Origin: Streptomyces albogriseolus
GTDB lineage: Bacteria > Actinomycetota > Actinomycetes > Streptomycetales > Streptomycetaceae
Direction of reading: 5' to 3'
Length of the DNA stretch: 64,000 bases
Assembly (NCBI GenBank): GCA_014650475.1
Contig: BMVA01000007.1
Coordinates: 248,001-312,000 of the forward strand
Shown: positions 1 to 64,000 of the stretch, one piece after another
Layout: every line of letters starts with the position of its first letter
Numbering within the stretch: position 1 is the stretch's first letter
Notes under the pieces: model-generated
What the model was told of the DNA's origin: nothing
The model's database searches: none
The model's input: only the letters and a program-made list of their open reading frames with translations
Position numbers and translations under genes: made by a program

Positions 1-128
1 CGACCGTATTTCTCCGCTGCTCTCTTGGCCTCGGGAACGGAAGCGATGACAGCGGACGGAACCATGTCGTGGGCCGTTCCCTGATCATCGACGAACTTGC
101 CGAATTCCAGGGCGTGGTAGTCACCCAT
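1..128 (-). CDS. Partial cassette membrane protein, N-terminus only
   Basis: The start (ATG at 126-128, behind a GGAG about 8 bases upstream) and the first 42 residues are in the window; the gene runs off the left edge. The visible part contains SAVIASVPEAKRAAEK, which aligns with GSVIAGVPEAKQAAEE near the N-terminus of the membrane protein at 1504-2100. It is therefore a paralogue, probably with the same downstream transmembrane segments, though those are outside the window. It lies in line with the minus-strand cassette 1 genes and 151 bases downstream of the last of them. It is either the final gene of that cassette or part of a further one. No biochemical function can be assigned. Confidence 0.6.
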   Translation of the reverse strand, partial: MGDYHALEFGKFVDDQGTAHDMVPSAVIASVPEAKRAAEKYG

Positions 129-226
129 GGATCAATCTCCTTACGCGGCAGGGGCCAAGGCGGCATGGAACGCCGCCGACGACGGGCTGGGAAGGGGCTG
201 CGGCCCGATGGGTAGGGCACGTGGAA

Positions 227-274
227 GCTCCTGGCTGGACAGTTGATCTCGACCATCACCCGTCCACCAGGAGC
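227..274 (-). terminator. Stem-loop after cassette 1
   Basis: GCTCCTGG at 227-234 pairs with CCAGGAGC at 267-274. The pairing extends inward (TGGAC with GTCCA) with one bulged base, leaving a loop of about 20 bases. It sits just past the stop of the minus-strand gene ending at 280 and before the next minus-strand gene. There is no clear U tract, as is common in Streptomyces. Inferred intrinsic terminator. Confidence 0.4.
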
Positions 275-279
275 CGTCG

Positions 280-858
280 TCACACCACCCAGTGCAGGGA
301 ACCAGCGATGGCCTCGCACAGGCGCAGCATCGGACCGGACATGCCGACGACCGGCGCGGAGAACGACAGGGTGAGGTAACCCGTCCCGCCCGGCAGGACC
401 ACATGGAGATCCAGGGACGTGAGTCCCACGACCCGGACGGCCCGGCCCGCCGGAAGGTCGACCACCCCGACCTCGCGCCCCGCACCGTCCTCGCCCTCCC
501 GTACCTCGATCCACGCCGCGAACGCCTCAGGATCGGCCGGCCTCTCACCCGGCGGCATGAGGGAGACGAGCAGAGAGGCCGGGAGACCGCCGTTGCGCGA
601 GAGCGTCAGGAGGTAGAACTCCATGGCGCCCCGCGCCCGCCCCGCCTCCGCGGTGTTGCGCAGGGTGGCCCACACGTTCCGCGTCAGCTCGGCCGGCACC
701 TGCCGGCCGTCCGCCTGCTTCTCCACGAAGGTCTTCAGCTGACGACGCCAGCGGTCCTGCGTCAGGTCGACGCGGAACCACTCCCGCGGGACGAGCAGCC
801 GGTAGTCCCGGGCACCGGCCGTCAGCGGCGCGGCGCCGCTCTCGGACGACTCGCTCAC
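280..858 (-). CDS. T7SS cassette soluble protein, family A (cassette 1)
   Basis: This 192-residue protein has no signal peptide or membrane segment. The N-terminal part reads DYRLLVPREWFRVDL, the middle has EFYLLTLSRNG followed by LPASLLVSLMPPG, and the end reads TLSFSAPVVGMSGPMLRLCEAIAGSLHWVV. The same layout recurs in the products of 9531-10082 and 7186-7818, so each cassette has one copy. The GTG start overlaps the stop of the preceding gene by 4 bases (GTGA), which indicates translational coupling and rules out a longer N-terminus. The fold looks alpha/beta with a C-terminal beta sheet and a last helix. It could be a chaperone, adaptor or immunity-like partner of the adjacent effector-like protein; that is inference from position only. 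Confidence 0.72.
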   Translation of the reverse strand: MSESSESGAAPLTAGARDYRLLVPREWFRVDLTQDRWRRQLKTFVEKQADGRQVPAELTRNVWATLRNTAEAGRARGAMEFYLLTLSRNGGLPASLLVSLMPPGERPADPEAFAAWIEVREGEDGAGREVGVVDLPAGRAVRVVGLTSLDLHVVLPGGTGYLTLSFSAPVVGMSGPMLRLCEAIAGSLHWVV

Positions 859-1523
859 CCCGGCATCACCAAGGGCCCCCCGGAGTCGTCGAAGAGGCGG
901 ACGCTCTTCACGATGCCGGCGAACATGGCGGAGAAGACATCCCACCCCTCGACCGTGGGCGTCCCCATCTCCAGCACCAGCACGGTGCCGTTGCTCAGCG
1001 GGATCTGCACCTGGATGAACGACGTCCAGATCGGCTCGTCCTGACCCGACTGCGTCAGGACGCCGTCGACGTTCGAGGCACGGTTGCCGACGCACGTCAC
1101 CGCCGGACCGCAGGGCAACTGCACCTCGTCGACCTGACCCAGCCCGAGGTGCCGCATCGTGGTCGCGAGGAACCCGGCCGGATTCCGGCCGGCCCGCTCG
1201 TCGAGGTCCATGAGGCTGACGTTCACCGTCGCCGTGCAGCGGACCCCGTCGACCTCCGCGTTGACGAAGCCGGCGTACTGCACACCGGCCTCGATGAACT
1301 CGTCGTAGTGCGCCGCGCACATCGCGGCGTACTGCAACTGCACCTCCTCGTCGGCGCCGGGCAGCGCCTGCTTGGCAAGAGCGACCAGCTGGTCCGCCAG
1401 CTCGTCCAGGTCGTCCGCCTCGAAGGGAAGCTCGAAGAACCCCTCGGGCATGATCCAGCGGACCTCTATGCCGTCGCTCCCGGTGAGCGCGCGCTGCGCC
1501 GCCTCAGCTGTTTCCGTGGTCAT
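855..1523 (-). CDS. T7SS cassette soluble protein, family B (cassette 1)
   Basis: This 222-residue protein has no membrane segment. It reads VRWIMPEGFFELPFE near the N-terminus, has two central strand-rich blocks (VRCTATVNVSLMDLDE and VQLPCGPAVTCVGN), and ends with a C-terminal strand-then-helix block (TVLVLEMGTPTVEGW, then an FAGIVKSVRLFD helix). The layout matches the product of 8945-9538, including the LPCGPAV / LPVGPAV block, which suggests common descent. The ATG at 1521-1523 was chosen because it lies 20 bases inside the end of the upstream membrane-protein gene, as in the other overlapping junctions of this operon. Function is unknown. Its constant position beside family A suggests the two work together. 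Confidence 0.7.
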   Translation of the reverse strand: MTTETAEAAQRALTGSDGIEVRWIMPEGFFELPFEADDLDELADQLVALAKQALPGADEEVQLQYAAMCAAHYDEFIEAGVQYAGFVNAEVDGVRCTATVNVSLMDLDERAGRNPAGFLATTMRHLGLGQVDEVQLPCGPAVTCVGNRASNVDGVLTQSGQDEPIWTSFIQVQIPLSNGTVLVLEMGTPTVEGWDVFSAMFAGIVKSVRLFDDSGGPLVMPG

Positions 1524-2100
1524 CTGCACCCTTGCTTCGGGACGGTTCACGGTCGTCCACCTCGGGACGGAACGTCGCGGCGAACGGGTAGGGCCCGTAG
1601 TGCGGATAGTGGGCCGGGATCTCCGCCCCTCCGCGCCGGGCGATGTGCGCGATTTCGCGGTACTTCGCCGCGCGGGCCCGCAGATTCTGCCGGACCGGGT
1701 CATCCCAGTGCTTCACCGCGCTGCGTACGAAGAAGAAGATCTGCGTCAGCAGGACCACCGCCGCGACCGCCAGATAGGCGTTGCGGGAGGCGGCGGTCTC
1801 CCAGTACCGCGCGACGCCGCCCCAGTAGACGACGGCTCCGAAGCCGACGAGCGCCAGCGGCACTCCGTGCTTGAAGCCCGCGTTGAACATCTCCTCCTCG
1901 TCGGCATGCCGCCGGCGCAGCAGGTCGAGCACCGCCTCGTCGTCGAGGAAGTCGAACCGGAGCTCTCGTCCCGCCTCCTCGGCGGCCTGTTTCGCCTCCG
2001 GCACGCCGGCGATCACCGAGCCGTCGACCAGCGTGACGGTGTCCCCGCCGCGTCGGCCGATGAACTGCCTCGGTCCTGGTTCCTGTTCATCGTGCGTCAT
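1504..2100 (-). CDS. Cassette 1 membrane protein
   Basis: This 198-residue protein has a soluble N-terminal ~85 residues, including VTLVDGSVIAGVPEAKQAAEE and an acidic stretch. Two hydrophobic segments follow, roughly residues 86-104 (LALVGFGAVVYWGGVA) and 112-130 (AYLAVAAVVLLTQIFFF), then a basic, proline- and tyrosine-rich C-terminal tail. It is predicted to be an inner-membrane protein with both ends in the cytoplasm. It follows the effector-like gene by 30 bases, overlaps the next gene by 20 bases, and is paralogous to the partial gene at the left edge. It may anchor or receive the cassette's secreted partner; this is positional inference. Confidence 0.72.
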   Translation of the reverse strand: MTHDEQEPGPRQFIGRRGGDTVTLVDGSVIAGVPEAKQAAEEAGRELRFDFLDDEAVLDLLRRRHADEEEMFNAGFKHGVPLALVGFGAVVYWGGVARYWETAASRNAYLAVAAVVLLTQIFFFVRSAVKHWDDPVRQNLRARAAKYREIAHIARRGGAEIPAHYPHYGPYPFAATFRPEVDDREPSRSKGADDHGNS

Positions 2101-2130
2101 GACATGTGCTTTCCGTTGCTGGGGCCACGC

Positions 2131-3366
2131 TCAGGCGGCCAGGGCCGCGTTGAACGCCTTCGGCGAGACGCTCGGGGCGGGGCGAGGGCTGGGGCGGGGC
2201 GAGGGCGACGGCGTGGGGGTCGGCGCGGTGGCCTTGGGGGGCTCCTGGTAGCCGGTCCGACCGCCGTTCTCACCGCTGAGCATGCGGTTCAAGGCGCTCG
2301 CAAGACCTGCTCCCTTGATGACAGCCGTGATCTTCTTGCCGTCGATCGCCGCAGCCCGAGCCGTCCTTCCCAGGACCTTGTTGGTCAGCTTGACGGCGAC
2401 CCCGTTCAGGAAGTTGTGTCCGACGCCGTCCAGCGCCCGCACGCCGCTGAACCTGAACTTCGTCAATCCCTTGACGCCCTTGAGGGCTCTGAACCCCTTC
2501 AGAGCTCCCAGGCCGGGAAGCACTCCCAACGCGTCGGCGCCCAGCTTCAACCAGTCCACCTTCCCGCCGCGCACCGTCATGTCGTACGCGTGACCGGCAA
2601 GGGCCGCCGCGCTCGCCACCACGGCCAGGGTCGCGAAGATGGGCACCAGGAACTGGAGTGGCGGAACGAACGCGCAAATGACCGCAAGGACGGACAGAAC
2701 TGCCGAGATGTTCGAGAGCATGTCGGCCCAGTCCGCCAGGAAGTTCATGAATCCGCCGGGATCCCGGACCGCATCGTGATGCACAACGTTCCTGATATGA
2801 CGAGCGGCCTTGTCCCCGGCGTCGTCATAGATCTCCCTGGCGTCCTTCACCGCCTTGCGGGCGCCCCCGATGCGGCGCAGCGCCTCGGCCCGCTTCTTGA
2901 CCCACCGCTCGTACTCCTCTTTCTCCGCGGCGGGGATCTCGAGCACCGTCGGGTATTTCTCGGTGAACTTCTTGACCTCACCGTCCGCGAGGTCGTGGTC
3001 GGCTTTCGCCTCCCGGTAGTCGGCGAGGGCCTTGTCCGCCTTGCGCTGCGCCCGCCGCATCTCGCTGGCGAACTGCTCCGAGCTTCCTTCGCTGACCTCT
3101 TCACCGACGGCCTTCGCCGCTTCGTCGTAGCGCTCGAAGGACTTCTTCAGCTTGTCGGCCGTACCGCCGGCGAGGTCGTGGAAGCCCTTGCCCGCCTCGC
3201 TGTCCCAGCCCTCGACGGAGGCCAGCGCCTTGATGACGCGGGACTGTTCGTCGATCATGTCGGCCATCTTGCGGAGCCTGCGGCCCAGTTCGGCGACCTC
3301 CTCAGGGTCGCCAGGCGTGGGGTCGTCGTGCCACAGCGGCGGCCAGTCGGCGTCTGTCCTGCTCAC
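2131..3366 (-). CDS. Putative T7SS-secreted protein with T7SS-signal-type N-terminus (cassette 1)
   Basis: This 411-residue protein opens with a long helical region (about residues 1-200) resembling the actinobacterial putative T7SS-signal domain. DPTPGDPEEV lies at residues 15-24 and a WXG-like turn (W54, with G58) follows, then helices ending in RRAQRKADKAL. A hydrophobic stretch of two or three segments spans about 218-258. A glycine- and lysine-rich region follows, then a proline/serine-rich tail (about 375-400). The products of 5418-6776 and 11477-12997 share the N-terminal motif and the central hydrophobic block. The gene overlaps its small helical partner by ATGA, the classic pairing of T7SS substrates. 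No recognisable toxin motif is seen at the C-terminus. Best reading: a secreted or membrane-inserting substrate of unknown activity. Confidence 0.72.
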   Translation of the reverse strand: MSRTDADWPPLWHDDPTPGDPEEVAELGRRLRKMADMIDEQSRVIKALASVEGWDSEAGKGFHDLAGGTADKLKKSFERYDEAAKAVGEEVSEGSSEQFASEMRRAQRKADKALADYREAKADHDLADGEVKKFTEKYPTVLEIPAAEKEEYERWVKKRAEALRRIGGARKAVKDAREIYDDAGDKAARHIRNVVHHDAVRDPGGFMNFLADWADMLSNISAVLSVLAVICAFVPPLQFLVPIFATLAVVASAAALAGHAYDMTVRGGKVDWLKLGADALGVLPGLGALKGFRALKGVKGLTKFRFSGVRALDGVGHNFLNGVAVKLTNKVLGRTARAAAIDGKKITAVIKGAGLASALNRMLSGENGGRTGYQEPPKATAPTPTPSPSPRPSPRPAPSVSPKAFNAALAA

Positions 3367-3674
3367 TTCTTCCCCTTGCTCTGCGCCTTGGCGTCCCGTA
3401 TCGCCTTGGCCAGCTCGCGGTCGATGTCGTCGTACGCCTTGGCCGCGGTCCGGGTGAACTCCGACAGCTGCTCAAGCTCCTTCATGAGCTTTTTGCGCGT
3501 CTTCTTCCAGGTGTCCCCGAAGTCGGAGAACGCGTCCTTGAGGCCGCCGTGGCCTATCGCGCTGCCGTACTCGTCCGCAGGGTTTCCGTGCTTCTCGAAC
3601 TCGCCGTGAATTTTCGCCAGGTCACGTGAACATTGTTTGATGGCGGCAAGGTCCGCCTTTATGTGATCCCCCAT
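3363..3674 (-). CDS. Small WXG100-like T7SS substrate/partner (cassette 1)
   Basis: This 103-residue, highly charged and almost wholly helical protein matches the size of ESAT-6/WXG100 proteins. It lacks a true WXG turn but has DAFSDFGDTWKKTRKKL (W56), a signature also present in the small proteins of the other two cassettes. It ends in YDDID (Y81-D85) followed by RELAKA. YxxxD/E is the established C-terminal secretion signal of mycobacterial T7SS substrates. The ATG is preceded by AAAGGA at a good distance. Its stop overlaps the start of the large partner gene by 4 bases, implying co-translation and probably a heterodimer. Secretion itself is inferred. Confidence 0.72.
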   Translation of the reverse strand: MGDHIKADLAAIKQCSRDLAKIHGEFEKHGNPADEYGSAIGHGGLKDAFSDFGDTWKKTRKKLMKELEQLSEFTRTAAKAYDDIDRELAKAIRDAKAQSKGKK

Positions 3675-3822
3675 GTTTCCATTCCTTTCTCACCTGTACG
3701 CACACGCTGCACGATTCCACAAGGACGAGCGCGACCGTCCGCTCACTCCATCGTCCCGACTCTGCACAGGAGATACTCTCAGTAGACCGATCTGGTTCGG
3801 CATCGGCAAGGAGATCGTTGGC

Positions 3823-4506
3823 ATGGCACGCAGGAGCAAACAGGGCGGAATCACGGAACGCCTCGGCATCCACTCCGAAGCAGGCGAATGGTGCTGGATC
3901 GGAAAAATCCCGCAGCCTCCGGCCGATGTTCTGCACGCCGCGGGTAACCCACCGCTCCGCCCGGCCCGCCGACCGCCGTTGGCCATGATCGGTACGGTAC
4001 TCGGCGCCCCTTTCCTCCCACTCCTCCTTCTCCTGAGCCTTCTGGCCCGAGCACAGGAGGCGGTGGAGCGTTCCCTCGACTCGAAGGAGGAGAAGGAACG
4101 CCACCGGGCGAAGAAGCAGGACGAGAAACGCATGGACGCGGCTGTGGAACAGCGCGGACTGGACAACGTCTTCGACGGCGACTGGAACGGCGCCGCCGGC
4201 CAGTTCCTCCTGCGCTGGTACAGCCACTCGACCCACCACGAGCGCCTGCTGTTCGCGGGCCCGGACGGAATCGTTCTCGCGGCCCCACCCAAGCGCGTCA
4301 GCTCAGGACGCGACAAGCACGCCCAGGTCGTCGCCCGGCTGTCCCCCAACGAGGCCACGCTGGAAGATCCCTTCTCCGGTGAGTTCGAGACCCGGATACT
4401 ACTGATCCGCTTCCACGACGGCTCCTGGCTGCGCGTGGACACGGAGGAGTCCCGCAGCGAACTCCACATGTACGCGCTCCGACGCCCGTCCCCCGGCGGA
4501 TTCTGA
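3823..4506 (+). CDS. Hypothetical membrane-associated protein between cassettes 1 and 2
   Basis: This 227-residue protein was placed at the ATG at 3823 because AAGGAG lies 9 bases upstream; the open frame extends further back but without a ribosome site. A single strongly hydrophobic segment (MIGTVLGAPFLPLLLLLSLLA) lies at about residues 54-74. It is followed by a very charged stretch with EEKERHRAKKQDEKR and then a soluble domain with WNGAAGQFLLRWYSHSTHHERLLF. The C-terminal half looks like a beta-rich domain. The gene is divergent from cassette 1. It is not one of the repeated cassette families and its role is unknown. It may be an accessory membrane protein of the locus or an unrelated insertion. 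Confidence 0.6.
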   Translation: MARRSKQGGITERLGIHSEAGEWCWIGKIPQPPADVLHAAGNPPLRPARRPPLAMIGTVLGAPFLPLLLLLSLLARAQEAVERSLDSKEEKERHRAKKQDEKRMDAAVEQRGLDNVFDGDWNGAAGQFLLRWYSHSTHHERLLFAGPDGIVLAAPPKRVSSGRDKHAQVVARLSPNEATLEDPFSGEFETRILLIRFHDGSWLRVDTEESRSELHMYALRRPSPGGF

Positions 4507-5121
4507 GGCAACGCCGACGCCCGTCCGAGGTGAGGCGCCCTCCGATCGACGCTTCGGCGAAGCGCCGCATCCCCGGTGGTGCCGGCCAGCCTCGACGTCT
4601 GGGGACGGAGATCCGCCTCAGGGTCCTCAACGACCGCCAGCACGTCGCCGGCGACGTAGATGTCCGACGTCGTCTGCACCTCAGACCCAGTACCACGCGC
4701 CTTGAGCTCGTGCTCCAACGGGTCGTCACGGTCAGGGCAGGGAAGGGAGAGCTGTGGCGGAGTCGACGAAGTTCATCGTGACCATCAGGGTGAAGTGCCG
4801 GTACCCCGAACAGCCGCTGACGGGCGTACAGGTCGCTGGACGGCACGTCGTTTCCGGCGATTTCGCCGCGAAGTTCGCGTTGGTGAAACCGATAACACCA
4901 CCGATATCGTCATTGCACAGGGCGCATCTCGTCTCACGGGAGGGCACAACCTACTACCTTCCAGGAACAATCACTTGGGACATCCCCTGGACCGGCACGG
5001 AGGTCACGGGCGGCGACCTGCCCGACAGCTCGGTAACGGCAGGCAGTCACCGTTCAGGGGATCCGGGCAGTCAACCGTTGACAGCTCAACAGCGAGTACA
5101 CACATGGGGGGAGGGTCCGCC
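4507..5121. other. 615-base intergenic stretch before cassette 2
   Basis: No convincing gene is seen. A plus-strand GTG frame at 4754 with an upstream GGAAGGGAGA runs into the next gene and has no recognisable content. On the minus strand, about 4515-4718 reads as protein-like sequence with good GC3 (TSDIYVAGDVLAVVEDPEADL) but runs on without an end of its own into antisense of the neighbouring gene and has only a TTG start, so it may be a gene remnant. The last 100 bases should hold the promoter of cassette 2. A run of eleven purines, mostly G, at 5105-5115 supplies the ribosome site of the next gene. Confidence 0.35.
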
Positions 5122-5421
5122 ATGGGCGAACCGGATCTGACGGTCGATTACGACTTCCTCGCAGACTGTGAGCGCAAGCTAGGCCAGCTCAAGAAGACCT
5201 TCGAGGACATCGAGAACCGCCGCGACGACATGAAGGAGCACTGGGGCTCCCGTGCAGTTGCCGAGGCCATGGAGGACTTCGTCGACAACTGGGACGACTA
5301 CCGCACCAGACTTGTCGAGTCTCTCGATTCCGTCGGCAAGCTCGTAGCGGGCAGCAAAAAGGCGTTCGAGGATCTCGACGGAGAGCTGGCCAAGGCGAAC
5401 AAGAAGAAAAAGAACAAGTGA
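5122..5421 (+). CDS. Small WXG100-like T7SS substrate/partner (cassette 2)
   Basis: This 99-residue helical protein starts at an ATG (5122) just after a very strong G-rich Shine-Dalgarno. It has W41-G42 in the middle hairpin (EHWGSRAVAEAMEDF), close to a WXG turn, and shares the MEDFVDNWDDYRTRL signature (W57) with the other cassette small proteins. It ends FEDLD (F82-D86) then GELAKA and a lysine-rich tail, a phenylalanine variant of the YxxxD secretion signal. Its stop overlaps the GTG start of the large partner by 4 bases. It is first in the plus-strand cassette 2. The family assignment rests on size, helicity and motifs. Confidence 0.74.
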   Translation: MGEPDLTVDYDFLADCERKLGQLKKTFEDIENRRDDMKEHWGSRAVAEAMEDFVDNWDDYRTRLVESLDSVGKLVAGSKKAFEDLDGELAKANKKKKNK

Positions 5422-6776
5422 CAGCGACATCCAAGCGCCGTCCGGTGGACTGGCAGCCCCTCTGTGAATTTGATCCCGTACCCGGCGATCCGGAGGAAAT
5501 CCGCGCCGAGGTCAAGCACATGATCTCGGTGGCCGAGAAGCTGCGAGACCAGGCCAAGAACCTTAAGGCGATCAGCGACGACGACACGCTCAAGGGCAAG
5601 TACGTCAAGACCCTGCGTGAGGAGTCCTCCACGCTGGAGAAGCACATGCGGGAAGTGGCCAGTCGCTATGAGCGCGTGCACGGCCACCTGACCAAATGGT
5701 CCGACGAACTGGAGGCTTTTCAGGCCGACGCCGACAAGGTGTTGCACCGGGCCAAGCAGAAGCAGGAAGAATTCGAGGCGGAGAAGGCCAAGAAGTCCGG
5801 TTCCGGTGACGGGGAGACGCCGCAGGCCTCACCCAGTGGCGAGGACCATCCCTACGAGGACCACCTCGAGTCGTACCGCAAGCAGCTGAACACCATCATC
5901 GGCGACCGTGACTCCCGCGCGAACCACCACAAGGACAAGATCCGCGCCGAGATCGAAGACGTGATCGAGGACTCGACGTGGGACAACGTGAAGGGCTGGG
6001 TCCACGACAACGCGGACCTGATCAAGGCCTTCATCGATGTCCTGGGCTGGGTAGCAACGTTCGCGGGTTTTCTAGCGCTCGCCATTCCCGGCTTGAATCT
6101 TCTCGTCCTCGGCATCGCAGGCCTTACGATCCTGCTCAGACTCGCCCTGGTGGCGTCCGGCGACGCCACCTGGACGGATGTCATCTTCGACGTCGTGGGT
6201 GGATTGCTCGTCGTAGGTGGTATCGGGGCCGCTGCGAAGCTCGCCAGCGGCGCCAAGGCCACTGTCAACGCCGCTCAGGCCGCCCGCACCACCGGCCTGA
6301 GTCAAGGACTCAGAGGCGTCAAGGGCATCATGGATGATATGGGACGGCTGATGTCCAAGATGCCGGAAGGGCCGGGGCGTCAAGTAGTCAGTACGGCACG
6401 CAACGGCATACGCAAGTCCATCTCCCAAAACGTGGGCCTGGTGACCAAGGGGCCTCTGAATGTCAGCCCGCTGTCAACTCTGCTGCATCTCGGCGACAAG
6501 GAAATGGCTGGCATGGCCAAGATGCTGCAGGCGAACAAAGCGGTCTTTCCGGCAGCCGCCGGGGCCGCTGCGGACAGGGCTTACAAATCCTACCAGTTGG
6601 GTCTCGGCATCGCGTGGACCGGCATGGGGATGGACGTCATGGACAAGACGCTGGGAAAGAGTGACCTGACGAGCTGGACGCACGAAAAGCTCGGAACCGG
6701 CGAAAAGCCCTACAACGAGGGGTATTCCGACTGGAAGGACAACACGCTGAAGCCTGCCCCCGACACCCACTGGTGA
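5418..6776 (+). CDS. Putative T7SS-secreted protein with T7SS-signal-type N-terminus (cassette 2)
   Basis: This 452-residue protein carries DPVPGDPEEI at residues 19-28, then a long charged helical region to about residue 185. WDNVKGWVHDNA (188-199) precedes a hydrophobic block at about 201-270. The WVHDNA segment and the following DVxGWVAT match the product of 11477-12997 closely. The C-terminal third (about 280-452) is helical with mixed charge, ending APDTHW, and matches no toxin I recognise. The GTG start is fixed by the GTGA overlap with the small partner gene. It is followed at 9 bases by a membrane-protein gene. Expected role: substrate of the EccC-type ATPase encoded nearby, possibly membrane-active; not demonstrated. 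Confidence 0.74.
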   Translation: MTATSKRRPVDWQPLCEFDPVPGDPEEIRAEVKHMISVAEKLRDQAKNLKAISDDDTLKGKYVKTLREESSTLEKHMREVASRYERVHGHLTKWSDELEAFQADADKVLHRAKQKQEEFEAEKAKKSGSGDGETPQASPSGEDHPYEDHLESYRKQLNTIIGDRDSRANHHKDKIRAEIEDVIEDSTWDNVKGWVHDNADLIKAFIDVLGWVATFAGFLALAIPGLNLLVLGIAGLTILLRLALVASGDATWTDVIFDVVGGLLVVGGIGAAAKLASGAKATVNAAQAARTTGLSQGLRGVKGIMDDMGRLMSKMPEGPGRQVVSTARNGIRKSISQNVGLVTKGPLNVSPLSTLLHLGDKEMAGMAKMLQANKAVFPAAAGAAADRAYKSYQLGLGIAWTGMGMDVMDKTLGKSDLTSWTHEKLGTGEKPYNEGYSDWKDNTLKPAPDTHW

Positions 6777-6785
6777 GGATGGACC

Positions 6786-7199
6786 ATGGACTTGAACTCA
6801 GCGCAACGCATCACCCAGGCCGAAGCCGCCCGCACGGGACTGGGGACCGGCCCCAACCGGCGACTCAGACTCACCCTGTTCATCGGGATGCCGATGGTCT
6901 TTCTGGTGTTCGGAGTCCTGATCCTCGTGCCGAAATCCCTGAGAGACGAAGTGCTTCACGTCTATGAGGCCGGGATCATCGGCTGTCTCCTCCACTATGC
7001 GTGGGTCTTCGCGAAGTACCCTCGGCACGCTGGCCGTCCGCCCTACCTCACCCGTGATCTCGCCATGGGCGGTGGCTTCTACTTGCCCTCCTTGATGCTC
7101 GGCTTCTGGCCGGGCATGATCGCCGCCCCGGCATGGGCACTCTTCGTAGGCATCACCTATGCGGTGGAAGTGACGCGGAGGCGAAATGACCACCGTTGA
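6786..7199 (+). CDS. Cassette 2 small membrane protein
   Basis: This 137-residue protein has about four hydrophobic segments: residues 30-48 (LTLFIGMPMVFLVFGVLIL), 60-76 (YEAGIIGCLLHYAWVF), 95-108 and 110-128. The N-terminal 28 residues are polar and the C-terminus is basic. The start ATG is 9 bases after the effector-like gene; a GAGGA lies just upstream. Its 3' end overlaps the next gene by 14 bases. It holds the same operon position as the membrane proteins of cassettes 1 and 3, although sequence similarity to them is not obvious. Role unknown. Confidence 0.7.
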   Translation: MDLNSAQRITQAEAARTGLGTGPNRRLRLTLFIGMPMVFLVFGVLILVPKSLRDEVLHVYEAGIIGCLLHYAWVFAKYPRHAGRPPYLTRDLAMGGGFYLPSLMLGFWPGMIAAPAWALFVGITYAVEVTRRRNDHR

Positions 7200-7818
7200 G
7201 CGCCGCCGGTCCCCAAACGGCTTCAACCTGGTGCCGCCGCCCGGCTGGGACGTGATTCCGCTGCGGACGGGCACGAGGGAAGCGATGGACGCCATCGTCC
7301 GCAAGGCCGTCTCACAGCTGCCCGCCGGCTTTCCCAAGGACGACATCCCGAAGGCCCGGCTGAAGCTCACCCAAGAGATGAAGAAGGTCGTCCGCCGGGC
7401 CAGCGCCAAGGGGGGAATGACCCTCTACCTCCCCACCGAACCCCTTCACGGCGTCGTGCTGCCCGTCTCGATCGTGGCATCCGCACCGATCGAGATTCCG
7501 CGGGTCAGACCCGGCAGCGGCCCGGAAGCGGTCCTGGCCGCGCTCGCCTCCGTGACTTCCGGTGCCGAGACGCGGGAGCTTGACGGCATCGCGGCCCTGC
7601 GCTCGGAGCGAGACGTACCCGCTGACGCGGACAAGGGCGTCGATGTCGCCCACCGCCGGGTCGAGTACTTCGTCCCGGTCCCGGACAGTGACCCCGACCA
7701 GTACCTGTCCTTCTCCTTCAGCGCCCTGATCGCGCCCGGCTCGGATCCCGCCTTCTACGACACCCTCGTGGAACTGTTCGACGCCGTGATGGGAACCTTC
7801 CGCTGGGCCTACGCCTGA
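7186..7818 (+). CDS. T7SS cassette soluble protein, family A (cassette 2)
   Basis: This 210-residue protein opens FNLVPPPGWDVIPL and has GGMTLYLPTE followed by LPVSIVAS in the middle. The C-terminal block contains EYFVPVPDSD, LSFSFSALIAPG and YDTLVELFDAVMGTFRW. These landmarks line up with the cassette 3 protein (VPVPGTG, LTFSTPLV, MVELFDAVAGSLRW) and the cassette 1 protein (LSFSAPVV, AIAGSLHW), making this the clearest repeated family in the locus. There is no signal peptide or membrane segment, so a cytoplasmic role is likely. The start ATG lies within the end of the membrane-protein gene. A substrate chaperone or adaptor role is the most economical guess but is not shown. Confidence 0.72.
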   Translation: MTTVERRRSPNGFNLVPPPGWDVIPLRTGTREAMDAIVRKAVSQLPAGFPKDDIPKARLKLTQEMKKVVRRASAKGGMTLYLPTEPLHGVVLPVSIVASAPIEIPRVRPGSGPEAVLAALASVTSGAETRELDGIAALRSERDVPADADKGVDVAHRRVEYFVPVPDSDPDQYLSFSFSALIAPGSDPAFYDTLVELFDAVMGTFRWAYA

Positions 7819-7863
7819 CGGGTCCCGCCCCCCGACCCACGTCCCCGACGAAAGAGACCTTTC

Positions 7864-8499
7864 ATGTCCGAAGGCACCCTGTGGAGCGCCGACCTCGGTG
7901 AGCTTCACGTCGATACGGATGCCAACAAGGGCCTTTGGGGCTACCTCTGGCTCCAGATGGACAAGAAGACGTTCAAGGATTGGCTGGACGCGACGCTGGC
8001 GGATCTGGCCGCCGCACACAACATTGAACTCACCCGCAAACTCCGCCGTTTCCACAAGAGCTTCTACGAGCAAACGATCGTGACGCTCCGGGACAAGGTC
8101 CAGGCCGACGAGGCGTTCATCTACCACCCCGTCCCGCTGACCTACATGCCGCTGGTGATGCACGCCACCCGTATCCACTGCGACGCCCGTGACGCGTCCG
8201 CCTGCGAAGGGATCGCTGCGGTCACGGTTCCGCACCCGGAGATCCCCGAGTGGCAGCAGCGAACCGGCAGCATTCCGTTCGCCTCGCCGCACTTGGGCGA
8301 GGACGGGGTCCGGGTCACCCGTTCCTACCCCGCGGACAGCGCCATCATGATGACCTCAGTGACGTACCACTGGCACACAGCACCCGGCCTCCCCGACGTC
8401 ATGCTCCGCGGGCACCACGACGATCCGGAAGTGGTCGCCGCTGCGATGGAGCCTTTGGACGACTTCGCACGAACGCTCCGCCTTCCACGAAGCAGGTGA
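7864..8499 (+). CDS. T7SS cassette soluble protein, possible family B relative (cassette 2)
   Basis: This 211-residue soluble protein starts at an ATG preceded by GAAAGAGA. It has a helical N-terminal third (FKDWLDATLADLAAAHN and LTRKLRRFHKSF), then a strand-rich part, with SVTYHWHTAPGLPDV and a last helix DDPEVVAAAMEPLDDFARTL. The overall order resembles the family B proteins at 855-1523 and 8945-9538, and it takes the same place beside family A, but residue-level similarity is weak to my eye. It is 45 bases downstream of the family A gene and 18 bases upstream of a membrane-protein gene. It could be a divergent family B member or a separate family. Confidence 0.65.
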   Translation: MSEGTLWSADLGELHVDTDANKGLWGYLWLQMDKKTFKDWLDATLADLAAAHNIELTRKLRRFHKSFYEQTIVTLRDKVQADEAFIYHPVPLTYMPLVMHATRIHCDARDASACEGIAAVTVPHPEIPEWQQRTGSIPFASPHLGEDGVRVTRSYPADSAIMMTSVTYHWHTAPGLPDVMLRGHHDDPEVVAAAMEPLDDFARTLRLPRSR

Positions 8500-8517
8500 G
8501 AGGGGAAGAGAAGGCCC

Positions 8518-9074
8518 GTGACTACGAGCGGACACAGCCGGACTTACGGTGGCCTCGGCGAGGGCCCTACCGCACTGGCAAGGCTGTGGCTCATCGTCGG
8601 CGTCTCTTCCATCTTCCTCGTGATGGTCGCGGGCGTTCTGCCGCCTTACGCCAAGGAGGCCGTCTACTGGTTCCAGCGCGCGCTGGTCACCGCGTCCGTG
8701 CTCACTTTGCTGGGGCTCCTCTTCAACCATCCACGCCCGTCGCGACGCCCCAAGGGCCTCACGGAGGTCTTCATCTACTCGCCCAGCCTCTTCCTCGCAG
8801 CCTGGGTGACCGGTGTCTGGGCAGGCGTCTTCGTGGCGCCTTTGGCCCCCTGTTCGCCCTTGGCGCCTGGGCAGCAGAGAAACTACGGCGGCACCGAACG
8901 GAGATCGGCGCGGACGGCGTCAAAGACGCAGGACACAGCACCCCTCAGAACCCCACCGTCAATGTCGACGCGATGCCGTCCAGGGCCTCTTCCATCTCCT
9001 CGGTCAGTCCAGGCACCAACCAGGACCCCAGCAGCATCACCGCGGCCCTCGAGCCGGTCGGCAGAACACCGTAG
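8518..9074 (+). CDS. Cassette 2 terminal membrane protein, apparent frameshift
   Basis: From the GTG at 8518 the frame encodes a polar start, then hydrophobic segments at about residues 22-42, 54-68 and 85-108 (FIYSPSLFLAAWVTGVWAGVF). Around 8845-8855 the reading switches character. The original frame continues as low-complexity Pro/Ser/Arg sequence to 9078. The frame one base back gives a natural continuation (GPLFALGAWAAEKLRRHR, then TPQNPTVNVDAMPS) and stops at 9074. A one-base loss near 8850, or a sequencing error, is the likely cause. Either frame runs about 130 bases over the 3' end of the convergent gene at 8945-9538. It is the last gene of cassette 2, matching the position of the partial gene at the left edge relative to cassette 1. 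Confidence 0.5.
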
Positions 9075-9538
9075 GTAACCGTCTCCAGCAGTACGCCGGG
9101 ATTCCCGCCAGGGGGGCTGCTCATCGCCAGGTTCTGGCGGATGCGCACAGCCGGGCCGACCGGCAGTTGCCTGCGATTGACCGTCGGCCCACCGAAGTCG
9201 TCGGCGCTGAACGTCTCGGCCAGCCAGTCCAGCGTGAGGCGGCGAACCGTCTCGTCGGGCCAGATCAAGTCCACCTCCAGCAGAGCGAGAGCCGAGTCGA
9301 ACCCGTCCGGATACAGGGCGAAGGCATAGAACGGGTCCCGGCTGCGGCTGTCCTCCGCTCGCGCTCGGAGGTCCCGTCGCAGGGTCCTTCGGTCCACCTC
9401 AAGGCCCACTGCCCGACCCCGCTCGCACAACCCCACCGCGGTGTTCTTCGCCCAGGCCTTCACGTCGTCCGACGGTTCCAGCGGCAGCGGCACCCAGTCG
9501 GTCGGGACGACGATGCCGCACGTACGGATGTCACTCAC
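8945..9538 (-). CDS. T7SS cassette soluble protein, family B (cassette 3)
   Basis: This 197-residue soluble protein opens TCGIVVPTDWVPLPL. Its helical N-terminal region contains RRTLRRDLRARAED, then YAFALYPDG, ALALLEVDLIW, the block RRQLPVGPAVRIRQN, and a C-terminal VTYGVLPTGSRAAVMLLGSWLV with a last helix. The LPVGPAV block and the C-terminal arrangement match the product of 855-1523. It is the last gene of cassette 3 and overlaps the family A gene by 8 bases. Its 3' end is overlapped from the other strand by the frameshifted cassette 2 membrane-protein gene, so the two cassettes converge here. Function unknown. Confidence 0.7.
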   Translation of the reverse strand: MSDIRTCGIVVPTDWVPLPLEPSDDVKAWAKNTAVGLCERGRAVGLEVDRRTLRRDLRARAEDSRSRDPFYAFALYPDGFDSALALLEVDLIWPDETVRRLTLDWLAETFSADDFGGPTVNRRQLPVGPAVRIRQNLAMSSPPGGNPGVLLETVTYGVLPTGSRAAVMLLGSWLVPGLTEEMEEALDGIASTLTVGF

Positions 9539-10082
9539 AGCCGCTATTCCCCGCCCTCCACCTCAGCGAACCCGCCACCGCGTCGAAAAGCTCGACCATC
9601 GCATCCGCAATCTGCACGAGTGGCGTGGAGAAGGTCAACAGCAGGTGCGTCCCGGTGCCAGGCACCGGCACCTGGTAGTCCAGTGTGACCGAGGGGAGAG
9701 CCTCACTGTCGTCAGACGCCGCATCAGTGCATCCGCGCCTGCGCCACGCAGTGCCCGCAGCCAACTCGACCACTGATGCATCCGCTGCCTCGGATACGCG
9801 GCCGGGCGGCAGCAACGTCACCAGCAGAGAAGCCGGCACCGTCAACGCCCCCGCCTGCTGCATGCTGAGGTACAGCTCGATGCCGCCCTGGTCGTAGGCC
9901 GCAGCGGCCTGCTCCAGGAGATCGTCCCGGAGCCGCCTCTTGAAGTGCGGGGCGTCGTCCACCCCACCGAATCGTCGGTCGACCAAAGCGCCAACCGAAC
10001 GCTCTCGGCTCGCAGGTTCGATCCCGATGCGGAACCAGCCGTCCGGGAGCAGCAACTCGTAGTCGACGGGCGTGACCGTCAT
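9531..10082 (-). CDS. T7SS cassette soluble protein, family A (cassette 3)
   Basis: This 183-residue soluble protein opens VDYELLLPDGWFRIGI, very like the DYRLLVPREWFRVDL of the cassette 1 copy. It continues with GIELYLSMQQAG, VPASLLVTLLPPG, VPVPGTGTHLLLTFSTPLV and ends AMVELFDAVAGSLRWRAG. The ATG start overlaps the stop of the upstream membrane-protein gene by 4 bases. The shared landmarks across three cassettes in different gene orders argue for a conserved function tied to the effector-like proteins rather than chance association. No catalytic motif is seen. Confidence 0.73.
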   Translation of the reverse strand: MTVTPVDYELLLPDGWFRIGIEPASRERSVGALVDRRFGGVDDAPHFKRRLRDDLLEQAAAAYDQGGIELYLSMQQAGALTVPASLLVTLLPPGRVSEAADASVVELAAGTAWRRRGCTDAASDDSEALPSVTLDYQVPVPGTGTHLLLTFSTPLVQIADAMVELFDAVAGSLRWRAGNSGCE

Positions 10083-11464
10083 CCGTACCCCCGGCCTTCA
10101 CCGGTCGCCCGGTCGAACCACACACGACTGAACAGCGCCCGGCACAGCTGCGGCACCAGCACCACCCCGACGGTCAGCCCGGACAGGATGCCCGCCGCGA
10201 CCGCCGCACCCGTACCGCGGAAAGCCCCTGGCAGAAGCACCGCGCTCAACAACACGAGAGCCAGGGGCTCGTTCCTCCCTACGACCGTGCCGTACCAGCC
10301 CGCTCGCCTCCGCGCCTCCGCCCCTCCCATAGGCGCCATGCATCGTGCGTCCTCCGCCAGGATGTGCCCCTCCGACCAGTGCTTCGCGCCCTCGGTCCAC
10401 CCATGCCGCTCGTCCGAGACCGGGACTCCCAGCGCCCGCACGAGGTCCTTCCAGCGGTCGTCTCCCTGCGGTCCCGCAAACCAGTGGCTCCACGGCAGAA
10501 GTGCTCGCGCCTCGCCCTCCCCGCCCCGGAACTCGACGGCGATGGGGCGTCCGGACTCCGGTGCGATCAGCCGCGACAGCTGCGTCACCCCGTGGTCGCC
10601 GCGACGCGCGAGCCGGCGCTCCTCGCCCACCGTGTTCGTCAGGACGATGTCCTCCGGCAGCACCCGCACCGCCGCCGTCCGCAGGAACCGCTCGGTCACG
10701 ACCTCTTCCGCGGCCGGTGACGGCTCGACCGACACGGCCCCGACAAAGTCAGCAGACCACCGCCTGCGCCACCACCCCGTCACCCGTACGACGACATCCG
10801 CGCCTGGGACGAGGAACAACGCCCCCGCCGCGACGGTCCTCGCCCACGAGGGGCCGCCCGCCAAGACCGCCACCAGCGCGACGATCCACCCCAGCATCCC
10901 GAGTGCCCGGACCCAGCTGTGCCACCGCGGAAGCCCCCTGTGTTCAGCCCGGGCCACCGGCCTGCCGCGTCGCTCGCCGTCCCGTGCCGCCCGGTCCCAC
11001 GGCGCGGCACTCGCCTCCAGCGGGATCCCGAGGTGCGTGACCAACGCCTCCAGACCGGTCCGGCGCAGGCACTGCGCCGGTGACAGTTCCAGCATGCCGG
11101 CCAGTTCCGCCTCGGGCAGCCACGCCGCGAGGGGCACCCGCACCAGTTCGCTCCCGTCCGCTCCCTGGAACACGAGGACGCCCCAGCGATCACCGGGCGA
11201 CCTCCGCACCGTTTCCCACAGGTCTCCTGGCGGGAAGTGAACGGCGCGCCGGATGCCGTCCTCGCCGACCGGGAAGCGGCGCTCCCGCAACCGGGCGTCC
11301 CGCAGGACCAGGTCGTGGCCCTCGGCGAAGAGGCGTGCGCGTCGCACCACATGAGTGTTGTGCGGTGGCATCGCCACGGGGCGCACCACCGGCTCCTCGG
11401 TCGTCTCCGGCGGCGTCCGCCCGTCCACCGGTCGGTCGGCCGTCGTCCTGCTCGTCTCAGCCAC
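10079..11464 (-). CDS. Cassette 3 large membrane protein
   Basis: This 461-residue protein has two hydrophobic pairs, at about residues 185-230 (MLGWIVALVAVLAGG and VAAGALFLVPGADVVV) and 400-445 (EPLALVLLSAVLLPG and AAVAAGILSGLTVGVVLV). Between and before them are soluble domains rich in charged residues; the N-terminal part has VRRARLFAEGHDLVLRDARLRER. It occupies the membrane-protein slot of cassette 3 but is more than twice as long as the equivalents in cassettes 1 and 2. The ATG is 12 bases downstream of the effector-like gene, and its stop overlaps the family A gene. An anchoring or recognition role is inferred from position only. Confidence 0.68.
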   Translation of the reverse strand: MAETSRTTADRPVDGRTPPETTEEPVVRPVAMPPHNTHVVRRARLFAEGHDLVLRDARLRERRFPVGEDGIRRAVHFPPGDLWETVRRSPGDRWGVLVFQGADGSELVRVPLAAWLPEAELAGMLELSPAQCLRRTGLEALVTHLGIPLEASAAPWDRAARDGERRGRPVARAEHRGLPRWHSWVRALGMLGWIVALVAVLAGGPSWARTVAAGALFLVPGADVVVRVTGWWRRRWSADFVGAVSVEPSPAAEEVVTERFLRTAAVRVLPEDIVLTNTVGEERRLARRGDHGVTQLSRLIAPESGRPIAVEFRGGEGEARALLPWSHWFAGPQGDDRWKDLVRALGVPVSDERHGWTEGAKHWSEGHILAEDARCMAPMGGAEARRRAGWYGTVVGRNEPLALVLLSAVLLPGAFRGTGAAVAAGILSGLTVGVVLVPQLCRALFSRVWFDRATGEGRGYG

Positions 11465-11476
11465 CTTGTGCCCCGT

Positions 11477-12997
11477 TCATCCGTTGCTCGTCGTCGTGGT
11501 GGCCTTGATCCCGGTCGCCTCCCAGACTCCTTCGTCGAGTCCCGGCACTCCGGCGAGGTCACCGACGGGGCCGGTGACCTCCCCCTTGTCCAGCAGGTCC
11601 GTGGTCGAGGCGACCGCGGTGGAGCCGGCCCAGATCCGGGTCTGCGTCTGGAAGACGTCGGTCACCGCCCGCACACCGTTGTCGGCACGGAGCGTGTGGG
11701 ACATCCGACTCAGGCCCTTCTCCAAATCCGTGATGCCGGGATCGCTCATCCCCGGCCGGACGCCGCGCCAGGTGTCGGCGTGGCCAAGCCGGCGGAGGTC
11801 GCTCAGCCGCAGGTCCTTGACGGCCTTGAGGCTGTCAGCGGACTCCTGGTAGATGAGCCGGGGATCGAAGGCGTCCGCCAGCCGCTGCGCCCCGGGGAAC
11901 CAGCCTTTGGGGGCAGTGGCCACAGCCCGTGCCGCGGACTGTCCGCGCACCGCGCTGCCGCTGAGTTCGTTGGCCTTCCGCCACGCCTTGTTGACGGCCC
12001 TGTTGTACGCCGCGGTACCCGGCTTGGCCTTGATGCCCTGGCGGAGTGCCTTGGCTGCTGCCGATCGTCCCAGGCTCTGGGCCGCCGCTGTCGCTCCCTT
12101 GGCTGCGGCGAGAGCACCCCTGCCGATACCGAGGGTCGCGATGCCCACGACGTCGAGGGCGACGTCGAACCAGCTGCCGTCGCCGGCCATCGCGAGGAGG
12201 GTGTGCCCCACGACGGAGAACAAAGTCGCGGCGAGCGCGACGGTGCCGAGGGCGCCGGCGAGGACCGGTCCCAGAACGGGGATCCAGCCGACCAGGAGGG
12301 CCAAGGTGCCGCAGACTGTGGCCACCCAGCCGGCCACGTCCAGGGCCGTCTTCATCCACCCGGCGTTGTCGTGCACCCAGTCCTTGACCTTGTCCCAAAC
12401 GCCGTCCTTCAGCCCGTCGTGGTCGATGGCGTACCGGATGAACTCGCGCGCCCGCCTGGCTGCCGCGTCGCGCACCGTTTTGGCCGCCTCGAGTCGGTTC
12501 CTCGCCCGCTCGAGTGTCGTGGCCGCCGCCGCCTGGCGCTTCTCCAGCTTCCTGCGCCGGGCATCGTCATCAGGGGTGTCGTCAGGAAGCCGGTCGAGGG
12601 CTCCCGCACTCGCGTTCTGCTCGTCGACGGCGTCCCGCGCCTCCCGGAGTGCCTTGTCGGCCATCGTCTGGGCCCGGTACAGCTCCGATGCGTACTGTTG
12701 CGAGCAGCCCGCGTCGGACACCTTTTCCCCGAGCGCGTCGGCGGCCGCGTCGTAACGCCTCATGGCCTTCCGCAGCTTGCCCTCGGCTTCTTCGGCCTCG
12801 CTGCGGAACTCCTGCGCCGCCTTGCTCTTCCATTGGTCGACAGAGGAAAGCGCCCGGATTTCGTCAGCCTGTTTCCTGATGGATTCGGCGGTCCTTCTCA
12901 GCTCCCGGCCGAGTTTCGCCACTTCCTCCGGATCGCCGGGGACCGGATCGGTCTGCTCGCCGATCACCGCCCATTCGTCGGCCCGCGGGCGGTTCAC
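11477..12997 (-). CDS. Putative T7SS-secreted protein with T7SS-signal-type N-terminus (cassette 3)
   Basis: This 506-residue protein has DPVPGDPEEV at residues 17-26 and DQWKSKAAQEF (W56) at a WXG-like position. A long coiled-coil-prone helical region continues to about residue 190, including YASELYRAQTMADKAL, which parallels the cassette 1 protein. WVHDNAG (208-214) and DVAGWVAT (221-228) match the cassette 2 protein, followed by hydrophobic segments to about residue 300. The C-terminal 200 residues differ between the three proteins, as expected for polymorphic effectors, but no known toxin motif is visible. The start overlaps the small partner gene by 4 bases. It is the largest of the three effector-like proteins. 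Confidence 0.74.
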   Translation of the reverse strand: MNRPRADEWAVIGEQTDPVPGDPEEVAKLGRELRRTAESIRKQADEIRALSSVDQWKSKAAQEFRSEAEEAEGKLRKAMRRYDAAADALGEKVSDAGCSQQYASELYRAQTMADKALREARDAVDEQNASAGALDRLPDDTPDDDARRRKLEKRQAAAATTLERARNRLEAAKTVRDAAARRAREFIRYAIDHDGLKDGVWDKVKDWVHDNAGWMKTALDVAGWVATVCGTLALLVGWIPVLGPVLAGALGTVALAATLFSVVGHTLLAMAGDGSWFDVALDVVGIATLGIGRGALAAAKGATAAAQSLGRSAAAKALRQGIKAKPGTAAYNRAVNKAWRKANELSGSAVRGQSAARAVATAPKGWFPGAQRLADAFDPRLIYQESADSLKAVKDLRLSDLRRLGHADTWRGVRPGMSDPGITDLEKGLSRMSHTLRADNGVRAVTDVFQTQTRIWAGSTAVASTTDLLDKGEVTGPVGDLAGVPGLDEGVWEATGIKATTTTSNG

Positions 12998-13341
12998 CGC
13001 GCGCCGCCGTCGGCGCCCGGCTTCCGCCGGTCCGTGCGTCGCAGGGCTTCGGCGAGTGCGTGATCGACGTCCTCGTACGTCTTTGCCACGGTGGACAGCA
13101 GCGTGGACAGTTTTTTCAGCTCGTCCGACAGACGCTCGCGGTGGATCGCCCAGTTGTCACCGAAGTCGTCGAAGACGTCGGCCAGTCCCTGATCACCCAG
13201 AGTGGCCACGCCCAACCCTTCGGCGGGGTTGGCGTTCCTGGTGAATTCCCGGTGAATGCTTGCCAGAGCCCTGGCACTCCGCTTGATACGTCCGATGTCG
13301 GCGGTCTGGTCCGACAACTTGTCCCCCGCTGGGTGTGTCAC
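12994..13341 (-). CDS. Small WXG100-like T7SS substrate/partner (cassette 3)
   Basis: This 115-residue helical protein uses a GTG start with a weak ribosome site; a later TTG is possible, and comparison with the cassette 1 protein suggests the first 10 residues may be an extension. It has VFDDFGDNWAIHRERL (W64), the signature shared by the three cassette partners, and ends YEDVD (Y89-D93) then HALAEA, a canonical YxxxD signal. It aligns along its length with the cassette 1 small protein (NPAEGLG against NPADEYG). Its stop overlaps the start of the effector-like gene. It lies 75 bases downstream of the EsxA-like gene, so both may be on one transcript. Confidence 0.72.
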   Translation of the reverse strand: MTHPAGDKLSDQTADIGRIKRSARALASIHREFTRNANPAEGLGVATLGDQGLADVFDDFGDNWAIHRERLSDELKKLSTLLSTVAKTYEDVDHALAEALRRTDRRKPGADGGAR

Positions 13342-13416
13342 GGCACGGAACGGTGGGACGGGACGTTCCAGCTCGCCCGCCCCACCGCCGGTGTAACTGC
13401 AACCAGCAGCCGGAAG

Positions 13417-13716
13417 TTACTTCCGCGCCGCCTTCGCCAGCTCGTCGTCGATCTGCTCGAACTTGTCGGCCGCCATGGTCAGGTAGTCGCCCATGCCGTC
13501 GAGGCCGTCCAGCGTGGTCTTCGCGCCGTTGGTGAACTCGTCGAAGTTCTCGTCGAAGGCCTTCGAGGAACTCTTCGTGACGTAGCCCGAGTTGACGAGG
13601 TTGTTGATGTACTTGCGGAGGCCGTCCAGCTTCTCCTGAAGCTTTTCCTTCTCCTTCACGACATGCTTGGCAGCTTCCCGCATGTCCTGATATGTGATGT
13701 CAAGGTCTTTGGCCAT
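13417..13716 (-). CDS. WXG100 family protein, EsxA-like
   Basis: This 99-residue protein has two predicted long helices around a central turn (NLVNSGYVTKSSSKAFDENFDEF), the arrangement of Streptomyces and Firmicutes WXG100 proteins in which the W-x-G turn is replaced by SG plus an aromatic residue. It ends FEQID (F86-D90) and then DELAKAARK, a variant of the YxxxD secretion signal also found in the cassette small proteins. The ATG is preceded by GGGAG at a good distance. It is divergent from the EccC-type ATPase gene across 327 bases, so the pair likely forms the core of the system. It is expected to be exported as a dimer. Confidence 0.82.
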   Translation of the reverse strand: MAKDLDITYQDMREAAKHVVKEKEKLQEKLDGLRKYINNLVNSGYVTKSSSKAFDENFDEFTNGAKTTLDGLDGMGDYLTMAADKFEQIDDELAKAARK

Positions 13717-13888
13717 GAAGCCGCTCCCTCTCGCAACGCCGCAGGGCCAACCCCCGTGGCTCCCTTGTTCGCGGAACGGCCGGCCTGCCGTCGCGGCCCC
13801 TGCGGCTCAGGGGCCTCTCGGGCCCGCCGGTGTGATCGTCCGCTCTTGCGGCAGAAGCTTACGGGGGCGAACTGCGCCGCCACATCCC

Positions 13889-13918
13889 CACTTTGTGAAG
13901 GCAACGGTCACAAGTGGT
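13889..13918. promoter_or_regulatory. Inverted repeat between esxA-like and eccC-like genes
   Basis: CCACTTTGTGA and TCACAAGTGG flank a 9-base spacer; the arms match except for one extra T. It lies in the 327-base divergent intergenic region (13717-14043). The arms resemble a CRP half-site (TGTGA/TCACA), but the 9-base spacer is longer than the usual 6. The TTGTGA arm could also be the -35 region of the minus-strand gene. No other strong signal was seen in this gap apart from GGGGAGGA ahead of the ATPase start. Candidate operator. Confidence 0.35.
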
Positions 13919-14043
13919 GGACGCCGTTGCTGCCGGGAACGCGGGCCGCTCCCCGACTGCCTTTTGGGCGGGCCGAGCCGATATCGTCGGCGGGACTGTG
14001 CGCCGCGGGGTGGAAGCGGCCGCAGGGCCTGGGGAGGACAAGC

Positions 14044-17000
14044 GTGCGCCTGACTCTGACCGTCGTCGATCCGTACGGCGGGGACTCCGCCGATGTCGTA
14101 CTCGATGCCGATCCCGAGTCGACCGTGGGGGACGTCGCGCGTGAGCTGGCCGCGCAGGTCGGGCACGCCGGGGCCCAGGTCATCCCCATCGGGCACCAGG
14201 GGCAGACGCCCGCCGGGAACACGCCGATGGTGTACGTCGACGGGTATGCCGTCGACCCCTCCGCGACCGTCGTCGGCTCGCCCCTGCGCGACGGGGCCGT
14301 CGTGTCCCTCCAGGACCCCTCCGGATGTCTGCCGGGCGAGCCGACCGGCCTCGTCGAGCTGCGCGTCGTCGGCGGGCCCGCCGCCGGCTTCGTGCACCGG
14401 CTCGGCGTCGGGCGCTACGACATCGGCAGCGGCAACGCCTCGTACGTCCGCGTCGACGACCCCGAGGTCGAGGCCCGCGCGCTGACCCTCTCCGTCGCGA
14501 CCGACGGGACCTGCCAGGTCGTCGTGCACGGCGAGCACGCCGGCGTCACCCTCGACGGCGAGCCCATCGCCGACGCCCAGGAACGCCGGGACGAGGAGAA
14601 GCGCCGCGCCGAGAGCGGCGACGGCGAAGCCGACACGGACGCCAAGAAGAAGAGGCGCAGGAAGAAGAAAAAGAAGAAGAAGAAGGAGGAGGGCAGCGGG
14701 GGGCAAGGGGCCTTGCGCGGGGGGCGGTTCGACTGGCCGCTCGGCGGGCAGATCGCCGTCGGGAACAGTCTTCTCGAACTCGCCCGTTACTCCCCTCCCA
14801 ACGCCGCCCTCAAGTGGTCGGACGACGGCGTCGGGCTCGACTACAACCGGCCGCCCCGGCTCCGCCGGCCCGAGCGGCAGACCAGCTTCCGGCTGCCCTC
14901 CAAGCCGCGCGACTACGAGGCCCGGCCCCTGCCCTGGATCATGGCGCTGACGCCGCTGGTCGGGTCGGTCGTCATGGTGGCGATCTTCCAGCGCTGGTAC
15001 TACCTGATCATGGCGGCGCTCAGCCCGATCCTGCTCTTCGCCAACTACTTCAACGACAAGAAGCACGGCCGCAAGTCCCACGCGAAGCAGGTGAAGGAGT
15101 ACGAGGAGCAGAAGGCCCGGATCGAGAAGGACGCCCAGGACGCGCTGGTCCAGGAGCGCGACGACCGGCGGCACGCCATCCCCGACCCGGCGACCGTGCT
15201 GTCCCTGGGCACCGGGCCGCGCACCCGGCTGTGGGAGCGGCGCCGTACCGACCGCGACCATCTGCTGCTGCGGTTCGGCACGGGGCAGATGCCGTCCGAG
15301 GTGGTGCTCGACGACCCCGAGCAGGACGACCACCGGCGCCAGGTCACCTGGAAGATCGAGGACGCCCCGGTCGCGCTGAACCTGCGCGGGCTCGGCGTCA
15401 TCGGCGTGGCCGGTCCCGGCGACTCGGCGCGCGCGCTGGGGCGGTGGGCCGTCGGGCAGACCGCCGCGCTGCACAGCCCGATGGACGTGCAGTTCTACGT
15501 GCTGAGCGAGAACTCCGCGCAGGAGTCCTGGGACTGGGTGCGCTGGCTGCCGCATGCCCGCCCCTCCGGCGGTCACGACGTGAACGTCCTCATAGGCACC
15601 GACGCCGAGACGGTCGGCGCCCGCATCGGCGAGCTGACGCAGATCCTCGACGCCCGCAAGAAGGCCGCCGACCAGAACCGCTCCCAGGGCACGACGTTCA
15701 GCGACCCGGACATCGTGGTCGTCTGGGACGGCTCGCGGCGGCTGCGGTCGCTGCCCGGTGTGGTGCGGCTGCTGCGCGAGGGCCCCTCGGTGTCGATGTA
15801 CGCGATCTGCCTGGACGCCGAGGAGCGGTTCCTGCCCGGCGAGTGCCAGGCGTTCGTCGTCGCCGAGCCGCATGTCGAGGAGCAGGAGCGGCAGCAGACG
15901 GACCGGGCGGCGCAGCCGGCCGTGGCGGGCGGTTTTCCCTCCTTCCAGGCGTGGCACAGCAACGCCCCGGAGCCCGGCCGCGGTTCCCAGCAGGCGCCCG
16001 ACACGCTGCGGCTGCGCGTGGAGGAGGCCGGCGCCGAGCGCATCAAGGACGTACGGCCGGACTTCGTGTCGCCCGCCTGGTGTCTGCGGCTGGCCCGTTC
16101 GCTGTCGCCGCTGCGCGACATCAGCGGGGAGACCGAGGACTCGGCGCTGCCCGGGTCCAGCCGGCTCCTCGACGTGCTGCAGCTGGAGCCGCCGACGAGC
16201 GACGCGATCATGGCGCGCTGGCGGATGGGCGGGCAGTCGACGCTCGCGGTGATCGGCGAGTCGTACGACGGGCCGTTCGGCATCGACATGCGCAAGGACG
16301 GTCCGCACGGCCTCATCGCCGGTACGACCGGTTCCGGTAAGTCGGAGCTGCTGCAGACGATCGTGGCGGCGCTGGCCGTCGCCAACACCCCCGAGAACAT
16401 GACGTTCGTCCTCGTGGACTACAAGGGCGGCTCGGCGTTCAAGGACTGCGTCAAACTCCCGCACACCGTCGGCATGGTGACCGACCTCGACGCGCATCTC
16501 GTGGAGCGCGCGCTGGAGTCGCTGGGCGCGGAGCTGAAGCGGCGCGAGCACATCCTGGCCGCCGCCGACGCCAAGGACATCGAGGACTACCAGGACCTGG
16601 TGCGCCGCGACCCGTCGCACCCGCCGGTGCCTCGGCTGCTCATCGTGATCGACGAGTTCGCCTCGATGGTGCGTGACCTGCCGGACTTCGTCACCGGTCT
16701 GGTCAACATCGCCCAGCGAGGCCGGTCCCTCGGCATCCACCTGCTGCTCGCGACGCAGCGGCCGAGCGGTGTCGTCTCCCCCGAGATCCGCGCCAACACC
16801 AACCTGCGGATCGCGCTGCGGGTGACGGACGCCGGTGAGTCGACGGACGTCATCGACTCGCCCGAGGCCGGTCACATCTCCAAGAGCACCCCCGGCCGCG
16901 CCTACGCCCGGCTGGGGCACGCCTCGCTGGTGCCGTTCCAGTCGGGACGCGTCGGCGGACGGCGGCCCGGCGCCGCGGACCCGGCCGCGCTCGCGCCGTG

Positions 17001-18753
17001 GGTGGGGCCGCTGACCTGGGAGGACCTGGGCCGGGCGGCGCTCACCAAGCCGAAGTCCGAGGCGCGTGAGGACGAGGAGATCACCGACCTGAAGGTGCTG
17101 GTCGACGCGGTGCGCGACGCCAACGCCGCGCTCGGCATCCCCGCCCAGCACAGCCCCTGGCTGCCCGCCCTGGACGAGACGCTGCTGCTGGACGACATCG
17201 AGGCGCCGTCGTACGCGGCCGCGCCGGGCACGCTGCCGCCGGCGCCGTTCGGCGTCGAGGACCTGCCCGCCGACCAGGCCCGCCGCCCGGTCGTCGTCGA
17301 CTTCTCCTCGTTCGGCCATCTGATGATCGGCGGCGCCCCGCGCAGCGGCCGGTCGCAGGTGCTGCGCACCATCGCGGGCTCCCTGGCCCGCACCCACTCC
17401 GTGGCCGACGTGCATCTGTACGGCATCGACTGCGGCAACGGCGCGCTCAACGCGCTGACCCGGCTGCCGCACTGCGGCGCGGTCGTCGGCCGTAACCAGA
17501 CCGAGCGGGTGGTCCGGCTGATCAACCGGCTCAAGGGCGAACTGTCGCGCCGCCAGGACCTGTTGGCGGAGGCCGGCTTCGCGGACATCGGGGAGCAGCG
17601 GGCCGCGTCCGCCGAGGACGAGCGGCTGCCGCACATCGTGGTGCTGCTGGACCGCTGGGAGGGCTGGGTGCCCACGCTCGGCGAGATCGACCACGGTTCG
17701 CTGACCGACGAGCTGCAGACGATGATGCGGGAGGGCGCGAGCGTCGGCATCCACCTGGTGCTGACCGGTGACCGCACGCTGCTGGTGGGCCGGATCGCGA
17801 GCCTCACGGAGGACAAGTACGGTCTGCGGCTCGCCGACCGCAGCGACTTCTCGTCGCTGGGCATCCCCGCCCGCAAGGTGCCGGAGGAGATCCCGCCGGG
17901 CCGCGCCTTCCGCAACGAGTCCGGTACGGAGACGCAGTTCGCGCTGCTCGCCGAGGACACCACGGGTCAGGGGCAGGCGGCCGCGCTCACCTCGATCGGT
18001 GAGGCGGCGGCCGCCCGGGACGCCGGAGTGCCGCGTGTGCGGCGGCCGTTCCGCGTGGACAGCCTGCCGAGCCGGATCTCCTTCCCCGAGGCGTGGGAGC
18101 TGCGCGACCCGGACGTCTCGCGGTCGAAGCTGTTCGGTCTGGCCGGCATCGGCGGCGACGAGATCGTCGGCTTTGGTCCCGATCTCGCCGACGGCGTACC
18201 GGCGTTCGTGATCGCGGGTCCTGCCAAGTCGGGCCGCTCCACGGTGCTGATGAACTTCGCGCAGTCGTTCCTCGCGCAGGGCACGCGGCTGGTGATCGCC
18301 GCGCCGCGCCAGTCGCCGCTGCGCCGGCTGGACGGCACGGAGGGTGTGCTGAAGGTGTTCACCGGCGACGACATCGACGAGGACGAGTTCGAGGAACTGG
18401 TCGACGAGGCGTCCCTGGAGGAGCCGGTCGCCGTGCTCGTCGACGACGGCGAGATCCTCGAGGACTGCGACGCCGAGAGCCAGTTGAAGAAGCTGGTGTC
18501 GCGCGGCACGGAACGCGGGCTCGCCCTCGTCATCGCCGGTGACGAGGAGGACGTGTGCAGCGGCTTCTCCGGCTGGCAGGTCGACGCGAAGAAGGCCCGC
18601 CGCGGCATCCTGCTCTCCCCGCAGGAGTCCTCCAGCGGCGACCTGATCGGCGTCCGGCTGTCCCGGGGGATGGTCGGCGGCCAGATCGCCCCGGGCAAGG
18701 GCATGCTGCACCTCGGGGACGGCGAGCTGCGGACGGTCGTGATCCCGGGGTGA
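14044..18753 (+). CDS. eccC: Type VII secretion FtsK/SpoIIIE ATPase, EccC/EssC-type
   Basis: This 1,569-residue protein is the motor of a T7SS. The GTG start has GGGGAGGA six bases upstream; the longer open frame upstream has no signal. The order is an N-terminal ubiquitin-like/FHA-type region (1-280) interrupted by a run of about 16 mostly basic residues (about 200-220), two membrane segments (297-336), then three FtsK-type ATPase domains. Walker A motifs are GTTGSGKS (760-767), GAPRSGRS (1097-1104) and GPAKSGRS (1392-1399). Domain 1 has Walker B with D870-E871, while domains 2 and 3 have Arg in place of the P-loop Lys. One canonical and two degenerate domains is typical of EccC. The fused N-terminal forkhead-like region is more like EssC of Firmicutes than mycobacterial EccC. 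The symbol is by family. Confidence 0.9.
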   Translation: MRLTLTVVDPYGGDSADVVLDADPESTVGDVARELAAQVGHAGAQVIPIGHQGQTPAGNTPMVYVDGYAVDPSATVVGSPLRDGAVVSLQDPSGCLPGEPTGLVELRVVGGPAAGFVHRLGVGRYDIGSGNASYVRVDDPEVEARALTLSVATDGTCQVVVHGEHAGVTLDGEPIADAQERRDEEKRRAESGDGEADTDAKKKRRRKKKKKKKKEEGSGGQGALRGGRFDWPLGGQIAVGNSLLELARYSPPNAALKWSDDGVGLDYNRPPRLRRPERQTSFRLPSKPRDYEARPLPWIMALTPLVGSVVMVAIFQRWYYLIMAALSPILLFANYFNDKKHGRKSHAKQVKEYEEQKARIEKDAQDALVQERDDRRHAIPDPATVLSLGTGPRTRLWERRRTDRDHLLLRFGTGQMPSEVVLDDPEQDDHRRQVTWKIEDAPVALNLRGLGVIGVAGPGDSARALGRWAVGQTAALHSPMDVQFYVLSENSAQESWDWVRWLPHARPSGGHDVNVLIGTDAETVGARIGELTQILDARKKAADQNRSQGTTFSDPDIVVVWDGSRRLRSLPGVVRLLREGPSVSMYAICLDAEERFLPGECQAFVVAEPHVEEQERQQTDRAAQPAVAGGFPSFQAWHSNAPEPGRGSQQAPDTLRLRVEEAGAERIKDVRPDFVSPAWCLRLARSLSPLRDISGETEDSALPGSSRLLDVLQLEPPTSDAIMARWRMGGQSTLAVIGESYDGPFGIDMRKDGPHGLIAGTTGSGKSELLQTIVAALAVANTPENMTFVLVDYKGGSAFKDCVKLPHTVGMVTDLDAHLVERALESLGAELKRREHILAAADAKDIEDYQDLVRRDPSHPPVPRLLIVIDEFASMVRDLPDFVTGLVNIAQRGRSLGIHLLLATQRPSGVVSPEIRANTNLRIALRVTDAGESTDVIDSPEAGHISKSTPGRAYARLGHASLVPFQSGRVGGRRPGAADPAALAPWVGPLTWEDLGRAALTKPKSEAREDEEITDLKVLVDAVRDANAALGIPAQHSPWLPALDETLLLDDIEAPSYAAAPGTLPPAPFGVEDLPADQARRPVVVDFSSFGHLMIGGAPRSGRSQVLRTIAGSLARTHSVADVHLYGIDCGNGALNALTRLPHCGAVVGRNQTERVVRLINRLKGELSRRQDLLAEAGFADIGEQRAASAEDERLPHIVVLLDRWEGWVPTLGEIDHGSLTDELQTMMREGASVGIHLVLTGDRTLLVGRIASLTEDKYGLRLADRSDFSSLGIPARKVPEEIPPGRAFRNESGTETQFALLAEDTTGQGQAAALTSIGEAAAARDAGVPRVRRPFRVDSLPSRISFPEAWELRDPDVSRSKLFGLAGIGGDEIVGFGPDLADGVPAFVIAGPAKSGRSTVLMNFAQSFLAQGTRLVIAAPRQSPLRRLDGTEGVLKVFTGDDIDEDEFEELVDEASLEEPVAVLVDDGEILEDCDAESQLKKLVSRGTERGLALVIAGDEEDVCSGFSGWQVDAKKARRGILLSPQESSSGDLIGVRLSRGMVGGQIAPGKGMLHLGDGELRTVVIPG

Positions 18754-18804
18754 TCACCGCCCCGGACGCGGGGTTTCCCGGGTGATCCCCGCCCCGGACG
18801 CGGG
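18749..18804. repeat. Direct repeat overlapping the ATPase stop codon
   Basis: A 24-base unit beginning GGTGATC and ending GGACGCGGG at 18749-18772 recurs at 18781-18804 with one mismatch (32-base period). The first copy contains the TGA stop of the ATPase gene. It lies in the short convergent gap before the kinase gene and may have arisen by replication slippage. The GC-rich copies can also pair to form a terminator-like structure. Confidence 0.5.
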
Positions 18805-18809
18805 CCCGG

Positions 18810-20645
18810 CTACTTGATCTTCGAGAGCCGGGCCTCCGGCCGTCCCGAGTCCTTGCTGTCCGACTCGTAGACAAGGTCGTCGCCGACCGGGGTGAGCAGG
18901 ACGGTGTGGCGGGCCTGGTTGCACACGTCGCGGTTGGCGGGCGCGCCCACGGAGGTCGTGACGATGCGCTGGGCGGTGACCTCCTTGAGGGTCAGCACGT
19001 CGTCGCAGACGCCGCCGAAGATGTCCGTGTGCCGCAGGGTGCCGACCTGCTCGCCGACCCGCGCCTCCTCGAGGGTGACGCGGAAGGTGCCGAGCGGGAT
19101 GGTGATGCTCTCGCGGGAGGTGGCCTGTCCCTCCCAGGTGCCGACGTAGGCGGCGGGCACGGTGCCGGAGGACGCGGAGGCGGAGGCGGAGGGCCGGGCG
19201 CCGCTCGGGCCCTGGCCGGTGTCCGCGTCCCCGGGAGAGCCCGGCATCAGGTCGAACACGAACGCCGAACCGACGGTCACCGCGGCCAGCGCGCCCGCCA
19301 CCGCCAGCGCCACGGTGCAGCTGACCCGCCGGCCCCGTCCGCCGGTGCCGGGCGTCGAGGCCGCGGAGACGGAGAGGGAGAGCCGGCCGGGCGCGGAACC
19401 GCCCCCGTTCCCCGGTTCCGTCGGCGGATGCGGGGCGGACGCCCCTGGGGCGTGCCGGGGCTCCGGTACGACGGTGCCGGCCGGCTCACCGCCCGACGAC
19501 GGCATGACGGGCGGCGGCCCGAACCCACCGCCGACCGCCCCGGACAAGGCCGACCCGGACAAGGCCGACCCGGACAAGGCCGACCCGGACGAGTCCTGGC
19601 CGGTGGCCGACGGTTCGGAGGTCACGCCGCCCGCACCCGCGGCTCCCTCGACCCCCGTCCGCCCGCCCAGGTCCGTCCCCTCCCCCACCGACGGGCTGCT
19701 GAAGCCCACCGGGCCCGAGGCCGCACCGCCCGCCGGCCCGCCCGCCGTCGTCTCCAGGTTCAGCAGGTTCACCGCGGCCCGGCTCACCTGTTCCACCAGG
19801 GCGCCCGGCAGCCAGCCGCCCGCCACCAGGCGGGCCGCGCCGCCCTCGGGGGCGAGGCGGCCGGTGATGTCGGCCGGGGACGGGCGGGCGGAAGGCTCCT
19901 TGTCGAGGCACGCCTCGGTCACCTCGCGCAGATCGCCGGTCAGCCCGTCCAGCTCGGGCGGCTCGTGCACCACCCGGTAGAGCAGCGCCGCCGCGGAGTC
20001 GCCCGGGAAGGGCGCCGCGCCGGTCGCGGCGTACGCGAGGACCGCGCCCAGGGAGAAGACGTCCGCCGCGGCGGTCACGCCCTTGCCGAGGATCTGCTCG
20101 GGGGACATGTAGCCGGGCGAGCCGATCGAGACGCCGGTCGAGGTCAGGGACGCCGTGTTGTCGGTGGCGCGGGCGATGCCGAAGTCGATCAGCAGGGGCC
20201 CGTCGAGGGTGAGGAGCACGTTGGACGGCTTCACGTCCCGGTGCACCAGGCCCAGCCCGTGCACCGCCGCCAGCGCCTCGGCCAGGCCCGCGCCCAGTGT
20301 GCGCACGGTGTGCTCGGGCAGGGGGCCCAGCTCGGTGACGGCGGCCGTGAGGGAGGGGCCGGCCGCGTAGGCGGTGGCGACCCAGGGGACGCGGGCGTCG
20401 GGGTCGGCGTCCAGCACGGGCGCGGTCCAGGCGCCGCCGACCCGGCGGGCCGCGTCCACCTCGCGCCGGAAGCGGGCGCGGAACTCCTCGTCGAGCGCGA
20501 AGTGGGGGTGCACGATCTTCACCGCGACCGTCCGGCCCCCGGCGCTGCGGCCCAGGTAGACCCGGCCCATCCCGCCCGAACCGAGCCGGCCGAGCAGCCG
20601 GTAGGGCCCCACGACCGTGGGTTCGTCCGTGTCGAGCGGCCGCAT
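18810..20645 (-). CDS. Membrane-bound Ser/Thr protein kinase
   Basis: This 611-residue protein has an N-terminal Hanks-type kinase domain (about 12-275). The glycine loop reads GSGGMGRVYLG, the ATP lysine lies in VAVKIVH, the catalytic loop is HRDVKPSNV, and DFG and SPGYMSPEQ follow. A Gly/Ser/Pro-rich linker follows and includes three SGSAL units. A single membrane segment (ALAVAGALAAVTVGSAFVF, about 445-465) precedes an extracellular ~145-residue domain that starts YVGTWEGQA and has two cysteines. There are no PASTA repeats. The ATG at 20643-20645 was chosen because the kinase domain begins directly after it. It is convergent with the T7SS ATPase gene; phosphorylation of that system, which has an FHA-like region, is plausible but untested. 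Confidence 0.88.
   Translation of the reverse strand: MRPLDTDEPTVVGPYRLLGRLGSGGMGRVYLGRSAGGRTVAVKIVHPHFALDEEFRARFRREVDAARRVGGAWTAPVLDADPDARVPWVATAYAAGPSLTAAVTELGPLPEHTVRTLGAGLAEALAAVHGLGLVHRDVKPSNVLLTLDGPLLIDFGIARATDNTASLTSTGVSIGSPGYMSPEQILGKGVTAAADVFSLGAVLAYAATGAAPFPGDSAAALLYRVVHEPPELDGLTGDLREVTEACLDKEPSARPSPADITGRLAPEGGAARLVAGGWLPGALVEQVSRAAVNLLNLETTAGGPAGGAASGPVGFSSPSVGEGTDLGGRTGVEGAAGAGGVTSEPSATGQDSSGSALSGSALSGSALSGAVGGGFGPPPVMPSSGGEPAGTVVPEPRHAPGASAPHPPTEPGNGGGSAPGRLSLSVSAASTPGTGGRGRRVSCTVALAVAGALAAVTVGSAFVFDLMPGSPGDADTGQGPSGARPSASASASSGTVPAAYVGTWEGQATSRESITIPLGTFRVTLEEARVGEQVGTLRHTDIFGGVCDDVLTLKEVTAQRIVTTSVGAPANRDVCNQARHTVLLTPVGDDLVYESDSKDSGRPEARLSKIK
19543..19587. repeat. Three 15-base tandem repeats in the kinase linker
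   Basis: The unit gacaaggccgacccg occurs three times without gaps. On the coding (minus) strand it encodes the repeated SGSAL linker units of the kinase. The unit length is a multiple of three, so copy-number change would keep the frame and alter linker length. This is likely a slippage-prone microsatellite. Confidence 0.8.
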
Positions 20646-20753
20646 GGCGCCACCCCTCCCCCGTCGCACCGGTACGCCGTTGCCACCTGGCAGCGTAGTG
20701 GCCGGACCGGGCGGGGGTCCCGGACCGGCCACGGGCGCCCGCTTCCAAGGCGC

Positions 20754-20785
20754 GGCATCACGGCATTACGGCATCACGGCATCAC
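20754..20785. repeat. Four 8-base tandem repeats (GGCATCAC)
   Basis: GGCATCAC is repeated four times (second copy with one change, C to T) in the 151-base gap between the mqnA stop and the kinase start. It is downstream of mqnA on the minus strand. No function is apparent; slippage between strains would be expected. Confidence 0.75.
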
Positions 20786-20796
20786 GGCGCACAGCC

Positions 20797-21654
<858 letters not shown>

Positions 21655-21759
21655 CTAGACCTTGCGCCGGGTGGTGCGGCGGTCGCCCCCGCCGGTTCGA
21701 ACGCACGCGCGTGACGAACGAGGTGTTCAAACATTCGGGTGACGTGATCTTGGCCTCTA

Positions 21760-21787
21760 TTGCGATCGAGCCTCTGCGTGCTAGGCT
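21760..21787 (+). promoter_or_regulatory. Housekeeping-type promoter of the cold-shock gene
   Basis: TTGCGA (21760-21765) and TAGGCT (21782-21787) are separated by 16 bases, a good match to HrdB-type promoters. Transcription would start near 21794 and give a leader of about 150 bases before the cold-shock start codon. Long leaders are typical of cspA-type genes. Confidence 0.55.
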
Positions 21788-21943
21788 CATCGCAAGTTGC
21801 AGTTTGGTTTCCCTTGCAGTACAGAGCCTGCGGAGCATGTGACCGCGGGCTCTCGTCGTTCTCAGACGGATGCAGTTGTGCGGAATAGTCTTCACACTTG
21901 CTGGTTCTGGAGCAGGGCAACCCTTTGAGCCCAAGGAGGGCTT

Positions 21944-22147
21944 ATGGCTACCGGAACCGTGAAGTGGTTCAACGCCGAAAAGGGCTTCGGATTCATCGCC
22001 CAGGAGGGCGGCGGCCCCGACGTCTTCGTCCACTACTCCGCGATCAACGCGACCGGCTTCCGGTCCCTCGAGGAGAACCAGCAGGTCACCTTCGACGTCA
22101 CGCAGGGCCCGAAGGGCCCGCAGGCGGAGAACGTCACCCCGGCCTGA
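21944..22147 (+). CDS. Cold-shock protein, CspA family
   Basis: This 67-residue single cold-shock domain has both RNA-binding motifs, RNP1 as KGFGFIA and RNP2 as VFVHYSAI, plus the typical start [14 protein letters not shown]. It is an RNA chaperone or antiterminator in the cytoplasm. AAGGAGGG sits at an ideal distance before the ATG. It is monocistronic, with its own promoter and a strong terminator, and is followed by a convergent regulator gene. Confidence 0.95.
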
Positions 22148-22185
22148 CCCTGATCCTCCGATCCGGGAACGATTAGCAGTACCCA

Positions 22186-22226
22186 AGGAGCCCCACGCCG
22201 AAAGGCGAACGGGGCTCCTGCCTTTT
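22186..22226 (+). terminator. Rho-independent terminator after the cold-shock gene
   Basis: AGGAGCCCC (22186-22194) pairs perfectly with GGGGCTCCT (22211-22219), with a second small hairpin (CGCC/GGCG) in the loop, followed by a run of five T residues. This is one of the few classical U-tract terminators in the window. Confidence 0.85.
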
Positions 22227-22793
22227 TCAGACGTGCTGCATGATCAGCACGAATTTCGTGCCGGGCTCCAGCGCCTCGTACCGGTGCGGCACATCCCCGC
22301 GATACGCCATGTAGTCACCGGCGCCGAGTTCCGCCTCCTCGCCCTCGGGACCCGCCGTCACCCGCCCCGCGCTCACCACGATGTGCTCCACCGTCCCCGG
22401 AATGTGCGGGTCGGAGGCGCGCGCCGTTCCCGGCTCCAGATCCACCGCGTAGATGTCGCGCCGCGCGCCGGGAGGGCTCGCCGACAGCAGGGTGGCGACA
22501 TAGCTGGACCGGTCCGAGCGCACGGTCGGCCCCTCCCCCGCCCTGATCACCTGGATCATGGGCGCCGGCGGTTCCACCAGCGCACTGAACGGCACCCCGA
22601 GCGCCACCGCCAGCGCCCACAGCGTCTCCATGCTCGGATTACCGCCGGCCGCCTCCAGCTGGGACAGCGTGGACTTGGCGATCCCGGCGCGTTTGGCCAG
22701 CTCGGAGAGGGAGAGACCGGCGCGGGTGCGCTCGCGGCGCAGGGCCGCGGCGATCCAGTCGAGGGGCAGGCGGGACGGCGTGCCGTCGGTCAT
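22227..22793 (-). CDS. XRE-family regulator with C-terminal cupin domain
   Basis: This 188-residue protein has an N-terminal helix-turn-helix (about 10-65; RAGLSLSELAKRAGIAKSTLSQLE) and a C-terminal cupin fold (about 105-185; PGTVEHIVVSAGRV and LGAGDYMAYRGDVPHRYEA), as in SutR/PuuR-like regulators that sense small ligands. The ATG at 22791-22793 was preferred over the upstream GTG because GGAG lies 8 bases before it. It is divergent from azlCD and probably represses them and itself; two palindromes of the form CGTTCG-N6-CGAAC lie between. A link to branched-chain amino acids is inferred from the neighbours. Confidence 0.88.
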   Translation of the reverse strand: MTDGTPSRLPLDWIAAALRRERTRAGLSLSELAKRAGIAKSTLSQLEAAGGNPSMETLWALAVALGVPFSALVEPPAPMIQVIRAGEGPTVRSDRSSYVATLLSASPPGARRDIYAVDLEPGTARASDPHIPGTVEHIVVSAGRVTAGPEGEEAELGAGDYMAYRGDVPHRYEALEPGTKFVLIMQHV

Positions 22794-22816
22794 GTCGTTC
22801 GCTCCAGAAGTCACAT

Positions 22817-22882
22817 CGTTCGGCTTGACGAACGCTAGGGTGTCTGTTCATTGTAGAAAACATGCGTTCGGCACAGCGAACA
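22817..22882. promoter_or_regulatory. Paired palindromic operators between the XRE regulator and azlC
   Basis: CGTTCG-N6-CGAACG lies at 22817-22834 and CGTTCG-N6-CGAACA at 22865-22882, 48 bases apart, with a further CGTTCG half-site at 22796-22801. The first overlaps a TTGACG -35 element for azlC (about 18 bases before CATTGT); the second overlaps the first codons of azlC. azlC has no Shine-Dalgarno and may be translated from a leaderless mRNA. Likely binding sites of the divergent XRE-cupin regulator. Confidence 0.55.
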
Positions 22883-23602
22883 CCCCCGCCCGAGCCCGAG
22901 CCCGGTCCCGGCCCCTCTCCGTCGGCCGTCGACGCCGGGCTGCTCAGGGACGTCTCCCTGGTCTGTCTCGCCGGAGGCATCGTCGGCGTGTCGTTCGGGG
23001 CGATCGCGGTCGCCGGGGGCCTGCCCGTGTGGGTGCCGGTGGTGATGTCGCTGGTGGTGTACGCGGGCTCCGCCCAGTTCAGCGCGGTCGGCGTGCTCCT
23101 CGCGGGCGGCGGGCCGGTCGCGGCGGCCGCCACGGGGCTGCTGCTCAACACCCGCACGGCCGCGTTCAGCCTGGCGGTCGCCGAGCACATCGGCCGGACC
23201 CGGCTCGCCCGTCTGGCCGGTGCGCATCTGGTGACCGACGAGACCGTGGCCTTCACCCTCTCCCAGCGGGACCCGGCCCGGCGCCGTGCCGCCTTCTGGG
23301 TCTCGGGGATCGGGCTGTTCACCGTGTGGAACGCGGGCGTGGCGGCGGGCGCGCTGGCCGGCGGCGCGCTGGGCGACACCGCCCGCTACGGCCTGGACGC
23401 GGCCTTTCCCGCCGTCCTGGCCGCCCTGGTGCTGCCCGCCCTGCGTGAGGACGCCGGTGTCCGCCGGGCCGCCCTCGCCGGTGCCGTGCCGGCCCTGGCC
23501 CTCACCCCGGTCGTACCGGCAGGGGTGCCGGTGCTGGCCGCGCTGGCGGGTCTGGCGCTGCATGGACGCGCGTCCGCGAGGCGGAAGGAGGGGTGGTCGT
23601 GA
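22862..23602 (+). CDS. azlC: AzlC-family branched-chain amino acid exporter, large subunit
   Basis: This 246-residue inner-membrane protein of the AzlC family works with AzlD to export branched-chain amino acids or analogues. After a proline-rich N-terminus come about seven hydrophobic segments. GGIVGVSFGAIAVAGGLP, VVYAGSAQFSAVGVLL and LLLNTRTAAFSLAVAEHIG are characteristic of the family. The ATG directly follows a weak -10-like region and has no ribosome site, so leaderless translation is likely. It overlaps azlD by a few bases and is divergent from an XRE-cupin regulator. Substrate specificity cannot be read from the sequence. Confidence 0.88.
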   Translation: MRSAQRTPPPEPEPGPGPSPSAVDAGLLRDVSLVCLAGGIVGVSFGAIAVAGGLPVWVPVVMSLVVYAGSAQFSAVGVLLAGGGPVAAAATGLLLNTRTAAFSLAVAEHIGRTRLARLAGAHLVTDETVAFTLSQRDPARRRAAFWVSGIGLFTVWNAGVAAGALAGGALGDTARYGLDAAFPAVLAALVLPALREDAGVRRAALAGAVPALALTPVVPAGVPVLAALAGLALHGRASARRKEGWS

Positions 23603-23913
23603 GCGGGACGGCGGTGATGGTGCTCGCGCTGGCGGTGGGGACGTACGCCTTCCGGCTGGTGGGGCCCGTGCTGCACGGGCGGGTGGAGCTGCCGGACCGG
23701 GTGCGGGTGCTGCTGTCGGCCGGGGCCGTGGTGCTGCTGGTGGCGCTGCTGGCGACGGGGGCGCTGACCGAGGGCGGGGAGTTCGCCGGGTGGGCGCGGC
23801 CCGCCGGGGTCGCCGTGGGCGGGGTGCTGGCGTGGCGCCGGGCGCCGTTCGCCGTGGTGGTGCTCGGCGCGGCGGCGGCGACGGCGGTGCTGCGGGCGGC
23901 CGGGGTGCCGTAG
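23599..23913 (+). CDS. azlD: AzlD-family branched-chain amino acid exporter, small subunit
   Basis: This protein of about 104 residues has four hydrophobic segments, including GTYAFRLVGPVL, VRVLLSAGAVVLLVALLATG and AVVVLGAAAATAVLRAAG, matching AzlD in size and pattern. The GTG at 23599 was chosen because GGAGG lies 7 bases upstream and it overlaps the azlC stop as GTGA; an earlier GTG at 23593 is too close to the ribosome site. It forms the exporter with AzlC in the cytoplasmic membrane. Confidence 0.85.
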   Translation: MSGTAVMVLALAVGTYAFRLVGPVLHGRVELPDRVRVLLSAGAVVLLVALLATGALTEGGEFAGWARPAGVAVGGVLAWRRAPFAVVVLGAAAATAVLRAAGVP

Positions 23914-23963
23914 CCGCCCGAGGTGCTGAGGGACTGTCAGTGGCCGCCGGTAGCGTCCCGCCC

Positions 23964-24647
23964 ATGACCACGAGCCGACCCGCGCCCGCCGACCAGCCGG
24001 AGCACGTCCGCGCCACCCGCGCCTTCTACGACGCGATCGCCGAGGACTACGCCGCGATGTTCCGGGACTCCCTCGCCGCCATGCCACTGGACCGGGCCGT
24101 GATGGCCGGGTTCGCCGAGCTGGTCGGCCGGGGCGCGCCGGTGGCCGACGTGGGCTGCGGTCCTGGCCGGGTGACCGGGTATCTCGCCTCGCTCGGTCTG
24201 GACGTCCACGGCGTGGACCTGTCGGGGTCGATGCTGGCGATCGCCCGCCGGGAGAACCCGGGGCTGCGCTTCGAGCAGGGCTCGATGCTCGCCCTGGACC
24301 TGCCCGGCGGCTCTCTCGGGGGCCTCGTCTCCTGGTACTCGACGATCCACATGCCTCCGGAGGACCTGCCCGCCGTGTACGCCGAGTTCCGGCGGGTGCT
24401 GGCGCCCGGGGGCCATCTGCTGCTGGCCTTCCAGACGGGCGACGAGCCCCGGCGGCACGAGCGCCCCTGGGGCCACCCGGTCACGCTGGACTTCCGGCGG
24501 ATGCGGCCGGAGCGTGTCTCGGAGCTGCTGGAGGCGGCCGGTTTCGCCGTGGTGCAGCGCACGGTCCGGGAGGCCGACACCCGGCAGGGTGAGACCACCC
24601 CGCAGTCCTTCGTCATAGCCCGCGTGCCGGGCGCCGCTGCCGGCTGA
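23964..24647 (+). CDS. Class I SAM-dependent methyltransferase
   Basis: This 227-residue protein has the methyltransferase core: motif I VADVGCGPGRVTGYLA (about residues 53-68), the acidic strand end VHGVDLSGSMLAIAR, and post-motif LVSWYSTIHMPPEDL. It begins ATRAFYDAIAEDYA, typical of the type 11/25 methyltransferase group. The substrate is unknown. The ATG start lacks an obvious ribosome site and lies a few bases after TAGCGT, so leaderless translation is possible. It is a stand-alone gene convergent with the acyl-CoA ligase. Confidence 0.88.
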   Translation: MTTSRPAPADQPEHVRATRAFYDAIAEDYAAMFRDSLAAMPLDRAVMAGFAELVGRGAPVADVGCGPGRVTGYLASLGLDVHGVDLSGSMLAIARRENPGLRFEQGSMLALDLPGGSLGGLVSWYSTIHMPPEDLPAVYAEFRRVLAPGGHLLLAFQTGDEPRRHERPWGHPVTLDFRRMRPERVSELLEAAGFAVVQRTVREADTRQGETTPQSFVIARVPGAAAG

Positions 24648-24654
24648 CGGCCGG

Positions 24655-26577
24655 TCACTTCCTGTACAGCGCCTCCACGTCGTCCGCGAAGTCCCTGAGG
24701 ATCGCCTCGCGGCGCAGCTTCATGGACGGCGTGAGATGGCCGGCCTCCTCGGTGAAGTCCACCGGGAGGACGGCGAAGCGGCGGATGGACTCGGGGCGGG
24801 ACAGCATCTTGTTGGCCTCGTCGACGGCGCGCTGCAGGATCGCCCGCAGTTCCTCGTCGTCGACGAGGAGCTTCGCGGGGACGGGGTGCTTGCCGTTCAT
24901 CCGGCGCCAGTGGGTGATGCCGTCGAGGTCGAGGGTGATCAGGGCGGTCACGTAGGGGCGGTGGTCGCCGAGGACCATCACCTGGGAGATCAGGGGGTGG
25001 GAGCGGAGCCAGTTCTCCAGCGGGGCCGGGGCGACGCTCTTGCCGCCCGCCGTGATGATCAGCTCCTTCTTGCGGCCGGTGATGGTCAGATAGCCCTCGT
25101 CGTCCAGCTCGCCGAGGTCGCCGGTGGCGAGCCAGCCGTCCCGGGTGGCGGGCACGACCCCGCCCGCCTGCGGGTCCCAGTAGCCGCGCAGCACGTGCTC
25201 GCCGGAGACCAGGACCTCGCCGTCCGCCGCGATCCGGATCTTCGTGCCGGGCAGGGGCCAGCCGACGGTGCCCAGGCGGGGCTTCAGCGGGGGTGTGACG
25301 GTCGAGGCGCCGGTGGTCTCGGTGAGGCCGTAGCCCTCGAAGATCTCGATGCCCACCCCGGCGTAGAAGGCGGCGAGGCTGCGGCCCAGCGGGGAGCCGC
25401 CGCAGATGGCGTAGCGGACTCTGCCGCCCATGGCGTTGCGGATTCTTCGGAACACCAGCGGGTCGTAGAAGGCGCGGGCCGTCCTCAGGGAGCGGGAAGG
25501 GCCGTTGCCGGTGCCGGTCTGCCGTGCCTCCAGGGCCTCGCCGTAGCGGCGGGCCACCGTCGCCGCGCGGTCGAAGGTGGACCGGCGGCCGCCCGCCTCG
25601 GCCTTGGCGCGGGCGGTGTTGAACACCTTCTCCAGCATGTACGGGATGGTGAGCAGGCAGGTGGGCCGGAAGCCGGCCAGGTCGGGAAGCAGGTCCTCGG
25701 CGGCCAGGCTGGGCGCGTGCCCGAGCCGCACCCGGGCGCGCACGCAGGCGACGGCGACCATACGGCCGAAGATGTGGGACATGGGAAGGAAGAGCAGGAC
25801 CGACGCCTCGTCGTTCGTGCGGTCCCGGAAGACGGGGTAGAGCAGCTCGATGGCGTTGTCCACCTCGGCGAAGAAGTTGCCGTGGGTGAGGGCGCAGCCC
25901 TTGGGGCGGCCGGTGGTGCCGGAGGTGTACACGAGGGTGGCGAGGGTGTCGGGGCCGAGCATGCCCCGGCGCACCTCGATCTCGTGGTCGGGTATGTGGG
26001 CCCCGGCGTCCGCGAGGGCGTCGACGTGCCCCTTCTCCATGACCCACACGTGCCGCAGGTCGGGCAGGTGCGGCAGTTCCGGGCCGATCGCGGCGGCCTG
26101 GCCGGCGGTCTCGGTGATCAGGGCGACGGCGCCGGAGTCCTGGAGGATCCAGCGGGCCTGGTAGGGGGACGAGGTGGGATAGACGGGGACGGTGACGAGT
26201 CCGGCGGCCCAGGCGGCGAAGTCGAGGAGCGTCCACTCGTAGACGGTGCGGGCCATGATCGCGATGCGGTCGCCCGGCGCCAGGCCCTCGGCGACGAGTC
26301 CCTTCGCGGCGGCGAGGACCTCGGCGGCGAACCGCTCCGCGGTGACGTCGCGCCAGGAACCGTCCCCGGTCTTCCGGCTGAGGACGACGTCGCCGGGTGC
26401 GACGCTCGCGTTCTCGAACGGCAGGTCGGCGAGGGATCCGTGCCGCACCGGCTGTGCGAACGGCGGTACGGACGCCTCCCGGACGGCCCCGTCCAGCCGG
26501 CGGGTGGCCGGCGGGACGAGGACGGGCGCCCCGTGGACGTCGGCGTCGAGAGCGGTGGCGTGGTGCGGGGTGGACAC
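24655..26577 (-). CDS. fadD: Long-chain acyl-CoA synthetase (AMP-forming)
   Basis: This 640-residue enzyme activates fatty acids with ATP and CoA. Motifs seen are the P-loop-like TLVYTSGTTGRPKGCALTH (about 213-231), EGYGLTETTGAS, the DGWLATGDLGELDDEGYLTITGRKKELI region and a C-terminal lysine-containing TPSMKLRRE. Length and order match the bacterial long-chain FadD/FACL group. It starts at a GTG. It lies downstream of and in line with the thiolase gene, next to FabG and MaoC homologues, so a fatty-acid degradation or remodelling role is likely. Chain-length preference is not readable. Confidence 0.92.
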   Translation of the reverse strand: MSTPHHATALDADVHGAPVLVPPATRRLDGAVREASVPPFAQPVRHGSLADLPFENASVAPGDVVLSRKTGDGSWRDVTAERFAAEVLAAAKGLVAEGLAPGDRIAIMARTVYEWTLLDFAAWAAGLVTVPVYPTSSPYQARWILQDSGAVALITETAGQAAAIGPELPHLPDLRHVWVMEKGHVDALADAGAHIPDHEIEVRRGMLGPDTLATLVYTSGTTGRPKGCALTHGNFFAEVDNAIELLYPVFRDRTNDEASVLLFLPMSHIFGRMVAVACVRARVRLGHAPSLAAEDLLPDLAGFRPTCLLTIPYMLEKVFNTARAKAEAGGRRSTFDRAATVARRYGEALEARQTGTGNGPSRSLRTARAFYDPLVFRRIRNAMGGRVRYAICGGSPLGRSLAAFYAGVGIEIFEGYGLTETTGASTVTPPLKPRLGTVGWPLPGTKIRIAADGEVLVSGEHVLRGYWDPQAGGVVPATRDGWLATGDLGELDDEGYLTITGRKKELIITAGGKSVAPAPLENWLRSHPLISQVMVLGDHRPYVTALITLDLDGITHWRRMNGKHPVPAKLLVDDEELRAILQRAVDEANKMLSRPESIRRFAVLPVDFTEEAGHLTPSMKLRREAILRDFADDVEALYRK

Positions 26578-26816
26578 GGGCGGCTCCTGGGGCGTGCAGG
26601 CGAACTGCGGGGTGCCACGACGTACGTGCCTCGCACGCCGAGGCGCTCACCGGCGGCGTCCGCGGCTCGGGACGCCACCGGTCGTGCGGGGATCGTACGG
26701 CTCCGGCGTGAGGGGTTCGTGCCGGTTCGGGGGTGGACCGGGATCAAGCCCGTGCAGTGTCGGGGGTTACGTGAGGGTCACTCAGGTATGCCCCATCCGG
26801 GCCGGAACGGCGCTGC

Positions 26817-28103
26817 TCAGGGCCGCTCCAGGACGGCCGTGACGCCCTGTCCGCCGGCGGCGCAGATCGAGATCAGACCGCGGCCGGGGGCGTCCCGCTC
26901 GGCGAGCAGCTTGGCGAGGGTCGCCACGATGCGGGCGCCGGTGGCGGCGAAGGGGTGGCCGGTGGCGAGCGAGGAGCCGGCCACGTTCAGCCGGGCCCGG
27001 TCGACGGGCGGCAGGCCGCGCCTCTCCCAGGCGGCCAGGGTGGCGAGCACCTGGGAGGCGAAGGCCTCGTGCACCTCGATCAGGTCGAAGTCGTCCAGGC
27101 CGAGCCCGGTCCGCTCCAGCATGCGCGGGACCGCGTGGGCGGGCGCCATCAGCAGGCCGTCCTCGCCGTCGGCGACGTCGCCGTGCACGAAGTCGACCGC
27201 GGCGGTCTCGTACGCGGTGAGGTAGGCCAGCGGTTCCAGGCCGCGCCGCTCGGCCCACTCCTCGCTCGCGAGCAGCACGACGGCGGCGCCGTCGGTGAGG
27301 GGCGTGGAGTTGCCCGCCGTCATGGTGGGTCCGGGCCGGTCGAGGCCGAACACCGGCTTGAGCGTGGCGAGTTTCTCCACCGTCGAGCCGGGGCGCAGGT
27401 TCTGGTCGCGGGCCAGGCCGCGGAAGGGCACCACCAGGTCCTGGAAGAAGCCGCGTTCGTAGGCGGCGGCGAGCCGCTGGTGGCTGGCGGCGGCGAGTTC
27501 GTCCTGGGCCTCGCGGGTGATGCCCCAGGCGCGGGCGGTGACGGCTGCGTGCTCGCCCATGGAAAGACCGGTGCGCGGCTCGGCGTTGCGCGGGATGTCG
27601 GGGACGAGGTGGCCGGGGCGCACCTTGGCGAGTGCCTTGAGGCGGGCGCCGAGGGACGTGGCGCGGCGCGCCTCGAGCAGCACCTTGCGCAGGGCGTCGT
27701 TGACGCCGAGGGGCGCGTCGCTCGCGGTGTCGGAGCCGCCGGCGACCGCGGCCTCGGTCTGCCCGAGGGCGATCTTGTTGGCGGCGGCGACGACCGCCTG
27801 GAGTCCGGTGCCGCAGGCCTGCTGGATGTCGTAGGCGGGGGTGCGGGGGTCGAGGCGGGAGCCGAGGACGGTCTCGCGGGCCAGGTTGAAGTCGCGGCTG
27901 TGCTTGAGGACCGCGCCGGCCACGAACTCGCCCACCGCGTCGGGCTGTTCGAGTCCGTAGCGGTCGACGAGGGCGTCCAGGGCGGCGGTGAGCATCTCCT
28001 GGTTGGAGGCGGTGGCGTAGGGCCCGTCGGAGCGGGCGAACGGGACGCGGCTGCCGCCGATGACCGCGACGCGCCGCACGGCGGCCGGCTTCAGGGTGCT
28101 CAT
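26817..28103 (-). CDS. Acetyl-CoA acetyltransferase (thiolase)
   Basis: This 428-residue thiolase has the acylated cysteine C97 in QQACGTGLQ, the GHPFAATGAR histidine box, and the second cysteine in SICAAGGQG near the C-terminus. It resembles the FadI-type degradative thiolases, with an N-terminal RVAVIGGSRVPFARSDGPY. It is divergent from a large FabG-like reductase; the shared 100-base promoter region carries two palindromes. It probably acts on 3-ketoacyl-CoA in beta-oxidation, with the ligase, reductase and hydratase as partners. Confidence 0.92.
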   Translation of the reverse strand: MSTLKPAAVRRVAVIGGSRVPFARSDGPYATASNQEMLTAALDALVDRYGLEQPDAVGEFVAGAVLKHSRDFNLARETVLGSRLDPRTPAYDIQQACGTGLQAVVAAANKIALGQTEAAVAGGSDTASDAPLGVNDALRKVLLEARRATSLGARLKALAKVRPGHLVPDIPRNAEPRTGLSMGEHAAVTARAWGITREAQDELAAASHQRLAAAYERGFFQDLVVPFRGLARDQNLRPGSTVEKLATLKPVFGLDRPGPTMTAGNSTPLTDGAAVVLLASEEWAERRGLEPLAYLTAYETAAVDFVHGDVADGEDGLLMAPAHAVPRMLERTGLGLDDFDLIEVHEAFASQVLATLAAWERRGLPPVDRARLNVAGSSLATGHPFAATGARIVATLAKLLAERDAPGRGLISICAAGGQGVTAVLERP

Positions 28104-28133
28104 CTCGACCTGCTCCTCAACCGTGACATAGGC

Positions 28134-28162
28134 TTACCTCCGGTAACCTTACTCCAGAGTAA
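28134..28162. promoter_or_regulatory. Two perfect palindromes in the thiolase/fabG divergent promoter
   Basis: TTACC-tcc-GGTAA (28134-28146) and TTACTC-ca-GAGTAA (28149-28162) lie side by side between divergent start codons. Both share TTAC...GTAA ends, the pattern common for TetR-family operators controlling fatty-acid genes. The TetR gene 30340-31038 is the nearest candidate regulator. Confidence 0.6.
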
Positions 28163-28203
28163 GCACCGAGTGAGCCCCTCGCACGCACCCCTGGGAGTCC
28201 CCG

Positions 28204-29511
28204 ATGGCCGACCGCTATCTGAGCTTCACCGGCACCGCGCCGGGCCGCTTCCTCACGCGCCGCCTGGGGCTGCCCCGGCCCGCCCCGCTGCGCCGCTGGT
28301 CGGCGGAGCGCCCGGCGCTGGACGGCGGGCTGCTCCACCTCACCGCGGGCGCCTCCCGCCTCGGCCTCGCCCCCGTCCTCGCCCGCACCGGGCTCCCCGC
28401 CGACGAGACCGCGGGGATGCCCGCCGCGGTCGTCCTGGACGCCACCGGGGTGCGCACCGTCGAGGACCTCGACGAGGTGCACGCCGCCCTGCACCCCGTC
28501 GTCCGGTCCGTCGCCGTGAGCGGCCGGATCGTCGTGCTCGGCGCCCCGCCCGACACCGCCGACCACCACCAGGCCGCCGCCCAGCAGGCGCTGGAGGGCT
28601 TCACCCGCTCCCTCGGCAAGGAGATCGGCGGCGGCAGGACCGTCAACCTGGTCCGCCTCACCGACGCCTCCGCCGCCGAGTCCACCCTGCGCTTCCTGCT
28701 CTCCCCCAAGTCCGCCTACGTCAGCGGCCAGGTGATCGCCGTCGGCGACCAGGAGAGCCCCGCCCCCGAGGACGCCGACCGCCCCCTGACCGGCCGCACC
28801 GCCCTGGTCACCGGGGCCGCGCGCGGCATCGGCGAGGCCGTCGCCCAGGCCCTGGCCCGGGACGGCGCCGAGGTCGTCGTCCTCGACGTGCCGCAGGCCG
28901 AGGACGACGCCCGCCGGGTGGCCGAACGGATCGGCGGCAGCGTGCTGCTGCTCGACATGACCGCCGCCGACGCGGGCGCCCGCATCGCCGAGGCGCTCCC
29001 CGGCGGGCTGGACGTGCTCGTCCACAACGCGGGCGTCACCCGGGACCGCCGTCTGGTCAACATGCCGAAGGACCGCTGGAGTTCGGTGCTGGACGTGAAC
29101 CTCGGCAGCGTGCTGCGCACCACCGACGCACTGCTCGAGGCCGGGGCGCTGCGCCGCGACGGCCGGATCGTCGCCACCGCCTCCATCGCGGGCATCGCGG
29201 GCAACGCCGGCCAGACCAACTACGGCGCGAGCAAGGCCGGCGTCACCGGCTTCGTCCGCGCCCTCGCGCCCCGCGCGCTCGCCGCGCACGGGGTGACGGT
29301 GAACGCGGTCGCGCCCGGCTTCATCGAGACGAAGATGACGGCCGCCGTCCCTCTCCTCATCCGGGAGGCCGGACGCCGGATGAACTCCCTCGCGCAGGGC
29401 GGCCTGCCCGTCGACGTCGCCGAGACCACCGCCTGGCTCGCCCACCCCGGCTCGGGCGCGGTCAACGGCCAGGTCGTGCGCGTCTGCGGCCAGAGCCTGC
29501 TGGGGGCGTGA
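28204..29511 (+). CDS. High-molecular-weight 3-oxoacyl-ACP/CoA reductase, FabG4-type
   Basis: This 435-residue protein has two parts: an N-terminal ~190-residue degenerate Rossmann domain, and a full C-terminal short-chain dehydrogenase. The latter has TGAARGIG at 203-210, NAGVTRD, the catalytic ASIAGIAGNAGQTNYGASKAG block (Ser, Tyr, Lys) and VNAVAPGFIETKM. This two-domain form is the HMwFabG family of actinomycetes, which reduces 3-oxoacyl thioesters with NADH or NADPH. The start ATG is preceded by GGGAG. It is followed at one base by the MaoC hydratase and divergent from the thiolase. Confidence 0.9.
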   Translation: MADRYLSFTGTAPGRFLTRRLGLPRPAPLRRWSAERPALDGGLLHLTAGASRLGLAPVLARTGLPADETAGMPAAVVLDATGVRTVEDLDEVHAALHPVVRSVAVSGRIVVLGAPPDTADHHQAAAQQALEGFTRSLGKEIGGGRTVNLVRLTDASAAESTLRFLLSPKSAYVSGQVIAVGDQESPAPEDADRPLTGRTALVTGAARGIGEAVAQALARDGAEVVVLDVPQAEDDARRVAERIGGSVLLLDMTAADAGARIAEALPGGLDVLVHNAGVTRDRRLVNMPKDRWSSVLDVNLGSVLRTTDALLEAGALRRDGRIVATASIAGIAGNAGQTNYGASKAGVTGFVRALAPRALAAHGVTVNAVAPGFIETKMTAAVPLLIREAGRRMNSLAQGGLPVDVAETTAWLAHPGSGAVNGQVVRVCGQSLLGA

Positions 29512-29512
29512 C

Positions 29513-30370
29513 ATGGCGCCGACCCCGCCGGAGCAGGCCGAGGCCGTCCTCACCCGCTCCCCGTCCCTCGCCCCGCTGCTCGCCCGCGGCGCCCTCCTGT
29601 CGCCCTTCCGCCGCCCGGACCCGGCCGCCGCGCACCCCCGCACCCGGCTGGTGCTCCCGGGCCTGCGCCCCGACCCCGCGCGGCTCGCCGCGTACGCGCG
29701 AGTGTGCGGCTTCCCGGCCGCCGCGGACACCCTGCCGGCGACCTATCCGCACGTGCTGGGCTTCCCGCTGGCGATGCGGCTGATGAGCGCACGGGACTTC
29801 CCGCTGCCGCTGCTCGGGCTCGTGCACACGTCGATCGGGATCACCCGGCACCGCGTGACCCCGTCCGCCGCCTTCTACGACCTCACCGTGTACGTCGACT
29901 CACTGTCCCCGCACCGGCGCGGCACCGAGGCCGCCGTGGTCACGGAGCTGCGCGCCGGCGACGCCGTGGTGTGGGAGTCGCGCAGCACCTACCTGGCCCG
30001 GCACAGGACCACGTCGTCGAAGGAACCGGCGCGGACGGAGGAGCCCGAACTGCCCGCCGTCGAGGAGTGGCGGCTTCCCGGCGACCTGGGCCGCCGCTAC
30101 GGCGCCGCGTCCGGCGACCGCAACCCGATCCACCTGCACCCGCTCACCGCGCGCCTCTTCGGCTTCCCCCGCGCCATCGCGCACGGCATGTGGACCGTCG
30201 CCCGCTGCCTCGCCGCCCACGGCGTCCCGGACGCGGCCGAGGTCCGGGCCGAGTTCCGGGCCCCGGTGCTGCTGCCCGGCACGGTGACGTACGCGGCGGA
30301 CGGCGGGCGGTTCGCCCTGCGCGACGGCCGCGGCCGGGTTCACCTCACCGGCGAGGTGACCTCGCTCTGA
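29513..30370 (+). CDS. MaoC-like (R)-specific enoyl hydratase
   Basis: This 285-residue protein has two hotdog folds. The first (about 35-165) is degenerate; the second has the hydratase motif GRRYGAASGDRNPIHLHP with the catalytic Asp and His, followed by FPRAIAHGMWTVARCL. The arrangement matches actinobacterial HtdX/HtdZ-like MaoC proteins. It is translated right after the FabG gene, so reductase and hydratase probably act in turn on acyl thioesters. Its last 31 bases overlap the convergent TetR gene. Confidence 0.9.
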   Translation: MAPTPPEQAEAVLTRSPSLAPLLARGALLSPFRRPDPAAAHPRTRLVLPGLRPDPARLAAYARVCGFPAAADTLPATYPHVLGFPLAMRLMSARDFPLPLLGLVHTSIGITRHRVTPSAAFYDLTVYVDSLSPHRRGTEAAVVTELRAGDAVVWESRSTYLARHRTTSSKEPARTEEPELPAVEEWRLPGDLGRRYGAASGDRNPIHLHPLTARLFGFPRAIAHGMWTVARCLAAHGVPDAAEVRAEFRAPVLLPGTVTYAADGGRFALRDGRGRVHLTGEVTSL

Positions 30371-31038
30371 GCCCCCGGGGCGTCCACGCCCCCACCGTCG
30401 CCGGGCGGTGTCCAGTGCCGCCCGGCCATCAGGTCGCCGAGCCCCGCCCACGCGAAGTTCATCAGCGTGGTCGCCGCCTGCCGGGCGGTGACGCCGGGGG
30501 TGGCGTTGGCCCAGTCGGCGAGCGACTCGGCGGCCCCGACCAGCGCCTCCGCCAGCCCGGACACCTCCGCCTCCCGCAGGTCGGGGTCCCGGTGGGCCTC
30601 CCGCGCGGCGGCCAGGATCAGCTGCGTCACGAACGCGACGATCTCCGCGCGCATCGCGGCCACCTCGGCGGCGAACACCTCCCCGTGGGTGCGCGCCTGG
30701 AGGTGCAGCACCGCCCAGCCGTCGGGGTGCCGGGCGGTGTGCGTGAAGAACGCGGTCAGGCCCGACCAGAGCTGCCGGTCCGCCGGCAGTTCAGGCCGGG
30801 CCCCCGCGCGCACCGCCTCGGTGAGCGCCCTGGCCTCACGGCGGATGCACGCGGTGAACAGGTCCTCCTTGGAGTTGAGGTACAGGTACACCAACGGCTT
30901 GGACACGCCCGCCAGTTCGGCGATCTCGTCCATCGACGCGGCCATGTACCCCCGGTTCCCGAAGGTCCGTACGGCTGCGTCCAGCATCTGCTGTTCACGG
31001 ACCGCACGCGGCATCCGCTTCGTCTTCACGGCACCCAT
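30340..31038 (-). CDS. TetR-family transcriptional regulator
   Basis: This 232-residue regulator has an N-terminal helix-turn-helix (about 12-60; MLDAAVRTFGNRGYMAASMDEIAELAGVSKPLVYLY, read here as several helices) and a larger ligand domain. The ATG at 31036-31038 was chosen since the HTH follows at the usual distance. It is convergent with the MaoC gene and likely controls the fatty-acid block through the TTAC/GTAA palindromes upstream. The ligand is probably an acyl-CoA by analogy with FadR-type TetR proteins; not shown. Confidence 0.9.
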   Translation of the reverse strand: MGAVKTKRMPRAVREQQMLDAAVRTFGNRGYMAASMDEIAELAGVSKPLVYLYLNSKEDLFTACIRREARALTEAVRAGARPELPADRQLWSGLTAFFTHTARHPDGWAVLHLQARTHGEVFAAEVAAMRAEIVAFVTQLILAAAREAHRDPDLREAEVSGLAEALVGAAESLADWANATPGVTARQAATTLMNFAWAGLGDLMAGRHWTPPGDGGGVDAPGAQSEVTSPVR

Positions 31039-31061
31039 GGGACACAGCGTACGGTCCGCCG

Positions 31062-32387
31062 CTACCGCTGGTCGTGGCCGCCGTCGTCGGCCGGCCGGAC
31101 CCCGCTCCCGTTCAGCACCCGGTCGCCCGAGGTGAGCCGGGGCAGCAGCTGCGCGGTGAACAGCGTGGACAGCGCCGAGGTGTCGGCGCCGCCGTCGGTG
31201 CGCACCACCACCGGACGCGGCGCCTTCCCGGCCAGCCGGGAGCCCACCTCCAGCCGCCTGCGGGCCAGCTCGTACTGGAGCACCGCCCGGTTGTCCCGGT
31301 ACGCCTTGGCGAGGGCCTGCTGGGCGCGGGCCTCGTTCTCGGCGGCGATCAGACCGCTGCGGCCGCGCGTCTCGATCTCGAAGCGCACCCGCTGGGCCTC
31401 GGTCTCCTGCCGCTCCAGCAGCTGGGCGACCTCCTCGCGGGCCCGGTTCAGCGCGGCCCGCACCTCGACGATCCGGGCGTCGCGGATCTTCTTGGCCCGC
31501 TCGATGTCCATGCCCAGGCTGTCGATGCGGCGCTTGCGGATCAGGCCCCACTCCTGCTCGTAGGCGGTGCGCTCCTTGGCGACCTGCTCCCGGGTGGCCA
31601 GATGCTGCTGGTACTGCGCCGGGAGCTGCACGTCGGGGATGTTGCAGCCGGTGATGCGCACGCCGTAGCGGTCGAGCTGGCGGTTGAGCAGGTCCTGCAT
31701 GTCGGCGACGTCCGAGCCGCGCAGGTCGTAGGCGCGCTCGGTGCGCACCTTGCGGGCCCGCTGCCGGATCGCGTCCTGGACGGCGCTGGACAGCACCAGG
31801 TCGAAGTTGCCCGCGCCGATGGTGCGGACGAACAGCACCGCGTCGGTGATGCGGAACTTCAGGAAGAACTCGATGGAGCGCAGCGGCACGTTCTCCTGCG
31901 TGGGGCAGGCCATGACGGGCGCCGAGTACGGGATCTCGGTGGCCGTGTCGACGACGAAGTCGACCCGCGACCAGGGGTGCCACAGGTAGTGCCGGCCCGC
32001 GTCCAGGGTGCGGACGACGGCGCCGTACCGGGTGAGCACGCCGTGGGTGCCCTGCTCGATCTCGACGATCGAGGAGCGCCACCACCACAGCCCGCCGATC
32101 ACCAGCAGCAGCACGCCGACGGTGTAGGAGAGGGTGGCCAGGGCGCCGGCGGCCATGCCGCCGAGCCCGTCGGACCCGGACTCCTTCAGTGACAGCATCA
32201 CGCCCGAGAGCAGGGCGTAGGCGCCGGCCCACAGGGGCAGCATCCACCACAGGCGGCGGCGGTGCTTGGGGATGATGACCGGCAGCAGGGTGCCGGCCTC
32301 GCCGCCGCGCAGCAGGCGGGCGATGTCGCTCCAGGGCGCGACGGCCTCGGAGATGACCGAACGACGGTGACTGCGGACGGAACTCAC
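31062..32387 (-). CDS. SPFH/band 7 membrane protein, second of a pair
   Basis: This 441-residue protein has two membrane segments at about residues 46-66 and 84-104. A band 7/SPFH domain follows (about 105-270; GTHGVLTRYGAVVRTLDAGRHYLWHPW, read in parts), then a long helical, coiled-coil-like region rich in Glu, Arg and Ala (EVRAALNRAREEVAQLLERQE), and a variable C-terminus. SPFH proteins form membrane scaffolds of stomatin/flotillin type. The GTG start overlaps the stop of the preceding SPFH gene by GTGA, so both are made from one mRNA and likely co-assemble. Confidence 0.85.
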   Translation of the reverse strand: MSSVRSHRRSVISEAVAPWSDIARLLRGGEAGTLLPVIIPKHRRRLWWMLPLWAGAYALLSGVMLSLKESGSDGLGGMAAGALATLSYTVGVLLLVIGGLWWWRSSIVEIEQGTHGVLTRYGAVVRTLDAGRHYLWHPWSRVDFVVDTATEIPYSAPVMACPTQENVPLRSIEFFLKFRITDAVLFVRTIGAGNFDLVLSSAVQDAIRQRARKVRTERAYDLRGSDVADMQDLLNRQLDRYGVRITGCNIPDVQLPAQYQQHLATREQVAKERTAYEQEWGLIRKRRIDSLGMDIERAKKIRDARIVEVRAALNRAREEVAQLLERQETEAQRVRFEIETRGRSGLIAAENEARAQQALAKAYRDNRAVLQYELARRRLEVGSRLAGKAPRPVVVRTDGGADTSALSTLFTAQLLPRLTSGDRVLNGSGVRPADDGGHDQR

Positions 32388-34000
32388 GGCTGGACCTCCT
32401 CGACGGGCTCGGCGGGCATCTGCGGCACGACGGTCGGCCGGTCGGCCTCCAGCAGCGCGGTGATCTCCTCCTGACGGGCGGCGATCCGCGCGGACACCTC
32501 CGCCAGCCGCTCCCGTACGGCGGCCATCTCGGCGTCGTCGAACAGCTCCGCGCCGCGCTCGCCGACCAGCTCGCGGGCCAGCTCCAGGAAGTCGATCCCG
32601 GCGGCCCCGCCGCCGTCGCCGCCGCCGATGCGCACCAGGCGCGGCAGATGGTCGGCGACCTGCTCCAGGGTGTCGAGCACCTGCTGCTGGTAGCGGTACT
32701 CCAGGATCTCCGGCGCCTGAGCAGCGGTCACCGCGCGGATGTCCAGGGCCTGCGCCTCCAGCAGCGCCGCGTTGGCCTTGGCCTCCGACTCGGCCTGCAC
32801 GTAGCGCTGGCGGGCCAGCGCCTCGGCGCGGTTGGTCTCGCGCTCCACGGCGGTGTCCATCTGCGCCTGGTACTGGGCGATGTCGGCCTGGATCGCGGAC
32901 AGCGTCTCCTGGCTGGAGGCGAGCTCGCGGTTGAGGTCGCCCTCGTCCTGCTCCTTGCGCAGCTGGAGCGCGTACTCGTGGGTGTACGCCTCCTTGGCCA
33001 TGCGGACCATCTCGGGCGCGGCCAGGTCCATCCGGTAGCGGCGGTCCGAGGGCTCGGCGTGCGTGATGTTGGCGTTGGTCAGCTCCACGGCGGGGCGGAA
33101 CTGCTGGTTGAGCTGGTCCAGCAGCCGGCCGCTGTCCTCGCCGACCATGTCGTAGATGCCGGCCGCCTCCTGCTCGTAGATCAGGCTGCGGATGGTCTCG
33201 CTGACCGCGTTGCCGAGCTTCTCCTCGAAGCCGCGCACCGCGCCGAGGGTGTAGACGAACTCCACCGGGTCGCTGATCCGGAACTGGATGAACAGGTCGA
33301 TGGACGCCTTCACCCCGCCCTTGGTGGGGGCCTCCCGCACCGGCGCGTTGAACGGGTACTCGCGGGTGGTGTTGACGATGTACGACACCCGCTTCCACGG
33401 GCTGAGCAGGGTGACCCGCCCCGGTCCGACGACCTTCTCCAGCTTGCCGAACCGCGTGATCATCGCCTGGCAGCCGTCCGGCACCATGACCAGGCCCTGC
33501 CGCCACCACACGAACGCGACCGCGGCCACCGCGATCACCCAGTAGTGCAGCCCGAACAGCGGCTGGGTCACGCTCCAGCCGCCCGCCGCGGACATGACCG
33601 ACGTGCCGATCAGCCCGATCACCAGCAGCGACAGCACCGGCAGCATGGACAGCAGGGAGCGGCCCCTGGGCATCACCATCGGGTAGATGGCGTGCACCGT
33701 CTCGCCGTCCTCCCGCAGCTGCTCGCTGCGGCTCAGCGCCTCCCCGGCCTCGTCCAGCGACACGCTCCTCTGCCGCATCACGGTGTCGACGGAGCTGCCG
33801 TCCTGCTCCCGGGCGGCCGGGAAGTCGGCCGGATCCATGCCCCCGCCCGTCTCGAACCGCTCGTCCTCGCCGCCCGACGGCTGTGCGCCGCCGCCTCCGG
33901 TGCGGCGGAGCAGCTCGTCCCGGGCCGCGGCCCGCGGATCCGCGCCGCCGACGACCGACTGTGCGACGTTGCGTAGGCTCTGCGCCCGCGTACGCGCCAC
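32384..34000 (-). CDS. SPFH/band 7 membrane protein, first of a pair
   Basis: This 538-residue protein has a ~110-residue disordered, charged N-terminus, two membrane segments (about 116-136 and 152-168) and an SPFH domain (MVPDGCQAMITRFGKLEKVVGPGRVTL, in parts). A long helical region (about 330-460; Gln, Glu and Ala rich) and an acidic C-terminus follow. It resembles its neighbour in plan but not closely in sequence. The GTG at 33998-34000 was chosen because GGGGGA precedes it; the upstream extension is not protein-like. It probably forms a hetero-oligomeric membrane microdomain scaffold with the downstream product. Confidence 0.84.
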   Translation of the reverse strand: MARTRAQSLRNVAQSVVGGADPRAAARDELLRRTGGGGAQPSGGEDERFETGGGMDPADFPAAREQDGSSVDTVMRQRSVSLDEAGEALSRSEQLREDGETVHAIYPMVMPRGRSLLSMLPVLSLLVIGLIGTSVMSAAGGWSVTQPLFGLHYWVIAVAAVAFVWWRQGLVMVPDGCQAMITRFGKLEKVVGPGRVTLLSPWKRVSYIVNTTREYPFNAPVREAPTKGGVKASIDLFIQFRISDPVEFVYTLGAVRGFEEKLGNAVSETIRSLIYEQEAAGIYDMVGEDSGRLLDQLNQQFRPAVELTNANITHAEPSDRRYRMDLAAPEMVRMAKEAYTHEYALQLRKEQDEGDLNRELASSQETLSAIQADIAQYQAQMDTAVERETNRAEALARQRYVQAESEAKANAALLEAQALDIRAVTAAQAPEILEYRYQQQVLDTLEQVADHLPRLVRIGGGDGGGAAGIDFLELARELVGERGAELFDDAEMAAVRERLAEVSARIAARQEEITALLEADRPTVVPQMPAEPVEEVQP

Positions 34001-34092
34001 GGGGTCCCCCTTCGCCTGTGGTGCCCTCCCCGCACTTGGCCGCGGGGAATCGTGTGGTCCGGTGATCACACACCACGTCGGCGGCATGCGTA

Positions 34093-34145
34093 AGGGGCGC
34101 ACCCCAGCAACGGTCACCCGTGTCTCGTTGCCGGGATGCGCCCCT
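34093..34145 (-). terminator. Stem-loop after the LamG gene
   Basis: AGGGGCGCA (34093-34101) pairs with TGCGCCCCT (34137-34145), and CAACG with CGTTG closes an inner stem. It lies just downstream of the LamG gene stop (34165) and upstream of the SPFH pair on the same strand. Likely an intrinsic terminator without a U tract. Confidence 0.6.
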
Positions 34146-34164
34146 CGGCGCGGTGGCGCAGGCG

Positions 34165-36306
34165 TCAGCAGAGGCAGGGATCGGTCTCCCAGCCCAGGCC
34201 GATCACGTCGTCCTTCTCGAAGGCGCCCGCGTACGCCTGGAGTTCGTCCACCTGTCCCTCCAGGTGTTCGTCCCAGCCGTCGGCCGTGCGGGCACGGCCC
34301 ACCTGGAACGGACCGTCGCTCGTCCAGCCGTCCCGGACGTGGGCGCTGGCGCCCGCCTCGGTGTAGCCGTCGGCATACAGCGTGACCGTGTCCGTCGCGT
34401 CGTCGTAGACGACGGCCAGCCGCGTGCCTTGGCCGCTGGCGCCGTCCGGCATCGTGAGCTGTGTGACGACCGTCTCCGGTGCGCCGGCCTCGTCCCGCTC
34501 CGGCATGATCAGTTCCCAGGCGTACCGCGCCGGGTCGTAGCGCAGCTTGAAGGCGTCGGTGTGCTCGCCGGCCTGGGACAGCACCGTCATCGGCCGGGTG
34601 GCGTCCTCCTGCGCGATCCGCACGACGATGCCGACGGTGAAACTGTCACCGGTGTCGACGAGGGGCGAGTCGAGGGACGCGTGACCGCTCTCACCGTCCA
34701 GCTTCAGATGCCCGTCACCGACCAGTGGGTACTGCGGCCACGCCGTGCAGTCGGGGTCGACGTCGGGGATACACATGTCCGACATGCGGTAGACCGACGC
34801 GCCCGTCCCGAGCTTCAGGGACGCTCCTCCCCCGTTCTCGGGCGTGGTGCCGTCGTCGGCCGTGCTGAACGACCAGTGGCCCAGCAACTTCGGCTTGCGA
34901 TGGGCCAGATCGGTCACCTCGCTCGGGACGACGAGACGGTCGTACGCCCGGACGTCGCCGATCTCGCCGTGCCAGCGCTGGCGGTAACCGTGCGGGCCCA
35001 GGATCCGGCCGATCTGGAAGGCGCCGTCCGCCCTGACCGGGACGGCCTCGGTCTTGGTGCCGACCTCGTGTCCGTTGACGAAGAGCTGGGCGTACCCGGT
35101 CTCGGTGTCGTAGAGACCCAGCAGGTAGGCCCATTCGCCGGCCTCGGGGGCTCCCCCGGAGATCTTCGTGTCGCCGAGGGTGAAGGAATAGGAGGCGCTC
35201 GCCTCCCGCGGGGCCTCGAGCGCCAGGGCGTAGGCGGCGCCGGACGCCGTGTCCTGGCTCAGCACGGTCATGGAACGGTCATCCCGCGCCGGGCGCACCC
35301 AGGCGCCGACGGCGAAGGTCCCGCCGCTGTCGACGGCCGGGCTGTCGGTGGTGAGGAAGGCGTGACGGCTGCCGTCGAGGGTGGCGGTGGAGGAGAGCGG
35401 GGCGCCCGAGGGCGCCGGGCCGCCGAAGGTCACACCGCGTCCCGCCCGGGCCGCCTCTCCCGCCTCGGCCGCCGCGGTGGCCGAGCCGGCCTCGTCGTCG
35501 AGCTTCCAGCGGGAGACGGGGGTACTCGCCGCGTTCGGGTAGAACGTGTAGTCGGTGCGCCCGCCGATCCTGCCGGCGCGGTCCATCGCGTGGACGCTGA
35601 GGGTCTTCGGACCCCTGCTCAGCGGGACGTAGCGGATGGTCGCGGGGCCGCCCATCTCGGCGGGACGGACGGTACCGCTCGGACCGCCGAGGAAGGTGTA
35701 CCGGTACTCGACGACGTCCGTCGACGGGGAGTCCATGGTGAAGCTGCCGTAGATGCCGACCCCGCCGCTCCACCACGTCTCCTCCGGGTACTCCGGTGAG
35801 CTCACCACAGGAGCGGCCGGGCTCTCGTCGTCGTGGACGAACCGGCACGCGGCGCCCGGAGCCTCCGAGCTCCAGGGCGAGTACGCCAGACCGTCATTGG
35901 CCCGAACATGCCAAGAGATCACGGTGTCCGACGGGATGTCGGACGGCAGGCTGGTGCGGTGGACCAGGCCCACGGGGTACGGCGAGGTGGTCCAGGTGCG
36001 GCGCTGTTCGGTGCCGTCCGGGTCGGACCACCAGATCTCGAACTCGGCGGTGAGCTGCTCCGGATACCCGATGCGGTCGTCCTCCACCGGATCGGTCAGC
36101 CGGGCCTGGAGCACCGGAGGGCTGCCGACATACGCCGGCTCGTCACCCGACGCGCAGTCCTTGAACTCGGTCTGCAGATCCTGCACGGCAGGCGGCAGAT
36201 TCACCTGCTCCGCCGCGTACGCGGTGGACGGCACCACCGTCCCCGCCACCAGCGCCGCCAGGCAACTCCCCAGCAGCGCACGTCTCTTGCGCACTCTTCC
36301 CGACAC
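34165..36306 (-). CDS. Secreted protein with two LamG-like (concanavalin-type) domains
   Basis: This 713-residue protein has a Sec signal peptide (RKRRALLGSCLAALVAGTVVPSTAYA, cleavage near residue 31). Two immunoglobulin-like regions follow (about 35-265), then two LamG-like jelly-roll domains at about 270-480 and 490-705. Each LamG domain has the WKLDDE / HWSFST start, FAVGAWVRP / FTVGIVVRI, LFVNGHEVGTKTE and a closing GEIGDVRAYDRL / GQVDELQAYAG. Such proteins bind carbohydrate or matrix on the cell surface or outside. The GTG start has GGGGAGGGG 9 bases upstream. It is monocistronic, with a terminator downstream. It ends in DPCLC. Confidence 0.86.
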   Translation of the reverse strand: MSGRVRKRRALLGSCLAALVAGTVVPSTAYAAEQVNLPPAVQDLQTEFKDCASGDEPAYVGSPPVLQARLTDPVEDDRIGYPEQLTAEFEIWWSDPDGTEQRRTWTTSPYPVGLVHRTSLPSDIPSDTVISWHVRANDGLAYSPWSSEAPGAACRFVHDDESPAAPVVSSPEYPEETWWSGGVGIYGSFTMDSPSTDVVEYRYTFLGGPSGTVRPAEMGGPATIRYVPLSRGPKTLSVHAMDRAGRIGGRTDYTFYPNAASTPVSRWKLDDEAGSATAAAEAGEAARAGRGVTFGGPAPSGAPLSSTATLDGSRHAFLTTDSPAVDSGGTFAVGAWVRPARDDRSMTVLSQDTASGAAYALALEAPREASASYSFTLGDTKISGGAPEAGEWAYLLGLYDTETGYAQLFVNGHEVGTKTEAVPVRADGAFQIGRILGPHGYRQRWHGEIGDVRAYDRLVVPSEVTDLAHRKPKLLGHWSFSTADDGTTPENGGGASLKLGTGASVYRMSDMCIPDVDPDCTAWPQYPLVGDGHLKLDGESGHASLDSPLVDTGDSFTVGIVVRIAQEDATRPMTVLSQAGEHTDAFKLRYDPARYAWELIMPERDEAGAPETVVTQLTMPDGASGQGTRLAVVYDDATDTVTLYADGYTEAGASAHVRDGWTSDGPFQVGRARTADGWDEHLEGQVDELQAYAGAFEKDDVIGLGWETDPCLC

Positions 36307-36441
36307 GAAACGAAAGCCCCTCCCCTGGAATGCCCGATCACCGAACGGCCGGGCGGCAGGAGGCTAACAGCGGCCTGCGACATCGGCGATCGCGTTTTCC
36401 GGGAGGCCGGCCGGCGGGCTTCGCAGGGCCAGGGACGACAG

Positions 36442-36481
36442 AGAGCGTCCCCAGGACCGCGAACGGACCTGGGGACGCTCT
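36442..36481 (-). terminator. Strong stem-loop after the dicarboxylate symporter
   Basis: AGAGCGTCCCCAGG (36442-36455) pairs perfectly over 14 bases with CCTGGGGACGCTCT (36468-36481), with a 12-base loop. It lies 15 bases past the symporter stop and before the LamG gene start. No U tract follows. Confidence 0.8.
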
Positions 36482-36495
36482 GCCGCATCGGCCGG

Positions 36496-37809
36496 TCAGG
36501 CCGCCGCGGCGACCGGGCGGGCGTTCTCCGCCTCGGGAGTCTCGTCGACCGGGGAGGCGTGGACCGCGTTGTACTGGTCGCGGTCGAGCAGGCCCTCGCG
36601 GGCGGAGACGACGACCGGGACGAGCGCCTGGCCGGCGACGTTCGTCGCCGTGCGGATCATGTCCAGGATCGGGTCGATGGCGAGGAGCAGGCCCACGCCC
36701 TCCATCGGCAGGCCGAGGGTGGACAGGGTGAGCGTCAGCATGACCGTGGCGCCGGTGAGGCCGGCCGTGGCGGCGGAGCCCACCACCGAGACGAACGCGA
36801 TCAGCAGGTAGTCGCCGACGCCGAGCGGGACGTCGAAGATCTGCGCGACGAAGATCGCGGCGATGGCCGGGTAGATCGCGGCGCAGCCGTCCATCTTCGT
36901 GGTCGCGCCGAACGGCACGGCGAAGCTCGCGTACTCCTTGGGCACACCCAGCCGCTCGGTGACCTTCTGGGTCAGCGGCATGGTGCCGACGGAGGAGCGG
37001 GAGACGAAGGCCAGCTGGATCGCGGGCCAGGCGCCCTTGAAGAACTGCACCGGGCTGACCTTGGCGACCGTCGCCAGCAGCGCCGGGTAGACGCCGAAGA
37101 GGACGATCAGGCAGCCGACGTAGATGTCGGCGGTGAAGGTGGCGTACTCGCCGATCAGGTTCCAGCCGTACGTGGCGATGGCGTTGCCGATGAGGCCGAC
37201 GGTGCCGAGCGGGGCCAGGCGGATGACCCACCACAGGGCCTTCTGCAGCAGCTCCAGGACGGACTCGCTGAGGGTGAGGATCGGCTGGGCCTTCTCACCG
37301 AGCTGGAGGGCGGCGATGCCGGCGACGGCGGCCATGAAGACGATCTGCAGCACGTTCAGCTCGGTGAACGGTGTGATCACGTCGGTCGGCACGATGCCGG
37401 TGAGGAAGTCGATCCAGGAGCCGGTCTTCTCCGGTGCGGCGCCGTCGGCCGGGGTGAGGCCGGTGCCGGCGCCCGGGTTGGTGACCAGGCCGATGACCAG
37501 GCCGATCGCCACCGCGATCAGCGAGGTGACCATGAACCACAGGAGGGTCCGCGAGGCCAGCCGGGCCGCGTTGTTGACCTTCCTGAGGTTGGTGACGGAG
37601 ACGAGGATCGCGAAGAAGACCAGCGGGGCGACGGCCAGCTTCAGCAGGCCGACGAAGGTGCCGCCGACCTTCTCCAGGGTGGTGACCAGCCAGGAGAGGT
37701 CCTGGCTGCGGGCGAGCCAGCCGAGCAGGACGCCCAGGGCGAGGCCGATGAGTATCTGGGCCCAGAAGGGCACGCGGACAGACCGCTTCAACTGCGTGTT
37801 CGAGGACAC
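36496..37809 (-). CDS. Dicarboxylate/cation symporter (DAACS family)
   Basis: This protein of about 437 residues is a DctA/GltP-like importer of C4-dicarboxylates or glutamate in the cytoplasmic membrane. It has eight membrane segments and the family signatures SRSSVGTMPLTQKV (re-entrant hairpin 1), VPFGATTKMDGCAA, and a DMIRTATNVAGQAL helix with the TNV cation motif. GGAG lies 7 bases before the GTG at 37807-37809 but only 1 base before the ATG at 37813-37815, so the GTG is the better start. It is flanked by its own promoter and terminator. Confidence 0.92.
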   Translation of the reverse strand: MSSNTQLKRSVRVPFWAQILIGLALGVLLGWLARSQDLSWLVTTLEKVGGTFVGLLKLAVAPLVFFAILVSVTNLRKVNNAARLASRTLLWFMVTSLIAVAIGLVIGLVTNPGAGTGLTPADGAAPEKTGSWIDFLTGIVPTDVITPFTELNVLQIVFMAAVAGIAALQLGEKAQPILTLSESVLELLQKALWWVIRLAPLGTVGLIGNAIATYGWNLIGEYATFTADIYVGCLIVLFGVYPALLATVAKVSPVQFFKGAWPAIQLAFVSRSSVGTMPLTQKVTERLGVPKEYASFAVPFGATTKMDGCAAIYPAIAAIFVAQIFDVPLGVGDYLLIAFVSVVGSAATAGLTGATVMLTLTLSTLGLPMEGVGLLLAIDPILDMIRTATNVAGQALVPVVVSAREGLLDRDQYNAVHASPVDETPEAENARPVAAAA

Positions 37810-37980
37810 GGACATGCTCCGGTGAGGGGGACGCGTGAGGGATGTGACGGGGGACTCGGGGGTGGCGCGGTGTCAGGACTGACAGTTCGCGGCGGTGACC
37901 CGGCAGAGATCCACGTGCAGGCGCGCCACGAGCGGAACACTCCGGGGCGTGGGGAACACGGCTGCTGACTTCACCCGACG

Positions 37981-38012
37981 ACCGTAACACCTGAACTTTG
38001 AGAACCTCAAAG
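37981..38012 (-). promoter_or_regulatory. Promoter and palindromic operator of the symporter gene
   Basis: On the minus strand TTGAGG (38010-38005) and TACGGT (37986-37981) are spaced by 18 bases, a good vegetative promoter. A perfect inverted repeat CTTTGAG-aac-CTCAAAG (37996-38012) covers the -35 element, so a repressor site is likely. The rest of the 310-base gap (37816-38125) holds a ~160-base leader and the terminator of the DUF4229 gene. Confidence 0.6.
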
Positions 38013-38056
38013 CCTTGCTTTGAAAGGCGTGACGGCAAACACGCACAGAGAACGCA

Positions 38057-38096
38057 AAGCGCCCCGGTCCCCCTGGTGAGAGGGAGTCCGGGGCGC
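38057..38096 (-). terminator. Stem-loop after the DUF4229 gene
   Basis: GCGCCCCGG (38059-38067) pairs with CCGGGGCGC (38088-38096); on the minus strand the stem is followed by TTTGCGTT. It lies about 30 bases past the stop of the minus-strand gene at 38126. Confidence 0.75.
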
Positions 38097-38125
38097 CGCG
38101 GTGCGGTGGGCGGGTGTGACGGACG

Positions 38126-38443
38126 TTACGACGTCTGCGTCCGGCCCGAGGACCGGCTCTGCGCGCGGGCGGTGTCGTCGGCCGCGTCCTCCTGGGAGCG
38201 GTTGGCCTCCAGGTTGGCCTTGGCGCGCTCCATCCGGCGCACGATCCGCTCCGAGGCCCGGTCCCGTTCGTTGCGCAGCACGACGAAGCTGATCGGCGCG
38301 GAGATCAGCAGGGCGAGCAGCACGATCCACAGGCCGTTGGAGTCGCCGAGACCGCGCGGCGCGAGACCGGAGTAGACGAGGGCCCAGACGACAACGAGGC
38401 AGCCCGCGAAGATCCCGAGGCGCATCAGCGTGTAGCGGAGCAT
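38126..38443 (-). CDS. DUF4229 family small membrane protein
   Basis: This protein of about 105 residues has two membrane segments (LGIFAGCLVVVWALVYSGL and LWIVLLALLISAPISFVVL). A highly charged helical tail follows (RNERDRASERIVRRMERAKANLEANR, in parts). The size, the RY-TLxR start and the membrane pair plus charged tail fit DUF4229, a family common in Streptomyces next to menaquinone genes. The ATG at 38441-38443 was chosen because GGAAGAG is 8 bases upstream; a GTG three codons earlier is too close to it. Function unknown. Confidence 0.8.
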   Translation of the reverse strand: MLRYTLMRLGIFAGCLVVVWALVYSGLAPRGLGDSNGLWIVLLALLISAPISFVVLRNERDRASERIVRRMERAKANLEANRSQEDAADDTARAQSRSSGRTQTS

Positions 38444-38552
38444 CTCATCCACTCTTCCGTGCGTACGGTCAGAAACATCCCCTAAGGGGACGACGTCCAG
38501 TGAAGCACGAGCGGCGGGCGATCTTTCAACGGGGTACGGGGCCGTACGAGCC

Positions 38553-39077
38553 TCAGGTGAGCGCGAGCAGCATGATCACGTCGTCGCGGTCGTCGCCGGG
38601 CGCCACGCGGATCGCGTCCGGGACCCGGCCGACCTCCTTGTAGCCGCAGGAGGCGTAGAAGCGCTCGAGGCCGAGACCGCCGCGGCAGCCGAGGCGGATC
38701 GCCTCCACGCCGTCCATGGCGCGGGCGGCCCGCTCGGCCTCGGCGAGCAGGTCACGGCCGTACCCCTTGCCCTGGTGGCGGGGGTGGACCATCACCGTGT
38801 AGAGCCAGATCCAGTGGGTCATCAGGGGGTGGGTGTTCCGTGTGAGGAACGCCGTCGCGGCGACCCGCCCGTCCTCGTCGTGCCCCACGACCAGCCGGGA
38901 CCGCCCCTCCGCCATGTCCGCGAACTGCCGCAGCAGCGCGGGGCGGATGTCCTCCCGCGTCACCGGCGCCACGAAGCCGACGGCTCCGCCGGCGTTGGTG
39001 ACGTCGGTCCACAGATCGAGGATGCCGTCGCGGAGGGCGGGGGTGACGTCGGGACCCAGGGTGAAAGTAAGGGGCAT
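38553..39077 (-). CDS. GNAT-family N-acetyltransferase
   Basis: This 174-residue cytoplasmic enzyme has the acetyl-CoA-binding segment VMVHPRHQGKGYGRDLLAEAERAA (R/QxxGxG/A as RHQGKGYG). A C-terminal LGLERFYASCGYKEVGRVPDAI, typical of GNAT proteins, follows. The N-terminus reads TPALRDGILDLWTDVTNAGGAVGF. The acceptor is unknown. It sits just downstream of the frameshifted glycosylase gene on the same strand, 16 bases apart. Confidence 0.9.
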   Translation of the reverse strand: MPLTFTLGPDVTPALRDGILDLWTDVTNAGGAVGFVAPVTREDIRPALLRQFADMAEGRSRLVVGHDEDGRVAATAFLTRNTHPLMTHWIWLYTVMVHPRHQGKGYGRDLLAEAERAARAMDGVEAIRLGCRGGLGLERFYASCGYKEVGRVPDAIRVAPGDDRDDVIMLLALT

Positions 39078-39093
39078 GGATGGATGCTAGCCC

Positions 39094-39731
39094 TTACTCC
39101 AGTGCCCGCGCAGCTACTTCCAGGTCGGAGACCAGCCCCCGGTACGCGGCGTCGCGGTCGTCGGAGCGCAGGACGGCGGAGGGGTGCACGGTCGGCACCA
39201 GGCGCTGAGGGCGGCCGTGGATCTCCTCCTCCAGGAGGGTGCCGCGTACCCGGGTGACGCGGAAGGAGTTTCCGAGCAGGGCTTTTCCGGCGGTCGCGCC
39301 GAGGACGACGAGGAGCTCGGGCTCGACGGCTGCCAGCTCGGCGGCGAGCCAGGGGGCGCAGGCGGTCATCTCGCGGAGGGTGGGCGCCTTGTGGATCCGG
39401 CGCTTGCGGGGCTCGGACCGCGTGAACTTGAAGTGCTTCACGGCGTTGGTGAGATACGCCTCGGCGAGGTCGATGCCGGCGTCGGCGAGGGCGCGGTCGA
39501 GGAGGTTCCCTGCGGGCCGACGAAGGGTGTGCCCTGGCGGTCCTCCTGGTCGCCGGGCTGCTCGCCGACGAGCATCACGCGGGCGGTCGCCTCTCCGGCG
39601 CCGAAGACCGTCTGCGTGGCGGCACGGTGGAGGGGACAGCCCCGGCAGGCCGCGGCGGCCTCCCTCAGCGCGGTCAGGCTGCCGCGGGAGGGGAGGAAGG
39701 GGGTGGCGGTGTAGGCGTCCTCGGGAGGCAT
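39094..39731 (-). pseudogene. udgX: UdgX-type uracil-DNA glycosylase, one-base frameshift
   Basis: Two overlapping frames together encode one ~212-residue protein of the uracil-DNA glycosylase superfamily. The first (from 39731) has CRGCPLHRAATQTVFG and VGEQPGDQEDRQGTPFVGP. The second (to 39094) continues GNLLDRALADAGIDLAEAYLTNAVKHFKF, KRRIHK, LVVLGATAGKALLG and VPTVHPSAVLR. GEQPGDQED and the KRRIHK loop are hallmarks of UdgX, which forms a covalent bond to DNA at uracil through that histidine. The break lies near 39511-39518 (GGCCCGCAGGG, where GGCCCGGCAGGG would restore the frame), so one G is missing. Either a sequencing error in a G/C run or a recent mutation. Confidence 0.85.
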
Positions 39732-39793
39732 GCGGGACGGGTACCCGCCGCGGGGGCCCGGACCCGTCCCGGGTGCGGGCAGTCGCGGGTCGC

Positions 39794-39865
39794 TCGCGCA
39801 GTTCCCCGCGCCCCTGTCGGGGCGCGTTCACCTCAGCACCCTCAGGGGCGCGGGGAACTGCGCGA
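39794..39865. repeat. Long perfect inverted repeat, Streptomyces intergenic element
   Basis: Arms of 22 bases at 39794-39815 and 39844-39865 are perfectly complementary (core GTTCCCCGCGCCCCT and its reverse complement) around a 28-base loop. From memory, this GGGGCGCGGGGAACTGCG-type sequence is scattered between genes in many Streptomyces chromosomes. It lies between the mqnE stop and the glycosylase start and may act as a terminator. Confidence 0.75.
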
Positions 39866-39917
39866 CCGGCCCACCACATTGCCGCGGCCGGCGACGGCCA
39901 GAACCCCCCGACGGGAG

Positions 39918-41081
39918 TCAGACCCGCATCGGCTGCGGCGACTCACGCCGCGCCGGATCCGGACCGTCGTACTCGCGAATGATCTCGTACCGCGTATTCC
40001 GCTCCACCGGCCGGAACCCCGCGTCGCGGATCAGATCCAGCAGATCCTCCCGCGTCAGCTTGTTCGGCGTGCCGAAGTTGTCCGCGTCATGCGTGATCTT
40101 GTACTCCACCACCGACCCGTCCATGTCGTCCGCCCCGTGCTGCAGCGCCAGCTGCGCCGTCTGCACGCCGTGCATCACCCAGAACACCTTGACGTGCGGC
40201 ACGTTGTCGAACAACAGCCGCGACACAGCGAACGTCTTCAGCGCTTCCGCCCCCGTCGCCATCTGCGTCCGCGCCTGGAGCCGGTTGCGGACCTTGCCGT
40301 CCTTCATGTCGACGAAGTCGTGCTGGTACCGCAGCGGGATGAAGACCTGGAAGCCGCCGGTCTCGTCCTGGAGCTCCCGCAGCCGCAGCACGTGGTCGAC
40401 GCGGTGGCGCGGCTCCTCGATGTGGCCGTAGAGCATCGTGCAGGGCGTCTTGAGGCCCTTCTCGTGCGCCAGGCGGTGGATCCGGGACCAGTCCTCCCAG
40501 TGCGTGCGGTGGTCCACGATGTGCTGCCGGACCTCCCAGTCGAAGATCTCGGCGCCGCCGCCGGTGAGCGACTCAAGACCCGCGTCGATGAGTTCGTCGA
40601 GGATCTCGCTCGCGCTGAGCCCGGAGATCGTCTCGAAGTGGTGGATCTCCGTGGCGGTGAACGCCTTCAGCGACACCTCCGGCAGCGCCGCCTTCAGCTC
40701 GCGCAGCGACCGCGGGTAGTAACGCCACGGCAGGTTCGGGTGCAGGCCGTTGACGATGTGCAGCTCGGTGAGGTTCTCCGAGCGCATCTCCTCGGCGAGC
40801 TTCACCGCCTCCTCGATGCGCATCGTGTAGGCGTCCTTCTCCCCCGGCTTGCGCTGGAAGGAGCAGTACGCGCACGACGCCGTGCACACGTTGGTCATGT
40901 TGAGGTGGCGGTTGACGTTGAAGTGCACGACGTCGCCGTTGAGCCGGGTGCGCACCTCGTGCGCGAGGCCGCCCAGCCACGCCAGGTCGTCCGACTCGTA
41001 GAGCGCGATGCCGTCCTCGCGGGTCAGCCGCTCACCGGAGCGGACCTTCTCCTCCAGCTCGCGCTTGAGCCCGACGTCCAT
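39918..41081 (-). CDS. mqnE: Aminofutalosine synthase (radical SAM), menaquinone pathway
   Basis: This 387-residue enzyme joins the MqnA product to S-adenosylmethionine to give 6-amino-6-deoxyfutalosine. The radical SAM cluster motif is CTASCAYC (C66, C70, C73). NVNRHLNMTNVC precedes it and GLHPNLPWRYYP, GGGAEIF and KVFWVMHGVQTAQLAL follow, all typical of MqnE rather than MqnC. The ATG has AAAGAGG at the right distance; the longer open frame upstream is not protein-like. It lies in line with the Lrp and UbiX-like genes. Confidence 0.93.
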   Translation of the reverse strand: MDVGLKRELEEKVRSGERLTREDGIALYESDDLAWLGGLAHEVRTRLNGDVVHFNVNRHLNMTNVCTASCAYCSFQRKPGEKDAYTMRIEEAVKLAEEMRSENLTELHIVNGLHPNLPWRYYPRSLRELKAALPEVSLKAFTATEIHHFETISGLSASEILDELIDAGLESLTGGGAEIFDWEVRQHIVDHRTHWEDWSRIHRLAHEKGLKTPCTMLYGHIEEPRHRVDHVLRLRELQDETGGFQVFIPLRYQHDFVDMKDGKVRNRLQARTQMATGAEALKTFAVSRLLFDNVPHVKVFWVMHGVQTAQLALQHGADDMDGSVVEYKITHDADNFGTPNKLTREDLLDLIRDAGFRPVERNTRYEIIREYDGPDPARRESPQPMRV

Positions 41082-41130
41082 GCCGTTACCTCTTTCCCAG
41101 AAGACAGACCCGTCCCACCGTACGCCCCGG

Positions 41131-41589
41131 TCAGCCGACCTCTTCGGGCAGCTCACCGACGCGGTTCTCCCACTTGGTGGAGAGCACGATCGTGGTGCGG
41201 GTACGGGAGACGCCCTTGGTGCCGGACAGCCGGCGGATGATCCGCTCGAGGCCGTCCACGTCCGTGGCGCGCACCTTGAGCATGAACGAGTCGTCGCCGG
41301 CGATGAACCAGCAGTCCTCGATCTCCTGGAGGTCCTTCAGCCGCTGCGCCACGTCCTCGTGGTCGGCGGCGTCGGAGAGGGAGATGCCGATGAGGGCGAT
41401 GACGCCGAGGCCGAGCGAGGCGGCGTCCACCGTGGCGCGGTAGCCGGTGATGACACCGGCCGCCTCCAGCCGGTTGATGCGGTCGGTGACGCTGGGTCCC
41501 GACAGACCGACGAGGCGCCCCAGCTCCGCGTAGGAGGCGCGGCCGTTCTCCCGCAGGGCCTGGATGAGCTGCCTGTCCACCGCGTCCAT
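41131..41589 (-). CDS. Lrp/AsnC-family transcriptional regulator
   Basis: This protein of about 152 residues has an N-terminal winged HTH (DAVDRQLIQALRENGRASYAELGRLVGLSGPSVTDRINRLE, in parts; about 1-50). A C-terminal RAM ligand/oligomer domain (about 65-145; FMLKVRATDVDGLERIIRRL) follows. The ATG at 41587-41589 was chosen because GGAAGG precedes it and Lrp proteins usually start so close to the first helix. It lies between mqnE and the UbiX-like gene; control of menaquinone genes is possible but not shown. Amino acids are the usual ligands. Confidence 0.9.
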   Translation of the reverse strand: MDAVDRQLIQALRENGRASYAELGRLVGLSGPSVTDRINRLEAAGVITGYRATVDAASLGLGVIALIGISLSDAADHEDVAQRLKDLQEIEDCWFIAGDDSFMLKVRATDVDGLERIIRRLSGTKGVSRTRTTIVLSTKWENRVGELPEEVG

Positions 41590-41689
41590 CGAATCGATGC
41601 CTTCCACTGAAGAGGTACGAAGTTTCCGAGAGGTGGTGCCGTGAGGTGCGCCCCGGTCCGGCGGGGCGCCGGACCGCGGGGCGGGTGGG

Positions 41690-42376
41690 TCAGTCGTCCG
41701 CGCGGGATCCTCCGCCGAGTTCGCCCTCCCAGCGGCGGTACAGGGTGTGGGGGACGCCCGCCGCGTCCAGTACGCGTCCCGCGACGAAGTCCACCAGGTC
41801 CTGGATGTGCGTCGCGCCCGCGTAGAAGGCCGGTGAGGCGGGCAGCACGGTGGCGCCCGCGTCGTCCAGGGCCACCAGGTGCCGCAGGGTCTGGCCGTTC
41901 AGCGGGGTCTCCCGCACGGCCACGACGAGCGGGCGGCGCTCCTTGAGCGTCACGCTCGCCGCCCGCTGCAGCAGGTCCTTGGACAGCCCGAGCGCCACTC
42001 CGGCGACGCTCGCCGTGGAGGCGGGCACGATCAGCATGCCCTTGCTCGGGTACGACCCCGAGGACGGTCCGGCCGCGAGGTCGCCGGCGGCCCAGTACCG
42101 TACCGCGCCGAGGTCGACGGAGAAGGTGTCCGGCTTGCCGTCCGCCCCCCGGGACAGCCATTCCCGCAGGTCGTCACGCCAGTGGGCGTCCCGGAAGGCG
42201 ATCTTGGTCTCGTCCAGCAGGGTGAGCCGCGAGGCCCGGCTGACGACGAGGTCCACGCTCTCCCCCGCCGCGAGCAGCGCGCGCAGCACGGCCGCGGCGT
42301 AGGGGGTGCCGGAGGCGCCCGAGACCCCTACGATCCAAGGCGATCGCCGCGTCTCTCCTGGCTTGGCTGGGTTCAC
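41690..42376 (-). CDS. mqnM: UbiX-like flavin prenyltransferase, menaquinone pathway
   Basis: This protein of about 228 residues is a flavoprotein of the UbiX/Pad1 family, which makes prenylated FMN from FMN and dimethylallyl phosphate for the partner UbiD-type decarboxylase. Motifs are VGVSGASGTPYAAAVLRAL at the N-terminus, LIVPASTASVAGVALGLSKDLLQRAASVTLKERRPLV (in parts) and LPASPAFYAGATHIQDLVDFVAGRVLDA. The GTG at 42374-42376 is favoured over an upstream TTG. In Streptomyces the UbiX/UbiD/UbiA homologues near mqnE act late in futalosine-type menaquinone synthesis. Symbol by that association. Confidence 0.88.
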   Translation of the reverse strand: MNPAKPGETRRSPWIVGVSGASGTPYAAAVLRALLAAGESVDLVVSRASRLTLLDETKIAFRDAHWRDDLREWLSRGADGKPDTFSVDLGAVRYWAAGDLAAGPSSGSYPSKGMLIVPASTASVAGVALGLSKDLLQRAASVTLKERRPLVVAVRETPLNGQTLRHLVALDDAGATVLPASPAFYAGATHIQDLVDFVAGRVLDAAGVPHTLYRRWEGELGGGSRADD

Positions 42377-42468
42377 GGGACCGAGCCTATCCAAAGTCGC
42401 AGGGCGGGAACCGGGCCAGGGTCTCCGGGCGTTCTACCGGACAACGGCTCGGCGGGCGGGGGTGGACG

Positions 42469-43074
42469 ATGACGGACACGCGTCCGGCGTGGTCGCGCGG
42501 CGAGCGGGTGCGGGCCGCCGCCGTGCTGATGGCCGGCTGGGTGGCGCTGCTGTGGGTGCTCGAGGTCGTCGACGTCGCGACCGGCCACGCGCTGGACGGC
42601 TACGGCATCGTGCCCCGCACGCCGTCCGAGCTGGTGGACGTGGTGCCGTCCGCCTTCGTGCACTTCGGCTTCTCCCATGTGGCGGCGAACAGCGTGCCGC
42701 TGCTGGTGCTGGGCTTCCTCGCGGCGCTCGGCGGGATACGCCGGTTCCTCGCCGTGTGCGCGCTGATCGTCGTCGCGGACGGTCTGGGCGTGTGGCTGAT
42801 ATCGCCGGCGGACAGCAACACCGCGGGCGCCTCCGGCCTGATCTTCGGCCTCTTCGGCTATCTGCTGGTCAGCGGCTTCGTGGAGCGCCGTCCGCTGGGC
42901 GTGCTGGCCGGCGTCCTGGTGGCCGCGGTCTGGGGCGGCTCGATCCTCGCGGGCCTCGCCCCCACCCAGTCCGGCGTCAGCTGGCAGGGCCATCTGATCG
43001 GCCTGGCCGCGGGCGTGGCGGCGGCCTTCCTCCTCCGCCGCCGCCCGACGCGCTCCCGCGTGCCGGTCGTCTGA
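42469..43074 (+). CDS. Rhomboid-family intramembrane serine protease
   Basis: This 201-residue protein has six hydrophobic segments and the rhomboid landmarks HFGFSHVAANSVPLLVLG in helix 2, GASGLIFG with the catalytic Ser (S122) in helix 4, and GHLIGLAAG with the catalytic His (H175) in helix 6. It cleaves membrane proteins within the bilayer; substrates are unknown. It lies between two minus-strand menaquinone genes but on the opposite strand, so is transcribed alone. Confidence 0.9.
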   Translation: MTDTRPAWSRGERVRAAAVLMAGWVALLWVLEVVDVATGHALDGYGIVPRTPSELVDVVPSAFVHFGFSHVAANSVPLLVLGFLAALGGIRRFLAVCALIVVADGLGVWLISPADSNTAGASGLIFGLFGYLLVSGFVERRPLGVLAGVLVAAVWGGSILAGLAPTQSGVSWQGHLIGLAAGVAAAFLLRRRPTRSRVPVV

Positions 43075-43084
43075 CCCCGCCCGC

Positions 43085-43990
43085 TCACACGGTCAGACCG
43101 CGTACCAGCAGGTCCAGGAGGGCGCAGAGGAACAGCGCGATGCCGATGAAGCCGTTGACGCTGAAGAACGCGCGGTTGAGGCGGGTCAGGTCGTGCGGGC
43201 GGACGATGGTGTGCTCGTAGACGAACGCGGCGGCCACGATCAGCAGGCCCAGCCAGAAGAAGGCGCCGGCGTCGGTGAGCACCGCGTACCAGACGAACAG
43301 GGCCGTCGTCACGGTGTGGCAGGCGCGGGCGCCCCAGATCGCCGCGGGGATGCCGAAGCGGGCCGGGACGGACTTCACGCCGACCTCCCGGTCGGTCTCG
43401 ACGTCCTGGCAGGCGTAGATCAGGTCGAAGCCGCCGATCCAGATGCCGACCGCGAGGCCGAGGACGACCGCGTCCCAGGACCACGACCCGGTGATCGCCA
43501 GCCAGCCGCCGACCGGGCCCATCGCCTGCGCCAGACCGAGGATGGCCTGCGGGAAGTTGGTGAACCGCTTGCCGTACGGATACACCACCATCGGGATCAC
43601 GGCGACGGGCGCGAGCGCCAGGCACAGCGGGTTGAGCAGGGCCGCCGCGCCGAGGAACACGGCGAGCGCGATCAGCGCGCCGGTCCAGGCGTGCCTGACC
43701 GACATCGCGCCGGTGACCAGCTCGCGGTGCGCGGTGCGCGGGTTACGGGCGTCGATCTCGCGGTCGATGATGCGGTTGGCGGCCATCGCGAAGGTGCGCA
43801 GGCCGACCATGGCGAGGGTGACGAGGAACAGCCGCCCCCAGTGGATGTTCGCGTCCCACTCGTACATCGCCGTGAGCGCGGCGATGTAGGCGAAGGGCAG
43901 CGCGAACACCGAATGTTCGATCATCACCAGGCGCAGGAACGCTTTGGTACGTCCCGGCTGTTGCGGGAGGGCGGCGGAGGCCGAGGTCAC
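43085..43990 (-). CDS. mqnP: UbiA-family prenyltransferase, menaquinone pathway
   Basis: This 301-residue inner-membrane enzyme has about eight membrane segments and both Asp-rich motifs of UbiA enzymes: ANRIIDREIDARNPRT (NRxxDxxxD) and YACQDVETDREVGVKSVPARFG (DxxxD). It probably attaches the polyprenyl chain to the futalosine-derived naphthoate, as the MqnP homologue. The GTG start overlaps the UbiD-like gene stop by 4 bases, so the two are coupled. The rest of the upstream frame is discarded as antisense noise. Confidence 0.92.
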   Translation of the reverse strand: MTSASAALPQQPGRTKAFLRLVMIEHSVFALPFAYIAALTAMYEWDANIHWGRLFLVTLAMVGLRTFAMAANRIIDREIDARNPRTAHRELVTGAMSVRHAWTGALIALAVFLGAAALLNPLCLALAPVAVIPMVVYPYGKRFTNFPQAILGLAQAMGPVGGWLAITGSWSWDAVVLGLAVGIWIGGFDLIYACQDVETDREVGVKSVPARFGIPAAIWGARACHTVTTALFVWYAVLTDAGAFFWLGLLIVAAAFVYEHTIVRPHDLTRLNRAFFSVNGFIGIALFLCALLDLLVRGLTV

Positions 43991-45444
43991 AGTCCGTACT
44001 CCTTCCAGCGGCGGTCGACCTTCGCGGCGGTCTCCCGGTCGGACTCGACCATGTCGGGCCAGCCCCCGTCGCGCGTGTACCCCTCCTCCGGCCACTTCTT
44101 CGTCGCGTCGATGCCCGCCTTGCCGCCCCAGAACTGCTGGTACGACGCGTGGTCGAGATGGTCGACCGGGCCCTCGACGACGGTTAGGTCGCGGGAGTAG
44201 TCCGTGTTGCCGAGCGCCCGCCAGGCGACCTCGTGCAGGTCGTGCACGTCGCAGTCGGAGTCGACGACCACGATCAGCTTGGTCAGCGACATCATGTGCG
44301 CGCCCCAGATGGCGTGCATGACCTTCTGCGCGTGCTTCGGGTACTTCTTGTCGATCGAGACGATCGCGCAGTTGTGGAAGCCGCCGGCCTCGGGCAGGTG
44401 GTAGTCCACGATGTCCGGGACGATGATCTTCAGCAGGGGCAGGAAGAACCGCTCCGTGGCCCGGCCCAGCGGGCCGTCCTCCGTCGGCGGGCGGCCGACC
44501 ACGATCGACTGGAGCAGCGGACGCTTCCGCATCGTCACGCAGTCGATCGTCAGCGCGGGGAACGGTTCCTGCGGGGTGTAGAAGCCGGTGTGGTCGCCGA
44601 AGGGGCCCTCGGGCAGCATCTCGCCGGGCTCCAGCCAGCCCTCGATCACGACCTCCGCCTGCGCGGGCACCTGGAGCGGGACGGTCTTGCAGTCGACCAT
44701 CTCGATCCGCTTGCCCTGGAGGAACCCGGCGAACAGGTACTCGTCGATGTCGCCGGGCAGCGGCGCGGTGGAGGCGTACGTCACGGCCGGCGGGCAGCCG
44801 AAGGCGATGGCGACCGGCAGCCGCTCCCCTCGGCGGGCCGCCACCTGGTAGTGGTTGCGGCTGTCCTTGTGGATCTGCCAGTGCATGCCGATGGTGCGCT
44901 TGTCGTGGCGCTGGAGGCGGTACAGACCCAGGTTGCGGACGCCGCTGACAGGGTCCTTGGTGTGGGTGAGGCCCAGGTTGAAGAACGAGCCGCCGTCCTT
45001 GGGCCAGGTGAACAGCGCGGGCAGCCGCTCCAGGTCCACGTCGTCGCCGGTGAGGACGACCTCGTGCACGGGCGCGTCGGACGACTTCACCTTCTTCGGC
45101 GGCACGTGCGTCATCGCGCCGAGCTTCCCGAACGCCTCGCGCACCCCGACGAACCCGTGCGGCAGCTCGGGCTTGAGCAGCCCGGCGATCTTCTCCCCGA
45201 TCTCCGCGTACGACGTCAGGCCGAGCGCCTTCAGCAGCCGGCGGTCGGTGCCGTAGACGTTCATGGCGAGGGGCATCGAGGAGCCGCGCACGTTCTCGAA
45301 GAGCAGGGCGGGACCGCCGGCCTTGTTCACCCGGTCGACGATCTCACCGACCTCCAGATGCGGGTCGACCTCGGCCTTGATGCGCTTGAGGTCGCCCTCG
45401 CGCTCCAGCGCCCTGAGCAGGGAGCGAAGATCGTCGTAAGCCAT
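43987..45444 (-). CDS. mqnL: UbiD-like decarboxylase, menaquinone pathway
   Basis: This 485-residue enzyme belongs to the prenyl-FMN-dependent UbiD family. It has [13 protein letters not shown] near the N-terminus, [29 protein letters not shown] in parts, [16 protein letters not shown], and the [19 protein letters not shown] segment before a C-terminal DKWP-like [11 protein letters not shown]. With the UbiX-like protein providing cofactor it removes the carboxyl group from the naphthoate ring. Start ATG at 45442-45444. First gene of the pair with the UbiA homologue. Confidence 0.92.
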
Positions 45445-45511
45445 GGGGTCCAGTATCCCCGAGCGGCTACGCTGGACTGGTACCGCCCACCTCTTTCGCT
45501 GGAGAGGCCCC

Positions 45512-45838
45512 ATGCTTCGGGTGCTCATGTTCCTCGTGCCACTGGCCCTGAGCGTCTACGCGTTCATCGACTGCATCAGCACGAAGGACGACGACATCCG
45601 GCACATGCCCAAGCCGCTGTGGGCGATCCTCGTCCTGCTCTTCCCGCTGGTCGGTTCGATCTCCTGGCTCATCGCCGGCAAGAAGCGGCAGCCCGCCGGC
45701 GCGGGCGGTTCCACCTGGGGCGGCGGCCGCGGCCGGTGGGTCGCCCCGGACGACAACCCGGACTTCCTGAAGTCCCTCGACGAGGACAAGAAGCGCGAGA
45801 AGGACCGCGACCCGGACGAGGACCCCAGGACCGACTGA
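45512..45838 (+). CDS. PLDc_N (phospholipase D nuclease N-terminal) small membrane protein
   Basis: This 108-residue protein has two membrane segments ([19 protein letters not shown] and [21 protein letters not shown]) with the PLDc_N pattern Y-F-D...P...W. A charged tail ends [13 protein letters not shown]. Such proteins are widespread in actinomycetes next to menaquinone or cytochrome genes; function unknown. The ATG is preceded by GGAGAGG. It is divergent from the UbiD-like gene. Confidence 0.85.
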
Positions 45839-45869
45839 CCCTGCCGGGCCGGCCGGCCCGCCGCCGGCG

Positions 45870-47702
45870 CTACGCCCGGGTCCAGCTCTGGGTCGCCGTG
45901 CCCTCGCAGGTCCGCACCATGATCAAGCCGCTCGGCCGGGAGTGCTCCAGGCACCTGCCGGTCTTCGCGAGGACCACGGTGCCGCCCGAACCGAGACGCC
46001 ACGTCTGGGCGTCGTCCCCGCCGCACGTCCCCATGTGCATCGATCCGTAGGCGGACAGACAGTTGCCGGACGAGGTGTGGACGATCCGGTACGTGCCGCC
46101 CGAGGCGCCCTGAAGGCTCCACTGTGCCGCCGGGGAGGAGCAGTCGCCGACGGAGACGTTGCCGTAGCCGGCTCCCCCGGAACCGGTGAGGCACCGTCCG
46201 CTTGATCCGTTGCGCAGGGTCGCGCCGCCTCCCGGGGACCCGGCGCCGGAGTCCGGGTCCCCACCGCCGGAGCCGCCGGAACTGCCGTCGCCGCCGCCGT
46301 CGTCGCCGCCCGAGCCGGGCGGGGTGTCCGCCCCGCCGTCGCCCGCACCGACCCCGTCACCGGAGCCGGCGCCCGCGCCGGCGTCCCCGGATCCCTTGTC
46401 CTTCTCCCGCCCCTCCGCGTCGTCCTTCGGCTTCTTCGAGCCGGACGCGCTGCCGGACGGCGACGGCGTTCCCGGCCCCGCTGTCGCGGACGGCGTGACG
46501 TCGGCGGAGACGGTGACGGACGCGGAGGGTGCGGGACCGCCCGCGGCGTTCCCCGAGTCCGTGACGTAGGGCAGGAGCTGGAAGGCGAGGGTGCCTCCGG
46601 TCACGACGACCACGACCGGCACGACGACGGGCAGGATGCGCCGCCGGCGCTCCTTGCGCGGCGTCTCCGGCTCCGCCTTCTTCTCCTCCCGCTTCTCCGT
46701 CCTCGCGGGTTCCTCCACCGGCCCGCTCTCCGGCCCGGTCGCCCCGACGGTCGCCGGAAGGTCCTGCGGGTCCGGGGTGCGGGCGGCGAAGGCGGCCCGC
46801 TCGGCCAGCCGTTCACCGATGACGGCGGGCCACGGCGGAGCGGTGGACGCGCAGTGCCCGGAGGCGAGTCCGGCCAGTTCCGCGGCGGTGGGTCGGCCTT
46901 CGTGGTCCTTGTCCAGGCAGGACGCGACCACGTCGGCCAGCCCGGGGTCCCGTTCCCGCAGCGGCCCCAGATCGGGTTCCTCGTGCACGATGCGGTACAG
47001 CACGGCGTGCCCGGACTCGTCGCCGAAGGGCGGCCGGCCGGAGGCGGCGTACGCGATCACGGAGCCCAGCGCGAAGACGTCGACGACGCCGCTCGACGCC
47101 CGCTTGCCGGAGGCCTGTTCGGGCGACATGTAGGCGGGCGTGCCCACCACCATGCCGGTCCGGGTGAGCTGGCTCTGGTCGGCGGCGCGGGCCACGCCGA
47201 AGTCGATGAGGGTGAGGCCGTCCAGGGTCAGCATGACGTTGGACGGCTTGAGGTCGCGGTGCACCATGTCCAGCGCGTGCACCGCCGCCAGTCCCGCGGC
47301 GGCCTCCCGGAGCAGGAGCCACAGCGCCTCGCGGGGCAGGGGGCCGTGCAGGTCGACGGCCTCGCGCAGGGTGATGCCGGGCACGTAGGCGGTGGCGAAC
47401 CAGGGCGGCCGGGCGTTCCGGTCGCCCGCGAGCAACGGGGCGGTGGCCTCGTCGGGGAGCCGCGCGAGGTTGTCCAGCTCGTGCCCGAAGCGGCGCAGGA
47501 AGTCCTTGTCCTCCCCGGCGATCGACGGCAGCACCTGCTTGACCGCCGCGTACCGGCCCTCGTGCACGCCGAGGTACACCCGGCCCATGCCGCCGGCCCC
47601 GAGCCGCCCCAGCAGCGGGATCGGCCCGATCCGGCGCGGGTCGTCGTCCTGCAACGGCTCGGCCCCACTGCCCGTGAGGCCGGTCACGTCTTCCCCGCTC
47701 AC
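45870..47702 (-). CDS. Ser/Thr protein kinase with extracellular ricin-type lectin domain
   Basis: This 610-residue protein has a Hanks-type kinase domain (about 25-285). The glycine loop is GAGGMGRVYLG, with HRDLKPSNV, DFGVARA and GTPAYMSPEQ. A basic stop-transfer and one membrane segment (about 352-375; PVVVPVVVVVTGG) follow. Then come a long Ser/Gly/Asp/Pro linker and a C-terminal ricin B-type beta-trefoil (about 490-610) with three QxW motifs (QWSLQ, QTWRLG, QSWTRA). The lectin would lie outside the cell and could sense glycans or cell-wall sugars. The GTG start has a GGGGA upstream. The kinase is monocistronic and convergent with the PLDc_N gene. Confidence 0.9.
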   Translation of the reverse strand: MSGEDVTGLTGSGAEPLQDDDPRRIGPIPLLGRLGAGGMGRVYLGVHEGRYAAVKQVLPSIAGEDKDFLRRFGHELDNLARLPDEATAPLLAGDRNARPPWFATAYVPGITLREAVDLHGPLPREALWLLLREAAAGLAAVHALDMVHRDLKPSNVMLTLDGLTLIDFGVARAADQSQLTRTGMVVGTPAYMSPEQASGKRASSGVVDVFALGSVIAYAASGRPPFGDESGHAVLYRIVHEEPDLGPLRERDPGLADVVASCLDKDHEGRPTAAELAGLASGHCASTAPPWPAVIGERLAERAAFAARTPDPQDLPATVGATGPESGPVEEPARTEKREEKKAEPETPRKERRRRILPVVVPVVVVVTGGTLAFQLLPYVTDSGNAAGGPAPSASVTVSADVTPSATAGPGTPSPSGSASGSKKPKDDAEGREKDKGSGDAGAGAGSGDGVGAGDGGADTPPGSGGDDGGGDGSSGGSGGGDPDSGAGSPGGGATLRNGSSGRCLTGSGGAGYGNVSVGDCSSPAAQWSLQGASGGTYRIVHTSSGNCLSAYGSMHMGTCGGDDAQTWRLGSGGTVVLAKTGRCLEHSRPSGLIMVRTCEGTATQSWTRA

Positions 47703-47872
47703 CTGTGTCCCCGTTCCCGCCTGTCACCGCGAGTCTCCCTGGACCCGCCACGACCTATGGCGGGACGGTACATCTTCCGCCGCGACAGCCCCAAGTCGTG
47801 CTGTGAGTACGTAGGGTGACATACCGTCAGTTCGACTCGCACCCGCCTCCGCCGACGAAGGGCACCGACGCC

Positions 47873-48322
47873 ATGGAGAGGCATCTCGACCGCATCTGGC
47901 TGGTCACGGCGCTCGACGAGGCGCGGGCCGGGCTGGCAGAAGGGGGTGTGCCGATCGGGGCCGCGCTGTACGGGGCGGACGGGACGCTGTGGGGGCGGGG
48001 GAGGAATCGGCGGGTGCAGGACGGGGATCCGTCGGCGCACGCGGAGACGGCGGCGTTCCGGGCGGCGGGACGGCAGCGGTCGTACCGGGGGACGACGATG
48101 GTGACCACGCTGTCGCCCTGCTGGTACTGCTCGGGGCTGGTGCGGCAGTTCGGGATCTCGCGGGTGGTGATCGGGGAGGCCGTCACCTTCCACGGCGGGC
48201 ACGACTGGCTGGCGGAGCACGGTGTGGAGGTCGTGGTGCTCGACGACCCGGAGTGCGTCGCCCTGATGCGGGAGTTCACCGCCCGGAACCCGGCGCTGTG
48301 GAACGAGGACATCGGGGCATGA
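47873..48322 (+). CDS. Cytosine deaminase, CDA/FCY1-type
   Basis: This protein of about 149 residues is a zinc-dependent nucleobase deaminase, converting cytosine to uracil or a related reaction in pyrimidine salvage. The zinc and catalytic motifs are SAHAETAAFRAAG (H56, E58) and TTLSPCWYCSGLV (C83, C86), the yeast Fcy1 pattern. The ATG at 47873 has AAGGG about 10 bases upstream; a GTG at 47816 lies in a TAGGGT promoter-like element and is not used. It is a single gene with a bidirectional terminator after it. Confidence 0.87.
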   Translation: MERHLDRIWLVTALDEARAGLAEGGVPIGAALYGADGTLWGRGRNRRVQDGDPSAHAETAAFRAAGRQRSYRGTTMVTTLSPCWYCSGLVRQFGISRVVIGEAVTFHGGHDWLAEHGVEVVVLDDPECVALMREFTARNPALWNEDIGA

Positions 48323-48331
48323 ACGCGGCGA

Positions 48332-48364
48332 AGGCCGCCCCGGGACTGTCGTCCGGGGCGGCCT
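48332..48364. terminator. Bidirectional terminator between the deaminase and CcsB genes
   Basis: AGGCCGCCCCGG (48332-48343) pairs with CCGGGGCGGCCT (48353-48364), extended by GAC/GTC, with a 4-base loop. It is centred between two convergent stop codons (48322 and 48389). Confidence 0.8.
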
Positions 48365-48388
48365 CCGTGCGGTGCCTGGCGGGGCGGG

Positions 48389-49501
48389 TCAGAAACCGGC
48401 CGCCTGGAGCACGCCGAGGCCGACGTCGGCGTAGGAGTGCTTGCCGTTGACGAAGATGTTGACGCCGTAGTAGTTGAACAGCCAGCAGGCGAAGGCGAGC
48501 AGGGCCAGGTAGGCGGCCTTGCGGCCCTTCCAGCCGGCGGTGGCGCGGGCGTGCAGGTAGCCGGCGTAGGCGACCCAGGTGATGAAGGACCAGGTCTCCT
48601 TGGGGTCCCAGCCCCAGTAGCGGCCCCACGCGTCGCCGGCCCAGATGGCGCCCGCGATGATCGTGAACGTCCACAGCGGGAACACGGCCGCGTTGACGCG
48701 GTAGGCGAACTTGTCCAGCGAGGCCGCCGCGGGCAGCCGCTCCAGGAAGGACGTGGCGAAGCCGCCCGGCTTGCCGCCGTTCGCCAGCTTGTTCTCGTAC
48801 GAGTCCTTGAAGAGGTACATGACCGTCGTGAACGCGCCGACGTAGAACACCGCGCCGCACAGGATCGCCGTGGAGACGTGGATGTACAGCCAGTACGAGT
48901 GCAGGGCGGGAACCAGCTGGTCGCTGGCGGTGTACAGAACAGTGACGGCGAGACCGAGGTCGAGGAGGACCGACGTGGTGAGGAACAGGCCGAGCCAGCG
49001 CACGTTCTTCTTCAGCGCCAGTAGCAGGAGGTACACGCCCACCGCGGTCGTGGAGAAGGTGATGTTGAACTCGTACATGTTGCCCCACGGCGCCCGCTCC
49101 ACGGACAGCGCGCGGGTGAGCACCCCGCCGAAGGCGAGCGCGAAGGCGAGCACGGTGAGGGAGATGGCGATACGCCCGTAGAGGTCGCCCTGCTCGTCGC
49201 CGCCGTGCGCCCCGGGCCCGTCGGGCACGTCACGCGAGCCGGACGCGGCGCGGACCGTGACCTTGGGCCGCTCCAGGACGGCGGTGCCGCCGCCCTGCCG
49301 CACGGTCACGGCCGGCGCCGTCCCCGCGGCGGCGGTCTTCGGGGTGAGCGCGGCCGCCGTGCGGGCGACCTTGCTGCGGCTGCCGAAGAGCCACTCGGCG
49401 ATGTACGCGAAGAAAGCGAGGGTGTAGACCGCCATCGCGGAGTAGATCAGCACATTGCTGATCTCCGCGAGGTTCTCGTTGGTCGCGGCGGCGAGAGTCA
49501 C
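48389..49501 (-). CDS. ccsB: Cytochrome c biogenesis protein CcsB/ResC
   Basis: This 370-residue membrane protein of system II cytochrome c maturation, with ResB, exports and ligates haem to apocytochromes outside the membrane. It has eight hydrophobic segments and the WWD haem-binding domain AGDAWGRYWGWDPKETWSF. Histidines lie at HSYWLYIHVS and near the C-terminus (NGKHSYADVG). A long polar loop follows the first membrane segment. The GTG start overlaps the ResB stop by GTGA. Confidence 0.94.
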   Translation of the reverse strand: MTLAAATNENLAEISNVLIYSAMAVYTLAFFAYIAEWLFGSRSKVARTAAALTPKTAAAGTAPAVTVRQGGGTAVLERPKVTVRAASGSRDVPDGPGAHGGDEQGDLYGRIAISLTVLAFALAFGGVLTRALSVERAPWGNMYEFNITFSTTAVGVYLLLLALKKNVRWLGLFLTTSVLLDLGLAVTVLYTASDQLVPALHSYWLYIHVSTAILCGAVFYVGAFTTVMYLFKDSYENKLANGGKPGGFATSFLERLPAAASLDKFAYRVNAAVFPLWTFTIIAGAIWAGDAWGRYWGWDPKETWSFITWVAYAGYLHARATAGWKGRKAAYLALLAFACWLFNYYGVNIFVNGKHSYADVGLGVLQAAGF

Positions 49502-51261
49502 TGCTGCTCAGCCCCTTCGGCAGGCACGGCTTGAGAGTCGGTGTCGGTGGACGTGGTGATTCCGGACGCCTCGGGCGTACCGGGGTCTTCGGGGGTGCCG
49601 TCCGGCGCGCCGGGCGCCCGCTCGTAGAGGATCCCGGCGAGGTCGCCGAGCTCCTCGGGCACCTTCGCGGACTCGCTGCGGCCGAGGCCCGCCATCTCGA
49701 CGACGGTCACGCCGTCGTCGCCGCGCACCGCGCGCACCCACACGCGGCGCCGCTGGACGAACAGGGAGGCGGCCAGGCCGCCGATCGCGGCGAGGGCGCC
49801 GCCGAGCGCCCAGCCGCCGCCCGGCTCCTGGACGACCTGGAAGCCGGCCCACTCCTTGATGTCCTTCTCGAAGGTGATCGAGCCGGCGCCGTTGGGGAGC
49901 GTCATGGTCTCGCCGGGCGTGAGCAGCTTCTTCAGCAGCTCCCCGTCGGCGTCCTTGAACTCCTTCATCTTCGTCTTGTCCATCTGGTACACGCTCTGCG
50001 GAATGCCGGAGTCGGCCTTCAGGTCACCGTGGTAGGCGTTGAGCGCGAGCACCGGGTAGTCCAGCGCCGGGAACTGGGAGAGCATCGTGCCGCTCGCGGA
50101 CCCGCCGAAGGTCGGCACGAAGAAGGCCTGGAAGCCGAGCTGCTCCTTCTTGCCCTGCGGGTTGCGGTAGCCGTCGAGGACCTTGACGACGCCGTTGGAG
50201 GTGACGTTGTTGTCGAGCGGCAGCAGCGGCACGGCGTCCTGGTAGACGATCTCGCCCTTGCCGTCGCGGACGGTCACCACGGGCGCGTAGCCGTGGCTGA
50301 CGAGGTAGACCTTGGCGTCGCCGATCTCCAGCGGCTTGTTCACCTTGATGAGGGCGTTCTTCTCCTCGCCGTCCGCGCCCTCGGTGTACGTCACCTCGGT
50401 CTCGTACGTGCGCGGGGTGCCCCGGTTGGGGCCGGTGCGCTCGTAGGTGCCGGTGAACTCCTTGACGTCGAAGCTGAACGGCTCCAGGTCGTCGTTGGTG
50501 AAGAGGTTGCCGGACTTGAAGTCGTCGTACTGGGTGAGTGTGTTGGAGAAGCCGTCGCCCTCGACGACGATCTTGTTGCCCTCGGACTTGAACAGCTGGC
50601 CCCAGGCGAACGCGATCAGCATGACGATGAGGGCGAGGTGGAACGCCAGGTTGCCGAGCTCGCGCAGATAGCCCTTCTCCGCGGCGACGGCGTCGCCGAC
50701 GGCGTGGGCGCGGAAGCGGCGCTTCCTCAGCAGCGCGAGGGCGGCCTCGCGGACCTCCTCGGGGTCGGCCGAGGTGCGCCAGGTGGTGTGCGCGGGCAGC
50801 CGGGTCAGCCGGCGGGGCGCGCCCGGTGGACGGCCGCGCAGCTGGCCGACGAACTGCCAGGTGCGGGGCACGATGCAGCCGATGAGGGAGACGAACAGCA
50901 GGATGTAGATCGCGGAGAACCACACCGAGCTGTAGACGTGGAACAGGCCGAGTTTGTCGTAGACGGGCGCGAGGACGTCGTGCCGTTCGCGGAAGTCGGC
51001 GACCTGCGCCTCGTTGATGCCGGTCTGCGGGATGAGCGAGCCGGGGATCGCGGCGAGCGACAGCAGCAGCAGGAGCAGCAGCGCCACCCGCATGGAGGTG
51101 AGCTGCCGCCAGAACCAGCGGGCCCAGCCGATCACGCCGAGGGCGGGCAGATGGGGCGAGGGGGCGTCCTCCACGGGCGCGGTGGACAGCTGGGAGCCGG
51201 CGGCGCCGAGGTCCTGGTCGTCGCCGGTCGTGGTGGTCTTGTCCGTCGTGGTGTCGCTCAT
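49498..51261 (-). CDS. resB: Cytochrome c biogenesis protein ResB
   Basis: This 587-residue membrane protein has three N-terminal membrane segments (about 58-76, 113-132 and 205-225). A large external domain (about 230-500) precedes one C-terminal membrane segment (GGALAAIGGLAASLFV), then an acidic cytoplasmic tail. FWRQLTSMRVALLLLLLLSLAAIPGSLIPQ (in parts) is the typical ResB start. It works with CcsB to hold apocytochrome c and haem. It is third of four co-directional genes: TlpA, CcdA, ResB, CcsB. Confidence 0.94.
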   Translation of the reverse strand: MSDTTTDKTTTTGDDQDLGAAGSQLSTAPVEDAPSPHLPALGVIGWARWFWRQLTSMRVALLLLLLLSLAAIPGSLIPQTGINEAQVADFRERHDVLAPVYDKLGLFHVYSSVWFSAIYILLFVSLIGCIVPRTWQFVGQLRGRPPGAPRRLTRLPAHTTWRTSADPEEVREAALALLRKRRFRAHAVGDAVAAEKGYLRELGNLAFHLALIVMLIAFAWGQLFKSEGNKIVVEGDGFSNTLTQYDDFKSGNLFTNDDLEPFSFDVKEFTGTYERTGPNRGTPRTYETEVTYTEGADGEEKNALIKVNKPLEIGDAKVYLVSHGYAPVVTVRDGKGEIVYQDAVPLLPLDNNVTSNGVVKVLDGYRNPQGKKEQLGFQAFFVPTFGGSASGTMLSQFPALDYPVLALNAYHGDLKADSGIPQSVYQMDKTKMKEFKDADGELLKKLLTPGETMTLPNGAGSITFEKDIKEWAGFQVVQEPGGGWALGGALAAIGGLAASLFVQRRRVWVRAVRGDDGVTVVEMAGLGRSESAKVPEELGDLAGILYERAPGAPDGTPEDPGTPEASGITTSTDTDSQAVPAEGAEQQ

Positions 51262-51265
51262 CGGG

Positions 51266-52039
51266 TCAGATCCCCACCGTGAAGCCGTTGGACCAGGTCT
51301 GCATCTCCGCCACGAGGGTGTCCCACGCGCCGGTCAGCAGCAGCACGCCGGTCGCGATCATCATCGTGCCGCCGATGCGCAGCACCCAGACGTAGTGCCG
51401 CTTCACCCAGCCGAAGGCGCCGAGCGCCTTGCGGAAGGCCACGGCGGCGAGCACGAAGGGGACGCCCAGCCCCAGACAGTACGCGACGGTCAGCACCGCG
51501 CCCCGTCCGGCGCTCTCCTGCTGCGCGGACAGGGTGAGGACGGAGGCGAGGGTGGGCCCGATGCAGGGGGTCCAGCCGATGCCGAAGAGGGCGCCGAGCA
51601 CGGGCGCGCCGACCAGACCGGTCGCCGGCCGCTTGTGGAAGCGGAACTCCCGCTGGGTGAGCCAGGGCATCAGGCCCATGAAGAAGACGCCCATGAGGAT
51701 CATGAAGACGCCGAGCACCTTGGTCAGTACGCCCGACTGTTCCTGGAGCGTCTGCCCGAAGTAGCCGAAGAAGGCCCCGCCCGAGACGAACACGACGGTG
51801 AAGCCGAGCACGAACAGGGAGGCGCCGGCGACCATGCGGCCGCGCCGGGCCTCGGCGAGGTCGGTGCCGGAGACGCCGGTGACGTAGGAGAGGTAGCCGG
51901 GGACGAGCGGCAGGACGCAGGGCGAGAAGAAGGAGACCAGCCCGCCGAGCACGGCGATGGGCAGGGCCGCCAGCAGGGCGCCGTTGAGCACCGTGCCGTT
52001 GTAGCCCGTCTCCGCGGCGAGCGTGTGCAGGGCCGTCAC
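51266..52039 (-). CDS. ccdA: Thiol-disulfide transporter CcdA
   Basis: This 257-residue polytopic protein carries reducing power across the membrane to the thioredoxin-like partner. The two redox cysteines are in FFSPCVLPLVPGYLSYV and WTPCIGPTLAS. It has six hydrophobic segments and an unremarkable length. The GTG start is one base after the TlpA-like gene stop, and the gene is 4 bases before resB. It keeps apocytochrome c thiols reduced for haem attachment. Confidence 0.94.
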   Translation of the reverse strand: MTALHTLAAETGYNGTVLNGALLAALPIAVLGGLVSFFSPCVLPLVPGYLSYVTGVSGTDLAEARRGRMVAGASLFVLGFTVVFVSGGAFFGYFGQTLQEQSGVLTKVLGVFMILMGVFFMGLMPWLTQREFRFHKRPATGLVGAPVLGALFGIGWTPCIGPTLASVLTLSAQQESAGRGAVLTVAYCLGLGVPFVLAAVAFRKALGAFGWVKRHYVWVLRIGGTMMIATGVLLLTGAWDTLVAEMQTWSNGFTVGI

Positions 52040-52040
52040 G

Positions 52041-52700
52041 TCACTTCTCCGCGACGACCGGTTCGAGCATCTTCCGCAGCCGTTCCTCGTCGAGGGCGGT
52101 CAGCGAGCGGGCGGCGACCCGGCCCTCCCGGTCCAGGACCAGGGTGGAGGGGATGGCCTGCGGGTTGAGCGTGCCCTTCTCGAAGCGGAGCATCAGCTTG
52201 CCCGTGGGGTCGTACAGGCTCGGATAGGTGATGCCGAAGTCCTTCTCGAAGGCGAGCGCGGCGGTGGTGCTGCCGTCGCGGGTGTTGATGCCGACGAACT
52301 GGACGTCCTGGTCCGCGTACTCCTTGGACACCTTGGCGAAGTACTTGGCCTCCGCGCGGCACGGGTTGCACCAGGAGCCCCAGACGTTGAGGACGACGAC
52401 CTTGCCCTTGTAGTCGCCCACGTCGAGCTGCTCGCCCTCGAGGGTCTTCCCGGACAGGTCGGGCGCGGCGACGCGCTCGCCCGCGGGGACGGTGGAGATG
52501 CCGTCGGTGCCGGTGACGAAGCCGGTGTCGCCGCCACCGCCGGAGGTGCCTCCGGAGCCGCAGGCGGTCAGGAGCAGTGCGGCCGCGGCGGCGCCGGCGG
52601 CCAGGGCGGCACGACGGCGGGCGCGCACGGCACGGGCGGCGCGGTACGAGCTCTGCGCGGCTCGGTTCGAGCGCTGGGGGGCGCGGCTGTCGGCACTCAT
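52041..52700 (-). CDS. resA: TlpA/ResA-like lipoprotein thiol-disulfide oxidoreductase
   Basis: This 219-residue lipoprotein has a basic N-terminus and lipobox LLTAC (C47), a Gly/Ser spacer, and a thioredoxin domain. The active site is VWGSWCNPCRAE (C111, C114), with the cis-Pro in QAIPSTLVLD. It receives electrons from CcdA and reduces apocytochrome c cysteines outside the membrane. First of the four-gene cytochrome c biogenesis operon. Confidence 0.92.
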   Translation of the reverse strand: MSADSRAPQRSNRAAQSSYRAARAVRARRRAALAAGAAAAALLLTACGSGGTSGGGGDTGFVTGTDGISTVPAGERVAAPDLSGKTLEGEQLDVGDYKGKVVVLNVWGSWCNPCRAEAKYFAKVSKEYADQDVQFVGINTRDGSTTAALAFEKDFGITYPSLYDPTGKLMLRFEKGTLNPQAIPSTLVLDREGRVAARSLTALDEERLRKMLEPVVAEK

Positions 52701-52777
52701 GTGAAAAGTTTCGCATGTCCGTTCCGGGGATCTTGCGCACCCCCCTGCGCACCTCGGTCCGGGCGGAAAACCGCATC

Positions 52778-54076
52778 TCAGGCGGGGTCGGCGGCCCTCG
52801 TGGACGGGCTGCCCGCGAGGTCACGCGTGAACGCCTGCCAGCCGCCGGAGGGTTGCCGGCCGACGTCCAGGGTGCGCAGCCGGTCGAGCATCTCGGGCTT
52901 CTGCACGTCGAGCCAGTCGCAGAACTGCCGGAAGGAGACGATCCTCACGTCGCCGCCCTTCTCCTTCTCCCGCGCGATGTGCGTCAGGGCCTCCTCGACG
53001 GCGTCCATGTAGATGCCGCCGTTCCACTGCTCGAAGTGGTTGCCGACGAAGAAGGGAGCCCGATTGGTCTCATATGCCCGCTTGAAGCCGGATATGTACG
53101 CCTGCGCCGACTGCCGTCGCCAGCCCGGGTAGTTGTGGGCCGGGGCGTTGGTGGAGTTGACCGACTGGTTGGCGAGCATGTTGTAGTCCATCGAGAGGAC
53201 CTCGAAAGAGCGTCCGGGGAAAGGTATCTGCTGGAGCGGAAGATCCCATATGCCCTGCTTCTTGGAGGGCCAGACCTGACGTCCGCCGGGCGAGGACGCG
53301 TCGTAGCGCCAGCCCAGCTCACGGGCGGTGGGCAGCAGCCGGTCCTGCCCCAGCAGACAGGGCGTACGGCCGCCGACGAGCTCCTTGTCGTAGTCGAACG
53401 GCAGGGACTCGACGTCGGTCCACCCGGAGTGGGTGCGCCACTCCTTCACGAACGACGTCGCCTGCTCGATCTCGCTGCGCCACTGCTTCGGGGTCCAGTT
53501 GCCGACGCTGCCCGAGCCGGCGCAGAAGTGCCCGTTGAAGTGGGTGCCGATCTCATGGCCCTCGAGCCAGGCGCGGCGCAGGTTCCTCAGCGTGTCCTTG
53601 ATGTGGTCGTCGGTGAGGTAGCCGATGTCGGAGGCGCCGCGCGGGTTGTTCGGCGGGTCGTAGAGCCGCTTCTTCGACTCCGGGAGCAGATAGATCCCCG
53701 AGAGGAAGAACGTCATGGACGCCCCGTGCTCCTTGGCGAGGTCGAGGAAGCGCGGGAACAGCCCGTTGCCGACCTCGCCGGCGCCGTCCCAGGAGAACAC
53801 CACGAACTGCGGGGGCGTCTGACCCGGCTCCAGCGGCACGGGCCGCTCGGGCTGGTGGGGCTGCCTTCCGGTGAAGGAGGTGGAGCCGTCGCCGATCGGC
53901 CGGACCGTCGCGGTCGGCTTCGGCTTCGGCGACGCGGGACGGTCCCCGGTCCCCGGGCGGGAACCGCCGGCAGGGGTCGGTCCGTCGGAGCCGGGGCCGC
54001 CGCAGCCGGCCAAGGAGACGGCGGCGGCGGCCCCCGCGCCGAGCCCGAGCATTCCCCTGCGGGAGAGAGCGCGCAT
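52778..54076 (-). CDS. Polysaccharide deacetylase-like lipoprotein, probable Tat export
   Basis: This protein of about 432 residues begins MRALSRRGMLGLGAG, with twin arginines in SRRGMLG, and has the lipobox SLAGC, so it is likely a Tat-exported lipoprotein. A Pro/Gly-rich spacer is followed by a NodB-like fold: FVVFSWDGAG in place of the TFDDG motif, ASMTFFLSGIYL, and GHEIGTHFNGHF with the metal-binding HxxxxxH pattern. The changed first motif means the deacetylase activity is uncertain. The ATG at 54074-54076 has AAGGGGGA upstream. It is the gene before the cytochrome c operon on the same strand. Confidence 0.86.
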   Translation of the reverse strand: MRALSRRGMLGLGAGAAAAVSLAGCGGPGSDGPTPAGGSRPGTGDRPASPKPKPTATVRPIGDGSTSFTGRQPHQPERPVPLEPGQTPPQFVVFSWDGAGEVGNGLFPRFLDLAKEHGASMTFFLSGIYLLPESKKRLYDPPNNPRGASDIGYLTDDHIKDTLRNLRRAWLEGHEIGTHFNGHFCAGSGSVGNWTPKQWRSEIEQATSFVKEWRTHSGWTDVESLPFDYDKELVGGRTPCLLGQDRLLPTARELGWRYDASSPGGRQVWPSKKQGIWDLPLQQIPFPGRSFEVLSMDYNMLANQSVNSTNAPAHNYPGWRRQSAQAYISGFKRAYETNRAPFFVGNHFEQWNGGIYMDAVEEALTHIAREKEKGGDVRIVSFRQFCDWLDVQKPEMLDRLRTLDVGRQPSGGWQAFTRDLAGSPSTRAADPA

Positions 54077-54207
54077 GGCGTCCCCCTTCGTCATGTCCCT
54101 GAGTGGTCACCCATTCAGAGGAGTTGACGCAGAGGGAGGTTCCCGCCGGACGCGGAGGTTCCGCAAGGAAACCGCCGTGAGGGCGGCGCACCGCCCTCAC
54201 ACGGGCG

Positions 54208-54906
54208 TCACGCGCCGTAGGCCTTGCCGGCGCCCTTCGCCGGCTTGGCGCCCGCCCGCAGATGCGCGGGCACCAGGTCGAGCGCGGGCTCGCTGTACCC
54301 CACGGAGACGATTCTGTCGCCGCGGTAGGTGAACGTGGTCAGCGAGGCCAGGGTGCACTGGCGGCGCCGCGGGTCGTGCCACAGCCGGCGCTTCTCCACG
54401 TAGGACCGCACGATCCAGATCGGCAGCTGGTGGCTGACCAGCACCGCCTCGTGGCCGCGGGCCGCGTCCTTCGCCGCCTCCAGCGCGCCCATCATGCGCA
54501 CCACCTGGTCGACGTACGACTCGCCCCAGGACGGCCTGAACGGGTTGACGACGTGCTTCCAGTTGGCCGGGCGGCGCAGCGCGCCGTCGCCGATGCCGAA
54601 GGTCTTGCCCTGGAAGACGTTCTCCGCCTCGATCAGCCGCCGGTCGGTGGCGATGTCCAGGCCGTGCGCCTTGGCGATGGGCTCGGCCGTCTCCTGCGCC
54701 CGCTCCAGCGGGGAGGCGCACACATGGACGATGTCCCGGGGGGCCAGGTGCTCGGCGACCCGGTCGGCCATACGCCGGCCCAGCTCGGAGAGGTGGTAGC
54801 CGGGGAGGCGGCCGTAGAGCACGCCGTCCGGGTTCTCGACCTCGCCGTGCCGCATCACGTGGACGACGGTGACGTCCTCGGCCTCGGGCTTCTTCTCGGA
54901 GCTCAC
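54208..54906 (-). CDS. Histidine phosphatase (phosphoglycerate mutase-like) family protein
   Basis: This protein of about 232 residues has the catalytic [10 protein letters not shown] (RHG) at the N-terminus, [33 protein letters not shown] and a second His in [11 protein letters not shown]. The conserved set matches 2,3-bisphosphoglycerate-dependent mutase-like phosphatases; the natural substrate is unknown. The GTG start overlaps the hemL stop by GTGA, so the two are coupled. Confidence 0.9.
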
Positions 54907-56219
54907 GCGGTGGCCTCCGCCGCTGCTCGGGCCGCCGCCGGGAGGGCGTCGGCGATGCGCTGGACGGCCCGCTCGTCGTGGGCCGTGGACACGAACCAGG
55001 ACTCGAAGGACGACGGCGGCAGATAGACGCCGTTCGCCAGCAGCGAGTGGAAGAACGCGGTGAAGCGGAACGACTCCTGCTTTTTGGCGTCCTCGTAGTC
55101 GCGGACCGGGTTCTCCGTGAAGAACACGGAGAACATGTTGGAGGCGTTCTGCAGCGTGTGCGCGACGCCCTCCTTGGTCAGCGCCTCGGTGACGAGGGAC
55201 CGGATCTGCGCGGAGACCGCGTTCACCTTCTCGTACGCGGCGTCGTCGAGCAGCCTCAGCTGGGCGAGACCGGCGGCCGTGGCGACCGGGTTCCCGGAGA
55301 GGGTGCCCGCCTGGTAGACGGGGCCGGCCGGGGCGAGGTGCCCCATGACGTCGGCGCGCCCGCCGAACGCCGCGGCCGGGAAGCCGCCGCCCATCACCTT
55401 GCCGAAGGTCATCAGGTCGGGACGCACACCGTCGACGCCGTACCAGCCGGCGCGGCTCGTGCGGAAGCCGGTCATCACCTCGTCGGAGATGTACAGCGCG
55501 CCGTTCGCGGCGCACGCGTCCTTCAGGCCCTGGTTGAAGCCGGGCAGCGGCGGGACGACGCCCATGTTGCCCGGCGACGCCTCGGTGATCACGCAGGCGA
55601 TCTCGCCCGGGTGCGCGGCGAACGCGGCGTGCACGGCGTCCAGGTCGTTGTACGGCAGCACGATGGTGTCGCCGGCCTGCGCGCCGGTCACGCCGGGGGT
55701 GTCCGGCAGCGCGAAGGTCGCCACGCCGGAGCCGGCGGAGGCGAGCAGCGCGTCCACGTGGCCGTGGTAGCAGCCGGCGAACTTGATCACCTTGCTGCGC
55801 TGCGTGAAGCCGCGGGCGAGGCGGATCGCCGACATGGTGGCCTCGGTGCCGCTGGACACCAGCCGCACCTGCTCCAGCGGCTCGATCCGCGCGACCATCT
55901 CCTCGGCGAGCGCGACCTCGCCCTCACCGGGCGTGCCGAAGGAGGTGCCGCGCGCGACGGCCTCCTGCACGGCGGCGATCACCTCGGGGTGCGCGTGCCC
56001 GAGGATCATCGGCCCCCAGGAGCACACCAGGTCGACGTACTCGCGCCCGTCGGAGTCGGTCAGGTAGGGCCCGCTGCCGGAGACCATGAACCGGGGCGTG
56101 CCGCCGACGGCGCGGAAGGCACGCACCGGTGAGTTCACACCACCGGGAGTGACGGCCGCGGCACGATCGAACAGCGCCTGCGAGGCTGGGGCTTCGTACG
56201 AATATGGCAGTTCGCTCAT
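54903..56219 (-). CDS. hemL: Glutamate-1-semialdehyde 2,1-aminomutase
   Basis: This 438-residue PLP enzyme makes 5-aminolevulinate, the first dedicated haem precursor. It has [34 protein letters not shown], the PLP-binding Asp in [10 protein letters not shown], and the PLP lysine in TFGKVMGGG (K274). Start ATG at 56217-56219. It is next to cytochrome c maturation genes, a sensible functional link through haem supply. Confidence 0.96.
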
Positions 56220-56717
56220 GACCTGCGACTTCTCCGACCTTTTCCGACGTCCCGGGTGTCTCGCCGGGCTGCGGCTGCTGTGACTCGTTTCAGGGTAGGC
56301 CAGGGGCCCGGCGCGGCGTCCGTGGCCCGACGACCTCCCGATCGGGGCCCGGTACCGGCCGTGATCTGCGAAACTGACCCCTGGTGCACACAGCTCGCAC
56401 GGCCGGGGCGGCCGGGGCCCGCGAAGATCTCGCGGACGGATGTTTCACCGCACGTTTCGGCGGGCGGCCGTGGGGGAGGTCACTGTCACGATGATCGGGT
56501 TGCGCGGCGGGGGCCACGCGTCCTAGAAAAGCAGTCGGGTGGAGATATGCATCGCGGTGGCGGACTGGGCGAGGGGACCGACGACCTGGGTCCTCGACGT
56601 GCCCGGCGGGGAAGGCACCGACGCGAAGCGGAGGAATCGGATCAGACACGTCGTACACACGGCGAACCGGAGCGGATCGGCCCTCTGAACGGGGCGGGGA
56701 GCAGGAATGGTGGTCGG
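56220..56717. other. 498-base intergenic stretch
   Basis: Divergent region between hemL and the conserved gene at 56718. No confident gene. An ATG at 56547 (after GGTGGAG, too close) is in frame with the downstream gene and would add 57 residues of Arg/Gly-rich sequence, so it is more likely leader. It contains GATCTGCGAAACTG-type AT-poorer patches at 56360-56385 that could be promoter, but no clear -10/-35 pair was found. Confidence 0.4.
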
Positions 56718-57155
56718 GTGGGGGTGACGTACAAGTACTTCGGTGCGCCGGACGGCGCCACCGCGGCCCGCGTCCCGATCTCCATGCGCCCCGAGGAGCT
56801 CGGCGGGGACGAGCTGGGCATGGGCGGCATGTTCACCAAGATCAAGCCGGAGACCATGGCCGCGATGGTGCTCACGGGCATCGAGGGCGTCCCCCTGCAC
56901 AAGGTGCCGCCGCTCGAACTGGTCGTCCTGCACCCGGACTACGCGGTCGTGAAGCTCCCCATGACGGTGGTGGACCCCCTGCGGGACATAGGCGAGGAGG
57001 CGGTCGGCGCGGCCGCCTTCATCTGGTCGACGGTCCCGGACCGCGGCGGTCCGCGGGACGCTTTCAACGTTTACCAGCTGCTGCACGAGTGGCAGGACTT
57101 CTCGCACCGGCTGCACGACGCGGGGCATCAGGCGTACTGCCTGGTGTGGCCGTGA
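56718..57155 (+). CDS. Conserved actinobacterial hypothetical protein
   Basis: This protein of about 145 residues starts VTYKYFGAPDGATAARVP and contains MRPEELGGDELGMGGMF and MVLTGIEGVPLHKVPPLELVVLHPDYAVVKLP (in parts). It ends YQLLHEWQDFSHRLHDAGHQAYCLVWP. No catalytic motif, signal peptide or membrane segment is seen. Start choice is uncertain: GTG at 56718 or 56724, neither with a strong ribosome site; an in-frame ATG at 56547 is less likely. Coding character is clear from GC3 and protein-like composition. Confidence 0.7.
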   Translation: MGVTYKYFGAPDGATAARVPISMRPEELGGDELGMGGMFTKIKPETMAAMVLTGIEGVPLHKVPPLELVVLHPDYAVVKLPMTVVDPLRDIGEEAVGAAAFIWSTVPDRGGPRDAFNVYQLLHEWQDFSHRLHDAGHQAYCLVWP

Positions 57156-57271
57156 TCTGGGGTTAAGGGTCGGGCGGGGTCTTCGGGCCTCGACCCGATG
57201 GGACACCCAGCACTCCGGCCCACGAGGCAACCACCGTCTCGCTCCGGCAGCCGCGAGCACATCGGCGCTGA

Positions 57272-57485
57272 TCACGACCGCGCGGACAGCCTCGGGTCAA
57301 GCAGCTCCAGCACTTCCTCCCAGCGGTACCGGTCGGCCCCGCCGCCGGCCTTCGGCCGGTGAGGCTCGTAGGAGCCGACCAGGACACCCATCTCGCGCAG
57401 CAGGTCCAGACTCCGTCGGTATGCAGGGTGGGCGGCCTGGGCGGAGTTCGACCGATCGGCGGAGTGGCTCGGGTCGACGAGTGGT
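57272..57485 (-). pseudogene. C-terminal remnant of a flavoprotein (PPC-DC-like) gene
   Basis: A minus-strand frame encodes about 70 residues ending at a TGA (57272-57274), containing HPAYRRSLDLLREMGVLVG, SYEPHRPKAGGGADRYRW and EEVLELLDPRL. From memory this is the C-terminal part of Streptomyces flavoproteins related to phosphopantothenoylcysteine decarboxylase. The N-terminal flavin-binding part is absent; upstream lies the stop of the APH-type gene. The rest of the 330-base gap (57156-57271) holds nothing I can identify. Confidence 0.5.
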
Positions 57486-58457
57486 TCAGCCGTACCGGGT
57501 GAACAGGGCGTCGAGGTAGTCCTCCAGGCGGCGGGTGAGGACCTCCGGGGTCAGGTCGGTGCGGCCGAGGGTGCGCCAGGGGACCGCGACCTTCTCCGCG
57601 TCGCCGTAGCCCAGGGCGTCCAGGAGGCGCCAGTAGAGGTGGGCGGGGGCGTCCGGGGCGAGGGCGCCGCCGGCGGCGGTGTAGCGGTCGGCGAAGTCCA
57701 TCCCGGCGGGGGCGCCGTGCAGCAGGGCGAGGGCGGTCGAGCAGTGGGCGACGTCCAGGTCGGCCGGTCCCCAGGAGGTCTCCACCCAGTCGACGACGCC
57801 GCTGACCCGCGGGGCGTCGTCGGGGCCGGTGAAGAGGACGTTGCCGGGGTGGAAGTCCCGGTGCAGGAAGCAGCCCTGGTGGGACGGGGGTTCGCGGCGG
57901 ATGACGTCGGCGGCACGGCGCCACAGCCCGGGGCGACGGGTGGCCGGGGGCGGTGTCACACGGTCCGGGGAGGCCCACGCCTGGTAGGCGCGGGGGCGTC
58001 GACGCGCGGGCACGGGCAGGCGGTGGATGCGGACGAGGAGGCGGGCCAGCTCGTCGGCCCGGGTCTCCGCGCCCTGGTCGTGCGGGCGGACGGCTCCCGG
58101 GAGGCGGGTCATCAGCAGGGACGGGTGGTCGCAGTGCCGGGCGGTGGCGTCCACCGCGACGAGCGTGGCCGCCGGGACGTCCGTGGCGGCGAGCAGGCGC
58201 AGGATGTCCGCCTCGCGGGTGAGCAGGCCCTCGGCGTGCCGTACGAAGAACGGCTTGACGAAGGAGCGCAGGACGAGGGAGCGGGGGCCGTCCGGCCCGG
58301 TGACGTCCAGGCGGCGCATCTCCGACGTCCAGCCGCCGCGCAGCCGGTCCACCCGCTCGATGCGTTCCCCGGCGGCCAGGGTCTTCTCCACCCAGGCGCG
58401 GGTGGCGTCCCACGGGTGGTCGATGTCTTCGGTCGGGTCGTCGGTCGTGGCCCCCAT
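57486..58457 (-). CDS. Aminoglycoside phosphotransferase (APH)-family kinase
   Basis: This protein of about 323 residues has the protein-kinase-like fold of APH enzymes. The catalytic loop is FLHRDFHPGNVLF and the metal-binding segment is SGVVDWVETSWGPADLDVAH. The N-lobe has LRGGWTSEMRRLDV and LVLRSFVKPF with the ATP lysine. The ATG at 58455-58457 was preferred to one four codons upstream. The substrate is unknown; many such genes in Streptomyces act on small molecules other than antibiotics, so resistance should not be assumed. Confidence 0.87.
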   Translation of the reverse strand: MGATTDDPTEDIDHPWDATRAWVEKTLAAGERIERVDRLRGGWTSEMRRLDVTGPDGPRSLVLRSFVKPFFVRHAEGLLTREADILRLLAATDVPAATLVAVDATARHCDHPSLLMTRLPGAVRPHDQGAETRADELARLLVRIHRLPVPARRRPRAYQAWASPDRVTPPPATRRPGLWRRAADVIRREPPSHQGCFLHRDFHPGNVLFTGPDDAPRVSGVVDWVETSWGPADLDVAHCSTALALLHGAPAGMDFADRYTAAGGALAPDAPAHLYWRLLDALGYGDAEKVAVPWRTLGRTDLTPEVLTRRLEDYLDALFTRYG

Positions 58458-58487
58458 GCGGGGCAGCATACGTACGCGGGGTGACGG

Positions 58488-59321
58488 TCAGCCGAGGAAA
58501 CGGATCAGGTGGTCGTTCAGCTTCTCCGGCTCGGCGACGGGGAGCGAGTGGTGGGTGGCTCCGGGGAGCACCGTCACCTCGGCCTGCGGCAGCGCCCGGC
58601 GGGCCTTGTCGGCGACCTTGGCGGCGTCGTGCGTACGGCTGTGCTCGGCGAGCAGGACCAGGACCGGCATGCGGAGTCCGGCGGTCCGGGGGCGGCCGCC
58701 GACGACCAGTTTGCGGCCGGGCACGGTGGTGGCCAGGGCGTAGAGGCGCTGCCAGGTCTCGTCGAGCGGGCGGCCCGCCGTCTCCCAGGACAGGAAGGAG
58801 CGGGCGCGGGCCTCGTTCGGGCGGAGTACGGAGGGCAGCGCGCGGAGGAGGTACCCGGGGCGGAACCCCGCGAACACCTGGGTGGGGTCCAGCAAGGCGA
58901 GCCGGTCGAGCCGCCGCGGCGCGTGGAGGGCGTACCGGGCGGCCAGCCAGGCGCCGTAGGAGTGGCCGCACAGGTGCGTGCGGGTCAGCCCGAGTCCGTC
59001 GAGCACCGCGTCCAGCCAGGCCGTGAGGTCGTCGGCGCCCTTCAGCGGAGTGCCCCGGCGTTCGGTGCGGCCGGCGTCGCCCAGCAGGTCCACCGCGTGC
59101 ACCCGGAACCGCCGGCCGAGCGCCGGGGCGTTGGCGAACCAGACCAGGCCGGTCGCGGAGCCGCCCGGCAGCAGCACGAGAGGGGTGCCGTCCGCCGGGC
59201 CGTGCACATGCACCCGGGTGGGCCCGTACGGGGTGGCCACGTCCCGCTCCTCCGTGAACTCGGGCCAGCGGGCGCGGAGTTCCTCGTAGGCACGGTCGAA
59301 GGCCGAAGGCGATGCGGACAC
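58488..59321 (-). CDS. Alpha/beta hydrolase
   Basis: This 277-residue protein has the oxyanion-region LVLLPGGSATGLVW (HGG-like), VHAVDLLGDAGRTER and the nucleophile elbow LCGHSYGAWLAARYAL (GHSYG serine). A late acid and the catalytic His in PGATHHSLPVAEPEKL complete the triad. It is a soluble cytoplasmic esterase or lipase-like enzyme of unknown substrate. It lies 30 bases upstream of the APH-type gene on the same strand and may be co-transcribed with it. Confidence 0.9.
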   Translation of the reverse strand: MSASPSAFDRAYEELRARWPEFTEERDVATPYGPTRVHVHGPADGTPLVLLPGGSATGLVWFANAPALGRRFRVHAVDLLGDAGRTERRGTPLKGADDLTAWLDAVLDGLGLTRTHLCGHSYGAWLAARYALHAPRRLDRLALLDPTQVFAGFRPGYLLRALPSVLRPNEARARSFLSWETAGRPLDETWQRLYALATTVPGRKLVVGGRPRTAGLRMPVLVLLAEHSRTHDAAKVADKARRALPQAEVTVLPGATHHSLPVAEPEKLNDHLIRFLG

Positions 59322-59367
59322 GGAGACATCCTGGCGGCCGGGTTCGCCGCATGCAACGGCGCGCCTC

Positions 59368-61305
59368 TCACCCGTCCGCGTACGCCTCCGCCTCCTCCAG
59401 GTACGTCGCCACCGGGCCCAGGGTCAGCATGCCGGCGGCGGCGCCCGCGTGTTCCGTGCGGGCGTCGCGGAGGGCGGTCGCGGCGCGTGCGGCGGTGTCG
59501 TGGTCGCCCAGGCGGACGGCGGCGCGGGCGGTCAGGCACCACAGGGCCTCCTGCAGGTGGTCGGGCGGTGGTGCGGGGGCCGCGGCGAGGGCGGTCCGGG
59601 CCTGGGCGTCGCGGCCCTGGTCGAGCAGGAGGAGGGGTTCGGTCCAGGGGCGGTACGGGCCCCAGTCGAGGCGGGGATCGGCGGGCGCGGGCCGGCCGTG
59701 CAGCAGGCGCAGGCCCAGCAGGGCGAGCGGGAGCAGGCCGCGGTGCAGTCCGGGCATGCCCGCCGTACGGAGGGCCTCGTCGGCGGTGCGGTAGTGCGCA
59801 GCGACCGTGGCGGGGGACGGTCCGCCGGGCTCGGTGCTGCGGGCCGCCGCGACCCGGGCCCGGAACCACGCCGTGAGGACGGGGACGAGGGGCGCCTCGG
59901 TGGCGGCGGCGAGCCGTTCGGCGGCTTCCGCGTGCGTGGACGCGGTGTCCAGGTCGCCGAGGGCGGAGGCGGACTGGAGGCGGACGAGCCGGCCGAGCAC
60001 GGCGAAGGCGGGCAGGCCGTGCGCGGTGGCCAGGTCGAGGATCTCGGCGCCGGTGCGGTCGCGTTCCGCCGCGAGCCCGGGGCGGGTGAAGGACTGGAGG
60101 AACACCCCGTTGAGGGCGAACACCAGCAGGGCGGGGTCGCCCAGGTCCCGGGCCAGCGCCTGAGCCCGCCGGGCCGCGTCCCGGGCGCGGTCCCGCTCCG
60201 GCGGGGTCAGGCCGGCGCTGCGGCTCTCGACCGCGACGGTGGCCAGCAGGCGGGCGGTCAGGTCGGCGGGGGCGTCGGGCCCGAGCGCGGCGAGCGTACG
60301 GACGGCGGCCTCGACGACCGCCCGGGACTGCGCGGGGTCGTCGGCCCGGCTCCACAGGGCGGGCACGTCGTAGGCGCCGATGATCCGGGCGGTGAGGGCG
60401 AGGTCGCCGGTGCGTTCCGCCGCCGTGATCGCGGCGAGACGGTCGCTGCGGGAGCGGACCAGTGCGTCGCCGCCCGCCAGGGCGAGGGTGCGGGCCAGGT
60501 CCAGGGTGGTGCGCGGGCCGAGCGGGACGCCGGGACCGGTCCAGGTGGTGGCCGGGGCGGCGGACGGGGTGGTCCCGTTGAGGATGTCCGTCTCCAGGCG
60601 CAGCAGGTCGGCGCCCGGGTCGAGTCCGAGCTGGTCGGCGAGGGTCGCGCGGGCGCGGCGCAGGGTGTCCAGCGCGTCGGCGCGGCGGCCCGCGTGGTGC
60701 AGGGCGCGGGCGAGGAGCGTCCAGGCGGGTTCGCGCCACGGGTGTGCGGCGACCTGGTCGCGCAGGTCGGTGACGAGGCCGGCGCCCTCGCCCCGGTCGA
60801 GGAGGATGCGGGCGCGCAGTTCGACCGCCTCCGCACGCAGCTCCTCCAGCCGGGCCCGCTCGCGCTCCGCCCACGCGGAGCCGGTCACATCGGCGTAGGC
60901 GGGACCGCGCCAGGCCGCGAGCGCCTCACCGAGCGCGGCCACCTCGCCGGGGGTGCGCCGGGCGCGGGCGAGGGCGTCCTGGAAGCGGTGCGCGTCGACG
61001 TCCTCGCGCGGCAGGCGCAGGGCGTAGCCGGGGCCCTCGGTGACCAGGACGCGCGGCGGGGTGCGGGGCGGCCGGCCGGGTTCGAGGGCACGGCGCAGCG
61101 CGGCGACGAACGTGCGCAGGGCGCCGACGGCACGGGCCGGCGGCTGCTCGGCCCACAGGTCGTCGACGAGCGTCTCGGTGGTGACCATCCGCCCCTCGGC
61201 GGCGACGAGACGGCCGAGGACCTCACGGTGCCGGGGGCCGCCGAGGGGGACGGGGGTGCCGTCGTCCCTGAAGGCCCGGACGGCGCCGAGCACGTCGATG
61301 CGCAT
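59368..61305 (-). CDS. SARP/BTAD-type transcriptional regulator
   Basis: This protein of about 645 residues has an N-terminal OmpR-type winged HTH (about 1-90; MRIDVLGAVRAFRDDGTPVPLGGPRHREVLGRLV, in parts). A bacterial transcriptional activator domain (about 98-240; LEELRAEAVELRARILLDRG to ATLADQLGLDPG) and a C-terminal TPR-like helical region (about 270-640) follow. It lacks the NB-ARC ATPase of AfsR. The ATG at 61303-61305 is favoured. It is divergent from an alpha/beta hydrolase gene, a common arrangement in which the regulator controls its neighbour. Ligand unknown. Confidence 0.9.
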   Translation of the reverse strand: MRIDVLGAVRAFRDDGTPVPLGGPRHREVLGRLVAAEGRMVTTETLVDDLWAEQPPARAVGALRTFVAALRRALEPGRPPRTPPRVLVTEGPGYALRLPREDVDAHRFQDALARARRTPGEVAALGEALAAWRGPAYADVTGSAWAERERARLEELRAEAVELRARILLDRGEGAGLVTDLRDQVAAHPWREPAWTLLARALHHAGRRADALDTLRRARATLADQLGLDPGADLLRLETDILNGTTPSAAPATTWTGPGVPLGPRTTLDLARTLALAGGDALVRSRSDRLAAITAAERTGDLALTARIIGAYDVPALWSRADDPAQSRAVVEAAVRTLAALGPDAPADLTARLLATVAVESRSAGLTPPERDRARDAARRAQALARDLGDPALLVFALNGVFLQSFTRPGLAAERDRTGAEILDLATAHGLPAFAVLGRLVRLQSASALGDLDTASTHAEAAERLAAATEAPLVPVLTAWFRARVAAARSTEPGGPSPATVAAHYRTADEALRTAGMPGLHRGLLPLALLGLRLLHGRPAPADPRLDWGPYRPWTEPLLLLDQGRDAQARTALAAAPAPPPDHLQEALWCLTARAAVRLGDHDTAARAATALRDARTEHAGAAAGMLTLGPVATYLEEAEAYADG

Positions 61306-61451
61306 GGTTCCCATCCTGGGGGTGGGCGGGGACGAAGGGGCGCGCCCTCCTCTCTTGAAGGTCTTGAGGGCGCCCTCACTCCCGGCGTACTGATCCGCTG
61401 CTCATCGCGATGCCCCACGCTGCTCCGGTCCCCGCATCACCACCTGGAGAG

Positions 61452-62345
61452 ATGGACGCACCCCTTATGACACCCACCATCCCCGGCTTCGGCCACTTCC
61501 GCCTGCCCGGTGCGGACGGCGTCGAGCTGGCCGGCGCCGTCGGCGGGCACGGCAGCCCCGTCGTGCTGCTGCACGGCTTTCCGCAGACCCACCTGATGTG
61601 GCGGCACGTCGCCGAGCGGCTCGCCGCCGAGCACACCGTGATCTGCCCCGACCTGCGCGGCTACGGCGACAGCGGCAAACCGGCCGCCGACAGCCCCGCC
61701 GTGTACGCCAAGCGCACCATGGCGGCCGACGTCGTGGCGCTGGCCGCCGCGCTCGGCCACGACCGCTTCGCCCTCGTCGGGCACGACCGGGGAGCCCTCG
61801 TCGCCTTCCGGGCCGGGCTCGACCACCCGGAGACCGTCACGCACCTCGGCATCCTCGACGTCGTGCCGACGCTCGACATGTGGGACGTCCTGCACGGCGT
61901 CTCCGCGGCGGTCGCCTTCCACCTGTATCTCATGGCACAGCCGCCCGGCCTGCCGGAGACGATGATCGCGGGCAGCGCGGACGCCTTCTTCGGGTCGTTC
62001 CTCGACGCCTGGTCCGGCGGACCGGACGCGCTGCCGCCGGAGGTGCGGGCGGCGTACCTGCGGGCGAGCCGCGCGGCGGTGCCGTCGATCGTCGCCGACT
62101 ACCGGGCCTCGGCGGGCGTCGACATCGAGCACGACCGGGCCGACCTGGACGCGGGCACCCGGCTCGCCATGCCGGTGACGGTCCTCCAGCAGGACTGGGG
62201 CGCCCAGCTGGGCTACGACGCCGCGGCGGTGTGGCGGGCCTGGGCGCCGGACCTGGACCACCGGCTGACCAAGGCCGGGCACTTCATGGCCGAGGAGGCG
62301 CCCGAGGAGGTGACGGCGGCGATCCGGGACCTGCTGACCCGATGA
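61452..62345 (+). CDS. Alpha/beta hydrolase, haloacetate dehalogenase/epoxide hydrolase-like
   Basis: This protein of about 297 residues carries VVLLHGFPQTHLMWRHVAERL, CPDLRGYGDSGKP and the nucleophile elbow LVGHDRGALVAFRAGL (Asp nucleophile, GHDRG). The late AGHFMAEEAPEEV holds the catalytic His. Asp in the elbow is typical of fluoroacetate dehalogenases and epoxide hydrolases. The ATG at 61452 follows GGAGAG closely; an ATG 15 bases later is also possible. It is divergent from the SARP/BTAD gene. Confidence 0.87.
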   Translation: MDAPLMTPTIPGFGHFRLPGADGVELAGAVGGHGSPVVLLHGFPQTHLMWRHVAERLAAEHTVICPDLRGYGDSGKPAADSPAVYAKRTMAADVVALAAALGHDRFALVGHDRGALVAFRAGLDHPETVTHLGILDVVPTLDMWDVLHGVSAAVAFHLYLMAQPPGLPETMIAGSADAFFGSFLDAWSGGPDALPPEVRAAYLRASRAAVPSIVADYRASAGVDIEHDRADLDAGTRLAMPVTVLQQDWGAQLGYDAAAVWRAWAPDLDHRLTKAGHFMAEEAPEEVTAAIRDLLTR

Positions 62346-62363
62346 ACACCGCGTCATCACCCC

Positions 62364-62391
62364 CTGGCGGAATACCCCAGGGGGGTATACC
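62364..62391 (+). promoter_or_regulatory. CsoR-like copper operator within a promoter
   Basis: ATACCCCAGGGGGGTAT (62372-62388) matches the G-tract palindrome of Streptomyces CsoR operators. It lies between a possible -35 (CTGGCG, 62364-62369) and -10 (TATACC, 62386-62391) spaced 16 bases, where a repressor would block transcription of the DUF4396 gene until copper(I) binds. Confidence 0.65.
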
Positions 62392-62451
62392 GTTCCGGGT
62401 GTGCGTGGGGACGACACGGTCCCTGTGACACTGCGAAGGGGGATGAGGTCC

Positions 62452-62949
62452 ATGGACCACGCCATGCACCACCACACCGGCGCCGGACACGGCGCACCGC
62501 ACGGCGCCGCGCCCGGCGCGACCTGGTCGACGGCGATACGGGCGACGCTCCACTGCCTGCTCGGCTGTGCCGTCGGCGAGATCCTCGGCATGGCCATCGG
62601 CACGTCCCTGATGTGGGGCAACGTCCCGACGATGGCCCTGGCCATCGGCCTGGCCTTCGTCTTCGGCTACTCCTTCACCCTCTTCGCCGTGGTGCGCGCC
62701 GGGGTGTCGCCGAAGGCCGCCGTGAAGATCGCGCTGGCCGCCGACACCGTCTCCATCGCGGTGATGGAGCTGGTCGACAACGCCATCATCGCGCTGACCC
62801 CGGGGGCGATGGACGCCGAGCTGTCCGAGGGACTGTTCTGGTACGCCCTGCTCGGCGGCTTCGCCGTCGCCTTCCTGGTCACCACCCCGGTCAACAAGTG
62901 GATGATCGGCCGGGGCAAGGGCCACGCGGTGGTCCACGCCCACCACTGA
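62452..62949 (+). CDS. DUF4396 membrane protein, probably copper-responsive
   Basis: This protein of about 165 residues has a His/Met-rich N-terminus (MDHAMHHHTGAGHGAPHG) followed by four membrane segments (including TLHCLLGCAVGEILGMAIG, VPTMALAIGLAFVFGYSF, ALAADTVSIAVMELVDNAII, and FWYALLGGFAVAFLV) and a His-rich end (KGHAVVHAHH). It matches DUF4396 proteins often found with copper genes. The His/Met-rich ends suggest metal binding. Start at 62452, with AAGGGGG about 10 bases upstream. A CsoR-type operator precedes it. Confidence 0.85.
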   Translation: MDHAMHHHTGAGHGAPHGAAPGATWSTAIRATLHCLLGCAVGEILGMAIGTSLMWGNVPTMALAIGLAFVFGYSFTLFAVVRAGVSPKAAVKIALAADTVSIAVMELVDNAIIALTPGAMDAELSEGLFWYALLGGFAVAFLVTTPVNKWMIGRGKGHAVVHAHH

Positions 62950-63028
62950 CCCCGCCCCGCGCCCACCACTGACCCCGCCCGCGCCCGCCCCGGCCCGCCG
63001 GCCGGCGCGGGCGCGGGCGCGGGCGACG
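62939..63028. repeat. Direct repeat over the DUF4396 stop, then GC-rich stem-loop
   Basis: A 19-base unit (CCCACCACTGACCCCGCCC) at 62939-62957 recurs at 62962-62980; the first copy contains the TGA stop. From about 62978 a run of CGCCCG pairs with the GGGCGCGGGCGCGGG run ending near 63024, a likely terminator. The duplication resembles that at the stop of the T7SS ATPase gene. Confidence 0.5.
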
Positions 63029-63068
63029 CGGGAGCACGCCGTGCCGACCGGGCATCCGCTGCGCGCGG

Positions 63069-63299
63069 CCTCGCCCGCGTACGGCGGCCGACCGGACGCG
63101 GGCGAGGGGTAGAGTGGGCCGGTCAGCCGTGTCGGGGCCGACGAAGCCCCCGGCGAAGACCGCAGTCCGCAGGAGAGAGCGAGCGCATGTCCGTGATGCC
63201 CGGCGCCGCTGTCTTCCCGCCGTGACCCTTCGCCCCCGGGCGGTGTCCGGAGTTCCTCCGCGCCGCATCGCCGTGATCCACGGTCCCCACGCCCACTGA
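63069..63299 (+). promoter_or_regulatory. Putative promoter and leader of the SulP gene with mini-ORFs
   Basis: CCTCGCCCGCGT (63069-63080) and ACGCGGGCGAGG (63096-63107) form a perfect 12-base inverted repeat just before TAGAGT (63110-63115), a possible -10. The transcript would have a leader of about 285 bases. It contains a 12-codon ORF (63187-63225, AGGAG upstream) whose TGA overlaps the GTG of a 25-codon ORF (63222-63299) ending IHGPHAH. These may be regulatory leader peptides; unproven. The rest of the 457-base gap shows nothing else. Confidence 0.3.
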
Positions 63300-63406
63300 T
63301 CCCGGCCCCGAACTCCCTGCGCACGGGGTCGTCCCACGCCCCTCCCGCGTGCCCCGCCCCGTCCCCGGGCGCGCCCGAGCAACGACAGGTTCTCCCTCCC
63401 TTGTCC

Positions 63407-64000
63407 ATGTCCTCCGCACTGTCCCCGTCCGCCTGGCTGCGCGGCGCCCGGCGTCCGTCCTGGCTGTCCGACCCGAAGGTGCTGCGCACCGAGGTGCTCG
63501 GCGGCCTGGTGGTGGCGCTGGCGCTGATTCCCGAGGCGATCTCCTTCTCGATCATCGCCGGGGTCGACCCTGCGGTCGGTCTGTTCGCCTCCTTCACCAT
63601 GGCCGTGACGATCGCGGTCGTCGGCGGCCGGCCCGCCATGATCTCGGCGGCGACCGGCGCCGTCGCCCTCGTCATCGCCCCGCTCAACCGCGAGCACGGC
63701 TTCGGGTATCTGGTCGCCGCCGTGATCCTCGCCGGTGTGTTCCAGATCGTGCTGGGCGCGCTCGGGGTGGCGAAGCTGATGCGGTTCGTGCCGCGCAGCG
63801 TGATGGTCGGCTTCGTGAACTCCCTGGCCGTCCTGATCTTCATGGCGCAGGTGCCGGAGATGACGGACGTGCCGTGGCCGGTGTATCCGCTGATCGCGGC
63901 GGGGCTGGCGATGATGGTGTTCTTCCCGAGGCTCACCACCGTGGTGCCGGCGCCGCTGGTGTCCATCGTGATCCTCACCGTGATCACCGTCGCGGCCGGG
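63407..64000 (+). CDS. SulP-family anion transporter, N-terminal part
   Basis: The frame is open from the ATG at 63407 (or an in-frame TTG at 63401) to the window end, 198 residues. It has the SulP start LRTEVLGGLVVALALIPEAISFSIIAGV, with the family PEAxSFSxIAG motif, then GLFASFTMAVTIAVVGGRPAMISAATGAVALVIAPL and RFVPRSVMVGFVNSLAVLIF. SulP proteins move sulfate, bicarbonate or other anions across the cytoplasmic membrane; some actinomycete forms carry a carbonic anhydrase or STAS domain, which would lie outside the window. Ribosome site weak. Confidence 0.88.
   Translation, partial: MSSALSPSAWLRGARRPSWLSDPKVLRTEVLGGLVVALALIPEAISFSIIAGVDPAVGLFASFTMAVTIAVVGGRPAMISAATGAVALVIAPLNREHGFGYLVAAVILAGVFQIVLGALGVAKLMRFVPRSVMVGFVNSLAVLIFMAQVPEMTDVPWPVYPLIAAGLAMMVFFPRLTTVVPAPLVSIVILTVITVAAG

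Follow-up and report, generated by a model that had tools for sequence, protein, structure and literature searches.

Gene organization of the locus

The window analysed in this study is a stretch of 64,000 nucleotides of Streptomyces albogriseolus DNA. It contains three gene cassettes of the same plan, as the first-pass annotation had described. In each of them, a gene encoding a WXG100-like protein overlaps by 4 bases the gene of a substrate with the motif DPxPGDPEE (411, 452 and 506 aa), and these genes are accompanied by those of a membrane protein and of two soluble companion proteins (Table 1). The genes encoding an EsxA-like protein and an EccC/EssC-type ATPase adjoin the cassettes, as was also stated there. 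The reading of the array as parallel type VII secretion system (T7SS) substrate cassettes, each with its own WXG partner and companions, is well supported. The cassettes had been described as flanking the EsxA/EccC core; all three of them lie to its left, on one side of the ATPase gene. The start of the EccC gene had been placed at position 13060. The start and upstream sequence as well as the starts of related genes indicate that position 14044 is the most likely one. A fourth intact cassette is located upstream of the window, at approximately G000:C7:233.1-237.4 kb. Neither an Rfam family nor a tRNA was detected in the window.

Table 1. Genes of the cassette array and the adjoining T7SS core (positions in the window)
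Feature	Position	Strand	Evidence
Cassette 1 companion cA, 192 aa, predicted PsbP/Mog1 fold	280..858	-	AF2 pLDDT 87.3, pTM 0.83; Foldseek PsbP, Tsi3, SciW
Cassette 1 companion cB, 222 aa, superfamily of cA	855..1523	-	hhalign Prob 96, E 4e-9; second comparison Prob 97.7; low-confidence model matches MTC28, LpqN, SciW
Cassette 1 membrane protein, 198 aa	1504..2100	-	max KD19 2.07; paralogue G000:C7:247556-248128
Cassette 1 substrate, 411 aa, T7SS_signal, hydrophobic segments at ~223 and ~243	2131..3366	-	PF21725 39.9 bits; KD scan
Cassette 1 WXG100-like partner, 103 aa, 4-base overlap with substrate gene	3363..3674	-	above cut-off for EspC (24.2 bits), below it for WXG100 (20.2 bits)
orfP, conserved membrane ORF adjoining core	3823..4506	+	homologues L007, L009, L010, L051, L053, L063; max KD19 2.25
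Cassette 2 WXG100-like partner, 99 aa, 4-base overlap with substrate gene	5122..5421	+	WXG100 23.8 bits (below cut-off)
Cassette 2 substrate, 452 aa, T7SS_signal, hydrophobic segments	5418..6776	+	PF21725 31.8 bits; KD scan
Cassette 2 membrane protein, 137 aa	6786..7199	+	max KD19 2.64
Cassette 2 companion cA, 210 aa	7186..7818	+	BLASTP to cassette 3 cA 5e-13
Cassette 2 second soluble companion, 211 aa	7864..8499	+	hhalign to other companions Prob 9.6 and 3.9; homologues L010, L053
Second membrane ORF, paralogue of 6786-7199; the 3' part, which overlaps cassette 3, appears to be spurious	8518..9078	+	BLASTP 2e-8, residues 12-108
Cassette 3 companion cB, 197 aa, superfamily of cA	8945..9538	-	hhalign Prob 95.9, E 5.8e-9
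Cassette 3 companion cA, 183 aa	9531..10082	-	BLASTP to cassette 1 cA 7e-23
Cassette 3 membrane protein, 461 aa	10079..11464	-	max KD19 2.16; homologue in cassette 4
Cassette 3 substrate, 506 aa, T7SS_signal, hydrophobic segments	11477..12997	-	PF21725 35.3 bits; KD scan
Cassette 3 WXG100-like partner, 115 aa, 4-base overlap with substrate gene	12994..13341	-	BLASTP to cassette 1 partner 1e-25
EsxA-like WXG100 protein, 99 aa	13417..13716	-	PF06013 60.9 bits, cut-off 27.3
EccC/EssC-type ATPase, 1569 aa	14044..18753	+	PF01580 205.9 bits; TIGR03928 565.8 and TIGR03924 431.2 bits, both below curated cut-offs

All three window substrates exceed the curated (gathering) cut-off of the T7SS_signal family PF21725, which is 27 bits; the curated cut-off of TIGR03928 is 778.4 bits. 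In an all-against-all BLASTP comparison of 18 window proteins, similarity was found among the WXG100-like partners (E 2e-9 to 1e-25), the substrates (E 1e-11 to 2e-37) and the cA companions (E 5e-4 to 7e-23). The similarity expected between matching members of the cassettes is present in these three families but not in the three membrane proteins, which are mutually dissimilar, as would be expected of immunity proteins. A membrane ORF is found among the next three genes for at least 49 of the 70 short substrates with companions, as counted on crude gene calls. For the membrane protein of the cassettes, immunity is the most likely role. The two soluble proteins of each cassette had been regarded as members of related families. 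This holds for cassettes 1 and 3, in which cB matches the cA profile (hhalign Prob 96-98), but not for cassette 2, whose second companion shows no detectable relation to the others in profile comparisons and was left unassigned.

Predicted fold of the companion proteins

The AlphaFold (AF2) model of the cassette 1 cA protein was compared with known structures using Foldseek. PsbP was the top match (probability 1.00), followed by Tsi3 (0.93); a structure of SciW in complex with the Rhs1 transmembrane domain was found at rank 17 (0.94); the TM-scores of the cA matches range from 0.30 to 0.55, and none of the matches reaches an E value of 0.001. The cassette 1 cB model, which is poor and of low confidence, matched MTC28, LpqN and SciW (rank 5, probability 0.97). 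MTC28 and LpqN are mycobacterial proteins with a Mog1-type fold; their PDB titles refer to an antigen that is secreted and to a protein of envelope biogenesis, and do not describe T7SS chaperones. A PsbP/Mog1-type fold is predicted for cA only, the cB model being too poor on its own. Neither EspG-like nor GyrI-like structures are named in the top 50 matches of the cA model and the poor cB model.

No Pfam family was found at E 0.01 for any of the 73 cA members. Neither cA nor the cassette 1-type cB matched DUF5085 in Pfam, and no match of the companions to DUF1795 was detectable by sequence. An 11-row cA profile compared with the PDB had PsbP as its top match, at insignificant E values (0.09 and 0.85). 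These weak matches were discounted as proof of the fold, as the 73-row cA profile gave neither a PsbP nor an Eag match in the PDB. The profile of the cassette 1-type cB returned nothing relevant from the PDB. A segment at KD19 1.6-1.74 is present in 6 of the 73 cA proteins. The first-pass annotation had assigned no function to the companions, and the PsbP/Mog1 fold, the substrate hairpin and the Rhs link were missed in it.

Association of the companions with a hydrophobic hairpin

The substrates contain a hydrophobic hairpin at approximately residues 200-300. At least 150 PF21725 matches were listed in 61 genomes of the genus, all of which were typed; one was dropped as masked, leaving 149. 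Among these listed matches, a companion gene is located within 7 kb of 53 of the 91 with a hairpin and of 1 of the 58 hairpin-less ones (p 3e-14, an optimistic value because the genomes are related and the hairpin-less matches, which score low on the substrate profile, are therefore another sequence class). The profiles used to detect the companions had been trained on cA-retrieved regions. The lone hairpin-less match with a companion is a substrate cut by the region edge. After removal of 14 fragments, a companion is present beside 53/88 hairpin and 0/47 hairpin-less listed matches. The corresponding counts are 45/57 and 0/7 below 650 aa, and 8/31 and 0/40 in the longer class. Counted by genome among the matches listed, a companion is present in 21 of the 26 genomes with a hairpin match and in 2 of the 20 without.

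The first hairpin test covered 80 of the 150 matches listed, and this sample is not blind because 31 matches in cA-fetched regions and 39 others were left out. It gave a companion for 21 of 52 hairpin and 0 of 27 hairpin-less matches (p 3e-5, optimistic for the same reasons), which divide into 21/31 against 0/4 short and 0/21 against 0/23 long matches. A slightly stricter rule applied later changed the counts for the same 80 matches to 20/52 and 0/27.

No companion is located near 38 of the 91 listed hairpin matches. In the first 80 matches, 31 of the 52 with a hairpin were companion-less: 10 short, 16 long and 5 giant. Six of the 16 long ones were scanned, and all six are Rhs proteins. A companion is encoded elsewhere in the genome for all of the companion-less hairpin matches of this sample except three giants (genomes G036, G048 and G060), for which none was found anywhere in the genome. 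The giant class, with more than 2100 aa as far as read and with EccC in the region in 5/5 cases, breaks the rule that links hairpin and companion. Genomes G016 and G033 have a hairpin-scored match and no companion, and both frames fail to match the substrate profile. A companion is present in G004 and G045, where the listed matches have no hairpin; a hairpin substrate was found in locus L078 of G045, and none was detected beside cA in G004 (L079).

Rhs toxins with exchangeable tips

Six Rhs toxins encoded beside cA were compared. The mean identity among them is 80% in the signal and 89% in the hairpin, and that of the accompanying cA proteins is 85%; the last 130 residues show 24% identity over 0-105 aligned residues. 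The genome harboring the window encodes three hairpin Rhs proteins with three tips, namely a YwqJ deaminase, an AHH and an NS_2 endonuclease, and one cA of the Rhs lineage. In genome G047, the Rhs-lineage cA is located at an EccC/EsxA/WXG locus, and four hairpin Rhs genes are found elsewhere without a local companion. The three short window substrates had been called effectors; Pfam and NCBIfam searches revealed no toxin domain in them.

Secretion loci and distribution

The search for EccC relatives, one pattern of which was a lysine run, gave at least nine loci, four of them useful. Cassettes of the same kind adjoin EccC in all four of these Streptomyces loci (L007-L010) among the matches listed, and this recurrence is more than chance. 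The gene set also co-occurs in other genomes, as had been anticipated: at least one further T7SS gene is present in 31 of 35 regions of the genus and in 19 of 20 regions of other genera that were found with the cA profile alone. Within the sample of the class, the companions occur in at least 25 of 197 genomes and at least 13 of 90 genera. In nine regions (L069, L071, L213, L218, L223-L225, L227 and L228), cA is located near EccC or WXG-like genes and no substrate was detected.

That one ATPase serves the whole array, as had been inferred, is no more than a possibility: EccC-type genes with tandem FtsK domains are also present on two further contigs, C18 and C42, and an EccD gene lies near each of them. 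EccD is not encoded at the window locus; its only matches in the genome are in these two further EccC/EccD loci. No T6SS sheath gene was detected in this genome in the VipB/TssC search, for which the E. coli control was positive. The three window substrates gave no LXG match in Pfam up to E 1.

Proposed role of the companions

We consider it probable that the companions are cytosolic chaperones which shield the substrate hairpin before secretion, with the membrane protein as the candidate immunity protein. From the gene order, the protein families, their co-occurrence, the hydrophobic segments and the predicted fold we infer the following route of binding, secretion, toxicity and immunity. The substrate would consist of a helical T7SS_signal head, the hydrophobic hairpin and a tail. 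The WXG100-like partner, which is probably translationally coupled, would pair with the head and target the substrate to EccC, as in the LXG-Lap and PE-PPE systems. While the substrate is still in the cytosol, its hairpin would be bound by one or two companions of the predicted PsbP/Mog1 fold, cA and cB, in the way that transmembrane segments of T6SS effectors are bound by Eag chaperones, so that the substrate would neither aggregate nor enter the producer membrane. At EccC the companions would be stripped off. The hairpin would then insert into the target membrane, where the Rhs versions would deliver the C-terminal toxin; in the short versions, the inserted hairpin itself may do the damage.

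The failure of the Pfam and NCBIfam searches to reveal a toxin domain in the three short window substrates is in line with the reading that such substrates are structural or developmental secreted proteins, and that the cassettes serve the producer envelope or sporulation. Developmental phenotypes have been reported in some Streptomyces T7SS work, which agrees with this. However, domains of the YwqJ deaminase, AHH, NS_2 endonuclease or RNase A type are present in hairpin-bearing members of this substrate family, and the membrane proteins of the three cassettes are unrelated, so that this reading seems doubtful. The companions might also act, in the manner of EspG or EsaE, as general T7SS targeting factors and bind the T7SS_signal head or EccC, in which case the hairpin would only mark one substrate lineage. 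In 66 cassettes, cA covaries almost equally with the signal, the hairpin and the tail (Spearman 0.34, 0.35 and 0.33), so covariation cannot separate hairpin binding from signal binding. The nine regions with cA and no detected substrate, as well as the distinct class formed by the hairpin-less matches, are likewise in line with a targeting role. The predicted PsbP/Mog1 fold and the absence of EspG-like structures from the top 50 matches argue against it, and we assign it a slim probability.

Finally, the companions may be cytoplasmic immunity proteins, as ExiAB are for EsxX of S. aureus; sequestration of the membrane-active part would then serve to protect the producer and not to promote secretion. 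The plan of the EsxX-LapX-ExiAB-ExiCD system is alike (PMC12744356): its T7SS substrate has a membrane-active segment and small helical partners, a soluble heterodimer binds the glycine zipper, and the membrane proteins that confer immunity are polytopic. Tsi3, which is among the fold matches of cA, is a T6SS immunity protein. Against this reading, the same companion accompanies Rhs toxins with unrelated tips and can sit apart from them, at the ATPase locus. We regard it as unlikely; the immunity and chaperone roles are nevertheless compatible and not exclusive.

Comparison with known systems

As chaperones, the companions would resemble the Eag (DUF1795) proteins of the T6SS, such as SciW and EagT6 (PMC7773334), which grip the transmembrane segment as a claw-like dimer. 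The likeness lies in the predicted fold, in the location near effectors with transmembrane segments, including Rhs toxins, and in the co-occurrence by genome. With the exception of the giant class, the companions are encoded together with substrates carrying such segments, as the 53/91 against 1/58 listed matches demonstrate. They differ from Eag proteins in having no detectable DUF1795 match, in the T7SS_signal head of their substrates, in the frequent presence of two companions per substrate and in their actinomycete hosts, the present genome moreover having no detected T6SS sheath gene. ExiAB belong to DUF5085, and the fold predicted for them is a duplicated SHS2 fold of the GyrI-like type; EsxX has an LXG head, and no Rhs version is described in the part of PMC12744356 available to us. 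EspG (T7SSa) and EsaE (T7SSb) are also cytosolic T7SS substrate chaperones (PMC11217815, consulted in part) but differ in fold from the companions, as far as the top fold matches show. LrhA, a DUF6531-Rhs toxin at the T7SSb locus of Listeria, likewise has small helical partners (LxpABC); unlike for the cassettes, the accessible sections of PMC10327511 describe no PsbP/Mog1-like chaperone.

Among the papers listed in a literature search, no title or abstract opening describes a PsbP/Mog1 or Eag chaperone for the T7SS. We give an even chance to the broader proposal that the Gram-positive T7SS has an Eag-like family of its own, formed by proteins of the PsbP/Mog1 fold in which the transmembrane hairpin of T7SS toxins, Rhs toxins among them, is cradled. 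If this is true, the T6SS and the T7SS would share a whole module of head, membrane hairpin, Rhs shell, swappable tip and Mog1-fold chaperone, which suggests that two unrelated secretion machines share one chaperone solution. The PsbP/MOG1 domain, which is still called diagnostic of the T6SS in a 2025 paper (PMC12419801), would no longer be so. The finding also touches the question of how an exporter of helical bundles carries membrane-spanning segments without losing them into the producer membrane. One answer, published in 2025, is ExiAB (PMC12744356). The cassettes would offer a second one, with a different predicted fold and a presence in at least 13 of the 90 genera of the class, and a group of proteins without annotation would gain a testable job.

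Organization of the cassette locus

The 8.07 Mb genome of Streptomyces albogriseolus contains three cassettes next to an EsxA-like gene and a gene for an EccC/EssC-type ATPase, whose nearest relatives among the matches listed are Streptomyces proteins with 74–87% identity. Each cassette comprises a WXG100-like gene overlapping by 4 bases the substrate gene (T7SS_signal, PF21725), a membrane protein gene and two genes for soluble companions, cA and cB. The companions follow the membrane gene in the order cB–cA in cassette 1 and cA–cB in cassettes 2 and 3. The same contig carries an intact fourth cassette and a remnant in which a membrane gene is left along with part of a cA, within an 80 aa frame. 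The gene order is not fixed, since in the loci L055, L064, L066 and L008 cA precedes the WXG gene instead of following the membrane gene.

Coordinates of the locus and neighbouring features (G000, S. albogriseolus; C7, contig BMVA01000007.1)
Feature	Location	Strand
Window	G000:C7:248001–312000	
Cassettes 1–3, EsxA-like and EccC genes	window 280–18753	
orfP, membrane ORF	window 3823–4506	+
EsxA-like gene	window 13417–13716	
EccC/EssC-type ATPase gene	window 14044–18753	
Ser/Thr kinase gene, convergent to EccC	window 18810–20732	−
Rhs protein L068	C7:109.2–113.9 kb	
Cassette 4, intact	C7, ~233.1–237.4 kb	
Tad-pilus-like genes (L005), between cassette 4 and window	G000:C7:237.4–244.1 kb	
Remnant cassette, left window edge	G000:C7:247286–248128 (247.3–248.1 kb)	

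The conserved orfP has no Pfam match, and in several Streptomyces loci a homologue is found next to a cassette or to the EsxA/EccC core. The N-terminal part of EccC matches weakly, below the cut-off (26.6 bits), to Yop-YscD_cpl, an FHA-type family. The Tad-pilus-like genes, encoding TadE/F-like proteins and a CpaF-like ATPase, were identified by eye on the sequences. Some T7SS variants, T7SSg and T7SSh, are reported to adjoin Tad loci (PMC11217815).

All-against-all BLASTP detected similarity among the WXG partners, the substrates and the cA companions of cassettes 1–3, and none among their three membrane proteins; those of cassettes 3 and 4 are homologues. Run through hhalign, the cA profile picks up the cB of cassette 1 (Prob 96, E 4e-9) and that of cassette 3 (Prob 95.9, E 5.8e-9), and a 73-row version scores Prob 97.7 with the cassette 1-type cB. 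For the second companion of cassette 2 there is no match to the cA profile. The first-pass annotation described a real structure well, but its assumption that all matching members are related holds for the WXG partners, substrates, cA and the cB of cassettes 1 and 3, and not for the membrane proteins or the second companion of cassette 2. It is likewise off in placing the cassettes on both sides of the core, as all three lie left of EsxA and EccC, and too firm in naming a single ATPase for them.

Predicted fold and spread of the companions

The idea of a Mog1/PsbP fold predates the structure prediction. The top two PDB matches of an 11-row cA profile were PsbP proteins (E 0.09 and 0.85); the 73-row profile gave no PsbP match, and none of its 73 members matches a Pfam family at E 0.01. 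From sequence alone the fold is not proven. The AlphaFold2 model of the cassette 1 cA, built with ten sequences (pLDDT 87.3, pTM 0.83), was compared with the PDB using Foldseek. PsbP ranked first (probability 1.00, E 1.6e-3), followed by Tsi3 at rank 8 (probability 0.93), a Jonesia protein at rank 14 and, at rank 17 (probability 0.94), the Eag chaperone SciW in complex with the transmembrane domain of Rhs1, with no match at E 0.001 or better and TM-scores of 0.30–0.55. The cassette 1 cB model is weak (pLDDT 62); its matches, two of them with E < 0.001, include MTC28, LpqN, the Jonesia protein, SciW (rank 5), PsbP, Tsi3 and Mog1.

Within the genus, at least 20 of the 61 genomes have cA; in the class as a whole it occurs in at least 25 genomes out of 197 and in at least 13 genera out of 90. 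These counts are lower bounds because first-look candidates were scored in part only. Among 35 cA regions from 20 genomes of the genus, 31 contain one or more of the genes for substrate, WXG, EsxA and EccC, and 28 contain a substrate. Outside the genus the respective numbers are 19 and 12 of 20 regions, drawn from 17 of 21 matching genomes.

Co-occurrence of companion and hairpin

Hydrophobic segments after the signal, here called the hairpin, are found in 109 of 113 collected substrates of the cassette family, a collection biased by the many members found via cA; three of the four exceptions are short (154–238 aa). Owing to this bias, a fairer test was made by typing each of the 150 T7SS_signal matches listed, a lower bound on their number in 61 genomes of the genus, leaving out L190, which contains masked letters. 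Among the matches listed, a companion lies within 7 kb of 53/91 with a hairpin vs 1/58 without (Fisher p 3e-14). The p-values of this census are optimistic, given that the genomes are related, that matches lacking the hairpin belong to a different sequence class and that regions retrieved with cA served to train the companion profiles. The sole hairpin-lacking match with a companion, in L061, is truncated where its region ends. After removal of 14 fragments the listed matches give 53/88 vs 0/47, made up of 45/57 vs 0/7 below 650 aa and 8/31 vs 0/40 for longer proteins. By genome, again among the matches listed, a companion occurs anywhere in 21/26 with a hairpin match vs 2/20 with the other type only (G004 and G045, the latter having a hairpin substrate in L078).

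A partial form of the census, covering 80 of the 150 matches, gave 21/52 vs 0/27. Its 31 hairpin substrates lacking a local companion are 10 short, 16 long and 5 giant proteins. All six scanned of the 16 long ones are Rhs proteins. The giants of G036, G048, G049, G059 and G060, which exceed 2100 aa over the part read, have EccC in the region in 5/5 cases. For every exception apart from three giants, a companion is present elsewhere in the genome; in the genomes of these three, G036, G048 and G060, none was found. The full census adds G016 and G033 as hairpin genomes without companion, each through a frame not matching the substrate profile. T7SS_signal-like proteins with hydrophobic segments and no companion make up this giant class at L147, L151, L164, L181 and L192, and in the three flanks read (L151, L164, L181) their neighbour is a protein of 338–351 aa that contains repeats and whose N-terminus looks helical. 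The giant class may use a different solution or a chaperone not yet seen.

A companion probably shared by Rhs toxins

In several genomes cA has proteins of about 1500 aa nearby in which a tip is combined with T7SS_signal, the hairpin, DUF6531 and RHS repeats. The tip is a YwqJ deaminase in L068 of S. albogriseolus and an NS_2 endonuclease in L076; L077 encodes a 923 aa protein with an RNase A domain and no Rhs match. S. albogriseolus has two further hairpin Rhs proteins, L171 and L172, with AHH and NS_2 tips, and one Rhs-lineage cA.

A toxin-specific immunity protein would not behave as the companion does here. Across six Rhs loci, cA is 80–95% identical (mean 85), the hairpin region 83–99% (mean 89) and the signal 75–93% (mean 80), whereas the last 130 residues share 0–35% (mean 24) over 0–105 aligned residues. 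In 26 cassette pairs with similar hairpin and unrelated tail the mean normalised cA similarity is 0.84, and no pair shows the converse. A shared chaperone is the arrangement that G047 fits as expected, with a Rhs-lineage cA at an EccC/EsxA/WXG locus and four hairpin Rhs genes elsewhere without local companion. Binding of cA to the hairpin is inferred from the predicted fold and co-occurrence, since across 66 cassettes the variation of cA follows that of the signal (Spearman 0.34), the hairpin (0.35) and the tail (0.33) to the same degree.

Known systems and proposed mechanism

The overall plan of the cassettes is close to that of Staphylococcus aureus EsxX. In that system, according to PMC12744356, the glycine zipper is bound by a soluble heterodimer, ExiAB, and immunity comes from the polytopic membrane proteins ExiCD. 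The GyrI-like fold predicted there for ExiAB is absent among the named top structure matches of the companions. With the Eag chaperones the companions share predicted fold and Rhs context (PMC7773334); as they are not Eag proteins by sequence, we propose that they work like Eag, not that they are Eag. PsbP/MOG1 is treated as diagnostic of T6SS in a 2025 paper (PMC12419801), and no T6SS sheath gene was found in the S. albogriseolus genome.

By comparison with the LXG–Lap and PE–PPE complexes (PMC11217815), we propose that the export signal probably consists of the helical head together with the WXG partner. cA and cB would probably cover the hairpin in the cytosol until the substrate is handed to EccC, and the hairpin, once outside, would probably insert into the target membrane. 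At that membrane, short substrates may be active themselves, and Rhs versions would bring an enzyme. The cassette membrane protein is a candidate for immunity: of 70 short substrates that have companions, at least 49 are followed by a membrane ORF within three genes. What is new is a companion family of predicted PsbP/Mog1 fold, tied to hairpin-bearing T7SS substrates.
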